Shown one piece after another: positions 1-64,000 of a stretch of 64,000 bases of DNA. The DNA comes from Haloferula rosea (lineage in GTDB: Bacteria; Verrucomicrobiota; Verrucomicrobiia; Verrucomicrobiales; Akkermansiaceae). Below the pieces are notes generated by a model. It searched no databases. It worked only from the letters and a program-made list of their open reading frames with translations, and had not been told where the DNA came from. The position numbers and the translations under genes were made by a program. The stretch is taken from contig NZ_JAENII010000007.1 in the NCBI RefSeq assembly GCF_016595525.1, positions 124,001 through 188,000 on the forward strand, written 5' to 3'. How positions within the stretch are numbered: position 1 is the first letter of the stretch; the number at the start of each line of letters is the position of its first letter.

Positions 1-278
1 ACAACGCTTCGACGCTCCTGATCGATGACTACTTCGGCTACGGCAGGGACGCCGAGCACATCGCCGATGTGGCTCACGTTCGTGGTGTCGTGGAAAATCA
101 GCGCCCCGATCAGTTCGAGCGTGGAGCCATCGTAGTCGATGTCATGGACGCCAAAACCAACAAGTTGGTGTACCGCAATTTTGCGAAGCGCGACATCCAC
201 AAAGGGCTCTCGGACTCGGTTCGCCAACAGCGGATTCAAGAGGCCGTCAACGAGACCATGCAGAAGTTTTTCCGCTGA
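1..278 (+). CDS. DUF4136-type lipoprotein, C-terminal part
   Basis: The reading frame is open from the left edge (first full codon at 3) and ends in TGA at 276-278, so only the last 91 residues are visible. The segment FERGAIVVDVMDAKTNKLVY, followed by a helical end with QRIQEAVNETMQKFF, matches the usual end of DUF4136 proteins: a strand carrying the V-D-x-x-D-A-K-T-x-K-L-V-W/Y pattern, then an amphipathic helix. Family members are periplasmic lipoproteins of unknown function. The signal peptide and lipobox would lie outside the window, so the lipoprotein label is inferred from the family. A GTG at 69 could serve as a start but would remove conserved sequence. Confidence 0.7.
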   Translation, partial: NASTLLIDDYFGYGRDAEHIADVAHVRGVVENQRPDQFERGAIVVDVMDAKTNKLVYRNFAKRDIHKGLSDSVRQQRIQEAVNETMQKFFR

Positions 279-385
279 GTCGGCGCCTGAGGAAGCCCGC
301 ACGGTTCTCCTTGCCAATTCACAACCGGGGCGATAACACTCCGGCCCGCCGACGCCAGCGTTGGCACCCCATCCTGATTCTTTCA
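279..385. other. Intergenic spacer before tRNA-Arg
   Basis: This short non-coding stretch lies between the DUF4136 gene and tRNA-Arg(CCG). I see no convincing promoter box or terminator hairpin in it. Confidence 0.5.
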
Positions 386-460
386 GGACCCGTAGTTCAA
401 TGGATAGAATAGCGGTCTCCGAAGCCGTTGATACAGGTTCGACTCCTGTCGGGTCCACCA
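386..460 (+). tRNA. tRNA-Arg (anticodon CCG)
   Basis: The cloverleaf is complete. The acceptor stem GGACCCG pairs with CGGGTCC, the T arm carries GTTCGACTC, and the seven-base anticodon loop CTCCGAA gives anticodon CCG. Discriminator A and an encoded CCA (458-460) follow. The anticodon stem contains two wobble pairs. The gene sits alone on the plus strand, about 265 bp from a divergent tRNA-Val. Confidence 0.95.
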
Positions 461-724
461 GGATGGAAGTATCTCCGGGGTCTGTCGACCGATGGTCCCT
501 CCCATCTCGTCAGGATTTCCCGCAGTCCCTTCGATGCTCTGGAAAGGGAGTCCACCTGAGCATGCGCCCAATTCCCCGCCGCTGAATCCCGACACGGGCC
601 CGGAAAGCAAAACCCCACGCAACAGCGCCTGGGCACGCAGCTTCTCTCCAAGACAATCCCACTCGGGACGATGTCGTCGAGTGCCGGACACACGATGGTG
701 GTTTCTGGCTCTCTGTTGCGGGAA
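461..724. other. Spacer between two tRNA genes; nothing recognised
   Basis: About 260 bp separate tRNA-Arg(CCG) from tRNA-Val(CAC). Several overlapping short open frames exist on both strands, but none has a recognisable domain or a clear ribosome-binding site. I see no terminator with a T-run and no mobile-element remnant. tRNA 3' ends are common integration sites, but no integrase or direct repeat is visible. Confidence 0.5.
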
Positions 725-799
725 TGGTGGGCGGTACTGGGTTCGAACCAGTGACCCCATCGGTGTGAACGATGTGCTCTACCACTGAGCTAACCGCCC
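725..799 (-). tRNA. tRNA-Val (anticodon CAC)
   Basis: Read on the minus strand, the acceptor stem GGGCGGT pairs with ACCGCCC, the D arm is GCTCAGTGGTAGAGC, and the perfect anticodon stem CATCG/CGATG encloses loop TTCACAC, giving anticodon CAC (Val). The T arm contains GGTTCGAACC. The discriminator is A and CCA is encoded. Confidence 0.95.
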
Positions 800-869
800 C
801 TGTCCCTTGCAGGCGAGGGCGATGGGATAAGGCACCGACCAAGCCTTGGCAAGCATTTTGGGAACTCCT

Positions 870-2276
870 CTAGAACTCGACGATCGACCCCAGTTCCGCC
901 ACCGAAACATCACCCTTGTGATCCTTCCTCAGGGCATCACGCAGGGCAAGAGATCGATCCTCCTCCCCATGCACCAGCCACACCTTGGAGCGGGAGCCCG
1001 TCATGGCTTGGAAGTAGTCCATCAACTCCGAGTGATCGGCATGACCGGAGAACGAGTCGATCGCCTCGACACTCGCACGAACCGCATGTCGCTTACCGAA
1101 GATATTCACCTCCTTGCGTCCGTCCCGGATGAACCGGCCCAAAGTGTTCTCCGCACAATACCCCACGAAAAACACCGTGTTGTGCGGGTCTCCAATGCCC
1201 GACTTCAAGTGGTGCCGAATCCGTCCCGCCTCACACATGCCTGAAGCAGAAATGATGATACACGGTCCCTCGAATTGGTTGAGCTTCTTCGACTCCACAA
1301 CCGACCGCACCAGCTTCAACCCCTCGAAGTGAAATGGATCCTTCTTGTCCTCGAAAAGGAAGGAATACACATCCTCGTTGAAGCATTCGGGGTGAAGGCG
1401 AAATATCTCGGTGGCTCCCACCGCCAAGGGACTGTCGACGATCACAGGCACCTGCGGGATCTTCTTCTCGTGGAAAAGGCGATGCAGCACGTAGATAAGC
1501 TGCTGCGTCCGCTCGACCGCAAAGGCCGGGATCAACACTTTGCCTCCCCGTGCCAGAGACCGTTCAAGAACCTCCGCCACCGCTTCGTCGGCTCCAGTGG
1601 GAAGCTCGTGCTCGCGACCGCCATAGGTCGATTCCATGAGGAGGAAATCCACATCCTGAACAGCCACCGGGTCGCGCAGGACATCATTCCCCCCTCGACC
1701 AATGTCACCCGAAAAGAGGAAGCGCTTCCGCTTTCCACCATCCTCGCGATCCTCGACCTCGAGAAGAACCTGCGCCGCCCCGAGGATGTGACCAGCGTCA
1801 TAAAACCTGAGCGTCACCCCGTCGGCAATCAACATCGGGCGTTCGTAACCAACGGTCACGAACTGCCGGAGGCAACGCTCCGCGTCTTCCTTCCGATACA
1901 GCGGCTCAACGGGTGACTCACCATCCTTCGCCCGCTGTTTGTTCAACCACTCAACATCCTGCTCCTGAATGTGGGCACTGTCCGCAAGCATGATGGTGCA
2001 CAAGTCACGGGTGGCGAAGGTCGCATAAATGTTCCCCGAAAAACCACGCTTCGTGAGGTTCGGGAGATTACCGCTGTGGTCGATGTGGGCGTGCGACAAC
2101 ACAACGACGTCCACTTCGGCAGGATCGAAATGGGGAAACCCGCAGTTGATGTCATAGGCTTCCGACCTGCGCCCCTGATAGAGCCCACAATCCAGAAGGA
2201 TCTTCTTTCCGTTCACCTCCAGCAAATGCTGCGAACCGGTCGTCGTACCGGCGGCTCCACAAAATTTGAGTTTCAT
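870..2276 (-). CDS. Metallo-beta-lactamase/beta-CASP RNA-processing exonuclease-like protein
   Basis: This 468-residue protein has the full beta-CASP nuclease layout. The N-terminal strand-turn motif is FCGAAGTTTGS. The zinc signature SHAHIDHSGN (residues 61-70) is the HxHxDH motif. A beta-CASP insert carries GRIRHHLK, and a C-terminal SGHADHSEL contributes the last metal or catalytic histidine. Relatives act as zinc-dependent RNA endo/exonucleases (CPSF-73/YSH1-like) in the cytoplasm, but substrates are unknown for most bacterial members. An upstream in-frame ATG at 2339 is possible. I chose the ATG at 2276 because family members begin MKLxFxGAAGxxTGS. The gene starts 69 bp from the stop of the preceding minus-strand membrane-protein gene and may be cotranscribed with it. 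Confidence 0.88.
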   Translation of the reverse strand: MKLKFCGAAGTTTGSQHLLEVNGKKILLDCGLYQGRRSEAYDINCGFPHFDPAEVDVVVLSHAHIDHSGNLPNLTKRGFSGNIYATFATRDLCTIMLADSAHIQEQDVEWLNKQRAKDGESPVEPLYRKEDAERCLRQFVTVGYERPMLIADGVTLRFYDAGHILGAAQVLLEVEDREDGGKRKRFLFSGDIGRGGNDVLRDPVAVQDVDFLLMESTYGGREHELPTGADEAVAEVLERSLARGGKVLIPAFAVERTQQLIYVLHRLFHEKKIPQVPVIVDSPLAVGATEIFRLHPECFNEDVYSFLFEDKKDPFHFEGLKLVRSVVESKKLNQFEGPCIIISASGMCEAGRIRHHLKSGIGDPHNTVFFVGYCAENTLGRFIRDGRKEVNIFGKRHAVRASVEAIDSFSGHADHSELMDYFQAMTGSRSKVWLVHGEEDRSLALRDALRKDHKGDVSVAELGSIVEF

Positions 2277-2345
2277 CAATCCAAGACTCCCCATTTCTCC
2301 CTTCCCTGCCAAGGAGGATCGTCCTAAGACGGCCGCCAAACCACT

Positions 2346-3047
2346 TCACCCGGCATTCCGCCGGGCCCGATCCTCACTCATCCATGTGTAGAGCATGACC
2401 CACAGGGTCAGAGCCAGCGCATAGAGCGGGATCTGCACCGTCTCGGGCAGGGTATAGAGCACCGTCACAATCGGAATCCACACACACCAGATCGCAACCA
2501 GGGTCGGAAAAATACTATCTCGATAGTATCTTGTCGTGAGAAAGGATCGCGACCACTGAAAACCGGCGTCCTTCCAGTCGTAGAGGATGGCCGTCATGGG
2601 CGCGGTGAGGACGGGGGTGAAGACGAACTGGTCGATCAGGACCTGGGGAACCACCACCGCCAAGGACGCCTCATCACCGAACCATTCAGCCTGACGTCGG
2701 TAGAACCAGTCGACCAGAATCCCAATGAAGCTCCAGAACGGGATGGCGAACAGCACGTTGGTGGTGTTCCGCTTGCTCCACTTCACCCGTTGCAGCACGA
2801 CCCAGCGAAGCACCTCAGGCAGGACGCCTCCCGCGATGATGCCAACGGCGATACTGAACCAGTAACCCGACTCGGTCTTGATCATCGCGATCCGGTCCAG
2901 AAACCCCGCCACAGGCGGGCACAGGTAGTAGGCGACCAGCACCCCGACCATCACGCTCTGGACGAGGAGACCGGGCACGAGATTCGCCCTGGCGGCGCGA
3001 AATCCAGCCGACCATGGAGCTTCCCGGTAGCGCTCTTGCTCTGACAT
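2346..3047 (-). CDS. Polytopic membrane protein, possibly Mpv17/PMP22-like
   Basis: The 233-residue protein has about four to five hydrophobic segments and ends in WMSEDRARRNAG. The second half resembles the Mpv17/PMP22 family, a eukaryotic organelle-membrane family: a DQFVFTP segment (family pattern DQ-x(5)-P), then a tract with P-x-L-x-A-x-W-x-V-W-I-P, an LPETVQIP stretch, and a final W-x(6)-WMS corresponding to the family's terminal W-x-x-Y-L-S. This is my reading by eye and distant. No catalytic residues are evident and the function is unknown. It lies upstream of the beta-CASP nuclease on the same strand and is divergent from the YHYH gene. Confidence 0.55.
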   Translation of the reverse strand: MSEQERYREAPWSAGFRAARANLVPGLLVQSVMVGVLVAYYLCPPVAGFLDRIAMIKTESGYWFSIAVGIIAGGVLPEVLRWVVLQRVKWSKRNTTNVLFAIPFWSFIGILVDWFYRRQAEWFGDEASLAVVVPQVLIDQFVFTPVLTAPMTAILYDWKDAGFQWSRSFLTTRYYRDSIFPTLVAIWCVWIPIVTVLYTLPETVQIPLYALALTLWVMLYTWMSEDRARRNAG

Positions 3048-3166
3048 CGCGACATCCCTTCATGCCCAGAGGTCGATTCCAAGCCCCGATCCGGAATGCC
3101 ACAACCCTGCCGGAAGTTTTTCATCCGCACATCAATTCTTTACAATCCGCACTCAGTCTTCTCCCG

Positions 3167-4144
3167 ATGAAACACGCATTCCTGCTCCCTCTCCTCGTGT
3201 TGCCAGCACTGGCCCACCCCGACCATCCCCCCTCGGTCCACGGGGAGGACCTTGGCCTTCAAAAGGCACATGAAGAAGTCTCCGCGACCAACCAGGTCTC
3301 AATCCGGATCGAAGGGGACCTGCGCATCATTGAATCCAATGGCATTCCCGATCACGAGACCGGGAAGTTTCCTGGCCGCGGAAATCCCCACGCGGTTCGA
3401 GAACAGTCCTCCAGCCTGAGTGTCCCGCTCAAGCCGAAGGTGGCCGAGGAACCCATCGCACTCACTCGCCAACCCTTCGGAGTGGCGTTGAACGGAGTGC
3501 TGTTTGATCCGGGCACCGCCGAATTCTACCGCAACGACCGCAGCTCGGAATGGAACTACGAAGCGCTCAGCGGCGAGATCAATCTGGGCTTGGACGAACA
3601 CCATGCCCATGTGCAGCCAAACGGGGCTTACCACTACCATGGGCTGCCCACGGGCTTGCTTGACAAGCTGGCAGGAAACGAAAAGGGAATGGTTCAGATC
3701 GGTTGGGCTGCCGATGGATTCCCGATCTACGGGCTCTACGGCTACAAGGATCCCAAGGATGCCGCCAGTGAAGTCGTCGAGTTGAAGTCCAGCTACCAGC
3801 TGAAGGAAGGAAAGCGCGAGGGAGGTGCCGGGACTCCACGTGGTGAGTATGACGGGACCTTCACACTGGACTACGAATACAGGCAAGGCATCGGTGACCT
3901 CGATGAGTGCAATGGCCGGGAAGGTGTCACTCCGGAGTTTCCGGATGGCACCTACTACTACGTCCTGACCGCCGACTACCCCTTCATTCCCCGCATGTTC
4001 CGAGGCACGCCGGATGAATCATTCGAACGCAAGGGCCCCGGGCCCGGTGGCCACCCCGGCGGGACGGGCGGCGAACGCCCCCACCCACCCATGGGCCCAC
4101 GGTCGGGTGGATCGCGTGGACCCGGTGGTCCTCCTCGCCGCTGA
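3167..4144 (+). CDS. Secreted YHYH-domain protein
   Basis: The 325-residue precursor starts MKHAFLLPLLVLPALAHPDH, a clear Sec signal peptide with cleavage near ALA. The middle contains HHAHVQPNGAYHYHGLPTG, the hallmark of YHYH proteins, followed by GWAADGFPIYGLYGY and a conserved DECNGR...GTYYYVLTADYPFIPRMFRG tract. YHYH proteins are secreted, of unknown function, with clustered histidines that suggest metal binding. The last 60 residues form a Gly/Pro/Arg-rich tail, probably disordered. I chose the ATG at 3167 because the longer frame from 3014 would overlap the divergent gene and bury the signal peptide. The trypsin-like lipoprotein gene begins 45 bp downstream and may share its transcript. 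Confidence 0.85.
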   Translation: MKHAFLLPLLVLPALAHPDHPPSVHGEDLGLQKAHEEVSATNQVSIRIEGDLRIIESNGIPDHETGKFPGRGNPHAVREQSSSLSVPLKPKVAEEPIALTRQPFGVALNGVLFDPGTAEFYRNDRSSEWNYEALSGEINLGLDEHHAHVQPNGAYHYHGLPTGLLDKLAGNEKGMVQIGWAADGFPIYGLYGYKDPKDAASEVVELKSSYQLKEGKREGGAGTPRGEYDGTFTLDYEYRQGIGDLDECNGREGVTPEFPDGTYYYVLTADYPFIPRMFRGTPDESFERKGPGPGGHPGGTGGERPHPPMGPRSGGSRGPGGPPRR

Positions 4145-4189
4145 AAATGGAGGATTTACAAGGCCTGCATCCGAGGGGAAAGATGATCC

Positions 4190-5152
4190 GTGTTTCGGAT
4201 CGCCTCCCTACTCGCATTCACCCTGATCTCGTGCTCTTCCGGCGGTGACGCCGGTGCCCCCCACCATCCGGACCTCAGACTGTGGCAGGTGGCTCAAGGC
4301 GCTGAGGGCAGTTCCGACCTGTTCAAAAACTACCGTGTCGATGGCCCGGTTCTCTGGAACCAGGGATGGCCGTGGAAACTCGATCTCACCGGTGTCGCTT
4401 GGGACCGGTCGAACACTGCGACCGCCATCACACCGCGACACGTCGTGATGGCATCGCACTACATCCGGAAGCAAGGGGAACCATTGGTCTATCACGACCG
4501 GAAGGGAAACCGGCATGTGCGCCGCGTGGAGAAGGTGATCCATTTCAAGGAGAGGAAATTCTCCGGGGACGTCGCGATCGGCCTGCTCGATCAACCTCTC
4601 CCCGCCTCGGTCCGCACCTATCCCCTTCCTGCGCCACGGGCGGATGGAGGCGAAGCGCTGATTGGCGCTACCGCTCTGATCACGGAGCAGAAGCGCAAAT
4701 TGTATTTCCATCAGATCGGCCGCATCTCCAATACGACGATCGGCTTCCGCTCCGACAGAAGGAACCCTGAATCCAGGCAGAAAAAATTGATCGCCGGCGA
4801 TTCAGGACATCCCTCGTTCATTCTATCCAAGGGTGAACTCGTATTGATCGAGACCCACACCGGTGGCGGCGCCGGATCCGGCCCCTTCTATGGTGCGAAG
4901 GCCGTGCAGGATTGCCTCAGCACGATCATCAACGAGCTGGATCCAGCCTACCGGTTCAGGACTGTCAACGTCGATGATATCACTCTGAACGACGCCAAGC
5001 TCGGGAGGAAACAATTCGTGAAAGCCCCCTCTCGGCCCCAGAACCCGACACGCCCTGCAGATACTCCCCAACAGCCGGCTCAACCGGGTGAACCCCGACG
5101 CCCGCGGCCACGGGTGGTGGTTCCACCACCCAGGCCAAAGACCAAAGACTAG
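4190..5152 (+). CDS. Trypsin-like serine peptidase homologue, lipoprotein
   Basis: This 320-residue protein starts at GTG with a lipoprotein signal (lipobox LISC, cysteine 15). A chymotrypsin-fold triad is visible: His in VVMASHYI, Asp in SGDVAIGLL, and Ser in AGDSGHPSF. It is therefore probably an envelope-anchored S1-like endopeptidase, although substrate and activity are not shown. The C-terminal 60 residues are rich in Pro and Arg (PTRPADTPQQ, VVVPPPRPK) and likely disordered. A second, distantly similar protease homologue is encoded at 36661-38241. The stop lies 8 bp from the stop of the convergent ThuA gene, leaving no room for separate terminators. Confidence 0.75.
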   Translation: MFRIASLLAFTLISCSSGGDAGAPHHPDLRLWQVAQGAEGSSDLFKNYRVDGPVLWNQGWPWKLDLTGVAWDRSNTATAITPRHVVMASHYIRKQGEPLVYHDRKGNRHVRRVEKVIHFKERKFSGDVAIGLLDQPLPASVRTYPLPAPRADGGEALIGATALITEQKRKLYFHQIGRISNTTIGFRSDRRNPESRQKKLIAGDSGHPSFILSKGELVLIETHTGGGAGSGPFYGAKAVQDCLSTIINELDPAYRFRTVNVDDITLNDAKLGRKQFVKAPSRPQNPTRPADTPQQPAQPGEPRRPRPRVVVPPPRPKTKD

Positions 5153-5160
5153 TCAGGGCA

Positions 5161-6027
5161 TCAGTGCGAGATCTCGACTTCGTAGTCGCCAAGCGCCCAC
5201 TGAATGCCTGCGAGGTAGTGACGCAGGACCTTCGGGTGCCAGAACATGTCGTGGTTGTGGCCTAGCGAACAGTAGAAGACCCGCCCCTCGCCCCAGGTTC
5301 TGGCCCAGGCGACACCGTAGTCGTTGTCCTTCCGCTTCAAGCCCTTGACCTTCTCACTCTTCTCGGGGTCGAGGCGAAGGAGCATGTCGACCTTGCTTGA
5401 GTCATACGGGTCCTTGTGCTGATAGATCTCCTCCTTGAACTCAAGCGGTTCGCCTTCAAACATGGCAACCAGCGGGTGATCCTTCTTTCCGTCTTCGACC
5501 TTGATGTGAACCTGGGTTCCAGCACGCCATGGGTGACCATCGAAGTAGCCGTTGATCATCTCCCCATATTCGGCCCAGTTGTAGAAGGTATCGGTCGCCG
5601 CGTGGATCCCCACAAAACCCTTACCGCCCTTCACGAATTTCATCAGGCTGTCCTGAAGCACCTTCTCGTCCTTGGCCCCCTTGAAGACATTCTGTGTCGT
5701 GCTCAGAAATAGAATGGCATCGAACTCATCGATCTTACCCGGCTCGAAATTCTCCAGCTCATCGCTGATCACGACGTCAAAAGCACCCGTCTTCTTCCCC
5801 ATTTCAGCCAAGGCAATCTTCCCAGTCGCGATCGACTTGTGACGGAAGCCCACCGTCCTCGAGAAAACGAGTACCTTGCGCTCCTTCTTCGGCTTCGCAT
5901 AGGCCTCGCCGGGGAGGGCCGCAGTGATCTTCTTCTCCGCACCGGCAGGAGCAGACTCCTTTTTGGATGCGGCAACGAGAAATACACAGGCTCCCAGAAC
6001 GAGAGGCAGAATCATGGATGTTTTCAT
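5161..6027 (-). CDS. Secreted ThuA-like domain protein
   Basis: The 288-residue protein begins with a hydrophobic signal segment (MILPLVLGACVFLVAAS). It then shows the ThuA pattern: VLVFSRTVGFRHKSI, a DAILFLSTTQNVF strand, GFVGIHAATDTFYNW, and a C-terminal GRVFYCSLGHNHDMFWHP. ThuA-like proteins adopt a class I glutamine-amidotransferase-like fold and are linked to sugar metabolism, but their reaction is not firmly established. This is the last gene of a four-gene minus-strand operon. It lies 21 bp after a Gfo/Idh/MocA oxidoreductase, which fits periplasmic handling of the same sugar or polyol. Confidence 0.85.
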   Translation of the reverse strand: MKTSMILPLVLGACVFLVAASKKESAPAGAEKKITAALPGEAYAKPKKERKVLVFSRTVGFRHKSIATGKIALAEMGKKTGAFDVVISDELENFEPGKIDEFDAILFLSTTQNVFKGAKDEKVLQDSLMKFVKGGKGFVGIHAATDTFYNWAEYGEMINGYFDGHPWRAGTQVHIKVEDGKKDHPLVAMFEGEPLEFKEEIYQHKDPYDSSKVDMLLRLDPEKSEKVKGLKRKDNDYGVAWARTWGEGRVFYCSLGHNHDMFWHPKVLRHYLAGIQWALGDYEVEISH

Positions 6028-6048
6028 AAGCGGATCGGTTGGTTGTCT

Positions 6049-7209
6049 TCAGTGCGCGACTTTCGTCCAGGCGGCGTTGTTCTTCGATGATTCGACGGCG
6101 GCTTCGATGAATGCCATCCCTGCGAGACCGTCCTTGATGTCCGGGAAATCATAGCCTTCCGCACGCGGGTAGGAACCCTCGACTTCGTCGCCGATCGCCT
6201 CAGCGGCCGACATGTAGAGGTTGGCAAACGCTTCGATGAAGGCTTCGGGGTGGCCGAATGGCAAGCGAGTGTGCTTGACCGCTTCAGGACCATTGTAGCT
6301 GTTGCCTCGCCGCCAGATCTCACGAGGCTTCTCGGCAAACTTCACGATCAGCTCATTGGGATGCTCCTGATGCCACTCGATCGAGGCTTCCGTGCCGTAA
6401 ACGCGGATGTTCAGGTTGTTTTCATCGCCGGTCGAAATCTGCGAGGAATACAGGATTCCCTTCGCGCCGCCCTGATAGCGGACCAGCATGTTGCCATCGT
6501 CGTCCAGTGGCCTGCCCGGAATGAATGTCGTCAGTTCAGCGGCAACTTCCTCCAGCTCGAGCCCGGTGATGTAGCGAGCAAGGTTCTCGGCGTGGGATCC
6601 GATGTCGCCAACACAGTTCGAGATTCCCGACACCGATGGATCCATCCTCCAGTTGGAAATCGAGCCCTCTTCCTCACTCTTCAACGCGGTGATCGCATAG
6701 CCCTGCGGGTACTCCGCAACAATCTTGAGGATACGCCCGAGCTTGCCGGACTTCACCATGGCACGCGCTTCCTTCACCATCGGGTAGCCGGTGTAGTTGT
6801 GCGTCAGGGCAAATACCTTGCCGCTCTTCTTCACGACCTCGGCGAGCTCGCGACCTTCCTCAAGCGAGTAGGAAAGCGGCTTCTCACAAATCACGTTGAT
6901 GCCGGCTTCCAGAAACGCCTTGGCCACCCGCACGTGAAGGTCGTTGCGGACCACGATCGACACAAAGTCGATTCGCTCACCCAAAGGAAGCGCGGCCTCC
7001 GCCTCCGCCATCTTTTCGTAGGAATCGTAGATTCTTGATGGTTCGAGGAAGAAGTCCTCGCCCGAAAGCCGGCTCTTCTCGGCATCCGACGAAAAGCACC
7101 CCGCCACCAGCTCGATCCGACCGTCCAGATTGGCGGCCATGCGGTGGACAGCGCCAATGAACGCGCCTCTTCCACCGCCAACCATTCCCATTCGCAATTT
7201 TCGTTTCAT
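6049..7209 (-). CDS. Gfo/Idh/MocA-family NAD(P)-dependent oxidoreductase
   Basis: This 386-residue protein has the N-terminal Rossmann fold with a variant dinucleotide motif (GMVGGGRGAFIG) and the family's EKP signature in INVICEKPLSYS. A C-terminal alpha/beta domain follows, with YNGPEAVKHTRLPFGHPEAF and IEAFANLYMSA. Family enzymes oxidise or reduce a hydroxyl of sugars or polyols with NAD(P). It is the third gene of the minus-strand operon, 20 bp after another oxidoreductase. It resembles the island oxidoreductase at 55773-56900 (shared GYPMV...GKLG and GHPEAFIEAFANLY patterns), so the two look like paralogues. No signal peptide is evident. The substrate cannot be told from sequence. Confidence 0.9.
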   Translation of the reverse strand: MKRKLRMGMVGGGRGAFIGAVHRMAANLDGRIELVAGCFSSDAEKSRLSGEDFFLEPSRIYDSYEKMAEAEAALPLGERIDFVSIVVRNDLHVRVAKAFLEAGINVICEKPLSYSLEEGRELAEVVKKSGKVFALTHNYTGYPMVKEARAMVKSGKLGRILKIVAEYPQGYAITALKSEEEGSISNWRMDPSVSGISNCVGDIGSHAENLARYITGLELEEVAAELTTFIPGRPLDDDGNMLVRYQGGAKGILYSSQISTGDENNLNIRVYGTEASIEWHQEHPNELIVKFAEKPREIWRRGNSYNGPEAVKHTRLPFGHPEAFIEAFANLYMSAAEAIGDEVEGSYPRAEGYDFPDIKDGLAGMAFIEAAVESSKNNAAWTKVAH

Positions 7210-7229
7210 GATCGTCTGAAGTATTTCTG

Positions 7230-8321
7230 TTAGTGATCGAAGCCCACCTTCACTGGTGCCTTGGTCCGCGCCGATTCATAGATCGCATCGATGACCTGCA
7301 TGAGCTTCAGCGCCTCGTGCGCCGTATTGAGTGGCTCAGCCACCCCGGCAAGCGTCTCGATGAAGTTCGCCGCAGAAGCGCTTCGCCCCATGTCCTCGCA
7401 TTCCTCAACAACCACCTGCCGGTTCACGGAATTCCCATTTTCCTGCACGTAGAGCTCACAGGTATCAATCGCCGTTTCGTCAAAACCGTCACGACCGAAA
7501 AGTCGCTCGACCTTGCCGCCTGCTCCGGTGCCCTGGAACACCACGGAGACCTCCTCACGTTTCACCATCTCCGCCCAGGAAACCTGCAACGACAGCACCT
7601 GCCCGGTCTTGAACGTGACAAAACCATGGGCGGCCGCCTCGACATCCGTCGTCCCATCCTTCTTGTCAGGAATGCCCCAGGGCCCTTTGAAATTCTTGTC
7701 GGTGATGAAGTCATCAAATGTCTGACCCATGACGTAGGCAGGCTCCGGGTAACCCATGAAGTGCATCGCGAGGTCCACCATGTGGAGCAGGTCGATCAAG
7801 GCACCGCCACCCGCGAGTTCGCGGGTGGTGAACCACCCACCGAAGCCGGGAATGCCGGTTCTGCGGACCCACTTGGCTTGGGCTGAATTGATCGTTCCGA
7901 TCGTCCCGTCCGCGACGTAGGACTTCATCGCGAGCGACTCAGGTCTTGCCCGGTTGTTGAAATTGAACATCAGGGTTTTACCCACGGCCTGCGACACCGA
8001 GATCATCTCCTCGACCTCCGCCGCATTCAAAGCCGGCGGCTTCTCACTGAAGACATGCTTCCCCGCCTGCAGTGCCTGGATGGCAAGGGGTTGGTGAAAC
8101 TTGTTGGGGACAATGATGGAGACTGCGTCGATATCCTCCCGCTCCAACATCTCATCCACCTTCTCGTAGGCGTCCTTGATCACCCACTCCTTGCATGCCC
8201 GTTCGGCAGCTCCGGGAGCCGGATCCGCCACCGCTACGATCTCAGCTCCAGCCTGACGGAAACCTGCCTGATGATAGCGTAGCATCCCGCCCGCACCGAT
8301 CACTCCTACTCGAATCGACAT
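7230..8321 (-). CDS. Gfo/Idh/MocA-family oxidoreductase
   Basis: The 363-residue protein has a canonical Rossmann motif (VGVIGAGGMLRYH), the KHVFSEKPPALN signature with the EKP lysine, and a C-terminal domain with GGGALIDLLHMVDLAMHFMG, where the GG-x(4)-D-x-x-x-H pattern is typical of the active-site region. It is predicted to be a cytoplasmic NAD(P)-dependent sugar or polyol dehydrogenase. It begins 6 bp after the stop of the upstream TIM-barrel isomerase gene and lies 20 bp before the second oxidoreductase, so cotranscription is very likely. Confidence 0.92.
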   Translation of the reverse strand: MSIRVGVIGAGGMLRYHQAGFRQAGAEIVAVADPAPGAAERACKEWVIKDAYEKVDEMLEREDIDAVSIIVPNKFHQPLAIQALQAGKHVFSEKPPALNAAEVEEMISVSQAVGKTLMFNFNNRARPESLAMKSYVADGTIGTINSAQAKWVRRTGIPGFGGWFTTRELAGGGALIDLLHMVDLAMHFMGYPEPAYVMGQTFDDFITDKNFKGPWGIPDKKDGTTDVEAAAHGFVTFKTGQVLSLQVSWAEMVKREEVSVVFQGTGAGGKVERLFGRDGFDETAIDTCELYVQENGNSVNRQVVVEECEDMGRSASAANFIETLAGVAEPLNTAHEALKLMQVIDAIYESARTKAPVKVGFDH

Positions 8322-8327
8322 GTGGTC

Positions 8328-9380
8328 TTATTGGTTGGAGTTGTCGAATGCGGCGTCGAAGGCAGCCTGATTCACCGGGAAATCCAGGTCCTTCACATAA
8401 GCACAGCTCTCGGTCGCGCCGTGGAAGCGGTCCATCCGACCGTCCTCCCACTCGATCGACAGCGGGCCTGTGTAGCCGATGTCGTTAAGGGCGACGATCA
8501 CTTCCTCGAAGTTGATGTCACCCCGTCCGACACTACGGAAGTCCCAGTAGCGGCGCGCATCCGTGAAATCCGTGTGTCCGCCGAACACTCCGACGTCTCC
8601 ATTGCCGTGCCCCCACCAGGCATCCTTCATGTGGGCATGATGGATCCGGTCCGCGAACGCCCGGATGAACTTCACGTAGTCGACCCCCTGGTAGCCAAGG
8701 TGGGACGGATCATAGTTGAACCCGAAGCGGGAGTGACCACCGACGGCTTCCACGGCTCGTGCAGCCGAGGCGATGTCGAATGCGATTTCAGTCGGGTGGA
8801 CCTCGAGCGCGAAGTAGACATCCTCGGCCTCGAACGCCTCAAGGATGGGCGCAAACCGTTTTGCGAAATCATCGAATCCGGCCTGAATGTATTCCTGACT
8901 GGTCGGAGGGAATGCATAGAGTGCGTGCCAGATCGATGAACCCGTGAATCCGTTCACCACGGCTTTCCCGGAGCCTCCAGGACGTCCTGCCATGTAGTTC
9001 TTGCCCGCATCGAGGAACTTGCGACACGCCTTGGCGGTATCGATCATCTCTTGGGCCGCACGCTGACGAACACCTTCCGGGTCCCCATCACCCCAAACGT
9101 GATCAGGCAGAATCGCCTGATGCCGGGAGTCGATCGGGTCACAGATGGCCTGACCGACCAGGTGCGATGAAATCGCGAAACACGAAAGATCGTGCTTTTT
9201 CAGCAGCTCCCAGCGAGCGGGAATGTAGGCCGGATCATTGAGTGCCGCCTGAACATCGAAATGATCCCCCCAACAGGCGAGTTCGACACCGTCAAAGCCC
9301 ATGGCTTTGACTTTCGGGAGCAGTTCTTCGGCGGGAATATCCGCCCATTGGCCGGTAAAGAGAGTAACAGGACGTGACAT
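8328..9380 (-). CDS. Sugar phosphate isomerase/epimerase (TIM barrel)
   Basis: The 350-residue protein starts [16 protein letters not shown] and carries the xylose-isomerase-like TIM-barrel pattern: [14 protein letters not shown], an [12 protein letters not shown] strand, [22 protein letters not shown] and [10 protein letters not shown]. The Glu, Asp, His and Glu residues on these strands form the metal site of the AP-endonuclease-2-like family. It is probably a divalent-metal-dependent sugar or inosose isomerase or epimerase. I chose the ATG at 9380 rather than one at 9404 because homologues I recall start with this segment; no strong Shine-Dalgarno supports either. It is the first gene of the operon running to 5161. 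Confidence 0.9.
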
Positions 9381-9478
9381 GGTATTAGGTTTGTGGATCA
9401 ACAAGAGTGCGTGAATCTAGCGCCCGACCTTTCAGCCCGGCGACCGGAAAATGCCGGTGTTTTGGAGAAATCGAGACA

Positions 9479-10288
9479 TCAGCTGCGATCGAGCCCCACG
9501 AGCCGCCGCCAGCGCCCCTGAAGTCCTCTGCAGACCTCCCCTTCAGGCCAAGGTTTCTGGTCAAATTCGACGACGGGAACCACCCCGCGGATGGCGGAGG
9601 TCAGGAAGATTTCCGACGCTTCTCCAAGCTCCTGCATGGGAATCCTCCGCTCCCGGCATGGAATTCCCAGCTCGCTGGCCCACCGAAGCACCTTGGACCT
9701 CATCGTCCCCGGCAGACAGCCACTGTCCAGCGATGGGGTGACCAACTCCCCTCCAATCACGGCAAAGCCATTCGATGTCGTCCCCTCGCACCAGTCTCCC
9801 TTCGAATTGGCAAAAAGAAGCTCGTCCAAATCCCCCTGACCAGCAGCCATCCGAAGCGCCATCAGATTCTCGGCGTAGCTGGTGCATTTCACCCCCGCGA
9901 GTGGAGAGCGCTCATCCCTCGCCCACGGCGCCGTGGCGACCTTCAACCTACGAGGCCCCTCCGTCCAAGGAACGAGGGTGAGCACCGTCTTCTCGTTTTC
10001 TCCGTGATCGGACGCCAATCCACCTTCCCCCGCGGATCGCATCACCCGACCTCGCAGCATCCCATCCTCAAACTCCGCCGAGTGTTGCTGAATCGCTTCG
10101 GCAACCACCCGCCAATCCGGACACCGTAGACCCATCCGCTCGCATCCGTCCTCCATCCTCTGCCTGTGGGACGGCGCATCGACGATGCTCCCCTCCACCA
10201 CCAACAGGGTTTCGAACACCCCCATGCCATGGGACAACGCACGGTCGTCCAACCAGTCACCCGATCCCTCCAGCAGCCATGAGCTCAC
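9479..10288 (-). CDS. Class IV aminotransferase / aminodeoxychorismate lyase-like
   Basis: This 269-residue PLP enzyme has a fold type IV layout: DDRALSHGMGVFETLLV near the N terminus, the lysine-containing GVKCTSYAENLMA (predicted PLP lysine), FANSKGDWCEGTTSNGFAV, and a C-terminal LPGTMRSKVLRWASE and EIFLTSAIRGVVPV. The pattern is closest to 4-amino-4-deoxychorismate lyase (PabC) of folate synthesis. D-amino-acid or branched-chain transaminases of the same fold are the alternatives. No pabA or pabB is adjacent, so the role is inferred from the family. It lies 83 bp downstream of the ArgA-like gene. Confidence 0.82.
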   Translation of the reverse strand: MSSWLLEGSGDWLDDRALSHGMGVFETLLVVEGSIVDAPSHRQRMEDGCERMGLRCPDWRVVAEAIQQHSAEFEDGMLRGRVMRSAGEGGLASDHGENEKTVLTLVPWTEGPRRLKVATAPWARDERSPLAGVKCTSYAENLMALRMAAGQGDLDELLFANSKGDWCEGTTSNGFAVIGGELVTPSLDSGCLPGTMRSKVLRWASELGIPCRERRIPMQELGEASEIFLTSAIRGVVPVVEFDQKPWPEGEVCRGLQGRWRRLVGLDRS

Positions 10289-10371
10289 AATCGGAAGACT
10301 GAACGATGCTTCGCCATCAGCAAACCCAAAATATCATGATGCCGATTCCGCTCCTGAGCGGTTGCATTTCC

Positions 10372-11460
10372 TCAGCATCCGGCGAAAGACTTCAGAAACA
10401 CCCGCGAATCACGACCACTGGACAACAACTGATCCCGCCGTGCGCCGGGAAGATCTGAAATACTACCTTCGCGGTATTTCATCGTATCGAGGAAGAAACT
10501 TGCGGCGCGATTGCTCAGGGCGAACACCTCGGGAACCCCATCGCGCTTTGCGACACATTCCGCATGCCGTGCAAGGTCCGCACCATATCCCCTCCCTTCG
10601 TGCGCCATTTTCACGTAGAGACAGGCCACTTCGGCCGTCCGTTCCGCGGGATAGCCATGGACGGCGACACAGCCGACAACATTCCCGTCGATGGTCATGA
10701 CGTGATAGTCATCGATCCGGTCCAGGATGTCCTCGTAGTTCCGGGGCACGAGCTTGCTCCTCCGCACCGAGCGCCCGATCATGCCGAGCAACTCCGGAAT
10801 ATCCTCTTCCCTCAGAGCACGGATCTCCCGATAGGCATCGGCGTGGACCATCGTGCCGACCCCTTCGTTGGAGAACAGTTCATCGACCAACACGCCCTGC
10901 TGCCGACCGTTCAGCACATGCACCCGAGGCACCCCCTGCGCGCAGGCGGCGGCAGCGGCCAGAAGAAGATCCGCACCGATCACATTGCCATCCTTGGCAA
11001 CGGACGGAGCATCGCCCGCACGGACGGCCGGTACCGGTTCTCCATCAATCAAGATGGCCTGCTCAAGCAGGGTAATCAATTTAACCGCACCCATTTCCAC
11101 GGTAAAGGTCACGACCTCAGAGTCGAGTGGTGCATTCGACGAGGCATCCGCGACCACGGTCTGTCCCCGGCCGTGGATCGACTTGGCTTCGGCAACCGCA
11201 GCCGGATCTCCCAAGGGGACTGACAGGCGGGCCGACTTGATCTCGCACTCAAGCGTCCAGTCGTAGAGCTCCTTCACATCTCCCCCAAGGACGCCCAGCA
11301 CCAGCTTGACGCCCACCGACTCCAGTGCCGCCAGATCGAGCAGGCTTTCGGCCACCGCAGGTTCAGGCAACAGGCCGGCCTCAATCAATACGACGAACAC
11401 CCGCCCACGGAACTGCGGAACATACTGAAGAACTGCCCTTACATCACCCTGCTCGGCCAC
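10372..11460 (-). CDS. argA: Amino-acid N-acetyltransferase (ArgA-like, AAK-like plus GNAT domains)
   Basis: The 362-residue protein begins with an amino-acid-kinase-like domain (VFVVLIEAGLLPE, GVKLVLGVLGG) and continues into a GNAT acetyltransferase domain from about residue 225. That domain has IREIRALREEDIPELL, the acceptor strand MTIDGNVVGCVAVHGYP and the acetyl-CoA loop MAHEGRGYGADLARH. This order is that of bacterial N-acetylglutamate synthase, the first step of arginine synthesis, where the kinase-like domain binds arginine and is not a kinase. At 362 residues it is shorter than the E. coli enzyme (443). The kinase-like part looks degenerate, so feedback control may differ. Confidence 0.78.
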   Translation of the reverse strand: MAEQGDVRAVLQYVPQFRGRVFVVLIEAGLLPEPAVAESLLDLAALESVGVKLVLGVLGGDVKELYDWTLECEIKSARLSVPLGDPAAVAEAKSIHGRGQTVVADASSNAPLDSEVVTFTVEMGAVKLITLLEQAILIDGEPVPAVRAGDAPSVAKDGNVIGADLLLAAAAACAQGVPRVHVLNGRQQGVLVDELFSNEGVGTMVHADAYREIRALREEDIPELLGMIGRSVRRSKLVPRNYEDILDRIDDYHVMTIDGNVVGCVAVHGYPAERTAEVACLYVKMAHEGRGYGADLARHAECVAKRDGVPEVFALSNRAASFFLDTMKYREGSISDLPGARRDQLLSSGRDSRVFLKSFAGC

Positions 11461-11469
11461 GACGTGACG

Positions 11470-11988
11470 CTAACGGGTCTCCACACCGGACGCAAGGGAG
11501 GTATCCGCCTCCCGCCTGCGAATGCACAGAACCCCCGCCAAGTGGCACATCGGGAAAACCATGATGCAAACGAGCCCGGGACCCATTTGCCAGTAGTCCG
11601 GATTCGGCGTTTCGACCACCAGCAGCCAACAAAACATGACGGTCAAACCAACCACAACCAAGGAAGAGCTTACAGCGATGAACCACCAAAGCACGCGGTT
11701 GGCGGCCACGATCCCAATCACAAACGGAGAAACGAGGACCACCAGAGTCCCGAGAAGCAACCCACCGGAAATGGCCGCACCCAGAAGATCAAAACTGCCT
11801 GGATCGATGACCTCGCTCAAGAGTTCAGGCCAGATCCGGTAACCCATGAATGCCTTCATCTCAGCGACGCTTGCACCACTGCTGTAATCCCGACCATAGC
11901 TGAACGGGACCACCTGCAATAGAATCAGGAGAACCGCAGCACCGGTGAAGAATGCCAGCGCGAAGAGATCGGACCGCCTCCAAGTCAT
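11470..11988 (-). CDS. Small four-helix membrane protein, coupled to lnt
   Basis: The 172-residue protein has four strongly hydrophobic segments (FALAFFTGAAVLLILLQVV; LLGAAISGGLLLGTLVVL; a WWFIAVSSSLVVVGL segment; LVCIMVFPMCHLAGVLC) and no recognised domain. Its ATG (11988-11986) overlaps the TGA of lnt in an ATGA arrangement, indicating translational coupling. I reject the longer upstream frame because it runs through lnt in another frame. The function is unknown; its link to lnt suggests an envelope role, which is inference. Confidence 0.65.
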   Translation of the reverse strand: MTWRRSDLFALAFFTGAAVLLILLQVVPFSYGRDYSSGASVAEMKAFMGYRIWPELLSEVIDPGSFDLLGAAISGGLLLGTLVVLVSPFVIGIVAANRVLWWFIAVSSSLVVVGLTVMFCWLLVVETPNPDYWQMGPGLVCIMVFPMCHLAGVLCIRRREADTSLASGVETR

Positions 11989-13799
11989 CCACGCCGCCCT
12001 TTCCAGATGCCGACCACCAGTCCTGACAGCCCCAACATGACCACTCCAAGGTCTCCGATCAGCATGTAGAGCGTGAGGGATGGCTCCTTCGGAATGTCCA
12101 CCTCGGCAAGCAACCATCCTCGGGTAAAGTGGCTTCCATTCTCATCCCTGAGTTCCTGGGGTGGCCCTCCATCAGGATGAGCCGTACTCCCCAATGGATT
12201 CACCGCGGCCGATACGCCATTGTTGGCACTGCGAACCATGGGCCGTCGCAACTCGATCGCCCGGAAGCGCGCATTGGCAAAATGCTGGGCGGCACCCGGA
12301 CTCTCCCGGAACCAGCCGTCATTGGTCACATTGACAATCCACTGCGGTCCTTGACGGATAAACCGCCTCATCAGACGGGGCACTGTATCCTCGAAACACA
12401 CCGATGGAATCAGGCCGACACTCTCGCCCGCGGCCTCGACCATCAGAGGATCAAAGCTCTCACCCTTCGCAAAGGCGCCCCCATAGCTCGCACCGGACTG
12501 CTGCTCGTAAATCGCCTTCAGAAACGGCAGGGTTTCCACCAAGGGGATGTATTCGCCGAAGATGACCAGATGATGCTTGCGGTAGGTGAGCAATTCACTG
12601 CTTTCGTCAAACACCGCGAGCGAGTTCCACAGACGCGCGTCAACCTTCTCAACAAAATCCTGACCCAACCGTTCGCCTTCGACCTCGTTCAGGCCCATCG
12701 CAAGCGTGAACGTTCCCTGCTCCCGGATCCGGGCCAAGGTCTCGAGATTCTGCCCCCACATCGCCCAGTCCTCGTCACCGATTCTGAGAATCCGCCCATA
12801 CAGCGCCGACTCCGGCCAGATGATCCAGTCCGGCGTGTTCAAGCGGATCTCCTGCCCCAGCGCCGCCGCCTCCTCAAACCGACTGGCGTCCTGCCGTTCA
12901 ATCTCCTCGAGCGCCTCAAGGGTTTCCTCCTCGTATCCGAAATGAATCTCTTCAGGCGACCACAAACGCTTCGCCGCATCCTGCGGAACATTCAACTGCA
13001 CGAGCAGCACTTTCAGCCTCACATGCTCGCCCTGAGGCACCGTGTGCAAACGCCAGACGCCATAACAGAACGCCACCGCGATCAGCATGGCTGCGACTCC
13101 GAAATCCACGTGGGGCTTCAATCGCCCACGCTTCGTTTCCGCCCACAGGCGGACCCCCGTCTGAACCAGCACCGCCTGCAGGAAGACCGGCAGGAACGAC
13201 AAGCCACAGATCCCCAGCAGGTCGGCAGACTGGGCCATCACCGGAGTTTCATGGAAGGCGACCCCCAGGGAATTCCAGCCGAATCCGGTAAACAGCCAGC
13301 CCCGCAACCATTCAAGTCCGCACCATGTCGAAGCCGCGGCAAATGCAAAGATCAGCGAGTCCCATGAGGCGCGCCAATGGCTTTTCGGATCGGCCGCTTT
13401 GCCGACCTTGGCACGAACCTTTCGCTGGATGGCAGAATCCTTCTTACCCTCTTCTTCCTTGGGCTTCCAAGGGTTCACCCATTTCCCGATCAACAGCCCC
13501 CATACCCCCGGAAAGATACCGAGGTAGGCAGCCAACGCGACCCACCCCACCGAGGTCACCTCGGTCAACCAGTGCAGACTGACCAGAGATGCGACAAACC
13601 CGGCCAGCCAGCCCATGCCAAAACCCTTCCAACCCCGCCTGCCCTTGGCAGACCAGATCGCAATGAATAGAGGTAGAAGACAGACCCAGACCCAACCGGC
13701 CCAATTGAATGGCGGAAACAGCAATCCGATGATCCCGCCCGTCACCACCGCGGCACCGATGCGCAGGACACCGCCCCCCCTTGGAGAAGAACCAGCCAT
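11985..13799 (-). CDS. lnt: Apolipoprotein N-acyltransferase
   Basis: This 604-residue integral membrane enzyme transfers the third acyl chain to the N-terminal cysteine of diacylated lipoproteins. The N-terminal half has several membrane segments; a charged loop near residue 120 (EEEGKKDSAIQRK) is an insertion relative to shorter homologues. The C-terminal half is a nitrilase domain with the catalytic elements: Glu in DWIIWPESALYG, Lys in the YRKHHLVIFGEYIP region, and Cys in SVCFEDTVPRL. E. coli Lnt has 512 residues, so this one is about 90 longer. The presence of at least three predicted lipoproteins in this window fits its role. The next gene starts within its stop codon. Confidence 0.92.
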   Translation of the reverse strand: MAGSSPRGGGVLRIGAAVVTGGIIGLLFPPFNWAGWVWVCLLPLFIAIWSAKGRRGWKGFGMGWLAGFVASLVSLHWLTEVTSVGWVALAAYLGIFPGVWGLLIGKWVNPWKPKEEEGKKDSAIQRKVRAKVGKAADPKSHWRASWDSLIFAFAAASTWCGLEWLRGWLFTGFGWNSLGVAFHETPVMAQSADLLGICGLSFLPVFLQAVLVQTGVRLWAETKRGRLKPHVDFGVAAMLIAVAFCYGVWRLHTVPQGEHVRLKVLLVQLNVPQDAAKRLWSPEEIHFGYEEETLEALEEIERQDASRFEEAAALGQEIRLNTPDWIIWPESALYGRILRIGDEDWAMWGQNLETLARIREQGTFTLAMGLNEVEGERLGQDFVEKVDARLWNSLAVFDESSELLTYRKHHLVIFGEYIPLVETLPFLKAIYEQQSGASYGGAFAKGESFDPLMVEAAGESVGLIPSVCFEDTVPRLMRRFIRQGPQWIVNVTNDGWFRESPGAAQHFANARFRAIELRRPMVRSANNGVSAAVNPLGSTAHPDGGPPQELRDENGSHFTRGWLLAEVDIPKEPSLTLYMLIGDLGVVMLGLSGLVVGIWKGRRG

Positions 13800-13801
13800 C
13801 G

Positions 13802-15730
13802 TCAGCGCATGCGCTCCGCCGCATCCGATTCAATCGCCGACCAGAGCCGGTCAAGCGATTCCGAAACGGCGGCCTTTGATCCAGCAAGCTCATCCGTGGG
13901 CGGGGACTTCGCGAACAGGTAGAACTTGATCTTCGGCTCCGTCCCCGACGGACGGACCGCGAACGATCGGCCATCCGCCAGATCAACAAACAACATGCCT
14001 TCCTTGGGAAGCTCGTCGCCCTCTTCGTCAAAGATCGTCTCCACCGAAAAGTCACGCACCCGCTCGACCGCCACCCCATCCACCTCGGTGGGAGGACGCT
14101 GCGAGAACGACCTGGCAAGGGACTGGATTTTTGCGGCCCCATCCGCCCCTTCCATGACCAGCGCCTTTCCACGCTCCTCATGGTAGCCAAACTCCTTGTA
14201 AATCTCGTCGAGCAGATCCGGCAGCGTCGTCCCCTTCGCCTTGGCGTAGGCCGCCACTTCGGCGAACATCACGGCCGCACCATTCGCATCCTTATCGCGG
14301 ACGAAGTCACAACCCAGATAGCCGTAGCTTTCCTCACCACCGAACAGGAAGAACCGCGAGTATTCCAAGCGCAGCTTGCGGGTCGTGTCCTCGTCGAGCG
14401 AGCGATAGTCGCCCTTCTTGTCCTCGGGGATGGCGTCCTCGTATTTCCTCAGCTTCGAGGCGATGTACTTGAACCCAGTCAGCGTATTCACCACACCCAG
14501 ACCGAACTTGGCGGCAATCGCACTCTGCAGTTCCGTCGTGACGAAGGTTTTGACGAAAAGCGCGCGCGCCCGAGTCGTCTCGTTGAGCCAACCAATCTCG
14601 AAGGCCGCCTGGGCCCGATACCATGCCATCAGCGACCCGATCTGGTTACCCGTCAGCAAGCGCATGACCCCCGCTCCGTCACGAGCGACCACTCCCATGC
14701 GGTCACTATCAGGATCCGTTCCGATCACGATCTCCGCACCCTCCTGCTCGGCGAGGGCGATGCCCATCTCGAGAGCCGCGGCATTCTCCGGGTTCGGCGA
14801 GGCGACAGTCGGAAACCGCCCGTCACGCACGTCCTGCTCCGGCACCGTCAGCACCTCGAAACCGAGTTCCTTCAGCATCGGAACCGTGATCTGGCCACCC
14901 GTGCCATGGAGGTTGGTGAACACCACCTTCGCGGAAGCCCCCTCAAGCAACGACGGCTGCATCAGCAGTGACTTCAGTCGGTCCATGTAGCCCCGATCCG
15001 CCTCGGCACCCAGCACCGTGATTCGGCCGCGCTGATCGTCTGCAACCGCATCATACTCTTCGCTCTCGATGGCATTCACCTCCGCGATGATCTCCGATGC
15101 GTGCGGCTCGACGATCTGAGCTCCATCATTGAAGTAGGCCTTGAATCCATTGTCGTGCGACGGGTTGTGGCTCGCCGTCAACACCACCCCGGCATCCGCC
15201 CGGAGGTCCCGGACCGCGAATGAGAGCTGAGGCGTCGAGCGGGCATCCTCGAACAGCCACGCATCGCAACCCAGTTCCGACGCGACCTTCGCGCAGAACT
15301 CGGCGAAATCCCTCGAAAAGTGGCGGGTATCATGAGCGAAAACCAGCTTGGGCTTCCGCTCCGTTCCCACATGCCGCTTCGCATACGCGATCAATCCCCG
15401 CACCGCTCGCGAGACATTGAAGAAATTCATCGATGCCGTGCCACTGCACGGATGCTCCGGCCTCTCATTCGGTCCACCCTCGCCCTGCTCCGCAGTCGTG
15501 ACCACCCGCCCGATCGTCCGCCCTCGCAATCCGCCGGTCCCGAAGGCCAGAGTCTTGAAAAACCGGTCATTCAACTCCTCCCACTCACCACGTACCGCGA
15601 GCTCCGTCACCGAAGCAAGCACCACTGGGCTCGTCGAGGCATTCAGCAGCAAATCGATGTTCTTGCGGGCGTCAGGCAGTAGAAGTCCGTCCTTGGTGGC
15701 TTGGTCGAGGGTCGAGGCGAGGTCGCTCAT
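13802..15730 (-). CDS. Phosphoglucomutase/phosphomannomutase family protein
   Basis: The 642-residue protein is an alpha-D-phosphohexomutase. It has the phosphoserine loop LTASHNPSHDNG, the metal-binding loop IGTDPDSDRMG, the sugar-specificity loop FGGEESYGYLG, and the phosphate-binding loop RPSGTEPKIKFY near the C terminus, in the usual order of domains 1 to 4. It is predicted to interconvert hexose-1-phosphate and hexose-6-phosphate, feeding glycogen and nucleotide-sugar synthesis (malQ at 39922 and rfbA at 51640 use related pools). I chose the ATG at 15730 rather than 15796 because the family starts near SDLASTLD. Only 2 bp separate its stop from the lnt start, so cotranscription with lnt is likely. 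Confidence 0.9.
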   Translation of the reverse strand: MSDLASTLDQATKDGLLLPDARKNIDLLLNASTSPVVLASVTELAVRGEWEELNDRFFKTLAFGTGGLRGRTIGRVVTTAEQGEGGPNERPEHPCSGTASMNFFNVSRAVRGLIAYAKRHVGTERKPKLVFAHDTRHFSRDFAEFCAKVASELGCDAWLFEDARSTPQLSFAVRDLRADAGVVLTASHNPSHDNGFKAYFNDGAQIVEPHASEIIAEVNAIESEEYDAVADDQRGRITVLGAEADRGYMDRLKSLLMQPSLLEGASAKVVFTNLHGTGGQITVPMLKELGFEVLTVPEQDVRDGRFPTVASPNPENAAALEMGIALAEQEGAEIVIGTDPDSDRMGVVARDGAGVMRLLTGNQIGSLMAWYRAQAAFEIGWLNETTRARALFVKTFVTTELQSAIAAKFGLGVVNTLTGFKYIASKLRKYEDAIPEDKKGDYRSLDEDTTRKLRLEYSRFFLFGGEESYGYLGCDFVRDKDANGAAVMFAEVAAYAKAKGTTLPDLLDEIYKEFGYHEERGKALVMEGADGAAKIQSLARSFSQRPPTEVDGVAVERVRDFSVETIFDEEGDELPKEGMLFVDLADGRSFAVRPSGTEPKIKFYLFAKSPPTDELAGSKAAVSESLDRLWSAIESDAAERMR

Positions 15731-15823
15731 GTCGCGGCGAATGCTAGCGCGCCCACCGTACAAGGCAATGCCGCCCATTCGAGAAATGAGCGGCATTGCA
15801 AAAATCAGGACTCAGGAAGGAGA

Positions 15824-16276
15824 TCAATTCGCATTGGGAAGCAACCAGAGCACCTGATGGTAGGCCTTCCCGGTTCCGTCCTCAAAGACCTGGAGGTTGG
15901 CGCGTTCAAAGCCCTTCTTCCGCATGCTCAGGTCGATCTGGTAAAACTCACTCTCGGACAAACCCCAGAAGACGGCGAACTCACGATGGTTCTCGCCGGT
16001 GAACTTCTTCATCACGTGGCGATACTGATGGAAGCCGCCGTTGTTGCGCCCCTCGGTATAGGCAAAATACATGCCCTCTTTCCGCTCTTCGTAGGCCACC
16101 TGTTGGTCCGCCTTGCTCATCCATTCGGAGAATTCGCTCTCCTTGAATGGCTCTTTCAAACTCGAATATCCACTGCTCATGTTGGTCTTCTGCGATGAGG
16201 TCGCGGTTGTCTTTTCACCACAGGAAAACGACAGACTGGAAACAGCCACCACCAGCAAACACTTCAATTTCCGCAT
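15824..16276 (-). CDS. Small hypothetical lipoprotein
   Basis: The 150-residue precursor starts MRKLKCLLVVAVSSLSFSCG, a lipoprotein signal with lipobox LSFSC and the acylated Cys at residue 19. The mature part is polar, with an acidic and lysine-rich middle and a C-terminal QVLWLLPNAN. I recognise no domain. It is upstream of the phosphohexomutase gene on the same strand, with 93 bp between its stop and that start. Confidence 0.6.
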   Translation of the reverse strand: MRKLKCLLVVAVSSLSFSCGEKTTATSSQKTNMSSGYSSLKEPFKESEFSEWMSKADQQVAYEERKEGMYFAYTEGRNNGGFHQYRHVMKKFTGENHREFAVFWGLSESEFYQIDLSMRKKGFERANLQVFEDGTGKAYHQVLWLLPNAN

Positions 16277-16383
16277 AGCCGATTGTTAGCCCAGACCGCT
16301 CGTCCTTGGCAAGGGGCGAACCTGCCAAATTGGCGAAATCCGTCCACCAACCTCAAGTCACTCCGTCGCTGCCCCGAACGCAC

Positions 16384-16419
16384 GAAAAAGGGTGCGGTGA
16401 CCCATGGCCACCGCACCCT
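16384..16419 (-). terminator. Rho-independent terminator of the giant autotransporter gene
   Basis: On the minus strand a perfect 11-bp stem (AGGGTGCGGTG with CACCGCACCCT) encloses a 9-base loop and is followed immediately by five T residues. It starts about 30 bases beyond the stop of the autotransporter gene, as expected for an intrinsic terminator. Confidence 0.9.
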
Positions 16420-16450
16420 GTGAGATTCGTGCTAGATACTGCCGATCAGC

Positions 16451-19400
16451 TTAGAAGCTGAACGAGGCACCCAGGCCGAAGGAATTCGAGGTGTCCTGAT
16501 CGGAACCGAACTCAGCACGGTAGCCCGTGGAGAAGGTCCAGGCGTCGGTTGCATGCCAGACGGCACCCACACCCACCGAGAAGAAGTCATCACCCATTCC
16601 TGGAGCGAGCACGGAGAACGGAGTTCCCACGCCACCGAAGGACGACGTGAGCGTCCGGTCGGAATCCATGAAGTTGTAGGTGTAACCAACGCTTCCCAGA
16701 ACCAGGAAGTTGTTCGTCACTGCATACTCAGCGGTGAAGTCGAACTCGGCGAGGAATGCATCCTCATCGAATCCAAGCACCGTCAGGGCAGAAGCGGAAC
16801 CGGTCTCGATGATCGTGTCCGTATCAGCCTTGAGGTAGTGCAGTCCGAGCGATGGAGTCAGGCGCAACTTGTCATTGCGATAGACATCACCACTGACTCC
16901 GGCCCACAGGTCGATCACGTTCTGGTCGACTCCATTGAAGGAGTTGAGACCGGCGATCGTGGCGCGTGTGCCGTCATACTCGTAGCTACCGTAGGTAAGA
17001 CCACCGCTGATGAGGATGTTGTGTTCGGCGTTTGCAAGGTAGGAACCGAAGATTCCTGCCACATAGCCTTCAACATCCGAATTCAGGAAGGTGTTCTCAA
17101 CCTCACCGCTGTCATAACCGAGGAACCCACCGAAGGTGAAGCTGTTCATCGCATGGCGGATGCCAACGAGTCCTCCGTTACTATTGATGTCGTAGTCTCC
17201 TCCACCCAGCGACGAGTCGGACCCGCCGTCGTAGTGGCTGAACGCTGCGAATGCCGTGGTGTTCTTCGCATCGAAGATCGGCGCAGGTTCAGGAGTCATA
17301 CCACCCTTGGCACCCTTGGCGCTGACCATTCCACCCTTGGCACCCTTCTCCTCAACAGGAGCCGGGGCTGGAGTGTACGGTGCCGGTCCGGCAACACCCA
17401 TCGCAGTGCGGGTGTAGTTGCGCGTCACACGCAAACCGTAGTCGGTGAATCCGGCATACCCCTCTGGGGACAGGCTGTTCAGCCCACTACCCGCACGGTC
17501 GCAATCCTCGATCAGATCAAGGAAGATCGCATCAAACGGCTGGGTCTCATCGATGAAGTTGTCCGGATTGAGCACCTCGTCGGAGAGCGCACTGGCGATC
17601 ACCGATTGGTTGGGGGTCAAATTCGGAAGATCACCGAGGTCCTGGCCCTGCTCGACTCCCACACCGTAAACGATGCCCGTGCCGTTATCGAACAGCATCA
17701 GGTTGTCGAAGTCCGAGATGTCGAACAGATCCACCTGACCGGAGTAGGCGCTGGCATCGATCACGAGCGCCTGGTCGCCGCAAGCAAGTTCAAAGAACTG
17801 CTTGTCGAGCTGGAGGGTCGTATCATCAAGGTAGGCCGTTCCGGTAACCGTGAGGCTGTCGGTAATGACACCGTGTCCTTCAAGGCCATCGAGGTCGATG
17901 TGGAGGATTCCACCAGGGCTCTGGTAATTGCCACCAGCCTGATAGTCACCGCGCACCGTCAGGTTGCCGTGGATGTTGTTGTATCCAGGAGAAACCGTGC
18001 CCGAGTTGTAGAGCAGGCTTCCACCGTCACCGATCGAACCGTTACCCGCGAGGGTCGTATTGGCACCGACGTTGAGGTCACCAAGGACACGGGCGTTGCC
18101 GTTTCCAGGACCTTCGCCGATCACCAGCGTTCCTTCGTTCACATTGGTGGTTCCGGTGAAGTTGTTGGCGCCATTGAGGATCAATGTGCCAGCACCTTCC
18201 TTCCAGAGACCGCCACCGCCGCCACCGTTCTGAATCGCTTGATTCAGGCGGAAGACGTTGGCTCCACTGTCGATATCGAACCCGGCACCACCACCGAAGA
18301 TGGTGATATCACGAGCCGTCGAGCTGAACGAATTCCCCGTCACGCGGAGGGTGCCACCATCGAAGGTGAGATCACCCGCGAGGTTACCGAGGTTGCCTTC
18401 TTGGCTCACGATAAGCACACCACCATTGATGTTCCATGGAGTGAGCTGGTTGGTCGTGCCGGAGCGGATGTCCCACTCGCTTCCATCTTCCTTCACGAAG
18501 ATGTCGAAGCCTTGGAAGAGGCTGCCGAAGCCGGAGACATTGAACGAACCGTCGTCCTCGCCCCCGAGCGCGAACGTATCGTTCGCACCAGTGGAGATCG
18601 AGTTGCCTTGGAACGCGTAGTCGTTCCAGAGTTCGAGCTTGTTGCCACCGCCGGTGAACTCGACCGCATTGGCTTGGCCGGTCCGGCCCACACCACCTGC
18701 AATCAGTCCGTCGTTGATCACCGTGGTGTTACCCACGCCGACCACACCGACTCCGCCGACACCATTGATACCGTCGGCACCACCGGATCCACCGGCGAGA
18801 CCAGCGGAACCGCTAGCACCTGCATCACCGTCAGCACCGTCATCACCGTCAGCACCAGCGAGACCGTCATTCCCGATTCCGCCCGTGCCTCCAGCGAGGC
18901 CATTTCTGCCATCAGCCCCGATGTTGCTGTCCGGGCCGGCGGTTCCAGCTTCGCCGGCTTCACCGTCGGAACCAAGACCGCCTTGAGCACCGTCAGATCC
19001 GTCAGCGCCTGCGGCACCTTCGTTGCCAACACTACCGGTCGCACCCTGATCACCAGCATCGCCGACGTCATTGGATCCCACGCCGAACGCACCCGATGCA
19101 CCATTGGCGCCTTGGGCTCCGTTCGAAGCGCCTGCTCCAGGAGAACCTGGTGCACCATCAGCGCCTGCGGCTCCTGGGACACCATCGACACCATCGGAAC
19201 CATCGGAACCAGGAGCACTGGGGGCACCATCGGTGCCATCCGCACCTGGGGATCCCACAGCACCAGGGTTGCCAGCGGCACCAGGATCACCTGGTTCGCC
19301 GTCTAGACCTGGCTGGCCGGGTTCACCCTGGGCACCAATTGCACCTGGGTTTCCATCCGTGCCGTCGAGCACGGTGCCAGGGCCGACTCCGCCGACTCCG

Positions 19401-22400
19401 TCACTGCCTCCATCTCCTGGGTCTCCTGCAGAGGAGCCCTGATCGAGTGTGCCTCCGCCGGCGCCACCATTGCCGCCAACACCAGCGTCACCGCCGGTCA
19501 CGTCGCCAGCACCTCCAGCGCCGCCGCTACCGCCGTCGCCGCCGTCGCCGCCGTCGCTGAACGCTGAGCCACCGCCGTCGCCGCCGTTCCCGCCAGCTCC
19601 AGCAGCTCCGCCCGTGTCGCCGCCAGCGCCACCAGCACCACCAGTTCCGCCGACACCACCGTCACCACCGATGCCAAAAGCAGAATCTCCGCCGCTGCCG
19701 CCGACTCCGCCAGCGCCACCGGCACCACCAGCACCCGCAGCACCCCCAAGACCTCCTTGACCAGGAGTTCCAGGATCACCGCCGGCACCACCAGCACCAC
19801 CAGCGCCTAGGGCGCCACCGGTTCCAGGGGTTCCAGCCTGGCCTGGCGTTCCTGCTTGGCCTGGGGTTCCCGCAAGGCCACCAGCAGCGCCGGCTCCTCC
19901 AGTACCACCCGTGCCACCCAGTCCGAGGGCACCACCAGCTCCGCCGACTCCGGCGTTTCCGGCTTCACCAGGAGTGCCTGCGGCACCTCCGGCTCCTCCA
20001 GTGCCACCTGCTCCCGGGGTGCCTGCGGCACCGCCAAGACCACCAGCACCGCCTGCGCCGCCGTCGCCAGCTGCGCCAGCTGCACCGCCAAGGCCGCCGG
20101 TTCCAGCGGTGCCACCGGCACCTCCAGCTCCGCCAACACCGGCTGCGCCTGCTGCGCCGCCAGCACCGCCAGTGGCAGCAGCACCGCCAGTGCCACCGAG
20201 GCCACCATCAGCGCCTGCGCCAGCCGCTCCAGCGGCACCGCCTGCTCCGGCTGCTCCGGCATCTCCGCCGAGGCCGCCAGCGCCACCGCTTCCAGCGGCT
20301 CCAGCAGATCCAGCAGCTCCACCGGAGCCACCTGCACCACCGTCACCACCACGAACCGTGCCGGTATTCATCAAAGTCGCACCAGTATCCAAGGAGACAC
20401 CAATCCCGCCGTCACCACCGTCACCAGCATCACTGCCGTTGCCGCCGTTGCCGCCGTTGCCACCTTGGCCACCATCACCAGCAGCTCCGCCGTCTCCAGC
20501 ATCACCACCATTGCCACCGTTGCCCGCGTTGCCGCCGGTTCCACCGTCTCCGCCGGTTCCGCCGTTACCACCATTGCTGGCAGCACCACCGTCTCCACCG
20601 AATCCGCCGAGGCCACCGAGGCCACCGAGGCCACCGAGGCCACCGTCTCCGCCGACTCCGCCGACTCCGCCGTCTCCAGAGGTTCCGCCGAGACCACCGT
20701 CTCCGCCGTCACCACCGGATCCACCGTTACCTGCGTTGCCGCCGTCTCCGGCAACTCCACCGGTTCCGCCGTTGCCTGCGTCGCCACCGTCTCCTGCAGC
20801 GCCACCATCACCGCCGATTCCGCCGTCGCCGCCGTCTCCAGCGTCGCCACCAGCACCTGCGATCCCGGCATCACCGCCGCTACCAGCAGCTCCACCGTCT
20901 CCAGCAGCTCCGCCGTCTCCAGCAGCTCCGCCGTCACCGCCGTCACCACCGTCGCCGCCGACTCCACCGATGCCACCGTCTCCGGCCGCTCCGCCGTCTC
21001 CGCCGACTCCGCCTGGACCGGCGTCACCACCGGCACCACCAGTTCCACCAGCTCCGCCGTTGCCGCCGTCGCCAAGGTTCGCGTCGCCGTCGCCACCTGC
21101 GCCACCGACTCCGCCAGTGCCACCGTCGCCGCCGTCGCCACCGTCACCACCATTGGTTCCGTTGCCTCCGACACCACCGACGCCACCGACTCCGCCAGCA
21201 GAACCTGCTCCGCCATCGGAACCGTTGCCACCGACTCCGCCGTCACCGCCTACTTGGCCGTCACCGCCGTCACCGCCAGCGCCTGCTGCGCCGCCGTTGC
21301 CACCGTCTTGGCCATTCGCTGCGTCGCCACCGATGCCACCATCGGCACCATTGCCGCCGAGGCCACCGTCGCCGCCGACTCCGCCGACTCCGCCGTCAGC
21401 ACCATCACCGCCGACTCCGCCAGTTCCGCCGACTCCGCCGATACCACCGACGCCACCGACGCCACCAGCACCGCCGACTCCGCCGACGCCACCAGTTCCG
21501 CCAATTCCGCCCGTGCCACCGACTCCGCCGGTGCCACCTTGGCCTGCATCGCCACCAGCACCGCCGTCGGCGCCGTCGCCACCAATGCCACCATCGGCAC
21601 CAGCACCTGCAACACCGCCGTCTCCGCCGATGCCACCGTCAAGGCCTGCACCACCGGTTCCACCTGCGCCGCCGGTTCCACCCGCGCCGCCGGTTCCACC
21701 CGTGCTACCGACTGTGCCATCGGCACCTGCGCCGCCGACACCACCTTCGATCAATCCATTATTGGTCAGCATCGATCCTGCACCGACTTCGGCACCAATG
21801 CCGCCGTCGCCACCGTCGCCGCCATCCGCAGAGGCACCGCCGTTGCCGCCATTGCCACCGAGGCCACCGAGGCCACCGATACCACCAGCTGCACCGTTAC
21901 CGGCACTACCACCGAAGCCACCGGCTCCGCCGTTGCCGCCGTCTCCACCATTGCCGCCGTCACCGGCTGCTCCAGCGGAGGCACCATTGCCACCGTCGCT
22001 ACCGTTGCCACCGGTACCACCAATGCCGCCGATTCCACCGACGCCACCAATGCCACCAATGCCGCCGACCGCTCCCGTGCCGCCGGTTCCACCGACGCCA
22101 CCTTCTCCGCCAAGGCCACCGTCAGCGCCGTCGCCGCCGTCACCGCCAAAGCCACCCGTGGCTCCGGTTGCACCGTCACCGCCGTCGCCGCCGTCGCCGC
22201 CAGCTTGAGCGGCACCGCCATCAGCGCCGTCGTTGCCTGCTGCGCCGTCGGTTCCGTCTCCGCCAACTTCACCGTCCTCACCGGCATCGCCGGTGCCACC
22301 GTCTACGCCGGGTGCACCATCGTTGCCGACTTCGCCATCATTGCCTGGACCACCGGCGCCGCCGGTTTCACCAGTAAGACCGGGTGAGCCAGCCTCGCCG

Positions 22401-24466
22401 TCCTCACCTGCCGCACCTGCGGCACCAGGGTTACCATCACCACCAGGATCGCCATCATTCGTGCCAGGTCCTGCACCGTCAGCTCCGTCGGTTCCGGGAG
22501 CACCGTCACCGCCATTGCCGCCGTCACCGCCAGCTGCACCGTCAGAACCACCATCAGCTCCTGGGGCACCGACCGTTCCGTCGATTGCAGGGCCACCGTC
22601 AGCAACAGCTAAGCCGTTATCTCCGGGTGCGCCATTCGTTCCAGCTGCAGCACCATCAGCACCGGGATCACCAGGATCTCCGTCAATGCCATCCGCGGCT
22701 GGAGCTTCTGTCATTTGATCAACCCCGTCGTCACCGATCAGGCCATTGCCGCCGGCACCACCACTGGCGCCTGCGCCACCGGTTCCTCCGACTGCACCTG
22801 CACCGCCGGTTCCACCGGTTCCACCTTGGCCACCTGTGGCACCCGTTCCACCGACGCTGCCGTCAGTCCCGGCTCCACCGACGCCACCTTCGCCACCTTG
22901 CTGACCTTGGCCACCTTGACCGCCGGTTCCACCGATCGCACCGGCTCCGCCAGCACCACCAACAGCGGCGTCACCGCCATTGCCGCCAGCGGCACCGTCC
23001 AAGCCATTGCCGCCTGCACTGCCGTTCCCAGCAGCACCACCGGCACCGCCGGTTCCACCAGCCTGGCCATCCACGCCAGCACCACCGGTGCCGCCTTGAC
23101 CACCCTGACCACCTTGACCGCCAACCCCACCGGCTCCACCAGTGATGGTCGACTCGTTGGTCACATTTGAATTCGTGCCGATCGAAACACCGGCTCCGCC
23201 CGTGCCACCGTCCGAACCTGCGGCGCCATCGCCACCGTCCGAACCATTGCCACCCGTTGCGCCGGTTGCACCATTTGCGCCCACCGAACCATCGGTTCCG
23301 TTGGCTCCGGTCGATCCATTGTTGCCGTTCGCACCGCTACCACCGTTCTCGCCGTTGGTCGCTGCGATACCCGCAGTTCCGTTGAGTCCATCGGTGGCAT
23401 CCGAGCCAGTCCCGCCGATCTGACCGGCTGCACCCACTCCACCTACACCACCGACCGCGCCGATGGCTCCGGTGGTTCCATCAAGTCCATTGGCGCCGGT
23501 TTCACCAACCAAGCCATTCGTGGCATCGCCACCTGCTTGGCCGGTCGTACCAGCCTGAGCATCAATTGCGCCGTCTGCGCCGTCTTCGCCTGCGCCACCA
23601 GCAGCCAAGGCGTCGTCGCCATCCGCTCCGTTAGTGCCAGGGTTGCCCGGGGCACCCGGCCCAACGCCATCAGCACCATCCACACCTGCAGTGCCCTGAG
23701 CACCTGCAGCAGGAGTCGCCGGGGCTGAAGGAGCCGCACCCGGAGCCGCACCAGCAGTGCCCGTTGTTCCTACGCCAGCCTCGCCCGGAGTATCGGTTCC
23801 TGCAGTGCCTGCAACACCATCGTCACCGTTGTCACCTGCCACACCATCGTCACCGTCGTCACCTGCCACTGCGGCGGGCCCAGCAGGAAGAGCCGTTGCT
23901 CCGTCGGCGCCATCAGCACCTGCGTCACCGGTTGCGGCTGGAGGAAGTGCAGCACCACTTGCCCCGGTCTGCCCTTGGGCTCCGTCGCCACCTGCACCAC
24001 CGACACCGCCGGTGCCACCTGCGACTGCAGAGTTGATGGTGATGTTCGTGTTGTTGCCAATCGTCATGCCGGCACCGCCGGTGCCGCCATCAGTTCCGAC
24101 CAAACCTGCGTCACCTGGAAGGGCGCCAGCTGCACCCGGAGTGCCGGGAGTGCCGGGGGTGCCGCTTGGAACGAGGCGCGTCGCACGCGGGGTGGCCACT
24201 CGGCCAAAGCCACCTGCCACGCGGCTGCTTGTGTTTTGAATGCCCCCACGCACCGAAGACTGAGGGGATTGAAGACTCACGAGGCTACTACCGCGTGATG
24301 TTTCAGTAAGAAGATTCAGCTGCTCTGCGAGCGTCTTCGTCTTGTCTGCCGCGGCCGCGTTACCACTGAGGGCGGCGCTCACCGTAGCGATTACGATCGC
24401 AGGAACTGCGTGTTTCGCTGCGTTCTTCGAGGAACTCGAGGCAGCGTTTTTGCTATTCTTTTTCAT
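16451..24466 (-). CDS. Giant autotransporter with collagen-like and glycine-rich passenger
   Basis: This 2,671-residue surface protein starts at ATG 24466; in-frame codons upstream to 24640 lack a secretion signal at their head. The layout is: a long signal peptide ([21 protein letters not shown]); a short linker; a passenger of about residues 115-1925 made of G-x-y and GG-x repeats; five short beta-rung-like interruptions (near residues 133, 424, 889, 1352, 1902); a beta-helical stretch to about 2380 with an autotransporter-associated repeat ([20 protein letters not shown]); a GAKGGM-containing linker; and a C-terminal beta-barrel of about 275 residues ending in aromatic ASFSF. It is predicted to be a type Va autotransporter. 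The role (adhesin, surface layer, matrix) is unknown. The gene has its own terminator. Confidence 0.85.
20609..20644. repeat. Exact 9-bp tandem repeat, four copies
   Basis: The plus strand reads GAGGCCACC four times without a mismatch, encoding successive GGL units on the minus strand. It lies inside the autotransporter passenger. Confidence 0.9.
20883..20936. repeat. 18-bp tandem repeat, three copies
   Basis: Three consecutive 18-bp units of the form CCAGCAGCTCCRCCGTCW differ at only two positions. On the minus strand they encode repeated GDGGAA units in the autotransporter passenger. Confidence 0.9.
21654..21707. repeat. 18-bp tandem repeat, three copies
   Basis: Three consecutive near-identical units beginning CCGGTTCCACC encode repeated GGTGGA-like units on the minus strand in the autotransporter passenger. 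Confidence 0.85.
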
Positions 24467-24882
24467 GTCTCTGGGGGCTTGGTGTATTTCCAATTGAGTG
24501 AGTCGAATCGACGTCCCTCCCCCCATGTTTGATCGCGGGGGGAAACGACCATTCTCAACACGTATGATTACGTATTGGCCATCATCTATCAGCTCACCGC
24601 AACCGACAGCAAGCCAATTCTCGTCGATTATGACCTGCAAAATGCACCCTAACAGAGCACTTTTTGCTTCCCATCACCCCAACTTTCACCGCGGTTGCTT
24701 TTAACTCCCTAACAATCCGCATCTTAGGATGATCAACCCAAACCTCACCGCATGGATTCATCCCGAACTGAATTCGAAGTCAGCTCCATCCCCTAGCTCA
24801 GAGGAAAACCCTTCGGGAATGGTTTGATCCGGGGCGATCCTCCCATTAGCCCCATCCCCGTCGACTCCTGCCCCGAACACCC
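24467..24882. other. Divergent intergenic region between autotransporter and methyltransferase
   Basis: About 415 bp between divergent genes carry the presumed promoters of both. The minus-strand frame stays open for 58 codons upstream of the chosen autotransporter start but has no secretion signal. I could not pick a confident -35/-10 pair. The visible structure is the hairpin listed at 24518-24543. Confidence 0.5.
24518..24543 (-). promoter_or_regulatory. Leader hairpin upstream of the autotransporter gene
   Basis: A perfect 7-bp stem (TCCCCCC with GGGGGGA) with a 12-base loop lies about 50 to 75 bases upstream of the autotransporter ATG, probably inside its mRNA leader. No T-run follows on the minus strand. 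It could stabilise the leader or affect translation; this is inference. Confidence 0.35.
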
Positions 24883-25779
24883 ATGACCCATTCCCTCGTT
24901 GATCAGGCGCTCGCACGTCGAAGTACCCTTGGATCGTCCAACAGCACGACTGCCTTTCGGATCGCAGATTCGATAGGCGATGGAATGCCAGGCATTGAAC
25001 TCGACCAACTTGGCCCACACATTCTGGCTTCGGTCCGCAATCGAGAGCTCGAAGAACGCGTAAAAGCCATCACAGACCACTTACAATCTGCGATTTACCT
25101 AAAAATCCTCGACCCATCCGAAAAGACATCCCCCTGCCACCTCTCCGGCCCTCCGGTTGAAGAGCCGTTTGTCGTCCAGGAGAACGGAGTCCACTTCGAA
25201 ATGTCGTTTCAGTCCGGATATTCTCAGGGCATCTTCCTTGATCAGAGGGACAACCGTCAAAAACTCCGAAGTGTGTTGGAAGAGGGTCAGACCTTGCTCA
25301 ACACCTTCGCCTACACCGGGGCCTTCTCGGTTTTCGGAGCCTTGGCGGGAGCAACCACCACGACCATCGATCTGTCACAACCATACTTGGATTGGAGCAA
25401 AAGAAACTTCCAACTCAATGACATCGACGTCGAGACCCAGTATTTTTGCAAGGGCGATACCTTTCATTGGCTCAAACGGTTCGCCAAACAGGGTCGGCGA
25501 TTCGATGCGATCGTGCTCGACCCCCCTACCTTCTCACGTGACAAGAACGGAAAGGTATTCCGAGTCGAGAAGGACTACCCACGCCTTGTGGAGCTTGCCA
25601 GTGGCTGTCTGGCGCCCGGTGGAACCATCCTGGCATGCACCAACTGCCGCCAAATCGACGAACAAGGCTTCAAACGCCAAATCCGATCCGCGTTTCGCCG
25701 TCCCGTTCATCTCGAATCAGCCCCCATGCCTTCCGACTTTACCGCACCTCCCTACCTCAAGTCGGTCTGGATCCGCTAG
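24883..25779 (+). CDS. Class I SAM-dependent rRNA methyltransferase (RlmI/RlmK-like)
   Basis: The 298-residue protein has the C-terminal catalytic part of RlmI-type methyltransferases. It shows GYSQGIFLDQRDNRQKL, the SAM-binding loop LLNTFAYTGAFSVFGALAGA, the acidic loop TTTIDLSQPYLDWSKRN, motif IV VLDPPTFSRDKNG, and a C-terminal CTNCRQ. It is predicted to be a cytoplasmic 23S rRNA m5C-type methyltransferase. It is shorter than RlmI (about 396 residues) and lacks a clear N-terminal PUA domain, so the exact target is uncertain. A minus-strand tRNA gene follows immediately. Confidence 0.85.
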   Translation: MTHSLVDQALARRSTLGSSNSTTAFRIADSIGDGMPGIELDQLGPHILASVRNRELEERVKAITDHLQSAIYLKILDPSEKTSPCHLSGPPVEEPFVVQENGVHFEMSFQSGYSQGIFLDQRDNRQKLRSVLEEGQTLLNTFAYTGAFSVFGALAGATTTTIDLSQPYLDWSKRNFQLNDIDVETQYFCKGDTFHWLKRFAKQGRRFDAIVLDPPTFSRDKNGKVFRVEKDYPRLVELASGCLAPGGTILACTNCRQIDEQGFKRQIRSAFRRPVHLESAPMPSDFTAPPYLKSVWIR

Positions 25780-25783
25780 GAAG

Positions 25784-25855
25784 TGCCCCCGGGAGGAATC
25801 GAACCTCCATCTAAGGTTTAGGAAACCCTTGTTCTATCCGTTGAACTACGGGGGC
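25784..25855 (-). tRNA. tRNA-Arg (anticodon CCT)
   Basis: Read on the minus strand, acceptor GCCCCCG pairs with CGGGGGC, the D arm contains GTTCAACGGATAGAAC, and the anticodon stem AGGGT/ACCTT holds loop TTCCTAA (anticodon CCT, Arg). The T arm has GGTTCGATTCC. CCA is not encoded (CTT follows discriminator A), unlike the other three tRNA genes here. Confidence 0.93.
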
Positions 25856-25944
25856 GTCGGGCGCGGGAGACTACTCAGCCCACCGGCAAGAGCGCAAGCC
25901 CCGGGCTTGCCCCATCCCTCCCAAGCCTCAAGACTTCGGCAAGC

Positions 25945-27297
25945 GTGAGCACACGACGACCCACCCTTCTTCATCGCCTCGAATTCGGCCTCTACAAGGG
26001 GGTCGAGAAGATTCTTGGCGCCCTGAGCCTTGAGGACTGCGTCCATTTGGGCCGGATCGTCGGCGGAAGCATCCATCTCATTACCCCGAGGTATCGACGC
26101 CTCGTCGGCCGGAACCTGCGCATCGCCACGGCGGCGGAAGCTCTGAGCGACTCGGAAATCGACGCCTTGGTCGAAGAAACCTTCAAGCGTGGGGCCGCCA
26201 ACTTTCTCGCAAGTTTCAGGACCCAGAGTTCCTCGACCCAAGAGCTTCTCGAGCGGATTGACGACCGGGGCATGAAGGTGCTCGAACCGAGTCTCACCGA
26301 GGGAAAAGGCCTGGTGGTCGCCATGCCGCACATGGGAAACTGGGAAGCCCTTTCGCAACTGGGGACCACTTACTCACCCGATCGACGTTATGGTGGCGTC
26401 TATCGCCCGCTGGACAATCCGCTGATGGACGAGTTCACCCGCCAGAGAAGAACGGCGGACGGTGCTTTGCTGTTCAGTCGAAAGGATGGATTCCACGCAC
26501 CGGCCTCATTGCTTCGAGAAGGAGGTGCACTGGTCGTTCTAGCAGATCAACGGGCCGGCGCGAGCGGTGTCCCGCTTCCTTTTTTCGGCAAACTGACGAC
26601 CTGCTCCCCCCTTCCTCACCTCATGGCACGCCGGTCCAAATCCTCGGTCGCCATCCTCGGGATCGTCACCACCGGGCCCGCCCGCTGGAGACTTGAGATG
26701 ACGCCCGTCCCGGATGGCGGTGGCACCGAAGCCATCATGAGTCAGCTCGAGCAGGCGATGCGCCGGAGCCTAACCGATGTATTCTGGTTCCACGATCGGT
26801 GGAGGACCGACAGCGCCCGTCCCCTGAGTCTCTTCACAAAGACGGATCCCGCCGTCGCCCGAAGCGCCACCGTTCCCCTTCGGCTCATCCTTTCGACCCC
26901 GCCCGAGGCCGACGAACACGGAGTCAACCGCTTCATGACCGAAATGCTCGGCCTACGCCCCGACCTGCGGATCGAACGACTCGCGCCGAAGAACGCATCC
27001 TCACCGGATTCGAGGGTCATCCTTCATGACTGGGACCCGACCACTCCTCCGGAGCAGAGTATCGGGCTGATCAAGCGCATCGACGCCACCTATCGAACCC
27101 CGATTGATGCCGTCATTCTGCTAGGTAGCGAACTCCCTCTGGCAAAGGCCGCCAAGACGCTGGGAATCCGCTCCAGAATCGGCCTCGGCGTGCAAGGCAA
27201 ACCGTGGACGAGATCACTGGCCAAGGCATCTTCCGACGAGCAGTGGGCCGACCTCGCCCACCAACTGGCTCAAGTTCCCACCCGCCGCCAGTCATGA
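25945..27297 (+). CDS. Lauroyl/lipid acyltransferase-like protein with C-terminal extension
   Basis: The 450-residue protein starts at GTG. Residues 1-300 resemble LpxL/HtrB lipid A acyltransferases, with the catalytic H-x4-E motif in VAMPHMGNWEALSQ, then GGVYRPLDNPLMDEF, LVVLADQRAG and PLPFFGKLTTCSPLPHLMA, and DVFWFHDRW near the end of the domain. Residues 315-445 form an extra region (LRLILSTPPEADEHGVNRFM, IDAVILLGSELPLAKAAKTL, GLGVQGKPWTRSL) that looks like half of a GT9 heptosyltransferase fold. It is predicted to act at the inner membrane on lipid A or another lipid. Its TGA overlaps the next gene's ATG (ATGA), so it forms a coupled operon with an ELM1-like gene and a GT4 gene. Confidence 0.82.
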   Translation: MSTRRPTLLHRLEFGLYKGVEKILGALSLEDCVHLGRIVGGSIHLITPRYRRLVGRNLRIATAAEALSDSEIDALVEETFKRGAANFLASFRTQSSSTQELLERIDDRGMKVLEPSLTEGKGLVVAMPHMGNWEALSQLGTTYSPDRRYGGVYRPLDNPLMDEFTRQRRTADGALLFSRKDGFHAPASLLREGGALVVLADQRAGASGVPLPFFGKLTTCSPLPHLMARRSKSSVAILGIVTTGPARWRLEMTPVPDGGGTEAIMSQLEQAMRRSLTDVFWFHDRWRTDSARPLSLFTKTDPAVARSATVPLRLILSTPPEADEHGVNRFMTEMLGLRPDLRIERLAPKNASSPDSRVILHDWDPTTPPEQSIGLIKRIDATYRTPIDAVILLGSELPLAKAAKTLGIRSRIGLGVQGKPWTRSLAKASSDEQWADLAHQLAQVPTRRQS

Positions 27298-28199
27298 TAT
27301 CCCCCCTGCGGATCACAGTCCTTTCCGACGGCAAACCCGGCCATCAGAATCAATCGCTTGGTTTGGCTGAAGCGATCAGTCGCTTGATCACCACCGAAGT
27401 CGAAACGCTCCCGGTCAAGAAGCGTCAGTGGTTCGTGGAGCGGCCCAGTCGCACCCCCGACCTCATCTTGGGTGCCGGGCACTCGGTCCACCTGCCCCTG
27501 TGGTTCCTTGCGAAACGGACAGGTGCTCCTTCCGTAGTGCTAATGAAGCCTTCACTTCCGCTCGCTCTCTTCGATCTGTGTGTCATTCCGCAGCACGATC
27601 TCGGAAGAGTGAAGCCTTCACCGAAGATCATCCCGACCGTTGGAGCGCTCAATCGGGTCCCGCCTCCGGGTTCCCACATCCGCTCGGGTGGACTCATTCT
27701 TCTCGGGGGACCGTCCAAACATCACGGCTGGGATGGAGTGTCGGTCGAGCGATGCATCAGCAGCATCTGTCGTGCGGATCCATCCACCCACTGGAAGATC
27801 ACCGACTCCCGCCGAACCCCGGCGGGATTCCTCGATCACCTGAAGGAGCAATTTCCAAGCCTGGAAGCCCACCCCCACCAAAGCACCCGGCCTTCATGGC
27901 TTCCCGAGACACTCAATGAATCAGCCCAGACCTGGGTCAGCGAAGATTCCGTATCCATGATCTACGAGGCTCTTAGTAGTGGAACCCGGGTCGGCCTTCT
28001 CCCGATGCCGAGATCAAACCCGAACCACCGCGTCATTCAGGGGGTCGATCGACTGATCGAGGACCAAAGGGTCACCCCCTTTGCCGCATGGACGCCCGGA
28101 GAAGCCCTGCCAGAGCCCGCAAGCACCCTCCGGGAGGCGGACCGCGTGGCGGAAATCATTCTCGATCATTTCAACCTTCAAACATCGATCCAACCATGA
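27294..28199 (+). CDS. ELM1/GtrOC1-family putative glycosyltransferase
   Basis: The 301-residue protein has the signature ITVLSDGKPGHQNQSLGLAEAI of the mitochondrial-fission ELM1 family (PF06258), which has a GT-B-like fold. LILGAGHSVHLPLWFLAKR and GGLILLGGPSKHHGW follow, then a C-terminal ISTVSED-like segment (WVSEDSVSMIYEALSSGTRVG) comparable to the nucleotide-sugar site of GT-B enzymes. Bacterial members lie in envelope loci and are thought to be glycosyltransferases, though without firm biochemistry. Both flanking junctions are ATGA overlaps, so the three genes are translated as a unit. I chose the ATG at 27294 for that overlap. Confidence 0.82.
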   Translation: MISPLRITVLSDGKPGHQNQSLGLAEAISRLITTEVETLPVKKRQWFVERPSRTPDLILGAGHSVHLPLWFLAKRTGAPSVVLMKPSLPLALFDLCVIPQHDLGRVKPSPKIIPTVGALNRVPPPGSHIRSGGLILLGGPSKHHGWDGVSVERCISSICRADPSTHWKITDSRRTPAGFLDHLKEQFPSLEAHPHQSTRPSWLPETLNESAQTWVSEDSVSMIYEALSSGTRVGLLPMPRSNPNHRVIQGVDRLIEDQRVTPFAAWTPGEALPEPASTLREADRVAEIILDHFNLQTSIQP

Positions 28200-29302
28200 A
28201 GGTCCTGCAGGTCCTACCTGAGCTGAACTCCGGAGGTGTCGAACGCGGCACCTTGGAACTCGCCCAACACCTCGTCGAACAAGGTCACGAGTCCCTCGTG
28301 ATCTCCGGAGGAGGCAGGCTGGTGACGCAACTGGAACAGAACGGCAGCCGCCACATCACCCTGCCTGTCGGCAAAAAGTCCCTGCGCACCCTCAAGCTCA
28401 TCCGCCCGATCAGGAGGCTCCTCGAGGAACTCCAACCCGACATCCTCCACCTCCGCTCCCGGGTACCTGCCTGGGTTTGCTGGCTGGCATGGCGAAAACT
28501 TCCTGAGACTCAAAGACCGCGACTCGTCACCACCGTCCATGGATTCTATTCCGTGAGTCGATGGTCGCAGGTCATGTGCCGTGGAGAGCGGGTGATCTGT
28601 GTCTCCGATTCCATCCGTGACTACGTGCAGACCAATTACCCGAGCACAAACGGGGGCCTCCTGAGGGTGATCCCCCGTGGAGTGGCACCAACCACCTACC
28701 CCTACGGCTTCGAGGCGTCCGAGGAGTGGACTCGGCAGTTCCATGGCGAGTTCCCTGAAACACGGGGCAAGTCACTTCTCACACTTCCAGGAAGAATCAC
28801 GCGGTTGAAAGGGCATGAGGATCTCATTCACATCATGTCAGCCCTTTGCAAGAACCCCAGGATTCACGGCTTGGTGGTAGGAGGAGCTCACCCCAAGAAG
28901 GCTGCCTATCTCGACGAATTGCACCAAAAGGTCGCGGAAGCCGGGCTCTCCGACCGCATCACCTTCACCGGGAACCGGGACGACCTTCGGGAGATCCTCT
29001 CCATTACCCATCTGGTGCTTTCCCTGACCCGTCAACCGGAGTCCTTCGGCCGTACCACCCTCGAAGCGCTCGCCATGGGAATCCCGGTGGCAGGCTATGC
29101 TCATGGTGGCGTTGCGGAACAACTCGATGCACTCTTCCCGGAAGGCCGACTTCCAGCACTTGATCCCGTGGCGGCCACCCCGATCATCAAGCGACTGATG
29201 GAGCACACCCCTGCAGTCAGGAAGCCGAACCCATTCACGCTCGACAAGATGCTTGAGGACACGGTCGCCGTTTACAGGGAGCTACTCTCAGACAGCGCCT
29301 GA
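28196..29302 (+). CDS. Glycosyltransferase family 4
   Basis: This 368-residue GT-B glycosyltransferase begins MKVLQVLPELNSGGVERGTL, the typical GT4 N terminus with a GG-x-E loop. It continues with LVTTVHGFYSVSRW, the acceptor-domain to donor-domain transition LTLPGRITRLKGHEDLI, and the E-x7-E donor motif in RQPESFGRTTLEALAMGIPV. It likely transfers a sugar to a lipid-linked or lipid A core acceptor at the cytoplasmic face. It is the last gene of the coupled acyltransferase/ELM1/GT4 operon and is convergent with the AI-2E permease gene, with 16 bp between stops. Confidence 0.9.
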   Translation: MKVLQVLPELNSGGVERGTLELAQHLVEQGHESLVISGGGRLVTQLEQNGSRHITLPVGKKSLRTLKLIRPIRRLLEELQPDILHLRSRVPAWVCWLAWRKLPETQRPRLVTTVHGFYSVSRWSQVMCRGERVICVSDSIRDYVQTNYPSTNGGLLRVIPRGVAPTTYPYGFEASEEWTRQFHGEFPETRGKSLLTLPGRITRLKGHEDLIHIMSALCKNPRIHGLVVGGAHPKKAAYLDELHQKVAEAGLSDRITFTGNRDDLREILSITHLVLSLTRQPESFGRTTLEALAMGIPVAGYAHGGVAEQLDALFPEGRLPALDPVAATPIIKRLMEHTPAVRKPNPFTLDKMLEDTVAVYRELLSDSA

Positions 29303-29318
29303 CCGGCAGCCTCGCCCC

Positions 29319-30506
29319 CTATCGCCCGACGGCATCAACCTGACTTGCTTCCAAGGCCACATCCTCTTCTTCACCGGGGTCCGAGGCGCCCTCCGTCAGA
29401 ATTCGGGACTCTTCGGTCGGTCGATTGGATTCCTTGCCGATCGCAACCGCGATCCACCGGAACTCCTCACTATTGTCGAGGATGACCTTGACCATCATGG
29501 TGAGCGGCACGGCAAGCAACATGCCGATGGGCCCCCAGAGCCAGCCCCAGAACATGACCGAGAGAAGAACCACCAGGGTCGACAAACCAAACCGCCGCCC
29601 CATCAGCATCGGTTCGACGAAGTTCCCCAGGAAAGTGTTGATCAGGAAAAAGCCGAACATTACCACGACCGCGTCAGCAGGCGTTTTCACCAGCAGCGCA
29701 AGAACGGTCGGCGCGACCCCCGCGATGAACGATCCGACGACCGGGATGTAGTTCAGAGCGAATGCCAGAATTCCCCACAGCGGATAGAAATCCAGTCCCG
29801 CTGCCCAGCAAAGCGTGCCGGCAAGAACGCCGGTGACCAGACTGATCACCGTTTTGATTCCCAAGTAGCGCTGCGTGTCTTTCAAAGCGCTGACCATTCT
29901 CTGAATGTTCGGCCCCCTTGCTTCGCACACCGCATCCATCCGCCGCCCGAACATGCGGGCCTCGGTCAGCATGAAGATGGTTAGAATGATGACCACCAAA
30001 GAGGTTCCGAGGAAGCTGACGACGCGTCCGACCACGTCCGTTCCGAAACTCCAGACCTGCATGAAGTCGACATCCCGCAGACGCGCGAGATTCTGATCCA
30101 CGGTCTCATTCAGTTGCGCCCCTGCATCCTCAACTCCCCAGCTGTCCAGCTTGCTTGAAATTCCGGCCGCCGCTTCCTGCACGCGCTCCTTGGTCAGGTT
30201 GTAGTATTCGGTGTGCCACTTCTCCTGAAGGTCTCCGATGACCGCGATGGCGAGCAACACGACCCCCGCGATGAATGCGAAATCCACCAGCACGGTCAGC
30301 AACACCGCCACCGCCCGCGGCACCCGATGATTCCGCAACCAATTCGTGATCGGAAAACTCACCGTCGCAATGAAGAACGCGAGCAGCATCGGCACGAAGA
30401 ATCCTTGTGCCGCTTTCAACCCGGCGATCACCACAACCAGCGAAGCCAGCAGCAGCAGCACCTGTCCTGCTCGGGGTCGGCGGGGATTAGCCAAGGCTCT
30501 ATTCAT
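29319..30506 (-). CDS. AI-2E family transporter (PerM/TqsA-like)
   Basis: The 395-residue membrane protein has the family layout: two or more N-terminal helices (VLLLLASLVVVIAGLKAA, FFVPMLLAFFIATVSFPIT), a soluble helical insert (about residues 110-180), and C-terminal helices containing GLDFYPLWGILAFALNYIPVVGSFIAGVAP (P-x-W-x4-F-x4-IP-x-x-G pattern) and FVEPMLMGRRFGLSTLVVLLS. Members export or exchange small molecules or ions; only a few handle autoinducer-2. I chose ATG 30506 over the TTG at 30545. A 30-residue acidic tail (GASDPGEEEDVALEAS) is extra. Confidence 0.9.
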   Translation of the reverse strand: MNRALANPRRPRAGQVLLLLASLVVVIAGLKAAQGFFVPMLLAFFIATVSFPITNWLRNHRVPRAVAVLLTVLVDFAFIAGVVLLAIAVIGDLQEKWHTEYYNLTKERVQEAAAGISSKLDSWGVEDAGAQLNETVDQNLARLRDVDFMQVWSFGTDVVGRVVSFLGTSLVVIILTIFMLTEARMFGRRMDAVCEARGPNIQRMVSALKDTQRYLGIKTVISLVTGVLAGTLCWAAGLDFYPLWGILAFALNYIPVVGSFIAGVAPTVLALLVKTPADAVVVMFGFFLINTFLGNFVEPMLMGRRFGLSTLVVLLSVMFWGWLWGPIGMLLAVPLTMMVKVILDNSEEFRWIAVAIGKESNRPTEESRILTEGASDPGEEEDVALEASQVDAVGR

Positions 30507-30611
30507 TCGTGGCGGGATCTTACGCGCCAGATGCCTAAACGACAAAGAATTCCTTCCGCCAATTTTGTCTTACCGGACGGGACACAGATCCCGCCCCGCC
30601 CTCCAGCGGCG

Positions 30612-31622
30612 TCATGAAACTCCCAGCTTTCTTGCTCCGGTCCACGCACGCGCACCAATCGCCCGCTCTTCCGGCTGGGCAAAGAAAGCGCTCATTCCCT
30701 TTCGGCGATTCAGATCGTTCAGTGCCGGAACAAGATCCGGCCACCTCCAACTGAAACCATGCTCCTTGAGCCGGGTGGGTTCCACCCAGCGGCTCTTCGT
30801 GACCAACTCGGTCTCGGTCCGTATCATCCACGCTCCAAATCGAAGCGCCCAACGGGGTGTCGGAATTCCGATTGGCATAGCGAGTGCTTCCCGGAATGAC
30901 CTCATCCAATCCGCATTGGGAACCGCTTCGGGGGCCGTCACATTCACGACTCCATCCAACAGCGGCTGGTCCTCTAACCAATGCAAGACCGAGAGGAAGT
31001 CCTCCATGTGGATCCAACTGACCCGCTGCTTTCCACCTGCCATGGAACCACCCATGCCCGAGCGGACCAAACGACCGAGCACATGGTGGACGGAACCCGG
31101 TTCGTTCGCCAGCACCATGCCGATCCGCAACGCGACCTTCCGGGTCTCTCCGGGGCACCTTTGCCCGAAGAACGCGCCTTCCCATGCCTTCGCAACCTCA
31201 ACCGAGAACCCCGTCCCAATCTCACCGCTCCACTCGCCTTGCGGACGATCCCCGGCATGACGATACCAGGTCGCCGAACTGGCGTTCACCCAAAGCCTGG
31301 GAGGCGTCTCCAAACCCCGAATCGCCAGACCGATCGCCTCCGTGCTCTCGATCCGGGAATCCAGAATCTCCTGACGATTTCCTTCGGTGTAGCGACAGTT
31401 CACGCTTCGACCGGCGAGGTTGATGACCGTTTCGGCCCCCTCGAGAGCCAAAGCCCACGGCCCCTGGGTCCGGCCATCCCACTCCAGAAACATGGCTCCC
31501 TCGTCGACACCCTGCCGATCCCGGGCGACCGCCACCACCTCCCGACCACGACGAAGGAAAGACCGGGTCAAATATCGCCCGAGAAATCCGTTCGCACCGA
31601 AGATCACCACTTGTCCCTTCAC
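30612..31622 (-). CDS. TIGR01777-type NAD-dependent epimerase/SDR protein
   Basis: The 336-residue protein has the atypical extended-SDR features of the YfcH/TIGR01777 group: VVIFGANGFLGRYLTRSFL (nucleotide motif), AETVINLAGRSVNCRYTEGN, WVNASSATWYRH, and a C-terminal PVPTPRWALRFGAW-like stretch and HGFSWRWPDLVPAL. The C-terminal DUF1731 (R/F-x-W-x-x-L) part is present. The reaction is unknown for the family. The GTG start at 31622 overlaps the TGA of the upstream DCC gene (GTGA), so translation is coupled; I reject the longer ATG start at 31664 on that ground. It is the last gene of the GbsR-associated operon. Confidence 0.88.
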   Translation of the reverse strand: MKGQVVIFGANGFLGRYLTRSFLRRGREVVAVARDRQGVDEGAMFLEWDGRTQGPWALALEGAETVINLAGRSVNCRYTEGNRQEILDSRIESTEAIGLAIRGLETPPRLWVNASSATWYRHAGDRPQGEWSGEIGTGFSVEVAKAWEGAFFGQRCPGETRKVALRIGMVLANEPGSVHHVLGRLVRSGMGGSMAGGKQRVSWIHMEDFLSVLHWLEDQPLLDGVVNVTAPEAVPNADWMRSFREALAMPIGIPTPRWALRFGAWMIRTETELVTKSRWVEPTRLKEHGFSWRWPDLVPALNDLNRRKGMSAFFAQPEERAIGARAWTGARKLGVS

Positions 31623-32101
31623 CGGACACCTCCCTTCACCTGACCGGCGGGCCATTCTGGCCAAGAGCAGCGATCATCCCCGCACTCAACCTCGTGCTTC
31701 TCGAGCTCCGCCATGACTTCGCGGTCCGAGGAAAATCCGAGCAGGCTGGAAAGCTTCAATCGATTCGACGAGATCGCATCAACCACCTTCAACAATACGG
31801 GGCGAAAGACCGGCGCCGCCAGACGCGCACTCCACAATCGATATTCCCGCGTCGCCCACAAGCAGACCAACCAGGCATCGGCGCCCTGCCACCAGTGACC
31901 GTCATCCGCGAGGACGATGCACTCCCGGTCTGCGCCAAGGTCAAGAAGACCAGGCATTAGCAGCTCCGCCTCCTTCTCCCTGAATCCCATGAACTCCACC
32001 GGAAGCCACAGGGCCTGAGACTCCAGCCACCTGCGGAAGCGGCAGCACACGCCACAGCCCGGGTCGTAGAACACCGTTAGACCAGTGATGTCCCCGTTCA
32101 T
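31619..32101 (-). CDS. DCC-family (DUF393) thiol-disulfide oxidoreductase-like protein
   Basis: The 160-residue protein opens with the DUF393 signature TVFYDPGCGVCCRFRRWL, where the D-x-x-C-x-x-C part gives the name DCC (here DPGCGVC). ECIVLADDGHWWQGADAW and a C-terminal helix follow. Family members are thioredoxin-like; a redox role is plausible but mostly unproven. Its start overlaps the stop of the upstream membrane-protein gene (ATGA), and its own stop overlaps the start of the SDR gene. Confidence 0.88.
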   Translation of the reverse strand: MNGDITGLTVFYDPGCGVCCRFRRWLESQALWLPVEFMGFREKEAELLMPGLLDLGADRECIVLADDGHWWQGADAWLVCLWATREYRLWSARLAAPVFRPVLLKVVDAISSNRLKLSSLLGFSSDREVMAELEKHEVECGDDRCSWPEWPAGQVKGGVR

Positions 32102-32505
32102 GCCTGTCCCTCCTTTGCGATACGCCGGCCCTTGGGCATCACCGGAGGTCCACTACGCTCAAGTTCGGCACGACGCCGCAAGCGGGTGAACACAAACAGA
32201 TTGAAGAAGTGCATCGCCCCCAGCACCAGAAGCACGATGCCCATCTTCCCACTGAGAGCCTCAAACACTCCCTGAACCGCACCCACCTCGTGATTGAGCT
32301 TCAGGTAGAGCGAAACGAACCCGATGTTGATCAGGTAGAAGCCCACCACCAGCAGATGATTCACGCTGTCAGCGAGTTCCTCGTTACCGTGAAAACAGTC
32401 GACGAGGAAAATTCGGCCGTTGCGGTGAAGCGTGCGCGCCACCCAAATCGTCAGAGCAATCGCCAGAAGCAAATAAAACGCGTAGGTTGTGACTGTCAGA
32501 TTCAT
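32098..32505 (-). CDS. Small three-helix membrane protein
   Basis: The 135-residue protein has three hydrophobic helices (FYLLLAIALTIWVA; HLLVVGFYLINIGFVSLYL; MGIVLLVLGAMHFFNLFVF) and a basic C-terminal tail. The loop FLVDCFHGNEELADSVNHL between helices one and two is the most conserved-looking part. I know no function. It is the first structural gene after the GbsR-like regulator, with a palindromic operator-like site 25 to 44 bp upstream of its ATG. It is coupled to the DCC gene by an ATGA overlap. Confidence 0.72.
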   Translation of the reverse strand: MNLTVTTYAFYLLLAIALTIWVARTLHRNGRIFLVDCFHGNEELADSVNHLLVVGFYLINIGFVSLYLKLNHEVGAVQGVFEALSGKMGIVLLVLGAMHFFNLFVFTRLRRRAELERSGPPVMPKGRRIAKEGQA

Positions 32506-32529
32506 GTTTTTGGTTCGTTTGTTTTTGTT

Positions 32530-32549
32530 GTTTCAGTATCGGGTGAAAC
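32530..32549 (-). promoter_or_regulatory. Predicted GbsR-like operator, copy 2
   Basis: This 20-bp imperfect palindrome reads GTTTCAGTATCGGGTGAAAC. It shares TTTCAGTA-N5-TGAAA with the palindrome in front of the regulator gene (33093-33112). It lies between the regulator stop and the ATG of the membrane-protein gene, so a promoter for the downstream three-gene unit probably overlaps it. The binding protein is inferred. Confidence 0.55.
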
Positions 32550-32566
32550 TTACACCCAAATTTTTT

Positions 32567-33088
32567 TTAGCTCAGTAGCTTGGATGCCAGTTGCACAGCG
32601 AATCCGTGTTTCATCCCAGCCACTCGATCCGCCACCTTCGAGGTGAATCCGACGAATTCTTCGAGCTGCCTCATCTGCTCATGAAAGGCCTTTCCTTCTA
32701 CACTGCTCATGCCCCGGCTTGCCTCCGCGCATCCGTGAAGCACGCCAAGCGCGGGCTCAATCTCCCTCCGTTTCCGCTCCCTCGCCACCGTGGTGAAGAT
32801 CTTCCACACGTCCTTCTCCGCTTCAAAAAACTCTTTCCGCTCGCCTTTCTTTACTACGATGCGAAGCAAACCCCAGGCAACCAACTCCTTCAGATTGGTG
32901 TGGGCATTGCCACGGCTGATCTCCAGCTCTTCCATGACCTGGTCGGTGCTGAGAGGCGCCGGCGCCGTCATCAGCAGCGCGTGAATCTGCGCCATCGTGC
33001 GATTGATGCCCCACTGAGTTCCAAGTGCTCCCCATTGAGCCACAAACTCATCCCGCGATTCCTTCAAAGCTGCCTGCTCATCACTCAC
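32567..33088 (-). CDS. GbsR/MarR-family transcriptional regulator
   Basis: The 173-residue protein has a winged-helix domain typical of GbsR: GINRTMAQIHALLMT, PLSTDQVMEELEISRGNAHT (recognition helix ISRGNAHTNLKEL), then the wing VVKKGERKEFFEA. A helical C-terminal dimerisation part (WKIFTTVARERKRREIEP) follows. Family members sense small molecules such as choline and repress osmoprotectant genes, but no osmoprotectant genes are nearby. It heads a four-gene minus-strand cluster. Similar 20-bp palindromes precede it and the next gene, which suggests autoregulation. Confidence 0.85.
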   Translation of the reverse strand: MSDEQAALKESRDEFVAQWGALGTQWGINRTMAQIHALLMTAPAPLSTDQVMEELEISRGNAHTNLKELVAWGLLRIVVKKGERKEFFEAEKDVWKIFTTVARERKRREIEPALGVLHGCAEASRGMSSVEGKAFHEQMRQLEEFVGFTSKVADRVAGMKHGFAVQLASKLLS

Positions 33089-33092
33089 AACG

Positions 33093-33112
33093 TTTTCAGT
33101 AAACTCTGAAAA
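33093..33112 (-). promoter_or_regulatory. Predicted GbsR-like operator, copy 1
   Basis: A perfect inverted repeat with 7-bp arms, TTTTCAG and CTGAAAA, separated by 6 bp, lies 4 to 24 bp upstream of the regulator start. Its core TTTCAGTA-N5-TGAAA recurs at 32530-32549. The site is close enough to the start codon to block transcription or initiation, consistent with autorepression. Confidence 0.6.
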
Positions 33113-33258
33113 TTTGGGATTACAACATCAAAATGCCCGAAATGGTTGCGCAGGGTGACGATCTCGCCCCATCCACCACTTTCTGCTTCCGAAAAATGAC
33201 AATAAGGGTAGCAATCAGGCGGTTTGGCCAGAAACCTGCTTTTAGAAACCACCACACC

Positions 33259-35913
33259 ATGAAACTCCTACGTCATTCCCCCTCTTTGGCAGCACTTCTC
33301 GTGCTCTCATCCCTGCCCGTGCAGGCACAGCTGATCATCAGTGAAATCATGCAAGACCCTTCCGCTGTCGGCGACAGCAACGGGGAATATTTCGAGCTAT
33401 ACAATCCGACGGGAGCCGCGATCGATATCGATGGCTGGGTGATCAAGGATGCTGGTAGCAATACGCACACGATCTCAAATGGTGGTCCTCTGGAAGTACC
33501 TGCGGGTGGTTTCCTGGTTCTGGGAAACAATGCCGATTTCGCCACCAACGGCAGCGTCGTGGTTGGCTATGAATACTCCGGTTTCTTCCTCGGCAATTCA
33601 GATGACGAAGTAATTCTCGAGGACGATCTGGGTGCTGAGATTGACCGCGTTGAATACGACGGTGGGCCCAACTTCCCCGATCCCTCCGGAGCCTCAATGG
33701 AACTCAAGGATCTGACACTCGACAACAATGTCGGCGGCAACTGGGCAGAAGCGATCACCGAGATCGTCCCCGGCGGTGACAAGGGCACCCCGGGAGCGGG
33801 TCCTCCCGTAGGCAACGGTCAACTGGGGCTCTCGCTTGATGTCGCCTCCATTTCCGAGGATCAGAGTGCCTTCATCACCGGTACGGTCACTGCACCGGTC
33901 GCTCCGACAAGCGACCTCACCGTGACCGTCACGCTCAGCGATGAAACCGAGGCAATCACCGCGGATGCAACGATCTTCGCCAATGACACCACCGGAACCT
34001 TCCTGATCGATGCGGTCGATGACTTCTGGGCGGATGGCGACCAAACCGTAACCGTAACGGTCTCGGCCCCCACCTATGATCCCAACGACACGACCTTCAC
34101 GGTCACCGATGATGACGCAGGCTTCCTGGTCATCATCAACGAGGTCTACAATGCCATTGATAGCCTGCCTTTCGACGCGAACAACGACGGCACGGGCAAC
34201 AGTGACGATGAGTTCATCGAAGTCGTGAACGTCAGTGGCGGCACGCTGGACCTGTCGGGCGCGACGCTCTCGGACGAGTCCTTCGTTCGACACATTTTCC
34301 CCCCCGGCACCATCCTCGAACCCGGCTGTGCAGTGCTTGTCTTCGCAGGAGGAGACGTCCAGGAGGGTTCCGTGCAGTTCGACTTCGGCGACACACCCGT
34401 TCAAATCGCCGACTCCGGAACCCAGTTTCCGGGCCTCAGCCTGACCGATACCGGAGACGCGGTATTCCTTCGCGACACCGATGGAAGCATCACGGGTGTT
34501 TTCGATGCGGAAGTCCACGCAGTCACCCTTCCCGACCAGAGTGGAGATCTTGTGGCGAGTTCCATTACGACCTCCACCGATACTGACGCTTCGTCCGGAT
34601 ACATCCTGCACACCGCGACGATCGAAGGCACGGAGATGTCACCTGGAACGACTCCTGCCGGCGGAAGCTACTGCAGCCTCACGGACTCGATCACGGTGAC
34701 CATCAATCCCGGAACCCGCACAGAGTCCGACGGCTTCGTTGCCATGGCCGGCACCGTCTCCATCCCAGCTGCAATCGGCAGCGATCTTTTTGTCTACGTG
34801 GATTCTTCGGATCTTGGCGAAATCGACCTCAGCTTGATTTCCCCACTCATCATTCCATCTGGCTCTACGTCGGCCGATCTCGACCTGCTCTTCGTGGACG
34901 ATGCTGAAGCGGATGGCACCCAAACCGTCACCCTCACAGGGCGGGCGATCGGGTATCTCAACGGCACCGCCTCGGTCGATGTCGAGGACGACGGGGACGC
35001 CGGAGTTTTCACCGATCTCGTCATCAACGAGTTTGATGCCAATCAGCCAGGCACCGACGACGCCGAATTCATCGAACTCTACAACAACTCCGGAACGCTT
35101 CAGCCACTCGATGGCTTGGTTGTCGTCCTCTTCAATGGCAGCAATGATACGATCTACGACGCGTATGACCTGACTGGCTTCAGCATTGATGGCAATGGCT
35201 TTTTTGTCATTGGCAATGGGAGCGTCCCTTCGCCGCAGATCACGCTCAGCAGTCTCCAGAATGGCGCTGACGCCATCGCTCTCTATTCCGGATCGATTGC
35301 GGACTATCCGAACGGCGCTTCGGTTGTCGGACTTCAGGGGACCTTGATTGACGCCGTAGTCTACGGCGGCAGCGACACCGGTCTCCAAGACGCACTCGAC
35401 CCCAGCGGTAGTTCCGTGGCGGAATCCGGTAGCGCAGACTCGGCGGCGGCTCGGACTACTGATGGCGGTTCCCCGTTTGCGAGCAACTTGTTCGTCACTC
35501 AATCGCCAACGCCTGGAGCAACCAACGTTATCGCCGAAAACAGCTTTGCGACTTGGGCTGCAGATCAGGTTCCAGCAATCGTCGACGGGCCTGACGGAGA
35601 CGCGGACTTGGACGGCATTGCAAACCTCGTTGAATACGCCCTTGGCCTCGATCCGAACGCAGCAAATGGAACCCCCGGCACATTGAGCGGCGGCACGCTG
35701 ACCTTCACCAAAGGTCCTGAGGCGAAAATGGATGGCAATCTGATCTATGAGATCGAAACCTCGACCGACCTCGGTGTCACAGATCCTTGGGCGCCGAACG
35801 GATCCGCGGTGGATGGCAGCGATGATATCTCTCTCGACATCATCACTGCGGGTGGTGTCGCGACCAAGTTCTTTGCCCGTCTCAATGTGAGCGAAGCCGT
35901 GGTGGCCGAATAG
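33259..35913 (+). CDS. Secreted lamin-tail-domain protein with C-terminal TSP3-like module
   Basis: The 884-residue precursor has a Sec signal ([15 protein letters not shown]). Three lamin-tail (LTD) domains are visible. The first is near residues 24-150 ([20 protein letters not shown]). The second is near 290-400 ([20 protein letters not shown]). The third is near 590-720 ([20 protein letters not shown]). Between them are Calx-beta-like segments ([22 protein letters not shown]). The C-terminal 130 residues carry [20 protein letters not shown], a calcium-binding TSP3-like motif, followed by a beta-rich module ending FFARLNVSE. It is an extracellular or outer-membrane-associated structural protein of unknown role. 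A strong terminator follows. Confidence 0.85.
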
Positions 35914-35944
35914 GCTTCCGACCGACCCACATCCAAGATTCAAG

Positions 35945-35982
35945 AACCGGATCCCCGAACAACGGGGATCCGGTTTCTTTTT
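35945..35982 (+). terminator. Rho-independent terminator of the lamin-tail gene
   Basis: A perfect 13-bp stem (AACCGGATCCCCG with CGGGGATCCGGTT) with a 5-base loop is followed by TCTTTTT. It starts 31 bases after the stop codon on the same strand. Confidence 0.93.
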
Positions 35983-36017
35983 GGTTTCATCTTCCGGATC
36001 TCAAGCAATCTTCAGCC

Positions 36018-36653
36018 ATGGACCTCTCCGAATTCCGTAAGGAATACTCTGATCGCGGCCTGCTCCGCGATGAACTGAATGCCGATCCGCTGGCTCAATT
36101 CGAGCAGTGGTTCTCTCAGGCGATCGAACTCAAGCTTCATGAGCCCAATGCGATGTCTCTGGCGACGGTGGACGAAAATGCCATGCCATTGCTGCGCACG
36201 GTGCTTCTGAAGTATTTCGACGAACAGGGTTTCGTCTTCTTCACCAACTACGAAAGTCGCAAGGCGAGTCATATCGAGAAGAACCCGAGGGTCAGCCTCC
36301 TCTTTCCCTGGATCACGCTGGAGCGACAGGTCATCGTTCAGGGCAGGGCCGAGAAAATCAGCTCGGCGGAGTCGCTGCGCTATTTCACCAGCCGTCCGCG
36401 TGAGTCACAACTCGGCGCCTGGGTCTCCAGCCAGAGCTCGGTGATCTCATCGCGGAAGTTCCTCATGCAGAAGCTCGCCGAACTCAAAGACAAGTTCTCC
36501 CACGGGGAGATTCCGCTTCCATCCTTCTGGGGCGGCTACCGGGTGGTCCCGGAGACCATCGAGTTCTGGCAAGGTGGCCCGGCCCGACTGCACGATCGTT
36601 TCCTCTATCGGAGAGACAAGGAAGCCTGGGCCATCGAAAGGCTATCTCCCTGA
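36018..36653 (+). CDS. pdxH: Pyridoxamine 5'-phosphate oxidase
   Basis: The 211-residue enzyme oxidises PNP or PMP to pyridoxal 5'-phosphate with FMN. Visible signatures are [22 protein letters not shown] (FMN site), [46 protein letters not shown], and the C-terminal [20 protein letters not shown] and LHDRFLYRR that close the active site. Length and order match E. coli PdxH (218 residues). It is monocistronic, after the lamin-tail terminator, and its stop lies 7 bp from the convergent protease gene. Confidence 0.96.
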
Positions 36654-36660
36654 CGCGATC

Positions 36661-38241
36661 TCAGTCGACCACCTGATAGCGCAGTCTCAGAAACCCCGCA
36701 CCAGCCTCCTGCGGCACTTGAAGCTCCACTTGCTCGAAGCCACTCCAAACCGGAGCAAAAGGTCTCGCCTCGGTTCGGGTCCCCGGCGGCAAGTCTCCTG
36801 ACCAGCCCTGGGCGTTGCGACTGAACTCGATCAGGTAGAACCGCCCTTCCTCTGCGGACGGATCCCGCCGCGTAAAGGTGTAGCTGAGTTGGTCCTCCGA
36901 TGAATCCGGCACCGGGAGCAGCGGGGCACCTACAAGATTTCGTGAGGAGGCGATTGCCGGATTCCCACCGAAGGCATCCTCAAGAAGGTCACTCACCCCG
37001 TCTCCATCGCTATCCAATGCGGAACCTTCCTCGCCGTGCGGGGACACCAAGGGCCCTTGGATCAAAATTGTGGGCTCAAAGCTCCGTTCCGTGATGCCAT
37101 CCGCTGAAACGCTCCACTGGAGCGAAAGCCCCGCCGGAAGCGAATTCCACACCACGGACACAGAGGTGGAGGCATTCGTGGCAAGGCCGGCCAATCGGCA
37201 CTCCCAGCTCCCGTCCTCCTGCTTCACCGAGATCCATCCAGTTCCAGTGACTTGATCCGGTTGTGCCGTTCCGCTCACACGGATGCGGAGGTTATGAAGC
37301 TCCTCATTTCCCGAATTCGATACGCGCAGGGCGACTCCCCCCGGTTGTGATTGCCTCAAGTTCGCACCCGCAACCGTCTCCGCCGACAACCCTCCTTCGG
37401 GAACCGGATCGACCCGGGTCAGATGATACCCCTTCGCTTCCATGATCTCGTCGATCTCGTTGACATAGGCAGGCACGAGCGACATCGAACTCCTCAGTTT
37501 CCCGGAAACCTGATCCAAGGTGCTGGCGACCCCAAGAATGGTGGGCTGACCCTCAACGATGACGAATGCAGGAGAGCCGGAATCCCCTCCCTGATAGTGA
37601 ATGTCCTTGGGATTGGTTCCCCCGGGATCGTAGTCGAAGTAGAGCAGGCGGGTCGTATCGAATCCCGGTGAGTTCTGCAGTGCCCACTCACCATCGACTG
37701 CGCGTTTCATCGCCTCACCCACCTTGCCGAAAACGATGGCCTCCTTACCCACGTAGACTTCATCGGCCGGGGTGAAGACGCCGAAGGGCTTGATTTGGGA
37801 GAGATCGACCGGTTGCTTCAAGGTGCCAATGAACAAGTCGGTCGCCTCATCATCAGCGTTCTTCACTATATCCAGCTCCAGAATCTCGTAGTCACGGAGG
37901 ACTCCGTCCATGCCAAGAAAGCGGATCTTCCAGCTGAGATCCGGGAGATAGTGGGCAGCCCCGATGAAGTGCACCGGTGAGACGAGCGAGTAGTTCCGAT
38001 ACCATTCGGTCGGGTGCCCCGGCCATCCCATCCCACAGAACAAGGAGGCATTAGGGACGAACTGCGGATTCACGATGGTCGATGTGCCCTGCGGTCCGAA
38101 GACACGCTGAAATTCCCCCACCACCGACTTGTCCCGACTGCGGATCTGGAGCGCCTCCCCCGGAATCGAGGTGAGAAGGGCGAGAACGGCCAAAAGAAGA
38201 ACCGGGCAAAATTGTGGGGCGCGTGGACGGTCCATTACCAT
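36661..38241 (-). CDS. Secreted trypsin-like serine peptidase with TSP3-like C terminus
   Basis: The 526-residue protein has a signal peptide (FCPVLLLAVLALLTSIPGEA). A chymotrypsin-like domain follows, with His in VHFIGAAHYLP, Asp in EATDLFIGTL and Ser in YQGGDSGSPAFVI. Then comes a beta-rich middle (about residues 300-410), a DSDGDGVSDLLEDAFGGNP calcium-type motif, and a C-terminal module ending GAGFLRLRYQVVD. It is predicted to be an extracellular or surface endopeptidase. I chose ATG 38241; the frame extends to 38346, but that part is poor and masks the signal peptide. An ATG at 38235 is also possible. The C-terminal module resembles that of the lamin-tail protein at 33259-35913. Confidence 0.78.
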   Translation of the reverse strand: MVMDRPRAPQFCPVLLLAVLALLTSIPGEALQIRSRDKSVVGEFQRVFGPQGTSTIVNPQFVPNASLFCGMGWPGHPTEWYRNYSLVSPVHFIGAAHYLPDLSWKIRFLGMDGVLRDYEILELDIVKNADDEATDLFIGTLKQPVDLSQIKPFGVFTPADEVYVGKEAIVFGKVGEAMKRAVDGEWALQNSPGFDTTRLLYFDYDPGGTNPKDIHYQGGDSGSPAFVIVEGQPTILGVASTLDQVSGKLRSSMSLVPAYVNEIDEIMEAKGYHLTRVDPVPEGGLSAETVAGANLRQSQPGGVALRVSNSGNEELHNLRIRVSGTAQPDQVTGTGWISVKQEDGSWECRLAGLATNASTSVSVVWNSLPAGLSLQWSVSADGITERSFEPTILIQGPLVSPHGEEGSALDSDGDGVSDLLEDAFGGNPAIASSRNLVGAPLLPVPDSSEDQLSYTFTRRDPSAEEGRFYLIEFSRNAQGWSGDLPPGTRTEARPFAPVWSGFEQVELQVPQEAGAGFLRLRYQVVD

Positions 38242-38368
38242 GTGAATGAAAGTCCTTAGTTTCGCTTCGCCGGAACCGCAAGCCGCGACCGCGACTAGGG
38301 CCAAGCCAAACGGATGAAACCACCAGTTGGCGGAGCCTCCGACCAACCCAAGCTCACTCAGAAAAGAG

Positions 38369-38443
38369 TGGCAGCCCCCCCAGGACTCGAACCTGGAAAT
38401 ACTGAACCAAAATCAGGTGTGTTACCAATTACACTAAGGGGCT
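38369..38443 (-). tRNA. tRNA-Gln (anticodon TTG)
   Basis: Read on the minus strand, acceptor AGCCCCT pairs with GGGGGCT (one G-T pair), the D arm GTGT/ACAC is perfect, and the anticodon loop TTTTGGT gives TTG (Gln). The T arm is CCAGGTTCGAGTCCTGG. Discriminator G and CCA are encoded. The first pair of the anticodon stem is a C-T mismatch; the other four pairs are sound. Confidence 0.92.
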
Positions 38444-38565
38444 CCAGTGCCTTCGGCGGGGCGGAAACTAGGGGCCACATTCGCGATTGGCAATAGGGAA
38501 ATCGCACAGAAATGCGAAATATTTCACCCCACCCGATTGCCCCCCTGAGCGATCTCGGGAAAGGC

Positions 38566-39840
38566 CTACTTCCTGCCAAAGGCCATCAGGTGGGCTCCGC
38601 CGCGGAGGAGAATCATGTCATCGACGACCACCGGAGAGGCAATGAGGTCCTCTCCAATCTCATGCTCCTGCACGTTCTCGAGGCCCGCACTTCCGATTTT
38701 GGCGGAGAATACTGTGCCGTCCTCGCGCGCCGCCAGGAAGGTATCGCCCGAAATCACCGGCGAAGAGTAGTAGATCTGAGCTCCACGCGGCAACTTTGAC
38801 TGCCATTTGATCTCACCAGTCCCCGCTTCCACGCAGGTCACTTTGCCCCGGTCTTTCCCGCTGTCATTGAGAATGTAGGCCAGGCCATCCCGTGCGACCG
38901 GAGTTGCCGAGTCGCTCCCACACTTCGTGGAGCGCCAGAGCGAGGCCGACTCGGTAATATCCCCGGTGCCACCCAGCTTCACACCTGCGGTGAACTCACC
39001 GCGACCGAAGGGCACCACGGCCACGCCGTCCGTGATGACTGGCGAGGCGATGACGCGCCACGCCTTGAGCTTCTTCGGGTTGAATCCACCACAGACCCAG
39101 AGCTGTTCCCCCGTTTCCACCGAGTGTCCGGTGAGGTGATCCGCTCCCCAAACAACGATCGTCTCGCGCCCGTCCACATCCACCACATGCGGGGTGGTGT
39201 ATGCATCCCCGGACTCAACGCCGGTCTCGAACTTGCGGTCCACCTTCCAGAGCTCCTTCCCGGTTCGCTTGTCCAAGCAGAGCAGGAATGATTTCCCATC
39301 CGTCTGCATCACCGCCAGCACCAGCCCCTTGGAGGTAACAACGGGAGAGGTCCCAACGTCCCACCACAGCTTGTCCTCACCGTATTTGTCGAAGACATTC
39401 AGATTCCACAGTTCCTTGCCCTCAAAGTCAAAGGCGCCGAGCTCTCCGGATTTGAAGTAGGTGAACAGGGTCTTCCCATCCGTCACCGGAGAGGAATTCG
39501 CTGAACTGCCTACCCGCTGGCCACGGCCGGGCCGCAGGGTTCCGAGGGTCTTCCGCCAGAGCTCCTTGCCGGCTGAATCAAATGCAAGCACCCCGTCCTC
39601 TTTTCCGATCGGAGAGGTGACGAAGATGCGCCCGTCGACCACCACTGGGGTCGAACATCCCCGACCCGGCAGTTTCACCTTCCACAGAAGGTTTTCCGAA
39701 AGAGATAGATCAGAAGGAACGTCGGCCTTGCCCACTCCGTTCGCGGTCGGCCCCCGCCAACTCGGCCAATCGTCCGCATGGACGGCGGTCAGGGACAAAA
39801 TCGAAGCGAAGCACAGGGAGGCGGACACGTTCTCTCTCAT
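38566..39840 (-). CDS. Secreted PQQ-like beta-propeller repeat protein
   Basis: The 424-residue precursor has a signal peptide (VSASLCFASILSLTAVHA) and then the pattern DDWPSWRGPTANGVGK, common in planctomycete and verrucomicrobial propeller proteins. Repeated blades follow, with LLWKVKLPGRGCSTPVVVDG, LAFDSAGKELWRKTL, LCLDKRTGKELWKVDRK and VTCVEAGTGEIKWQSKLP (A-x-D-x2-T-G-x-x-L-W type). It probably forms an eight-blade propeller in the periplasm. No PQQ dehydrogenase catalytic motifs are seen, so a binding or structural role is likelier. Confidence 0.88.
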   Translation of the reverse strand: MRENVSASLCFASILSLTAVHADDWPSWRGPTANGVGKADVPSDLSLSENLLWKVKLPGRGCSTPVVVDGRIFVTSPIGKEDGVLAFDSAGKELWRKTLGTLRPGRGQRVGSSANSSPVTDGKTLFTYFKSGELGAFDFEGKELWNLNVFDKYGEDKLWWDVGTSPVVTSKGLVLAVMQTDGKSFLLCLDKRTGKELWKVDRKFETGVESGDAYTTPHVVDVDGRETIVVWGADHLTGHSVETGEQLWVCGGFNPKKLKAWRVIASPVITDGVAVVPFGRGEFTAGVKLGGTGDITESASLWRSTKCGSDSATPVARDGLAYILNDSGKDRGKVTCVEAGTGEIKWQSKLPRGAQIYYSSPVISGDTFLAAREDGTVFSAKIGSAGLENVQEHEIGEDLIASPVVVDDMILLRGGAHLMAFGRK

Positions 39841-39921
39841 GATCCGCCACTACTCGCCGAAAAGCCCGGATCTCTCAACCATCGAATTCACGATCTCTCG
39901 AAATCGTGGCACCCGGCGGGA

Positions 39922-41598
39922 TCAGCCCGGGGATCTCCCACTCTCCTTGATCGAAAGGGCCAGACGTTTCCAGGCTGGATGATTTCTCGATTGTTCCGCC
40001 GTTTGCCCGAGGAAAAGACTCCAATTGTGGGGACCCACCGTCCCGGGCTGGTTGATCCGATCCGTCATATTGAACAGGTCGGTGATCATGATCGCCGCGT
40101 ATCGCGAACTCGAGACCATCAAGCGATCGATGAGCTTCCAGAGCTTCTCATCGTTCATGGGACCCAAATCATCGATCCCACCGAAATCCGCCAAAGCCTG
40201 TAGGGCTTTCATCGTGTCGTTCCGGTCGTCCTCGTCGGCGGCATCCGGCGACACCCGCCTGCGGTAATCCTCCCACATCGCCGGGATGGAATCATGGTCG
40301 TGTGTGGCATAGGTGGCGAACGACGTCTCGGGCAACTTGTCGTAAGGAATCACCACGCCCTCCTCGTCGAAATCCCAATGCGGGATCCGAAACCCGCAGA
40401 TGCCAAGCGAATAGAGGTGCGGACGCACATAGTCGGGCACACAACCCAGGTCCTCACCCACCACGGCATCTTCGCCGGCCACCTCCTGCACCATCTTGAG
40501 GCGGACATCCCCATCGGCCCGATTCAGTGCGCAATTCTCCGCGGTGTCATCGGGGCGCGGAACCCATCCGGGAAGCAGTCCTCCCGTCTTCTCCGCCGCC
40601 TCCTCCTTGCTGAGATCGATGAACTCCGCATTCCGGTTCGGTGTCCAAGGGAACCCGTAGATCCGATAGAATCCGAGCACGTGATCGACCCGGAATACAT
40701 GGAAGATCCCAACGAGTTTCTGGATCCGTTGCCGCCACCAAGGGAATCCCTCCGCCTCCATCTTCTCCCATCGATAAAGAGGGATACCCCAGTTCTGACC
40801 CCACTTCTGGATGAAGCGATCGTGCTTGAACACCGTTTCCGGAGGCGCCCCGCCACACCAATCAATATCGAAATCATCACGACCGAAAAACACGTCAGCG
40901 GAGTAGCGACTCACACCGATGGGGATGTCCCCCATGAGCTTGAGGCCACGCTCGTCGGCATGTTTCCGCACCCCTTCCCATTGACGGAAGCACAGCCACT
41001 GCACCCACGCGAAGAACTCCAAACGGTCATTCACCGCTCCCGCATCCGCCCGCAACGCCGCAGCCAACCGGCCCCGTGCCCCATCAACGCTCTGAAACTC
41101 CTCGGGCCACTCATCCCACGCCTCGTTCTCGCCCTCGGCCTCCATCAACCAACGATACACGCAGTAGTCATCCAGCCACGCCGACTCACTCCGGCGGAAT
41201 GATGCGAGATCATCGTGAAGCCCGGCCGGAGCGGACGACCATCGGCCCCACGCGACATCGAGCAGACGACGTTTCGTCCTCCGGACCTGTTCGTAATTCA
41301 CCCGATCGGAAGCCGGCTCACCCGCCTGCTGGCGAGCCTCCGCCAGCAGATCAGCGTCGATACCAGGGACATCTTCAAATGCAAGGTAGAGTGGCTCCAG
41401 AGCCACACTCGAAATCGCGTTGTAGGGACTGTCGTCCACACCCATTTCATTGATGGGCAGCATCTGGAAGAGACCGACCTCATGATCCGCGGCGAGATCG
41501 ATCCACTCATGCATCGAGCGGGTGTCACCAATTCCCAAATCCCCCTCTCTGTGGAGCGAAAATACGGGCAGGAGAAGAGCAGCGAGGCGTTCAGGCAT
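39922..41598 (-). CDS. malQ: 4-alpha-glucanotransferase (GH77)
   Basis: The 558-residue enzyme transfers alpha-1,4-glucan segments in glycogen or maltodextrin metabolism. Motifs include LFQMLPINEMGVDDSPYNAISSVAL near the N terminus, LMGDIPIGVSRYSADVFFG, the nucleophile region VFRVDHVLGFYRIYG, VVGEDLGCVPDYV with the acid/base Glu, and SFATYATHDHDSIPAMW. Size and order fit bacterial MalQ without the plant N-terminal extension. The gene is isolated on the minus strand, between a propeller protein and a sulfotransferase. Confidence 0.94.
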   Translation of the reverse strand: MPERLAALLLPVFSLHREGDLGIGDTRSMHEWIDLAADHEVGLFQMLPINEMGVDDSPYNAISSVALEPLYLAFEDVPGIDADLLAEARQQAGEPASDRVNYEQVRRTKRRLLDVAWGRWSSAPAGLHDDLASFRRSESAWLDDYCVYRWLMEAEGENEAWDEWPEEFQSVDGARGRLAAALRADAGAVNDRLEFFAWVQWLCFRQWEGVRKHADERGLKLMGDIPIGVSRYSADVFFGRDDFDIDWCGGAPPETVFKHDRFIQKWGQNWGIPLYRWEKMEAEGFPWWRQRIQKLVGIFHVFRVDHVLGFYRIYGFPWTPNRNAEFIDLSKEEAAEKTGGLLPGWVPRPDDTAENCALNRADGDVRLKMVQEVAGEDAVVGEDLGCVPDYVRPHLYSLGICGFRIPHWDFDEEGVVIPYDKLPETSFATYATHDHDSIPAMWEDYRRRVSPDAADEDDRNDTMKALQALADFGGIDDLGPMNDEKLWKLIDRLMVSSSRYAAIMITDLFNMTDRINQPGTVGPHNWSLFLGQTAEQSRNHPAWKRLALSIKESGRSPG

Positions 41599-41655
41599 GA
41601 GCGTTGGGTCAGATGTTGGCGAATGGTTTCAAATCCATTCAGGGTTTAAGCAAAT

Positions 41656-42576
41656 TCATCGCCCGGGAAAAATCACCGCTGGGAAGGAGTCAGCGTCCTG
41701 AGAAACCACCTCATCCCCCCGCAGTCCCTTCAGCCACTCGTTCGCATAGCTCCCATAGCGATCGGCCAGCGCTTCAGTCAGACCGGCGTACTTGCTCACG
41801 AGGTAGTCCCTGAAATGGGGCGGACACGAACTCTTCTTCTTGGATTCGTTGACCTTCTTTCGCAGCCCTCCACCACCTCCGCTCGGCCTCGGCGCCCCCA
41901 AATAATCGCACACCGCCCCGAACAACCCGTCAGGATCCCTACGGATGGCATCGAAAAAGCCGATCATCAGTTGCTCGGGAGCATAATACTTGAGCACCAG
42001 GTCCACCGTCCGCAGATAGTCGGTCCGCATGTCCTGGGCCGGGGCATCCACCCGCCGCTTGAACTTGTCGAGATCCTCAAGATCCAAAGGCCTGCCATGC
42101 TGCTCTGCGAAACGCAGCATCGACCAGACCCGGTCGACCGGATTCCTGATCAGGAAAATCAGCTTCGCCTGTGGAGCAACGCGATGCATGTGCGCGATAT
42201 CTTCCTCATACATCGCCGAATACGAAGGCGTCACATCCCCACTCAAGCCGCGGCGGATATCGAAGAGCGACCGATACCAGTCATCCGTGAAGTCGTTCAG
42301 GTGGAAGCGGGCCCACCAGCGCGCCTTTGAGATCTTGAGCGACCGCAGCGGGCGCCAGATGTCTCCGATCATCTTCTTCTTCCATACCGGATCCGCCATC
42401 CGGTCCTTCAGACGCGTCACCGCAAGGTGATCGGCCGAGAGATACTTTTCCTCGCGGTCGAAGTAGTGCAGCTCCTTCACCGGCGGCATCGCGAAGTCGG
42501 GATGTTTCTCGCAGTTCGCATGAAGCCAACTCGTCCCCGCCTTCTGCGCTCCGATACAAATGAAATCCGGCTTCAT
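41656..42576 (-). CDS. Sulfotransferase (PAPS-dependent type)
   Basis: The 306-residue protein has the PAPS-binding 5' loop FICIGAQKAGTSWLHANCE and the 3'-phosphate motif LIFLIRNPVDRVWSMLRFAE. HYFDREEKYLSADH lies between them, and a C-terminal LIGFFDAIRRDPDGLFGAVCDYLG is typical of bacterial carbohydrate sulfotransferases. It is predicted to sulfate a hydroxyl of a sugar in a surface polysaccharide or glycolipid. It lies at the edge of the glycan island and is divergent, by 126 bp, from the first SGNH/MBOAT pair. No apsK-like or cys genes are in the window. Confidence 0.85.
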   Translation of the reverse strand: MKPDFICIGAQKAGTSWLHANCEKHPDFAMPPVKELHYFDREEKYLSADHLAVTRLKDRMADPVWKKKMIGDIWRPLRSLKISKARWWARFHLNDFTDDWYRSLFDIRRGLSGDVTPSYSAMYEEDIAHMHRVAPQAKLIFLIRNPVDRVWSMLRFAEQHGRPLDLEDLDKFKRRVDAPAQDMRTDYLRTVDLVLKYYAPEQLMIGFFDAIRRDPDGLFGAVCDYLGAPRPSGGGGGLRKKVNESKKKSSCPPHFRDYLVSKYAGLTEALADRYGSYANEWLKGLRGDEVVSQDADSFPAVIFPGR

Positions 42577-42702
42577 GAATTGAACTAAGCGCCAAATCTA
42601 AGGTGAGCCTCCCGGCAGGGCCACCCTCGATTCAGATTTCTGGGGCCATCCCTGCATCCCCGACCGTTGACAAGCCCGCGGCTGGCGACTCATAAGCAAA
42701 GC

Positions 42703-43911
42703 ATGCGCGCCTCACGCCGATACACCACCGGGTTTCTGGTAGCGGTCGTATGCGCCACTGTAGTTGCGGCGGCGATCAATACCTGGGTCGACCCACTTCG
42801 CCTCACCGCTCAACCATGGGCTGACCCGGAGTTCGACCCCTATCGCGAGATTTCCTCGCAGATCCGGTCCGGAAAGGCCGGCATGCTGCGCCAGGCCGGA
42901 CCGATCGATGTGGCCTTCATCGGTTCCTCACGCATCGCCAACGGCTTCGACCCCTCCCTTGAGCAGTGGGGAGACCGGAAGGTGCTGAACCTCGGATGCA
43001 GCGGCGGGTTCCTCTTCGAGTCCGTCGCCATCGCCCAATACCTGCTCCGGCACGACCCACCGGAACTCATCCTCATGGGCATCGACCCCGGTGACCTGAC
43101 GAGCTCCGTCGACACCCGCCCACTCGGAGATTTCTACAGCTCCCCCTTCAACCCGGATGGGGATGCCCTGGATCGCGAGATCCGCTACTGGATCGGCATC
43201 TCGACACTCGAAGAATCCCTCGAGACGCTTGAGCGCAAGCGGCTCGAACGTCCAGCCACCTATACCCCCGAAGGCCTGCGGAAACGAGGCCTCGGCCGGG
43301 GACGAGGCGGCCACCGTCAGCTCGATTTCATCCGTTCGAATCTAGCAGGTGAAGCCTTTCTCGCCGACGACTCGCCCACCGCCAAAGTGGTGAATCCACC
43401 GAAAATTGAAGCCCTGCGGGAGCTTCTTTCGGCGGTCAGAGAGAGCCCGACCCGCCTCGTCCTTTTCCTGCAACCCCGCCATGCCCTCCTTGGATCCAGC
43501 TCGGACGGGATCGAGGAGCCGATCTGTCTCTATCAGGCGGAGCGTGAGGCGCTCGTCGCACTCGTGGGTGAAGCCAACGCCATCGAGTCTGTGGGGCCGG
43601 AGATCGACTACTGGGAGTTCCTCGACTTCCACCCGATCAATACCGAACCGCTGCCACTCGATGAAGGCGAGCCGATGAAATACTGGACGGATCTCGATCA
43701 CTTCACCCTCCAGATCGGCAACGCCATGCAGGCACGCATGATGGGCTGGCCGGTGCAGCCCCCCATCGCCGCCGACTACGGTGCGCGAGTGACGGAAGAG
43801 TCCCTCCCAGCGAGGATCGAGCAGATCAAGCATGACTCGGTGGAATACCTGACCGGATCCGGTGCAAGGGATCTGGAATGGAAGGAGAACATGGCAAGCG
43901 AGACGCCCTGA
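42703..43911 (+). CDS. Membrane-anchored SGNH-like protein, pair 1
   Basis: The 402-residue protein has one N-terminal membrane segment (FLVAVVCATVVAAAI) and an extracytoplasmic SGNH-like domain. VAFIGSSRIANGFDP carries the predicted nucleophile (GSS, residues 74-76), and D-x-x-H near residue 333 (DLDHFTLQIGNAMQ) supplies the acid and base. This resembles AlgX/AlgJ-type proteins that transfer an acyl group supplied through an MBOAT membrane protein. The matching MBOAT gene begins 6 bp downstream. Paralogues are at 47085 and 60102. I chose the ATG at 42703; an upstream TTG is unlikely. The acyl donor and polymer are unknown. Confidence 0.72.
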   Translation: MRASRRYTTGFLVAVVCATVVAAAINTWVDPLRLTAQPWADPEFDPYREISSQIRSGKAGMLRQAGPIDVAFIGSSRIANGFDPSLEQWGDRKVLNLGCSGGFLFESVAIAQYLLRHDPPELILMGIDPGDLTSSVDTRPLGDFYSSPFNPDGDALDREIRYWIGISTLEESLETLERKRLERPATYTPEGLRKRGLGRGRGGHRQLDFIRSNLAGEAFLADDSPTAKVVNPPKIEALRELLSAVRESPTRLVLFLQPRHALLGSSSDGIEEPICLYQAEREALVALVGEANAIESVGPEIDYWEFLDFHPINTEPLPLDEGEPMKYWTDLDHFTLQIGNAMQARMMGWPVQPPIAADYGARVTEESLPARIEQIKHDSVEYLTGSGARDLEWKENMASETP

Positions 43912-43917
43912 AGCCGG

Positions 43918-45444
43918 ATGATCTTCAACTCCTACCCCTATCTGTTCCTCTTCCTTCCGATCGCATTGATCGGATTCCAGTTGTTGCGCGGCGCTCCCTA
44001 CCGCGTCGCCATCGGCTGGCTCGTGGCGATGAGCTTCCTCTACTACGCATGGTGGCGACCCGCGGACCTCTGGGTGATCGGTGCTTCCTGCGGCTTCAAC
44101 TTCCTCGTCGGCCGACAACTCTCCGGGAACGCTGCTGAAGCGCGGAAACAGGGGATTCTGGTCCTGGGTGTCGTCGCGAATCTCGCCCTGCTTGCGTGGT
44201 TCAAGTACGCGGGTCTGTTCGACAAAACCTTCGAGGCACTCACCGGCGAAGGCCTGAACATTCCGGACATCATCCTTCCTCTCGGAATCTCCTTCTTCAC
44301 CTTCCAACAGATCGCCTACCTCGTGGATGCACGCCGGGGTGAAACCAAGGAATACCACTTCACCGACTACCTGCTCTTCGTCTCGTTCTTCCCCCAACTG
44401 ATCGCCGGCCCCATCGTCCACCACAAGGAGATGCTGCCACAGTTCGAGCGCGGCCGTGGCCGCGGCCTGAACTCCCTGGATTTCTCCATCGGAGTCACCA
44501 TCATCGCGCTCGGCCTGTTCAAGAAGGTGGTCATCGCCGACTACCTGGCACGCAGTACCGGACCAATCTTCGATCTGGCTGCCGATGCCCAGTCGAGAGC
44601 TCCCACCATGGGCGAAGCATGGGCTGGCGCGCTCGGATACACGCTGCAGATCTACTTCGACTTTTCCGGCTATTCCGACATTGCGATCGGGTCGGCACGT
44701 CTCTTCGGCATCCGCCTTCCGCTGAACTTCGCTTCGCCCTACAAGGCCACGTCCATCGTCGAGTTCTGGCGACGCTGGCACATGACGCTTTCCCGTTTCC
44801 TCCGCGACTACCTCTACATTTCCCTCGGCGGCAATCGGAAGGGACCGGCCCGACGCTACGTCAACCTGATGCTCACGATGCTCCTCGGAGGGCTATGGCA
44901 TGGCGCTGGGTGGACCTTCATCCTCTGGGGCGGACTCCACGGACTCTACCTGTGCATCAACCACGGCTGGCACACGCTGCGCAGGAAATTCTCACTCCGC
45001 CAGATTCCCAAGCCGCTCGCGCTCGGACTCACCCTATTGGCTGTCGTCTTCGCCTGGGTTCCCTTCCGCTCCGGCAACTACGAGTTTGCGGCCAATGGTT
45101 CGACCACCGCCGCGCTCGAAACGGCAGGCCAGATGTTCCGCTCCATGCTGGGTCTGAACGGGTTCACCTTCTGGCCTCCCGATACCGCCATCGTGACGGC
45201 CAAGACACGGGCGGTCCGCCCGGTGATCGCAGGACTGCTGGTGGTGCTCCTGCTTCCCAATACCCAGCAGGTGATGCGGCGGTATGTTCCCGCCATCGGC
45301 CTGCCCAAGCCCTCGAGCGGGTGCCGGCGCCACTGGTGGCAATGGCGTCCCACCCTGCCCTGGCTCGGATTCACCCTCGCAATCCTCTATGCCGTGGGTC
45401 GGGAGTTCGATCAGGTCAGCGAATTCATTTACTTCCAGTTCTAG
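43918..45444 (+). CDS. MBOAT-family O-acyltransferase, pair 1
   Basis: The 508-residue polytopic protein begins MIFNSYPYLFLFLPIALIGF and carries AlgI/PatA/DltB-type MBOAT hallmarks: ISFFTFQQIAYLVDARRGE, FFPQLIAGPIVHHKEMLPQF, WRRWHMTLSRFLRDYLYI, and the invariant histidine in GLWHGAGWTF (H328). It is predicted to carry acyl groups across the inner membrane for O-acylation of a polysaccharide by the SGNH partner encoded 6 bp upstream. A closely similar 508-residue paralogue with the histidine at the same position lies at 61317-62843. Confidence 0.93.
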   Translation: MIFNSYPYLFLFLPIALIGFQLLRGAPYRVAIGWLVAMSFLYYAWWRPADLWVIGASCGFNFLVGRQLSGNAAEARKQGILVLGVVANLALLAWFKYAGLFDKTFEALTGEGLNIPDIILPLGISFFTFQQIAYLVDARRGETKEYHFTDYLLFVSFFPQLIAGPIVHHKEMLPQFERGRGRGLNSLDFSIGVTIIALGLFKKVVIADYLARSTGPIFDLAADAQSRAPTMGEAWAGALGYTLQIYFDFSGYSDIAIGSARLFGIRLPLNFASPYKATSIVEFWRRWHMTLSRFLRDYLYISLGGNRKGPARRYVNLMLTMLLGGLWHGAGWTFILWGGLHGLYLCINHGWHTLRRKFSLRQIPKPLALGLTLLAVVFAWVPFRSGNYEFAANGSTTAALETAGQMFRSMLGLNGFTFWPPDTAIVTAKTRAVRPVIAGLLVVLLLPNTQQVMRRYVPAIGLPKPSSGCRRHWWQWRPTLPWLGFTLAILYAVGREFDQVSEFIYFQF

Positions 45445-45530
45445 GCTCGCACCCCCTGCCCAATCGGGACGGAATGAGCGTTGCCAGTGCCCGCGCAGCC
45501 CCCTAAATACCTCCTGCGCCTCGGATACGG

Positions 45531-47081
45531 ATGATTTTCAATTCCTACACCTTCCTGCTTCTCTTCCTTCCGCTCACACTGCTGGGCTTCTACATGGTGG
45601 GATCGCGCAGCCTCCGCGGCGGATTCTCATGGCTCGTCGTGATGAGCCTGCTCTACTACGGATGGTGGAATCCGAACCCGGACCAGCCATGGTCACCGTG
45701 GTGGCTCGCCCTGATCCTCGGCTCATCGATTGGAAACTATTTGTTCGGGCGGTTCATCTCGGGCCATCAGGCCAGTCGGCCCGGCAAGATGGCGCTGGTC
45801 CTCGGCGTGACGGCCAACCTCGGCGTGCTCGGCTACTTCAAATACGCCGGACTTTTCACCAAAACGCTGGAAGCCCTCACCGGCAGTGGAATGTCGCTTC
45901 CCGACGTCATCCTCCCCCTCGGTATCTCCTTCTTCACCTTCCAGCAGGTCGCCTATCTCGTCGATGCCTGGCGGGGGGAAACCAAGGAATACAACTTCGT
46001 CGACTATCTCCTCTTCGTCACCTTCTTCCCCCAACTGATCGCCGGCCCGATCGTGCACCACAAGGAGATGCTGCCCCAGTTCCAGAAGGGACGGCACAAC
46101 TCGCACCGCTGGGTCAATTTTTCCACCGGCCTCACCATCCTGCTTGCCGGCCTGTTCAAGAAGGTCGTCCTCGCCGACAATTTCGCGCCCATCGCCACCC
46201 GACTGTTCGGCATGGCTACGACGGGTGAGCGGGACCTGACCATGGGAGAGGCCTGGGCCGCTTCCACGAGCTACGCCCTCCAGATCTACTTCGATTTCTC
46301 CGGTTACTCCGACATGGCCATCGGTGCGGCCAGACTGTTCGGCATTCGACTGCCATTGAATTTCCACTCACCCTACAAAGCCACCTCAGTGGTCGACTTC
46401 TGGCGACGCTGGCACATGACCCTGTCGCGATTCCTCCGCGACTACCTCTACATCACCCTTGGTGGGAACCGCTGTGGAAAGGTCCGTCGCTACACCAACC
46501 TCCTCATCACGATGGCGCTGGGCGGATTGTGGCACGGCGCCGGTTGGACCTTCTTGCTCTGGGGACTGCTCCACGGAGCCTACCTGTGCATCAATCACGC
46601 TTGGTTTGCCCTACGCAAGGCGATGAGTTGGCCCGCCCTGCCAAAGCCGCTCGCGATCCTCCTCACCTTCGTGGCCGTTCTCGTCGCTTGGGTGCCCTTC
46701 CGGGCCGGCAGCTTCGAATTGGGACCCGACGGATCCACCGCCAGGGCCTTGGAAGCCACTCGTTCCATCCTCAGCTCCATGTTCGGGCTCAATGGCTTTG
46801 AACTCTGGCCCGACCGAAGCGCCATGGCCGTGAAGGACCGCCATGCATTCCGCGCCGTCATGTGCGTGCTCCTCGTCTGGTGCCTGCCGAATACCCAGCA
46901 ATGGATGCGCCGCTACCAACCCGGTCTCGGGCTTGATCGGCTCCCCGGCGGTCAACTGGGTCCACGCCGTTGGTGGCAATGGCGCCCGACCGGCCCATGG
47001 GCCACCTTCTCGATCCTCCTGCTGATGGGAACGATCTACCAATTCGACAAGCTCAGCGAGTTCATCTATTTTCAATTCTGA
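45531..47081 (+). CDS. MBOAT-family O-acyltransferase, pair 2
   Basis: The 516-residue MBOAT begins MIFNSYTFLLLFLPLTLLGF and has ISFFTFQQVAYLVDAWRGE, FFPQLIAGPIVHHKEMLPQF, WRRWHMTLSRFLRDYLYI and GLWHGAGWTF with the invariant His at 335. An 8-residue insertion near residue 50 (NPDQPWSPWW) separates it from the other two copies. In this pair the MBOAT gene comes first and the SGNH gene second, with only 3 bp between them. It follows pair 1 by 86 bp and may share its transcript. Confidence 0.92.
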   Translation: MIFNSYTFLLLFLPLTLLGFYMVGSRSLRGGFSWLVVMSLLYYGWWNPNPDQPWSPWWLALILGSSIGNYLFGRFISGHQASRPGKMALVLGVTANLGVLGYFKYAGLFTKTLEALTGSGMSLPDVILPLGISFFTFQQVAYLVDAWRGETKEYNFVDYLLFVTFFPQLIAGPIVHHKEMLPQFQKGRHNSHRWVNFSTGLTILLAGLFKKVVLADNFAPIATRLFGMATTGERDLTMGEAWAASTSYALQIYFDFSGYSDMAIGAARLFGIRLPLNFHSPYKATSVVDFWRRWHMTLSRFLRDYLYITLGGNRCGKVRRYTNLLITMALGGLWHGAGWTFLLWGLLHGAYLCINHAWFALRKAMSWPALPKPLAILLTFVAVLVAWVPFRAGSFELGPDGSTARALEATRSILSSMFGLNGFELWPDRSAMAVKDRHAFRAVMCVLLVWCLPNTQQWMRRYQPGLGLDRLPGGQLGPRRWWQWRPTGPWATFSILLLMGTIYQFDKLSEFIYFQF

Positions 47082-47084
47082 TTC

Positions 47085-48290
47085 ATGCTCGGGAGTTCTC
47101 AACAACCCTACAGACGTTACGTCCGGTCCGTCGTCGGCTTCTTCGCCTTCGCCGTTACGCTTTTCGCGGCGGTGAATACGTGGATCAATCCCTTGTGGGT
47201 CACGCCGGCCCCCTGGACTGACGAAGGCTTCGCCGAATGGCGCCCGATCTACCGTCAGCAGCGGACCGCCAAGGCCGGCCTCGTCCGTTCCGAGTCCTGG
47301 GACGCAGCCTTCTTCGGCTCATCCCGGATCGATATTGCCATGGATCCCGCGCTCCCGGAGTGGGGCGATGAAAAGGCGGTCAACCTCGCGGTCAGTGCGG
47401 GGACACTTCCCGAAACGTCCGGCATCCTCCACTACACGATCCAGAATGATCCCCTCCAGCTCGCCGTCGTGGGCATCGACCTGGGGGACATGCTTCACGG
47501 TGGTTCAGGCATGCGGAACACCGGCTACATGGAGTCGCCATTCAACGAGAAGGGCGACGCCTTCGAGCGGGAACTCCGCTACGTCGTGGGCATCTCCTCA
47601 TTCGAGGCATCTTTCCGGGCCATCACCAACCGGATCAACAAACGCCCGCCCGAATACACCATTCAGGGCCACCGACTCCGACATCAGGAGAACTACGACG
47701 TCGCCCAGGTCATCGACCGCGATTCCATCCCTCATGCCATGCGTGTCATCCGCGGGCGTCGTACCGGGATCAGCCCGAATCCGTGGAAGATGGAGTGTCT
47801 CCAACGCATCCTCGACGATACCAAGGCCGCGAATTGCAAGCTGGTCGTCGTCCTCCCGCCCAACCACGCCACCTACCTGGGCGTCTACTACTATCTCGAC
47901 GATGTGGATCCCACCCATCTGATGGACCGCGAGCTGATCCTGAAAATGCTGAAGGATTCCAATGAGGCGCATCCCGATGCCCCCGCAGCGACGGTCTGGG
48001 ACTTCAATGACTTCCACGCCCTGAACTGCGAGAAATTCACGCCGCCGGGCGAAAGGATGAAGTGGTGGCTTGATGGCACCCACGCCCGCAAGGCCCTCGG
48101 CGACGTGATGCTTGCGCGCATCATGGACTGGCCCATTGAAGGACCAGGCAAAGACTACGGAGTCGAGCTGACGCTCGATGGCCTGCAGTCCCGATCGGAG
48201 CAACTCTTCGCCGGCTACGAGCGGTTCAAGACCGAGAGTCCGGACTTGTGGAACTGGATGGTCGAAAGCATCAGCCACTATCAGGAGTAG
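47085..48290 (+). CDS. Membrane-anchored SGNH-like protein, pair 2
   Basis: The 401-residue protein has an N-terminal membrane segment (SVVGFFAFAVTLFAAV) and NTWINPLWVT like its paralogues. The nucleophile motif AAFFGSSRIDIAMDP (GSS residues 78-80) and D-x-x-H in DGTHARKALGDVM near residue 333 are present. It is the most divergent of the three SGNH proteins (VSAGTLPETSG replaces the GCSGG loop), so its acceptor may differ. It is encoded 3 bp after its MBOAT partner and ends near a convergent methyltransferase gene. Confidence 0.72.
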   Translation: MLGSSQQPYRRYVRSVVGFFAFAVTLFAAVNTWINPLWVTPAPWTDEGFAEWRPIYRQQRTAKAGLVRSESWDAAFFGSSRIDIAMDPALPEWGDEKAVNLAVSAGTLPETSGILHYTIQNDPLQLAVVGIDLGDMLHGGSGMRNTGYMESPFNEKGDAFERELRYVVGISSFEASFRAITNRINKRPPEYTIQGHRLRHQENYDVAQVIDRDSIPHAMRVIRGRRTGISPNPWKMECLQRILDDTKAANCKLVVVLPPNHATYLGVYYYLDDVDPTHLMDRELILKMLKDSNEAHPDAPAATVWDFNDFHALNCEKFTPPGERMKWWLDGTHARKALGDVMLARIMDWPIEGPGKDYGVELTLDGLQSRSEQLFAGYERFKTESPDLWNWMVESISHYQE

Positions 48291-48311
48291 CGACGCCCAC
48301 CGCACCCATCC

Positions 48312-48911
48312 TCACCCCTTCGGAGCGATCCGGATGCAATCCATGTCGACCTCGAGCGTTAGATCGCGACCCTGCTCCTCGACCCATTTCTCGATGTCCG
48401 CGACCGCCGGGTAGGCATCGCCGCCGACTTGGGTGAAACACCGTGCGTCGTCGATCAGAATGACGAATGGCTGCTTCATCCCGGCGAAGATCGCCTTCAG
48501 TTCGGCCCACACCGGAGCTGCGAGCTCTCCCTTGGCGGTATCTCCTCCCGAGTAGTGGCCGTCGAGCCAGAAGAGCGTGGGAGCATCCAGTTCAGCGACG
48601 ATCTCAGGCATCCGCTCTCCGCTGTCGCCCTGAAGCAGCTTCACCTTGTCCACGCCTTGGAAGCGCTTCACCGCCTCGTGATAGAACTTTTCGGCCAATT
48701 CAACCGAGTAGATCCGCTCGAAATGCGGCCGCATCGCTTCGACCGTGTCCCCCTTGAAGGTTCCGGTTTCCACGAAAATCCTCAGACCGAACCGTTCGGC
48801 ATACTCCAAGTGCATGGCGCGCTTCGCCAAGGGTGGCGGCGGGAGCGGGCGACCATCCTCAATCCACTTCTTGTATCTGCGACGCTCCTTGAGCTGTTTC
48901 AACCAAGACAT
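48312..48911 (-). CDS. Class I SAM-dependent methyltransferase-like protein
   Basis: The 199-residue protein has the SAM-binding loop RIFVETGTFKGDTVEAM (E-T-G-T-x-x-G), an acidic YSVELAEKFY, KVKLLQGDSGERMPEI and a TLFWLDGHYSGGDTAKG strand with D and H, as in sugar-modifying O-methyltransferases of surface-glycan loci. I chose ATG 48911; the longer frame to 49097 overlaps the divergent fucosyltransferase-like gene. Basic residues dominate the first 20 positions. It probably methylates a sugar or acts on a nucleotide sugar; the substrate is not determinable. Confidence 0.72.
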   Translation of the reverse strand: MSWLKQLKERRRYKKWIEDGRPLPPPPLAKRAMHLEYAERFGLRIFVETGTFKGDTVEAMRPHFERIYSVELAEKFYHEAVKRFQGVDKVKLLQGDSGERMPEIVAELDAPTLFWLDGHYSGGDTAKGELAAPVWAELKAIFAGMKQPFVILIDDARCFTQVGGDAYPAVADIEKWVEEQGRDLTLEVDMDCIRIAPKG

Positions 48912-48957
48912 GCTTGGGCGGACGCTAGAATTCTCCAGCCCCGGTTCCAAGCGCATT

Positions 48958-49887
48958 ATGGAGAATCGGACTTGCGACCCCATGGCGCTGCCGTCAATCT
49001 CGGTCGTGTTTGGAAGGAACCCAAAGAGGGCATACGTGACATGCCGGGATCGGAGGGATGGAGGCGGTGCCCAGGTGTGCGCCCACCTCTCCACCATCCT
49101 CTACGCGGCCCACCACCGCGCGACCTACGCCCACACCCCCTTCCAGGAAATCGCCCATCGTCCCAGCGACCTTTCCCCATCGGAATGGGTCAAAACCTGG
49201 GAGGAGTTCTTCTCCATCGGCCACGGAGAGACGCAAGCCGAGGACATCGGCGACCTGAAGGAGGTGCCCTTGCCGAAACCTCATCGAAAAAGTCCGAGGA
49301 AGGGCGCTCTGAATGTGGTCCACCACTGCCATAAGGTCACCAACCAGCTCGTCGATGCATGGGACGCACTCCGACCATCGATGCGGACAAAGTATTTCCA
49401 TCACGCCAAGCCGGCCACACCACTTGACGACAAATCAAAGCTGAATCTGGCGGTTCATGTCCGCCGTGGTGACGTGACCTCGAGTGGCACCTTCTCCGAG
49501 CGCTTCACCGAGGGAACCACGATCCACTCGCACGTGCACCGCATCGTCCAACTGCTGGGGCCCGACCACTGTCAAGTCCACCTGTTCTCCCAGGCCGGGC
49601 AGAACCTGTCTGAATTTGATTCACTTGAACCCCAATGGCATCTGGATCTGGATCCCCTGACCACCATCCACGCCATGGTATCCGCCGACGTCCTATTCGC
49701 GGCCAAGAGTTGCTTCAGCTGGCTCGCCGGCCTGATTGGTAACGGTCAGGTGATTCAAGACGACTTCTGGCATCCATCGATGCCGGATTGGATCAATTTT
49801 TCCGAGCTTCCCGAGCTGCCCGACGATCAACTCCGGCTGCGGCTCCAGCCTTCACTGTTAGCCCCAACCGTCGCCTCCAGGTCATGA
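48958..49887 (+). CDS. Fucosyltransferase-like glycosyltransferase
   Basis: The 309-residue protein contains LNLAVHVRRGDVTSSGTF, matching the H-x-R-R-G-D motif shared by alpha-1,2-, alpha-1,6- and protein-O-fucosyltransferases (GT11/GT23/GT65). An N-terminal RDGGGAQVCAHLSTILYA is similar in place to the G-x-x-G-N-Q region of those enzymes, and a C-terminal MVSADVLFAAKSCFSWLAGL is typical. It probably binds a GDP-sugar, by family analogy. The start at 48958 (or an ATG at 48982) follows from the divergent methyltransferase start at 48911. Its TGA overlaps the next gene's ATG. Confidence 0.65.
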   Translation: MENRTCDPMALPSISVVFGRNPKRAYVTCRDRRDGGGAQVCAHLSTILYAAHHRATYAHTPFQEIAHRPSDLSPSEWVKTWEEFFSIGHGETQAEDIGDLKEVPLPKPHRKSPRKGALNVVHHCHKVTNQLVDAWDALRPSMRTKYFHHAKPATPLDDKSKLNLAVHVRRGDVTSSGTFSERFTEGTTIHSHVHRIVQLLGPDHCQVHLFSQAGQNLSEFDSLEPQWHLDLDPLTTIHAMVSADVLFAAKSCFSWLAGLIGNGQVIQDDFWHPSMPDWINFSELPELPDDQLRLRLQPSLLAPTVASRS

Positions 49888-50549
49888 AGCAGTGGCTGAG
49901 ACAATGGAGGCACCAACGACGGTTCGCCCCCTACGGAAAACCGGAGTTCGTCCACCCCTCCGCACGCATCAGCCGGAACAGCAGTCTCGAAGGGCCGGTC
50001 TGCGTTGGACCGGGTTGCCGCGTGAAACAATCGTCCATCGGAGGCTACAGCTATCTGGCCTACGACATCCGCATCCACGATGGCACAATCGGACGCTACT
50101 GCAGCATCGGACCGGAAGTGATCATCGGAGGGCTCGGCAAGCACCCTACCGACCATTTTTCCACCTCTCCACTGACCTACTCTCCCAGCCATCCGCTGAG
50201 CGAACGACTGGGCCACTCGAAGACCGACCTCGGCTTTGAGGAATCCGCTCCTGTCACCATTGGCCATGACGTCTGGATTGGAGCACGAGCCATCATCGTG
50301 GATGGCGTCACCATCGGCCACGGCGCCATCATCGGAGCCAACACCGTAGTCGCCAAGGACGTCCCCCCCTATGCGGTGTTTTACGGCAGCCCCCCCAAGG
50401 CCCGCCGCTTCCGCTTTCCTCAGGAAACCATCGCGAGGCTGCTGGAGTCGGAGTGGTGGAACAAAGCTCCTGACCAGATCAACGACGACGACCTCCTCGC
50501 CCTCGTACAAGAACATCACCCATCCAACCCGGAGAACCCAGCCTCATGA
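49884..50549 (+). CDS. Left-handed beta-helix acetyltransferase (CatB-related)
   Basis: The 221-residue protein has hexapeptide-repeat rungs ([72 protein letters not shown]) and ends [17 protein letters not shown], as in the xenobiotic or CatB-related O-acetyltransferase group. The catalytic His is probably in the [11 protein letters not shown] loop. It is predicted to transfer acetyl from acetyl-CoA to a sugar, possibly the product of the adjacent dTDP-sugar genes. Both ends are ATGA overlaps with neighbours, so it is translated with them. Confidence 0.88.
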
Positions 50550-51643
50550 GTGCATCATCCACACAACCCCAGAGAGTGCTCGTGACTGGCGGCGCCGGCT
50601 TCATCGGCAGCGCCCTGATCCATCACCTCCTCCGGACGACCGCTTACGAGGTCTTGAATGTCGATTCTCTGACCTACGCCGGAAACCCCGAGTCGCTGGA
50701 AGCCGTCAAGGATGACCCCCGCTATCGATTCAAGCAGATCGACATTACCGATCGGGCAGCGCTGACCTCCGCCTTCGCCGAATTTCAACCCACCGGAGTG
50801 TTCCACCTTGCGGCCGAGTCCCATGTCGACCGTTCCATCGAAGGATCCCGCGCCTTCATCGACACCAATGTCATCGGCACCCACACGCTGCTCGAGATCA
50901 CCCGGGCTTACCTTGCGGAAGCCGATGAATCCGTCCGGAAGCCATTCCGTCTGCTCCACATCTCCACGGATGAAGTCTACGGTGACCTGTCGGAAACCGA
51001 TCCGGCCTTCACCGAACAGAACCGCTACGATCCCAGTTCCCCCTATTCGGCGTCCAAGGCGGCTTCCGACCACCTCGTCCGCGCGTGGGCGAGGACCTAC
51101 GGGCTCCCCGTTCTCATCACCAATTGCTCGAACAACTATGGTCCCCGTCAGTTCCCCGAGAAACTGATCCCCCACATGATCCTCAACGCCATCGCAGGCA
51201 AGCCCCTGCCGGTCTACGGGGACGGGAGACAGATCCGGGACTGGCTCCATGTCGAAGACCACGCCGACGCCCTTCTCACCGTCTTCGAGAAAGGACGAAC
51301 GGGAGAGACCTATAATGTCGGCGGCAACCACGAGATGAGGAATCTCGCCCTCGTGGAAATGCTCTGCGACCTCCTTGACCAGCATCCCCAGGCTGTCGCA
51401 AATCGAAGTGGAGAGAGTTTCCGCGAGTTGATCACCTTCGTAACCGACCGTCCCGGACACGACCGCCGCTACGCCATCAACCTCAGCAAGATCCACGCCG
51501 AACTCGGCTGGTCGCCCGCCCACACCTTTGAGGAAGGGCTGCGCGAAACGATCGACTGGTACCTCACCCATACCGGCTGGTGGCAGCGTATCCTCTCCGG
51601 TGAATACCAGCTCGAACGACTCGGAACCCAACCCAGATCATGA
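50546..51643 (+). CDS. rfbB: dTDP-glucose 4,6-dehydratase
   Basis: The 365-residue extended-SDR enzyme converts dTDP-glucose to dTDP-4-keto-6-deoxyglucose. Signatures are [18 protein letters not shown] (NAD site), [26 protein letters not shown] (with the catalytic D and E) and [15 protein letters not shown] (Y-x3-K), plus [16 protein letters not shown]. The start overlaps the acetyltransferase stop and the stop overlaps the rfbA start, both ATGA. No rmlC or rmlD is nearby. Confidence 0.96.
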
Positions 51644-52512
51644 AAGGAATCATTCTCGCCGGCGGATCAGGAACCCGCCTCCATCCGGTCACCAAGGTGC
51701 TCTCGAAGCAGTTGATGCCGGTCTATGACAAGCCGATGATCTACTATCCGCTTTCCGTGCTCATGTTGGCCGGGATTCGGGAAGTCCTGATCATATCCAC
51801 ACCCCGGGACCTCCCGCTCTTCAAGGAACTGCTCGGTGATGGCAAGCAACTCGGATGCGACTTCGAGTACGCCGAGCAACCCGAACCCAAAGGGCTCGCC
51901 CAGGCATTCACGATTGGTGCCGACTTCATCGGCGATGACTCTGTCGCGCTGATTCTCGGCGACAACATCTTCTATGGCTCCGGCTTCGGCCAGCTCATCC
52001 GCGAGAATGCGAATCCCGAGGGTGCCGTCATTTTCGCGGCTCCCGTTCACGACCCCGAGCGCTACGGAGTGGTCGAGTTCGACAAGGACCAGAACGTCCT
52101 CTCGATCGAAGAGAAGCCGATCAAGGCGAAGTCACACTTTGCCGTTCCCGGGCTGTATTTCTACAACAACGAAGTGGTGGAAATCGCGCGGGCCGTCGAG
52201 CCATCGGAACGCGGAGAGCTCGAGATCACCTCAATCAACCAGGCCTACCTCCAGAGGCAACAACTCAAGGTCGGCATCTTCAACCGCGGTATCGCTTGGC
52301 TCGACACGGGTACCTTCCAGTCCCTCAACGAGGCCTCAACCTTCGTCCGTGTGATCGAGGAACGTCAAGGGACCAAGATCGGATGCATCGAGGAAACCGC
52401 CTTCTACTCGGGGTTCATCAACGCCGACCAACTCGCAAGTCTGGCCGCCGAGTATTCCAACAGCACCTACGGCGACTACCTGCGCCAGCTGGTCCGGGAC
52501 TCCCGGAGCTAG
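51640..52512 (+). CDS. rfbA: Glucose-1-phosphate thymidylyltransferase
   Basis: The 290-residue enzyme makes dTDP-glucose from glucose-1-phosphate and dTTP. It starts [20 protein letters not shown] with the nucleotidyltransferase signature, followed by [35 protein letters not shown] (metal site) and [19 protein letters not shown]. Length matches RmlA (about 290). It is coupled by ATGA to rfbB. Its glucose-1-phosphate could come from the phosphohexomutase at 13802. Confidence 0.96.
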
Positions 52513-52565
52513 ACGACCCCGACCCGCTCCGGGTTGCGACATCCTCCTTTCCTGCGCACACCTTC

Positions 52566-53663
52566 ATGGCCACCGCCCCCATTCAAGTCACCACTCCCTT
52601 TCTCCCGGAGTTCCGTGCCTATACCGACCTCCTCCAGGGCGTATGGGAACGAAACCACCTCACCAATCAGGGACCCTTGGTTCGGGAACTGGAATCCAGA
52701 ATTCCTACCCACCTCGGACTCGAGCGCCCCGTGCTCTGTGTGGCAAACGGTGGGCTCGGCCTGCAGCTGCTTCTCAAGGCCATGGATGTGCGCGGAACGG
52801 TGATCACAACGCCGTTTTCCTACGTGGCGACCTCGTCCTGTCCTGCTTGGGAAGGCCTTGACGTTCGCTTTGCAGACATCGAGTCCGACCATCTCACGCT
52901 CGATCCAGCCGCGGTCGAGGCTTCGATCGATTCATCCAGCGAAGCAATCATCGCCACTCATGTGTTCGGCAATCCATGCGCTGTCGACTCACTCGCACGC
53001 ATCGCGGACAAGCATGGTCTGGCACTGATCTACGACGCTGCACACGCATGGGGAGTGCGCCACCAGGGAAAGAGCATCCTCTCGTTTGGTCATGCTTCCA
53101 TGGTCAGCACGCACGCGACCAAGCTGTTCCACACGGTCGAAGGCGGCTTCGTTACGGCCGCCGCGCCGGATGTCATGGACAGGGTCGAGTGGATGCGTCG
53201 ATTCGGCCACAAGGATAACGACAGCTTTCATGGCATCGGCATCAACGCAAAGATGTCTGAGATGCATGCAGCCATGGGCCTTGCCGTGATGGACCGGCTC
53301 GGAGAAATCAGCGGCCGCAGGGAGAAGATTTGCCAAACCTACAAGGAGGCACTCGCAAACCAGTCGGAGATCCGGCCCGCATTCGCCCTCAGAAGCGACA
53401 CGGAGTGGAACCACTCCTACTTCCCGGTTCTATTTGAGTCGGAAAAAAACCTCCTTCGAGCCGTGCAGCGAATGGGTCAAGATGACATCCACCCGCGGCG
53501 CTACTTCTACCCTTGCCTCAATCAGAGTTTCTCGACAGACGACCGCGACGGGTGCCCGGTTTCATCCGACATCAGTCGTCGAATCCTGTGCTTGCCACTG
53601 TCCCACGCTCTGACAGACGCGGAATTGGCCAGAGTGATCAGAGCGCTCGGACTTGCCGCCTGA
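52566..53663 (+). CDS. DegT/DnrJ/EryC1/StrS-family sugar aminotransferase
   Basis: The 365-residue PLP enzyme starts MATAPIQVTTPFLPEF. It shows NHLTNQGPLVRELE, TTPFSYVATSSCPAWEGLDV, the PLP-phosphate region LIYDAAHAWGVRHQG, and the lysine in STHATKLFHTVEGGFVT, where K binds PLP. It is predicted to transaminate a keto-sugar nucleotide, most simply the dTDP-4-keto-6-deoxyglucose made by RfbA and RfbB, giving a 4-amino-4,6-dideoxy sugar; a 3-amino product would need an isomerase not seen here. It begins 53 bp after rfbA and ends 20 bp before the convergent FkbM gene. Confidence 0.9.
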   Translation: MATAPIQVTTPFLPEFRAYTDLLQGVWERNHLTNQGPLVRELESRIPTHLGLERPVLCVANGGLGLQLLLKAMDVRGTVITTPFSYVATSSCPAWEGLDVRFADIESDHLTLDPAAVEASIDSSSEAIIATHVFGNPCAVDSLARIADKHGLALIYDAAHAWGVRHQGKSILSFGHASMVSTHATKLFHTVEGGFVTAAAPDVMDRVEWMRRFGHKDNDSFHGIGINAKMSEMHAAMGLAVMDRLGEISGRREKICQTYKEALANQSEIRPAFALRSDTEWNHSYFPVLFESEKNLLRAVQRMGQDDIHPRRYFYPCLNQSFSTDDRDGCPVSSDISRRILCLPLSHALTDAELARVIRALGLAA

Positions 53664-53672
53664 ACCCGCGGC

Positions 53673-53696
53673 GATCACCCGACTCATCTGGTGATC
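53673..53696. terminator. Possible bidirectional stem-loop between convergent genes
   Basis: The 7-bp inverted repeat GATCACC/GGTGATC with a 10-base loop lies between the DegT gene and the convergent FkbM gene and overlaps the FkbM stop codon. There is no T-run on either side, so terminator function is weakly supported. Confidence 0.3.
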
Positions 53697-54538
53697 AGCA
53701 GATCACACCAGCCCCTGCGATTTCGGCTGAGTTTGCGGGTGTAAGCAGCAAAGGCCCTTGCGTCCGCAGAAGCAATCGGCCGACTTAGAAGTTCATCGAA
53801 CGGCTTCGTATAGTATCCATCGATATCAAGATTCTCGCAAACGCGATAGCGACCGACGAGATCCTCAAGGAATGCATCAGGATCACCACCAGCTTGCTCG
53901 ATCCACCACGGGGCGTATTCGATCAATAACAACGGGTTGAAGTCCCCGCCCATCAGGGATCGGCAACCGGCCAAGACCTTGTCCTCATACCCCTGAGTAT
54001 CCACCTTCACGAACACAGAGCCTGAAGTAACACCTTCATCCTCGAGAATCTGATCCACCGTGGTCTGCGGAACCGAAACCGTCTCGAAATTCCCCGTCAG
54101 CCCCTTGACACGGGAATCAACACTCATTGCCAGGTTCACTTGGAGCTCGACGGCATCCTCGACAACATCTCCAACGGCGGCATTCACCACCTTGACGTTG
54201 CCCAGCCCATTCTCCTCGCAATTGCGCTGGATCACACCTATCAGATGTGGATTCGGTTCTACCGCAATGACCGTGGAATCAGGAAAGGCCCGTGCGAAGC
54301 GAAGTGTCATAAAGCCTACATTCGCTCCTACATCAACCACCACGTCGGGCGCCATGTACTCACGGACCTTCACGAGGAATGAGCTATGGAACATTCTCCA
54401 ATACTCTTCCTTCCTGTAAGTGGACACACTGCTCTCATCCACATGCAACTTCGCTTCCCCGAAGTCGATCTCCTTGGGCAGGAGCTTATTGATATGCGAA
54501 TACAGCTCGGGGAGTGTTCTGGGTAGTTCGGAGCTCAT
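53684..54538 (-). CDS. FkbM-family methyltransferase
   Basis: The 284-residue protein has the FkbM pattern: VVVDVGANVGFMTLRFARAF (SAM loop), VIAVEPNPHLIGVIQRN, KVVNAAVGDV, and SVFVKVDTQGYEDKVLAG (KxDTxGxE, typical of FkbM). It is predicted to O-methylate a sugar. It is the last of four minus-strand genes from 58068, separated from the upstream FkbM gene by 74 bp. No membrane segment or signal is evident. Confidence 0.9.
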   Translation of the reverse strand: MSSELPRTLPELYSHINKLLPKEIDFGEAKLHVDESSVSTYRKEEYWRMFHSSFLVKVREYMAPDVVVDVGANVGFMTLRFARAFPDSTVIAVEPNPHLIGVIQRNCEENGLGNVKVVNAAVGDVVEDAVELQVNLAMSVDSRVKGLTGNFETVSVPQTTVDQILEDEGVTSGSVFVKVDTQGYEDKVLAGCRSLMGGDFNPLLLIEYAPWWIEQAGGDPDAFLEDLVGRYRVCENLDIDGYYTKPFDELLSRPIASADARAFAAYTRKLSRNRRGWCDLLITR

Positions 54539-54612
54539 ATCCAGTTAGCAAGAATGACGCAAAGGCAGGAGCCAATCGGAATCGGTTTCGTCTGTAAGAA
54601 CGACGGGGACCG

Positions 54613-55743
54613 TCAGGCGGGAACGAAATACATCACGGTCTCGGTCCAACCCTCGGTGTAATGCCGGAGATACAGTTTGTAGTCCGGACGGATGCCGAGG
54701 ATGTAGTCCTTCAGCACCCTGAAGTCGGATGGATGGTGGTAAACGGCGATGGCCAACTTCGGATGATCTTCCGCGATATGACGGCGGCACCCGGTCAGGG
54801 CATTGATCTCCCATCCCTCGATGTCCATCTTCACGAAGCTCACCTTCGCCTCAACACGTTCGTCAATCGTTGTTGCCTGCACCTCTTCCGTTCCGCTGTC
54901 GGAAACCGCACTCGCTGAGCCGGAATCGGCATCGAAGCACATGGTGCCCGATTTGTCTGAGGCGATCTCCTTCACGTAGTTGATGTTACTCAAACCAGTC
55001 AAACGCTCCTTTGCCTTCTTCAGGTTCGTCTCGGATGGCTCGAAGAAGTAAACACTGTCATATTCAGGGCACCGCTTGCAGAATTCCTCGGTCGTATCGC
55101 CATCAAAGCCGCCGCAATCGACGAAGACCTCGCCCGCGCCAAGACCGAGGAAGTCCTCAAAGTACTGTTCCTTCGGCCGATAGGTCTGGCTTTCAAGATG
55201 GGACTGGTCACAAGTGAGGCGAAATCCAAGAACCTGATCAAGAACCGCCTTGGACTCCTCATCGGCAAGCGAGTTCCGAAGCTCCTGCCAACTCTCCAGG
55301 TACTCGGCGACGTCCACCCGGGTATCCGCCGAAAAGCCGGGAACCTCGACCGCATCCGGCAACACTTGCAAAAAATCACCATAGGAAAGGACCGCCCGAA
55401 CACCGAGTTCCTTCGCACGCGCCAAGGCGAGGTTGTTGCGGGCCATGAGAACACAGTTCACGACTATCGACTCCTTCGGGACGTCCTCGCCACGAACCAC
55501 CGGCTTTCCTTGCCACTCGGCATCGGAGCAAAAATCATCGATCACGCCAGCGACTCCCGGCAACCCGATCAGCGCCTGGGAGTGCTCGTTCCTTCCCAGC
55601 AGATACGTGGGGCCCACGTCTGCAGAGCCTGCGTGAACCTGCTCGACAAGTTGGCGTGTCTCCGGATCAACTTCCCGGATCTTCAATCCCAGCAACCCGT
55701 CTTTCGGGGGTGTGGCGGCGTTGGCATGACGATTCTCACTCAT
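54613..55743 (-). CDS. PglD-N-like domain fused to FkbM methyltransferase
   Basis: The 376-residue protein has two parts. Residues 30-130 resemble the N-terminal Rossmann-like domain of PglD acetyltransferases (TYLLGRNEHSQALIGLPGVA, VIDDFCSDAEWQGKPVVRG, SIVVNCVLMARNNLALA). From about residue 195 an FkbM methyltransferase domain follows, with EVFVDCGGFDGDTTEEF (SAM loop), YFFEPSETNLKKAKERL and SFVKMDIEGWEINALTG (KMDIEGWE signature). The hexapeptide helix of PglD is absent. It probably methylates a nucleotide sugar recognised by the N-terminal part; that is inference. It follows a Gfo/Idh/MocA gene by 29 bp. Confidence 0.78.
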   Translation of the reverse strand: MSENRHANAATPPKDGLLGLKIREVDPETRQLVEQVHAGSADVGPTYLLGRNEHSQALIGLPGVAGVIDDFCSDAEWQGKPVVRGEDVPKESIVVNCVLMARNNLALARAKELGVRAVLSYGDFLQVLPDAVEVPGFSADTRVDVAEYLESWQELRNSLADEESKAVLDQVLGFRLTCDQSHLESQTYRPKEQYFEDFLGLGAGEVFVDCGGFDGDTTEEFCKRCPEYDSVYFFEPSETNLKKAKERLTGLSNINYVKEIASDKSGTMCFDADSGSASAVSDSGTEEVQATTIDERVEAKVSFVKMDIEGWEINALTGCRRHIAEDHPKLAIAVYHHPSDFRVLKDYILGIRPDYKLYLRHYTEGWTETVMYFVPA

Positions 55744-55772
55744 ATGATTTGATGGATTCTGTTGGGAGGTTG

Positions 55773-56900
55773 CTATTGAACCTTCTCCCAATTGCTTGAC
55801 TTGGATGATCTGACAAGGGCTTCGAGGAACTTCAGACCTTCGATCGACAGGTCGGCACCAAAGACCTCGCGTGAAGCGCCTGACCCACCTTGCTTGTGAT
55901 CGTGAACCGAGTCAGCGAGGTCCCGGTAGAGATTGGCAAATGCCTCGATGAAGCCAGCCGGATGACCTGCTTTGAATCGGGTATACCGCTGCTCGGAAGC
56001 CACACTCACCGATGAGGCGCGATCCAACTTGACGCGACGGCCGTCCGCATAGGCAACCTCCAGTTCTTCCGGGTTCGCTTGAAACCACTCGGCCGACGCC
56101 TTGCTGCCGTAAAGCCGCAATCTCAGTCCATTCCGATGACCAAGCGCACACTTGCTGAACCACATCTGGCCCTGCACCTTCTCCGTGTAGCGGCAGAGGC
56201 AATTCACGTTGTCGACGACATCAAACCACCCACGACTGGCTTGATCGGCCACAACCTCCAACGGGGTAAACCCTGTCAGGTAGTGGATGAGCTCGTGAAG
56301 GTGCACCGCGAGATCAAGGTGCAGAATCGGCATGGGCCCGTCCTTCAGGCGCCATTGCTGCGGACACGGCTTGTTTCCATCGGCATCGGTCCGAAGGTAA
56401 CCCTCCTGCGGCATCTCCGCCTGAAAGTGAAGGATCTCACCGAGCTCACCTTGATCAATCATGCGGCGGAGTTCGCGGACCATCGGGTAACCGGAATAAT
56501 TGTAGATCACGGCGAGGTATCCCTGACTCGCCTCACAGGCCTGACGGAGTTCTTCAGCTTCACCACTCGTCAATGCCATCGCCTTCTCACAGATCACCCG
56601 CATCCCGGCATTGAGGCACTGGAGGATCATTTCGTGGTGCAGGGGCGTCGGGGTCAGGATCACGACGGCATCGAGCGCATCTCCTTCTTTCTCGAGCATT
56701 TCGCCCAGACTTCCGTAGGTCCGGTCTTCTGCCACTCCGTAGGTCTCCCCCGCCTTTTTGTTGGCTTCAGCGTGCGTGCTGAAGGCGCCGGCCTTGAGCG
56801 ACCAAAGATTGTCCATCCTCGAAGCGCAGTAGTGCGCATATCCGACTGCTGAATCCGGTGCTCCACCGACAAATCCAAGGTTCAATGGCAAATTCGACAT
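55773..56900 (-). CDS. Gfo/Idh/MocA-family oxidoreductase with EKA variant
   Basis: The 375-residue protein has a variant Rossmann motif (LGFVGGAPDSAVGYAHY) and a family signature altered from EKP to EKA in MRVICEKAMALTSGE; the lysine is kept. YNYSGYPMVRELRRMIDQGELG and GHPAGFIEAFANLYRDLA make it a paralogue of the catabolic-operon enzyme at 6049-7209. It is probably an NAD(P)-dependent sugar-nucleotide or sugar dehydrogenase in glycan synthesis. It lies between an ATP-grasp gene (19 bp away) and the PglD-N/FkbM gene. I chose ATG 56900, since the frame to 56993 would run into the ATP-grasp gene. Confidence 0.88.
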   Translation of the reverse strand: MSNLPLNLGFVGGAPDSAVGYAHYCASRMDNLWSLKAGAFSTHAEANKKAGETYGVAEDRTYGSLGEMLEKEGDALDAVVILTPTPLHHEMILQCLNAGMRVICEKAMALTSGEAEELRQACEASQGYLAVIYNYSGYPMVRELRRMIDQGELGEILHFQAEMPQEGYLRTDADGNKPCPQQWRLKDGPMPILHLDLAVHLHELIHYLTGFTPLEVVADQASRGWFDVVDNVNCLCRYTEKVQGQMWFSKCALGHRNGLRLRLYGSKASAEWFQANPEELEVAYADGRRVKLDRASSVSVASEQRYTRFKAGHPAGFIEAFANLYRDLADSVHDHKQGGSGASREVFGADLSIEGLKFLEALVRSSKSSNWEKVQ

Positions 56901-56919
56901 AACGATCTCCTGGGGCTTC

Positions 56920-58068
56920 TCAGGCGAGGTCATAGAGGTCACCGGAAAGCAATTGCTGGTATTGAGCATGCTGCTCGTCCGCCGACGATGCACGTAAAAA
57001 GAAAATCGCGGCTCGCCCTGCCGGACTCGGCTGGAGGAAATCGCCGGAGGAAGCCAGCGGCACCATCAGCTTGAGTTCGACCGGATGCCGGAATTCAAGC
57101 CCCCACAAGGACATACCCCCGGGCGAGGTGACCGTGTGGCGGATGATCCATTCCTCCGCCGCTGACGAATCCGCAGCCACGGGCAGGCACCCAAGAAAGC
57201 CAGACGCATAGTTCGCGGCATACGGCTGACCGTTAGAAAATTCGATCAAGAGCGAATAGAGATCACCGGGACAGCGGCGGGTCACCTCGATGATCCAGTA
57301 ACGATCCCCGCTGACGATGAACTGGGAATGGACCAGACCATCCACCAGTTGCAGCGATGCGGCGAGTGTCTCCACGTTCTTCCGCAGGGCCGCGCCCATG
57401 CTTTCGGGAAAATCCGGATCCACGCGACTCGTATCCACCGCGAACGCATTGGCGGTGCAGTCCTCCTGCACAAAGACATCCGTGACCACCTGACCGGCCA
57501 CCACAAACGCCGAGTGACTGAAGAGTTGGCCCTCAACAAACTCCTCAATGATCGAACCGGCAGTCGGAGAGGCCACATCGGCGGCTGCCACGGCCTTGGC
57601 AAGCTTTTCGGGAGTCACGTCCCGGACAACCTCAATCCCCTTGCCGCTGAAGGAGTCGACCGGCTTCACGATCACGGCATCAGCCACCTCGGCCTGCTCA
57701 CGCGTGAGCACTGCCGGCACGGGCAGCCCGATTCCACGGGCGACCTCCCGAAATTCATGCTTCTCATTGATCACCCGAGTGGTCTCCGGCGAATCGAGCC
57801 CCTTGAAACGCCCGTCGTTGATTTCCGCACACACCTTGTAGGACAAGTCGGTGCAGCCGGGCACCAGAAAATCGAAGCCCATGGAGTCCACGAACCTGCT
57901 CAAGGCCTCCGTATCCGAGTAGTCGAGTTGCTCGTAGTGCTCCGCAAGCTTCGCCAGCGGCTCATTCGGCTTCCCGCCCACGACCCAAACTTCATGCCCG
58001 AGCGCACACAGCTCACGGTAGACCGGATAGGTGGCGCGGTTGGTATCAACTAGAAGCGTGCGGGGCAT
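56920..58068 (-). CDS. ATP-grasp domain protein
   Basis: The 382-residue protein begins with a Rossmann-like pre-ATP-grasp domain (TLLVDTNRATYPVYRELCAL, EVWVVGGKPNEPL, DFLVPGCTDLSYKVC). An ATP-grasp fold of the carbamoyl-phosphate-synthase-like class follows, with ADAVIVKPVDSFSGKGIEVV (lysine and glycine-rich loop), SIIEEFVEGQLFSHSAFVV, and YWIIEVTRRCPGDLYSLLIE (metal site E...R). Such enzymes ligate an amino or carboxyl group through an acyl phosphate. In glycan loci they may add amino acids to uronic acids or aminosugars. It heads the four-gene minus-strand operon to 53684. I chose ATG 58068. Confidence 0.85.
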   Translation of the reverse strand: MPRTLLVDTNRATYPVYRELCALGHEVWVVGGKPNEPLAKLAEHYEQLDYSDTEALSRFVDSMGFDFLVPGCTDLSYKVCAEINDGRFKGLDSPETTRVINEKHEFREVARGIGLPVPAVLTREQAEVADAVIVKPVDSFSGKGIEVVRDVTPEKLAKAVAAADVASPTAGSIIEEFVEGQLFSHSAFVVAGQVVTDVFVQEDCTANAFAVDTSRVDPDFPESMGAALRKNVETLAASLQLVDGLVHSQFIVSGDRYWIIEVTRRCPGDLYSLLIEFSNGQPYAANYASGFLGCLPVAADSSAAEEWIIRHTVTSPGGMSLWGLEFRHPVELKLMVPLASSGDFLQPSPAGRAAIFFLRASSADEQHAQYQQLLSGDLYDLA

Positions 58069-58457
58069 GGAAGAAGATGGCCGGTTCGGCCTTGACGCCC
58101 CGGTGGCAGGACGATTCCCGGCTCCGAAACGCCGGAGATTTCTTGGCACCCTGTCCGCTACTCTGACAAGGGTAAAACGGGCTCAAACCAGCCGCTCCCA
58201 CGCAGATCCCGCTATCCCCGGCGGGTCTCCGGCTTGCAGCACTGCCCACCCCTCCAGACCACAACCGGGCCCGTATAGGAGAGCGTGCCGCTGACACACC
58301 TTCGCTGCCCGTCATCTCTGACCCGCCGAAGCCATGCCCGCCTATCCGCTTTACTCTCGCCGGGAATTTGCAAACGGTCGGCCCCATTCCGAAGCGGATC
58401 CGAGCGACCTGAAAGCCGCACCGCCCCCTTTCCAAGATCCTGAATCATCGACCCTTC
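58069..58457. other. Divergent intergenic region in the glycan island
   Basis: About 390 bp lie between the ATP-grasp gene and the GNT-I-like gene. Short frames exist but none is convincing as a gene. The region probably holds promoters for both operons. I could not identify a reliable -35/-10 pair or a hairpin. Confidence 0.5.
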
Positions 58458-59360
58458 ATGGCCCTCGCTCCGATCTTCATGACCACCTACCGGAGGCTCG
58501 ATCACCTCAAGAAGTCGCTGGAATCGCTCGCACGGAATCCACTGGCCTCAGAGAGCACGATCTACCTCACCTCGGATGGTCCGCTACCGGAACATAAGAA
58601 GGAGGTGTTCGCCGTCCGGAATTACCTCGAGAATCTGGAGGGTTTCGGCCGTGTGGAGCTCCACTTTTTCGACCAGAACCACCGGGGACAACTTTGGGAT
58701 CTGCGCAGGGAAGTCAGCGAGAAGCACGGCCGCTTTATCTTTCTGGAGGAAGACTGTGTGACAGCTCCCGGATTCCTCGGTTTTCTCAATGCCTCACTGG
58801 TTCGATGGAAGGATGATCCGGCGGTGTTCGGGATTGTGGCCTTCACCCCACCGCTACCGGAATTGGCGGGCCCGGAAATGAGGGCATTCCGCGTCCCTTG
58901 CGCCAATGTTTGGGGTTTCGGCACCTGGGAGAGGAATGACAGGATCATCCGCAAAACGATGCCCAAGAGCGAGGTATCCAAGACGCTGCGGTCCCATAAG
59001 ATGCGCGCAAAGGCCTTCGAATCGCTGGGAGCTCCGTTTCTCGGCATGCTCGGCAAGGCCGCGAGAGGCCAGTATTTCGGTTATGATATCATGGCCAACT
59101 ACGAGATCATCCAGCGGGACATGGTCTGCATCTACCCGAGCCAATCACTCATCAGGAACACCGGCTTCGACGGAACGGGCGAACACTGCGGCACCAGCGA
59201 CAACTACGATGTCCAGCTCTACGACCAGCCCCGCGAACGCTGGGACGACCTCAAGGAAGTGACAAGCAAGGAGGTGAATCGAGCCTTCGGGCGTTTCCAT
59301 GGCACCAGCGCCAGAAATCGTTGGCGGTTCTACTCGCGGTGGCTGCGTGGAAAACTCTAG
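58458..59360 (+). CDS. GT-A glycosyltransferase, GNT-I-like
   Basis: The 300-residue protein has a GT-A start, APIFMTTYRRLDHLKKSLES, followed by TIYLTSDGPLPEHKKEVFAV, a FFDQNHRGQLWDL segment, and FIFLEEDCVTAPGFLGFLNA, where EED takes the place of the D-x-D/E-D-D metal motif. The order and the metal-site surroundings resemble GNT-I (GT13) as much as ordinary GT2. CANVWGFGTWER and NTGFDGTGEHCGTSDNYD follow. It probably adds a sugar to a surface glycan from a nucleotide-sugar donor. It is the first of four plus-strand genes ending at 62843, 69 bp before the sulfotransferase. Confidence 0.72.
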   Translation: MALAPIFMTTYRRLDHLKKSLESLARNPLASESTIYLTSDGPLPEHKKEVFAVRNYLENLEGFGRVELHFFDQNHRGQLWDLRREVSEKHGRFIFLEEDCVTAPGFLGFLNASLVRWKDDPAVFGIVAFTPPLPELAGPEMRAFRVPCANVWGFGTWERNDRIIRKTMPKSEVSKTLRSHKMRAKAFESLGAPFLGMLGKAARGQYFGYDIMANYEIIQRDMVCIYPSQSLIRNTGFDGTGEHCGTSDNYDVQLYDQPRERWDDLKEVTSKEVNRAFGRFHGTSARNRWRFYSRWLRGKL

Positions 59361-59429
59361 CCGAAGACCAGCTCCCCCACCCGGGCTTTCCCATTGACAG
59401 TCTGAAACGCCGGGAAGCAAGTTCGGCGG

Positions 59430-60080
59430 GTGAAATCAGTGTTGAGGCGAGTCTTTCGCAAACGCCAGAAGGTGTTCGTTGTCGGTCAAAACAAGACCGG
59501 AACCACCACCATGGCCATGGCGCTCCGGGCACTCGGCTACAAGGTGGGCGATCAAGTCGCTGCCGAGCTCCTCTTCGACGACTGGAACGAGGGCCGGTTC
59601 GACCGGATCATTGATCTCTGTAGGGAAGCCGACGCATTTCAAGACATCCCCTTCTCCCTGGACCGGACCTTTGTCGAAATGGACAAGGCGTTTCCCGGAT
59701 CAAAATTCGTGCTCACGGTCAGAGACAGTCCCGAGGACTGGTTCGAGTCCCTGACTCGCTTCCACACCAAGATCATGGGTTGCGATGGCCTCCCAACGGC
59801 GAAGGACATGGCCGATTTCAATTATCGTGCCGAAGGCTGGTTTCTCAAGGCTCATCTCGCCATCCTCAAGATCAACGAAGAGCAGATCTATGATCGCGAC
59901 ATCTACCTCGCACACTACAACGCCTACAACCAGAAGGTCATCGATTACTTCAGGGATCGTCCCGACGACTTCATGCTCCTGAACGTGGGCGATGATGACG
60001 CAGCGGAACGCCTGTGCAATTTCCTCGGCAGGCCCGGGAAGCTGCAGGCAATGCCTCACGAAAACCAGAGCAAGCAGTAG
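59430..60080 (+). CDS. Sulfotransferase-like protein, second type
   Basis: The 216-residue protein starts at GTG with KVFVVGQNKTGTTTMAMALR, a sulfotransferase 5' PAPS loop of the K-T-G-T-T-(S/T)-L/M type, and KFVLTVRDSPEDWFESLTRF as the 3'-phosphate region (VRD-x-x-x-D-W, typical of the sulfotransferase family 4 group). A C-terminal PDDFMLLNVGDDDAAERLCNFLG ends it. It is not closely similar to the sulfotransferase at 41656. It probably sulfates a glycan, though the family also contains proteins of unknown activity. It sits between the GNT-I-like gene and SGNH/MBOAT pair 3. Confidence 0.78.
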   Translation: MKSVLRRVFRKRQKVFVVGQNKTGTTTMAMALRALGYKVGDQVAAELLFDDWNEGRFDRIIDLCREADAFQDIPFSLDRTFVEMDKAFPGSKFVLTVRDSPEDWFESLTRFHTKIMGCDGLPTAKDMADFNYRAEGWFLKAHLAILKINEEQIYDRDIYLAHYNAYNQKVIDYFRDRPDDFMLLNVGDDDAAERLCNFLGRPGKLQAMPHENQSKQ

Positions 60081-60101
60081 TTCCTTTCCGTCCCATCCGC
60101 C

Positions 60102-61310
60102 ATGCCTTCCGTTCGACGACACACTTGGGTGCTGCTGGGCGGAATTGTGGCCTTCATGCTGGCCACCGCGTTCATCAACAGCTGGGTCAACCCACTCCGG
60201 GTCATCCCCTCACCCTGGAGCGATCCGAGCTTCGAACCTTACCGGGACATCAGCTCGCAGATCAGGACGGGGAAGGCAGGGCTGGTGCGCAGCCACGATC
60301 AGGTCGACGTCGCATTTCTCGGATCATCCCGTGTCGAGAATGGCTTCGATCCGGAAATGCAGGAATGGAATAACCTGGAAGTGCTGAACCTTGGCTGCAG
60401 CGGAGGTTACATCTACGAGACCCGTGGTATTGCTGATTACCTGCTTGAACGAAACAGCCCCTCCATCCTGTTTTGCGGCATCGACCCAGGCGACCTCTCC
60501 CGCCCCATGGACAGCCGGGACAAGAGCGACTTCTATGCCTCCCCCTTTGCCCGGAACGGCGACACCATCGATCGCGAACTCCGCTACCTGCTCGGTGTTT
60601 CCTCGCTCGAGAACTCCCTTGAAACCATCAACCGCCGAGCGAAGGACCGTCGATCACCCTACACGCCGCGCGGACTCCGAGGCGTGGACGAGGGGATCGA
60701 CCAAGGTAGCCAGCTTGGATTCATCCGCCGTCAACTGATCGGCAATGCATTCAGTCAGGAAGGCACGACGGCGAACACCAAGATCGTCCCCGACAAGATC
60801 GAGGCGCTTCGCGATCTCATGATCAAAGCACGGACTTCAGGCGCCCGGCTCATCATCTTCTTCCACCCCCAGCATGCGATCATGCTCGCAAGCCTCGAAG
60901 ACCAGGATGACCCGCCGGTCTTCTTCGCCAATGAACGCGCGGTGCTGATTGATCTGGTCGATCAGGTGAATCGGGAAGAGTCGGCGGGGCCGCCGGTCGA
61001 GCTCTGGGACTTCTTCGATTTCCACCCCATCAACTGCGAAGCCCTGCCCCTCGGAGACACGTCGCGAATGACATTCTGGGACGATCTCGGACACTTCTCG
61101 GTCCCCGTAGGAAACGCCATGCAGGCGAGAATGATGGGGTGGCCGGTCGAACTCGAGGGCGCCGAAGACTACGGCACTCCGCTGAGCAAGGAAACCCTCC
61201 CACAAAGAGAGGCGGAAGTAAGGGAAGGATATCGGGCCTACCTCGAAGGTCCACGACGTGGCGACGTCCTCTGGAAGGAAGAACTGATCAACCGCAAGTC
61301 GGGACCCTGA
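60102..61310 (+). CDS. Membrane-anchored SGNH-like protein, pair 3
   Basis: The 402-residue protein has a membrane anchor (VLLGGIVAFMLATAFI), then INSWVNPLRVIPSPW, the nucleophile motif VAFLGSSRVENGFDP (GSS residues 74-76), LGCSGGYIYETRG, GIDPGD and D-x-x-H in DLGHFSVPVGNAMQ near residue 331. It is clearly closer to the pair 1 protein (42703) than to pair 2. It is predicted to be the periplasmic O-acyl transferase or esterase that works with the MBOAT encoded 6 bp downstream. It starts 21 bp after the sulfotransferase stop, so sulfation and acylation genes share an operon. Confidence 0.74.
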   Translation: MPSVRRHTWVLLGGIVAFMLATAFINSWVNPLRVIPSPWSDPSFEPYRDISSQIRTGKAGLVRSHDQVDVAFLGSSRVENGFDPEMQEWNNLEVLNLGCSGGYIYETRGIADYLLERNSPSILFCGIDPGDLSRPMDSRDKSDFYASPFARNGDTIDRELRYLLGVSSLENSLETINRRAKDRRSPYTPRGLRGVDEGIDQGSQLGFIRRQLIGNAFSQEGTTANTKIVPDKIEALRDLMIKARTSGARLIIFFHPQHAIMLASLEDQDDPPVFFANERAVLIDLVDQVNREESAGPPVELWDFFDFHPINCEALPLGDTSRMTFWDDLGHFSVPVGNAMQARMMGWPVELEGAEDYGTPLSKETLPQREAEVREGYRAYLEGPRRGDVLWKEELINRKSGP

Positions 61311-61316
61311 GATGCG

Positions 61317-62843
61317 ATGATCTTCAATTCCTATCTCTACCTGCTCCTCTTCCTCCCCGTCGTCGTGCTTGGATTCCAAGCCCTTCGAACGGCTCCATTC
61401 CGGGTATCCATCGGCTTCCTCGTGCTGATGAGTTTCATCTACTACGCATGGTGGAGACCGGAGGACCTCTGGGTGATCGGTGCATCGTGCTTGGTGAATT
61501 TCTTCCTTGGGCGCGGGATCGCCCGAGGCCGGGCCAAACCTTCGGGCTACGGTTTGCTCGTCGTGGGCCTCGTGATCAATCTGGGGCTTCTAGGATGGTT
61601 CAAGTATGCCGGACTGTTCGACAAGACCCTGCTCGCTCTCACCGGCAGTGGACTGGGACTCCCCGACATCGTTCTTCCGCTGGGCATTTCCTTCTTCACC
61701 TTCCAACAGGTCGCCTACCTCGTGGACTCATGGCGCGGTGAGGCGGAGGAATACCACATCACGGACTACCTGCTCTTCGTCACGTTCTTCCCTCAGTTGA
61801 TCGCCGGCCCCATCGTCCACCACAAGGAGATGTTGCCCCAGTTCCAGCAACAGAAGGGTCGCGGACTTGAAGCAATCAATCTTTCCATCGGCGTCACGAT
61901 CATCGCCATCGGACTCTTCAAGAAGGTGGTGCTGGCCGACAACTTCGCGCGGGTCGCCGGCCCCATCTTCGATCTCGCCGCAGCCGAGGGAGCCCGTGAC
62001 CTGACGATCGGCGAGGCGTGGGCTGGCACCCTTGCCTACACCCTGCAGATCTACTTCGATTTCTCAGGCTACTCGGACATTGCGATCGGGTCCGCCCGCC
62101 TCTTCGGCATCCGCCTCCCGCTCAACTTCGCCTCGCCTTACAAGGCGACTTCAGTGGTCGACTTCTGGCGTCGCTGGCACATGACTCTTTCGCGGTTCCT
62201 TCGCGACTACCTCTACATCCCCCTCGGCGGCAGTCGGTGCGGGAAAACGCGTCGGTACATCAACCTGATGCTCACGATGCTCCTTGGCGGCTTCTGGCAC
62301 GGCGCTGGATGGACCTTCATCCTCTGGGGCCTGCTCCATGGCAGCTACCTCTGTGCGAACCACGCATGGTTCCACGTTCGCAAGAAACTGGATTGGAAAC
62401 CGATGCCCAAACCCATCGCGATCGGGCTCACCTTCTTTGCCGTCGCGCTCGCCTGGATTCCCTTCCGTTCGGGCAACTACGAGCTCGGCCCCGAGGGGTC
62501 CACCACTGCGGCACTCTCGTCGACGTGGTCGATTCTCGAGACCATGTTCGGAGCTCAAGGATTCACCTTCTGGCCACCCGACGCCGCGGTGGTCGTCAAG
62601 GACTCCAAGGCCATCCGGCCGATCCTTGCCGGACTCATCGTCGTGTTCCTGCTTCCCAGCACCCAGGAGTTCATGCGCCGATACACTCCCGCCATCGGGC
62701 TCAGAAAACCCTCCAAGGATGGGCCACGACGCAGCTGGCAATGGCGCCCGACGGTGCCGTGGGCCCTTTTCAGCCTCGCGATGCTCTACCTCGTCGGTCG
62801 AGAGTTCGACCAACTCAGCGAGTTCATCTACTTCCAGTTCTAA
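61317..62843 (+). CDS. MBOAT-family O-acyltransferase, pair 3
   Basis: The 508-residue MBOAT starts MIFNSYLYLLLFLPVVVLGF and carries ISFFTFQQVAYLVDSWRGE, FFPQLIAGPIVHHKEMLPQF, WRRWHMTLSRFLRDYLYI and GFWHGAGWTF with the invariant His at 328. Length and histidine position equal those of pair 1, so these two look like recent duplicates. Its stop (62841-62843) overlaps the stop of the convergent mnmA gene by three bases. It is the last gene of the island. Confidence 0.93.
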   Translation: MIFNSYLYLLLFLPVVVLGFQALRTAPFRVSIGFLVLMSFIYYAWWRPEDLWVIGASCLVNFFLGRGIARGRAKPSGYGLLVVGLVINLGLLGWFKYAGLFDKTLLALTGSGLGLPDIVLPLGISFFTFQQVAYLVDSWRGEAEEYHITDYLLFVTFFPQLIAGPIVHHKEMLPQFQQQKGRGLEAINLSIGVTIIAIGLFKKVVLADNFARVAGPIFDLAAAEGARDLTIGEAWAGTLAYTLQIYFDFSGYSDIAIGSARLFGIRLPLNFASPYKATSVVDFWRRWHMTLSRFLRDYLYIPLGGSRCGKTRRYINLMLTMLLGGFWHGAGWTFILWGLLHGSYLCANHAWFHVRKKLDWKPMPKPIAIGLTFFAVALAWIPFRSGNYELGPEGSTTAALSSTWSILETMFGAQGFTFWPPDAAVVVKDSKAIRPILAGLIVVFLLPSTQEFMRRYTPAIGLRKPSKDGPRRSWQWRPTVPWALFSLAMLYLVGREFDQLSEFIYFQF

Positions 62844-63928
62844 GAAACGCCGCCAATCTGCTCGAACACGCCGCCGCCCAGCAGGCGCCCTCCGTCGTAG
62901 AAGGCGCAGATCTGCCCTGCTGCGAGCGCGCGCTGGGGGTTCTCGAAGAGCACTTCGACCCGTCCGTCCTCCATCGGCGTGACCCGACACGGTTCGGGTT
63001 TCGAACGGTAACGCGGTTGAGCTTCGACCCGCCGCTGCCGATCAAAGGGCTCGTTGATGGTCGAAACGCTGCCCACCACCGCCGACGTGACATAGAGCCC
63101 CGGGGTCTCCCCTTCGTCCCACCCGAGGACGAGCTGGTTCAGCTCGAGGTTCTTCCCGACCACGACATAAGCCATCCCTTCCCGGGGCGATGCAACTCCA
63201 TGCCCCTTGCGCTGACCCAGCGTGTAAAGGTGCAGGCCATCGTGGCGCCCGAGCACCTTGCCATCGAGATTCACGATGTCGCCCGGATTGTCCGGAATGT
63301 AGTGGCTGATGAAATCCCGCATCTTGATCTCACCGATGAAGCAGATCCCCTGGCTGTCCTTCTTTCCCGCCGTGGGCAGATCGTGGCGGCGAGCCACCTC
63401 ACGGACCTCGGGCTTGAGCATCTCCCCGGCTGGAAACATGGCGTGGGAAACCTGGTGCTGGGTCATCAGGGAGAGAAAATAGCTTTGATCCTTGTTGGGA
63501 TCCGCCCCCTTGAGGATGGCCGCCCCACCCCCGGCGAGGTCACGGCGACGCGCGTAGTGCCCGGTCGCCACATACTCGAACTCCTGCTCGAGCGCATAGT
63601 CGAGAAACACGCCGAACTTCATCTCCCGGTTGCACCAGACATCGGGATTCGGCGTGATGCCCTCCCGATATCCATCCACCAGATAATCGACAATCCGCGC
63701 CTTGTATTGATCGATCAGGTCCACCACCCGGAACTCGATGCCGAGTTTGCGGGCGACCGCCAGCGCATCATCCAGATCCGTCTCCCACGGACAATCCCCC
63801 GGGAGTCCTTCCGCATTGATCCAGTTCTTCATGAAGGCACCCGTCACCTCATGTCCCTGCTCAATGAGCAAGGCTGCCGCCGCGGAGCTGTCCACTCCGC
63901 CGGAAAGACCCACCAGCACCTTCGCCAT
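62840..63928 (-). CDS. mnmA: tRNA-specific 2-thiouridylase
   Basis: The 362-residue enzyme makes s2U34 in tRNA-Lys, tRNA-Glu and tRNA-Gln. Signatures are KVLVGLSGGVDSSAAAALL (ATP-PPase loop, residues 4-22), the catalytic Cys in NPDVWCNREMKFG and the second in KKDSQGICFIGE, VATGHYARR, ADPNKDQSYFLSLM and the C-terminal LAAGQICAFYDGGRLLGGG. Length matches MnmA (about 360-370). I chose ATG 63928; the frame reaches 63997 but that part is not conserved-looking. It is a housekeeping boundary for the island, and its 3' end overlaps the convergent MBOAT gene. Confidence 0.96.
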   Translation of the reverse strand: MAKVLVGLSGGVDSSAAAALLIEQGHEVTGAFMKNWINAEGLPGDCPWETDLDDALAVARKLGIEFRVVDLIDQYKARIVDYLVDGYREGITPNPDVWCNREMKFGVFLDYALEQEFEYVATGHYARRRDLAGGGAAILKGADPNKDQSYFLSLMTQHQVSHAMFPAGEMLKPEVREVARRHDLPTAGKKDSQGICFIGEIKMRDFISHYIPDNPGDIVNLDGKVLGRHDGLHLYTLGQRKGHGVASPREGMAYVVVGKNLELNQLVLGWDEGETPGLYVTSAVVGSVSTINEPFDRQRRVEAQPRYRSKPEPCRVTPMEDGRVEVLFENPQRALAAGQICAFYDGGRLLGGGVFEQIGGVS

Positions 63929-64000
63929 GCCGCGAAAAGAGAGTGCCCACCGCAACCTGCCAAGCGGGAATTTGCCGATCTTGCGCTTCTTGGGCAATTT
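63929..64000. other. Upstream region of mnmA to the window end
   Basis: Only 72 bp remain. The frame upstream of mnmA stays open to 63997 but has no recognisable domain. I see no clear promoter element. Confidence 0.5.

Follow-up and report, generated by a model that had tools for sequence, protein, structure and literature searches.

Why should a single 20-kb island carry three pairs of SGNH and MBOAT acyltransferase genes, with one of the pairs in inverted gene order? The question is raised by the 64,000-nt stretch of Haloferula rosea DNA analyzed here (the window). The original prediction of three pairs held: six open frames lie at the predicted positions, all intact and all on the plus strand (Table 1). 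Pairs 1 and 3 are equal in length, as had been noted, and pair 2 departs from them, as also predicted, in gene order and in the loop of block II, which reads NLGCSGG in S1 and S3 vs. NLAVSAG in S2. At the protein level, S1 and S3 are 47% identical and S2 is 34% identical to each of them; M1 and M3 are 71% identical, and M2 is 60% identical to M1 and 63% to M3. The S1 frame has an additional upstream TTG at 42667, and the stop of M3 overlaps the end of the mnmA-like gene by 4 bases. The enzymes are ordinary by kind; their form, multiplied and mosaic, is unusual. The joint explanation that we consider probable combines an acyl relay, inheritance of the genes as a quartet, stable SGNH classes and mosaic MBOATs.

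Table 1 Features of the acyltransferase island, in window coordinates
Feature	Position	Strand	Remark
S1, SGNH acyltransferase class A	42703..43911	+	402 aa
M1, MBOAT class A, C-terminal FIYFQF	43918..45444	+	508 aa
M1 part, residues about 93-143, apparently homogenised core stretch	44194..44346	+	apparent gene conversion
M1 part, residues about 168-218, follows SGNH class	44419..44571	+	
M1 C-terminal part, residues about 418-508, follows SGNH class	45169..45441	+	last helix and FIYFQF
M2, MBOAT class B, C-terminal FIYFQF	45531..47081	+	516 aa
S2, SGNH acyltransferase class B, block II NLAVSAG	47085..48290	+	401 aa
Hexapeptide-repeat acyltransferase	49788..50549	+	family match
rmlB, rmlA and DegT-family aminotransferase, between pairs	50546..53663	+	dTDP-amino-deoxysugar route
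Sulfotransferase, between pairs	59430-60080		
S3, SGNH acyltransferase class A	60102..61310	+	402 aa
M3, MBOAT class A, C-terminal FIYFQF	61317..62843	+	508 aa
mnmA-like gene	62840..63997	-	beside pair 3; relative G082 has a whole S-M-M-S quartet there

For the comparison, 46 regions were fetched from 29 relatives, which together with the own genome gave 80 SGNHs and 69 MBOATs. At the family level, a match was present in 30 of the 260 genomes, the own genome included, and in 2 of the 16 genera as tallied; at the order level, with a different profile and threshold, matches were found in 36 of 386 genomes and 4 of 50 genera as tallied. With the three-SGNH profile (two peptide patterns), scanning a single genome for each species returned 11 loci, all with Verrucomicrobia-type titles, including Haloferula sp. 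BvORR071, Haloferula luteola and Luteolibacter marinus; one locus is titled Akkermansia muciniphila, a title that may be wrong. Of the 16 same-genus relatives that gave a match, 9 share the SGNH-MBOAT-MBOAT-SGNH (S-M-M-S) quartet of the window (G082, G096, G093, G090, G086, G085, G089, G083 and G087); in the last three of these, a gap separates the first SGNH from the MBOAT that follows, of about 0.5 kb in G089, 1.2 kb in G083 and 0.9 kb in G087. G091 has the order M-M-S, three relatives (G080, G081 and G088) carry S-M and M-S in separate places, and G084, G092 and G095 show other gene orders; no match was obtained in G094 (61% complete), the seventeenth relative from the genus. The inverted order of pair 2 is thereby explained as one half of a widespread quartet, and we rejected the idea that the inverted pair is an anomaly.

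The own genome contains a fourth pair on another contig (C22), in the order MBOAT-SGNH, which belongs to a further class, C. This class-C pair, always MBOAT-SGNH, was found in 15 of the 17 same-genus genomes with a match, the own genome included; the matches in G084 and G092 include none of class C, and in G086 and G095 the class-C pair shares one 20-kb stretch with the other pairs. The inherited unit would be a quartet, SGNH(A)-MBOAT-MBOAT-SGNH(B), plus an additional MBOAT-SGNH(C). Directly before the class-C MBOAT on C22 lies a second, GDSL-like frame (L002, 2644-3549, minus strand) with GDSN and D-x-x-H by eye and no Pfam match, which is possibly an esterase removing the same acyl groups. 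A fifth, divergent MBOAT on contig C69 has the FIYFQF tail and 42% identity to M1; the 282-aa protein encoded after it resembles an SGNH by eye and has no Pfam match. In the open-licence literature searched, we found no account of such arrays or of an MBOAT mosaic; the matches listed for MBOAT in Verrucomicrobi included no title on such acylation, those listed for MBOATs and gene conversion were not relevant, and the search for O-acetyltransferase in Haloferula found nothing.

What is new here, judged from the sequences, is that the SGNHs fall into clean classes A, B and C while the MBOATs do not. The class trees comprise the same-genus rows assigned to A, B or C (44 of the 80 SGNHs and 45 of the 69 MBOATs), with the class of an MBOAT taken from its adjoining SGNH or, in G091, from its place; they omit five extra class-A SGNHs, G084, G092, G095_S2/M2 and the other genus. 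In an earlier MBOAT tree, 67 of the 69 rows were used, one fragment and the C69 protein being omitted. In the 44-row tree, each SGNH class forms one clade with a bootstrap of 100. By contrast, neither class A nor class C of the MBOATs was monophyletic in any of 200 bootstrap trees (0%; 45 rows); these two classes require two label changes each, and class B formed one group in 52% of the bootstrap trees.

The discordance varies along the MBOAT. When the protein was divided into thirds, the class labels changed 9 times in the first third, 4 times in the second and 2 times, the minimum possible, in the last. The N-terminal 343 columns rejected the tree in which the classes are held together (p-AU 0.0019), whereas the last 172 columns gave a class tree as the best and rejected the core tree (p 5.5e-5). 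In 23 windows of 70 columns, two class changes were seen at M1 residues 133-242 and 373-500 and 3-14 elsewhere; the SGNH windows gave two changes in 11 of 11. With the MBOAT cut into four segments, whose borders are rough and were picked after viewing the 70-column windows, two segments rejected the class tree, residues 1-132 (p 2.3e-5) and residues 243-372 (p 0.0018), and the segments 133-242 and from 373 onward did not. A tree-free identity count, restricted to lineages I, II and III, gave the same picture: at columns 100-125, identity between classes within a genome is 57% vs. 41% within a class between lineages, and at columns 425-450 the values are 29% vs. 50%. These lineage groups were defined by repeated branching in the SGNH and MBOAT trees; G086 and G091 were placed within them for the window scan and outside them for the identity count. 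In M1 coordinates, residues about 93-143 form a stretch where cross-class likeness within a genome exceeds same-class likeness between lineages. Taken together, these results fit MBOATs that are mosaic, with a pump core homogenised among the paralogues of a genome, presumably by gene conversion, and two segments that stay matched to the SGNH.

Could uneven conservation or convergence have produced the mosaic as an artefact of the trees, with no gene conversion at all? The whole-gene AU tests are weak: under the mixture model, class clades were not rejected for the MBOATs (p 0.101 for C and 0.095 for A), and under LG+G4 the p value was 0.039. Columns 250-350 are highly conserved, and windows there resolve poorly because of it; moreover, few independent swap events lie behind the mosaic signal. 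Fourfold sites, used as a control, gave a divided answer. At columns 100-175, the A-B comparison gave 0.65 within genomes vs. 0.53 between genomes, and the excess of same-genome paralogues was 0.08-0.12 in these columns and 0.04-0.05 in the last third. An excess was also present at the partner-following columns 175-250 (0.04-0.08) and at columns 250-343 (0.04-0.10, with B-C at 0.10), so that, being spread beyond the core, it supports gene conversion only in part. In the genome of the window, fourfold sites showed no clear excess either for M1-M2 (core 0.45, C-terminal part 0.39) or for M1-C22 (0.45 and 0.50), and no recent conversion is therefore visible there. Nevertheless, we consider an artefact unlikely for three reasons. 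First, the clearest stretch, columns 100-125, is variable and stands out by plain count. Second, the fourfold excess for A-B and A-C is greatest at columns 100-175. Third, site support clusters along the MBOAT with p 1e-4 in 20,000 order shuffles.

The MBOATs and the clean SGNH classes also bear on whether the pairs are simply redundant, that is, copies acylating one acceptor whose number raises the dose only. The MBOATs, which are 60-71% identical and have FIYFQF in common, would suit such redundancy; the SGNHs argue against it, since classes A and B are only 34% identical, differ in their block II and III loops and remain separate clades across the genus, and a class-C pair is kept by nearly all same-genus genomes with a match. 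We therefore regard mere redundancy as improbable. Partner numbers are unequal as well: in the fetched regions of 30 genomes, SGNHs outnumber MBOATs in 10, equal them in 19 and are fewer in 1, counts that are limited by contig ends and by divergent MBOATs elsewhere. The whole genome of Haloferula luteola (G084) has five SGNHs and three MBOATs, including one divergent, and the fetched region of G091 has two adjoining MBOATs and one SGNH. A bolder reading, quite possible but offered tentatively, is a modular relay in which the core is exchanged among cassettes by gene conversion and a partner-specific MBOAT tail is co-inherited with the SGNH as the module that sets specificity; two or three MBOATs would serve five SGNHs in some relatives, giving a tunable acylation code on a surface glycan.

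Several single loci are worth recording here. In H. luteola, four tandem SGNH genes are flanked by two MBOAT genes (L091), and in G087 a solitary class-A-like SGNH (L078) has no MBOAT of the same family in the 16 kb fetched. In the other genus (L085, L089 and L090), two SGNH classes each have their own MBOAT, and these MBOATs cluster in the tree; in G084 and G092 (L091 and L084), a single MBOAT precedes both SGNHs. Comparison of the two arrangements points to what looks like a second instance in which MBOATs were copied independently of the SGNHs.

The family assignments and the general mechanism that had been proposed are supported by fold, motifs and tail. M1, M2 and M3 match PF03062 with E-values of 2.8e-40, 8.2e-38 and 6.9e-39, at 131-139 bits vs. 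the curated cut-off of 27. The MBOAT matches DltB (6bug) both in sequence (E 5e-39) and in the fold of the M1 model (E 4.9e-10; pLDDT 78.7, with the last ten residues below 50). The candidate catalytic residues were likewise retained on alignment, as had been claimed: M1 histidines H288, H328 and H341 do not vary across the aligned rows (24 of 24), and the GSSR serine motif and D-x-x-H are identical in S1, S2 and S3. In the own genome and the relatives, D-x-x-H is present in 80 of 80 SGNHs and GSSR in 79 (GSSI in the other), and the FIYFQF tail shared by M1, M2 and M3 is found in 67 of 69 MBOATs, with FIYYQF in one and one cut by a contig end.

For the SGNHs, profile searches were silent: S1-S3 have no Pfam match (E up to 0.05) and no NCBIfam match (E up to 0.01), and the SGNH profile found no match among PDB sequences up to E 1. 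Their assignment comes from the motifs in all three and from the predicted fold of S1. The AlphaFold2 model of S1 (pLDDT 92.3, pTM 0.91) shows an SGNH fold with an N-terminal helix, residues 3-29, which we read as a membrane anchor. Foldseek gave five matches at E 0.001 or less, every one DltD; when the matches were re-examined, the first four rows were DltD (Z 11.7-12.9 over 245-259 residues), the best having Z 12.9 over 259 residues at 4.4 Å. Many other fold matches are esterases with Z 10 to 11.5, near the weaker DltD rows, and PatB (Z 10.7-11.2) lies amid them, which might suggest that the SGNHs strip what the MBOAT adds. That they are esterases rather than transferases is nevertheless very unlikely, because the longest-covering matches are the DltD transferases, the protein has an N-terminal helix, and its usual neighbor in the fetched regions is an MBOAT with a shuttle tail.

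As transferases, the SGNHs would complete a relay for which models exist. According to PMC12148441, the tyrosine of the C-terminal hexapeptide of PatA is auto-acetylated and donates to the PatB serine, PatB accepts O-acetylated FIYANF, and the authors extend the tyrosine-shuttle scheme to other MBOAT-SGNH pairs. Each pair of the island is likely to relay acyl groups across the membrane in the manner of PatA/PatB and DltB/DltX/DltD, and for this relay we infer the following chemistry, acyl group and acceptor. The MBOAT would draw on a cytoplasmic thioester, probably acyl-CoA, and load the acyl group onto the tyrosine of its own C-terminal FIYFQF; the GSSR serine of the partner SGNH would accept it from there and hand it on to a surface-glycan hydroxyl. 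Acyl-CoA is the probable donor because the MBOAT carries a fused shuttle hexapeptide and DltA was not found above cut-off: in the own genome (97.5% complete), eight AMP-ligase matches included none above cut-off, the best reaching 236 of 560 bits.

The known systems resemble these pairs to different degrees. The PatA/PatB systems of Campylobacter and Neisseria likewise have the hexapeptide fused to the C-terminus of the MBOAT and a separate SGNH, according to PMC12148441. However, the S1 fold covers DltD better than the catalytic-domain structure of PatB (Z 12.9 over 259 residues vs. 11.2 over 177), and here several paralogous pairs lie within a sugar-nucleotide island, so that peptidoglycan is not an obvious acceptor. 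In DltB/DltX/DltD, the proteins nearest to the MBOAT (DltB) and, in fold, to S1 (DltD) are found, but the shuttle motif here is fused to the MBOAT. An assignment to Dlt was rejected, as the DltB equivalog TIGR04091 scored 180.7-186.7 bits vs. a cut-off of 375 and DltA was lacking above cut-off. AlgI/AlgJ/AlgX and WssH/WssI also combine an MBOAT and an SGNH, acting on an exopolysaccharide (PMC12148441); in contrast, the SGNHs here are without a Pfam match, and a Pfam scan of 24 window proteins named none of them for alginate or cellulose synthesis.

The island itself points to a candidate acceptor. Between the pairs, rmlB and rmlA are above cut-off (TIGR01181 and TIGR01207), and the DegT aminotransferase has its best match to DesI, far under the cut-off of that family. 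Further genes there encode two FkbM methyltransferases, an oxidoreductase and an ATP-grasp protein, and a second sulfotransferase lies immediately upstream of pair 1 on the opposite strand. Three frames gave no family above cut-off; by eye, the frame at 48312 reads as a methyltransferase and those at 48745 and 58458 as glycosyltransferases. These sugar-nucleotide, methyl-, acyl- and sulfotransferase neighbors make a decorated surface glycan the likely acceptor, plausibly one containing the dTDP-amino-deoxysugar whose genes share the island with the pairs. No glycan polymerase or exporter was named among the 20 island proteins scanned. At 25.9-29.3 kb, a lipid A acyltransferase and a GT4 enzyme suggest LPS manufacture. 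Elsewhere in the window, 16451-24640 on the minus strand encodes a collagen-like, glycine-rich protein of 2729 aa with PF01391 in three stretches, in a region of mostly 65-71% GC (18-24 kb); its C-terminal end resembles an outer-membrane barrel by eye. That the three pairs act on separate acceptors or positions or with separate acyl groups is plausible, and SGNH classes that are distinct and stable across the genus fit separate acceptors. It is most likely the SGNH class that would set the acceptor.

As for the origin of pair 3, co-duplication with pair 1 is supported, since both of its proteins, S3 and M3, belong to this lineage's class-A group. They cluster with S1/M1 and with the sole class-A pairs of G082 and G096 (SH-aLRT 99), and M3 lies outside the group of M1, G082 and G096 (98/95; 45-row tree); pair 3 is thus a class-A duplicate, made perhaps before the split of the window species, G082 and G096. 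The gene order in G082 is rmlB, rmlA, DegT, GT, about 2 kb of unassigned frames, the quartet and mnmA facing the quartet. In the window, S3-M3 comes after the GT at 58458 and the sulfotransferase, mnmA follows immediately and the quartet is at the malQ end. The phylogenies of the SGNHs and MBOATs do not resemble those of unrelated imports. Separate horizontal imports, for which no supporting point was found, can be dismissed as extremely improbable given the even GC of the island (0.55-0.62), the nearest kin of all six proteins, which family-only trees place in the same-genus relatives G082 or G096, the rmlB, rmlA, DegT and GT neighbors in both these relatives and mnmA in G082, and the uniformly Verrucomicrobia-type titles of the 11 loci of the one-genome-per-species scan.

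To our knowledge, it is an open question by what means an MBOAT recognizes its partner SGNH, and whether the MBOAT or the SGNH determines the acceptor. The last MBOAT helix falls inside the C-terminal segment that follows the partner. In the published PatAB model (PMC12148441), the membrane helix of the SGNH protein lies against MBOAT helices 1 and 17; by analogy, docking of the SGNH would be the reason why these segments stay matched. The genomes appear to hold natural chimeras, with MBOAT segments that follow the SGNH and others that do not, and since the last helix is in a partner-following segment, docking becomes testable by short segment swaps. If a common pump core does serve distinct transferases, these bacteria would provide a natural test of what determines enzyme specificity.
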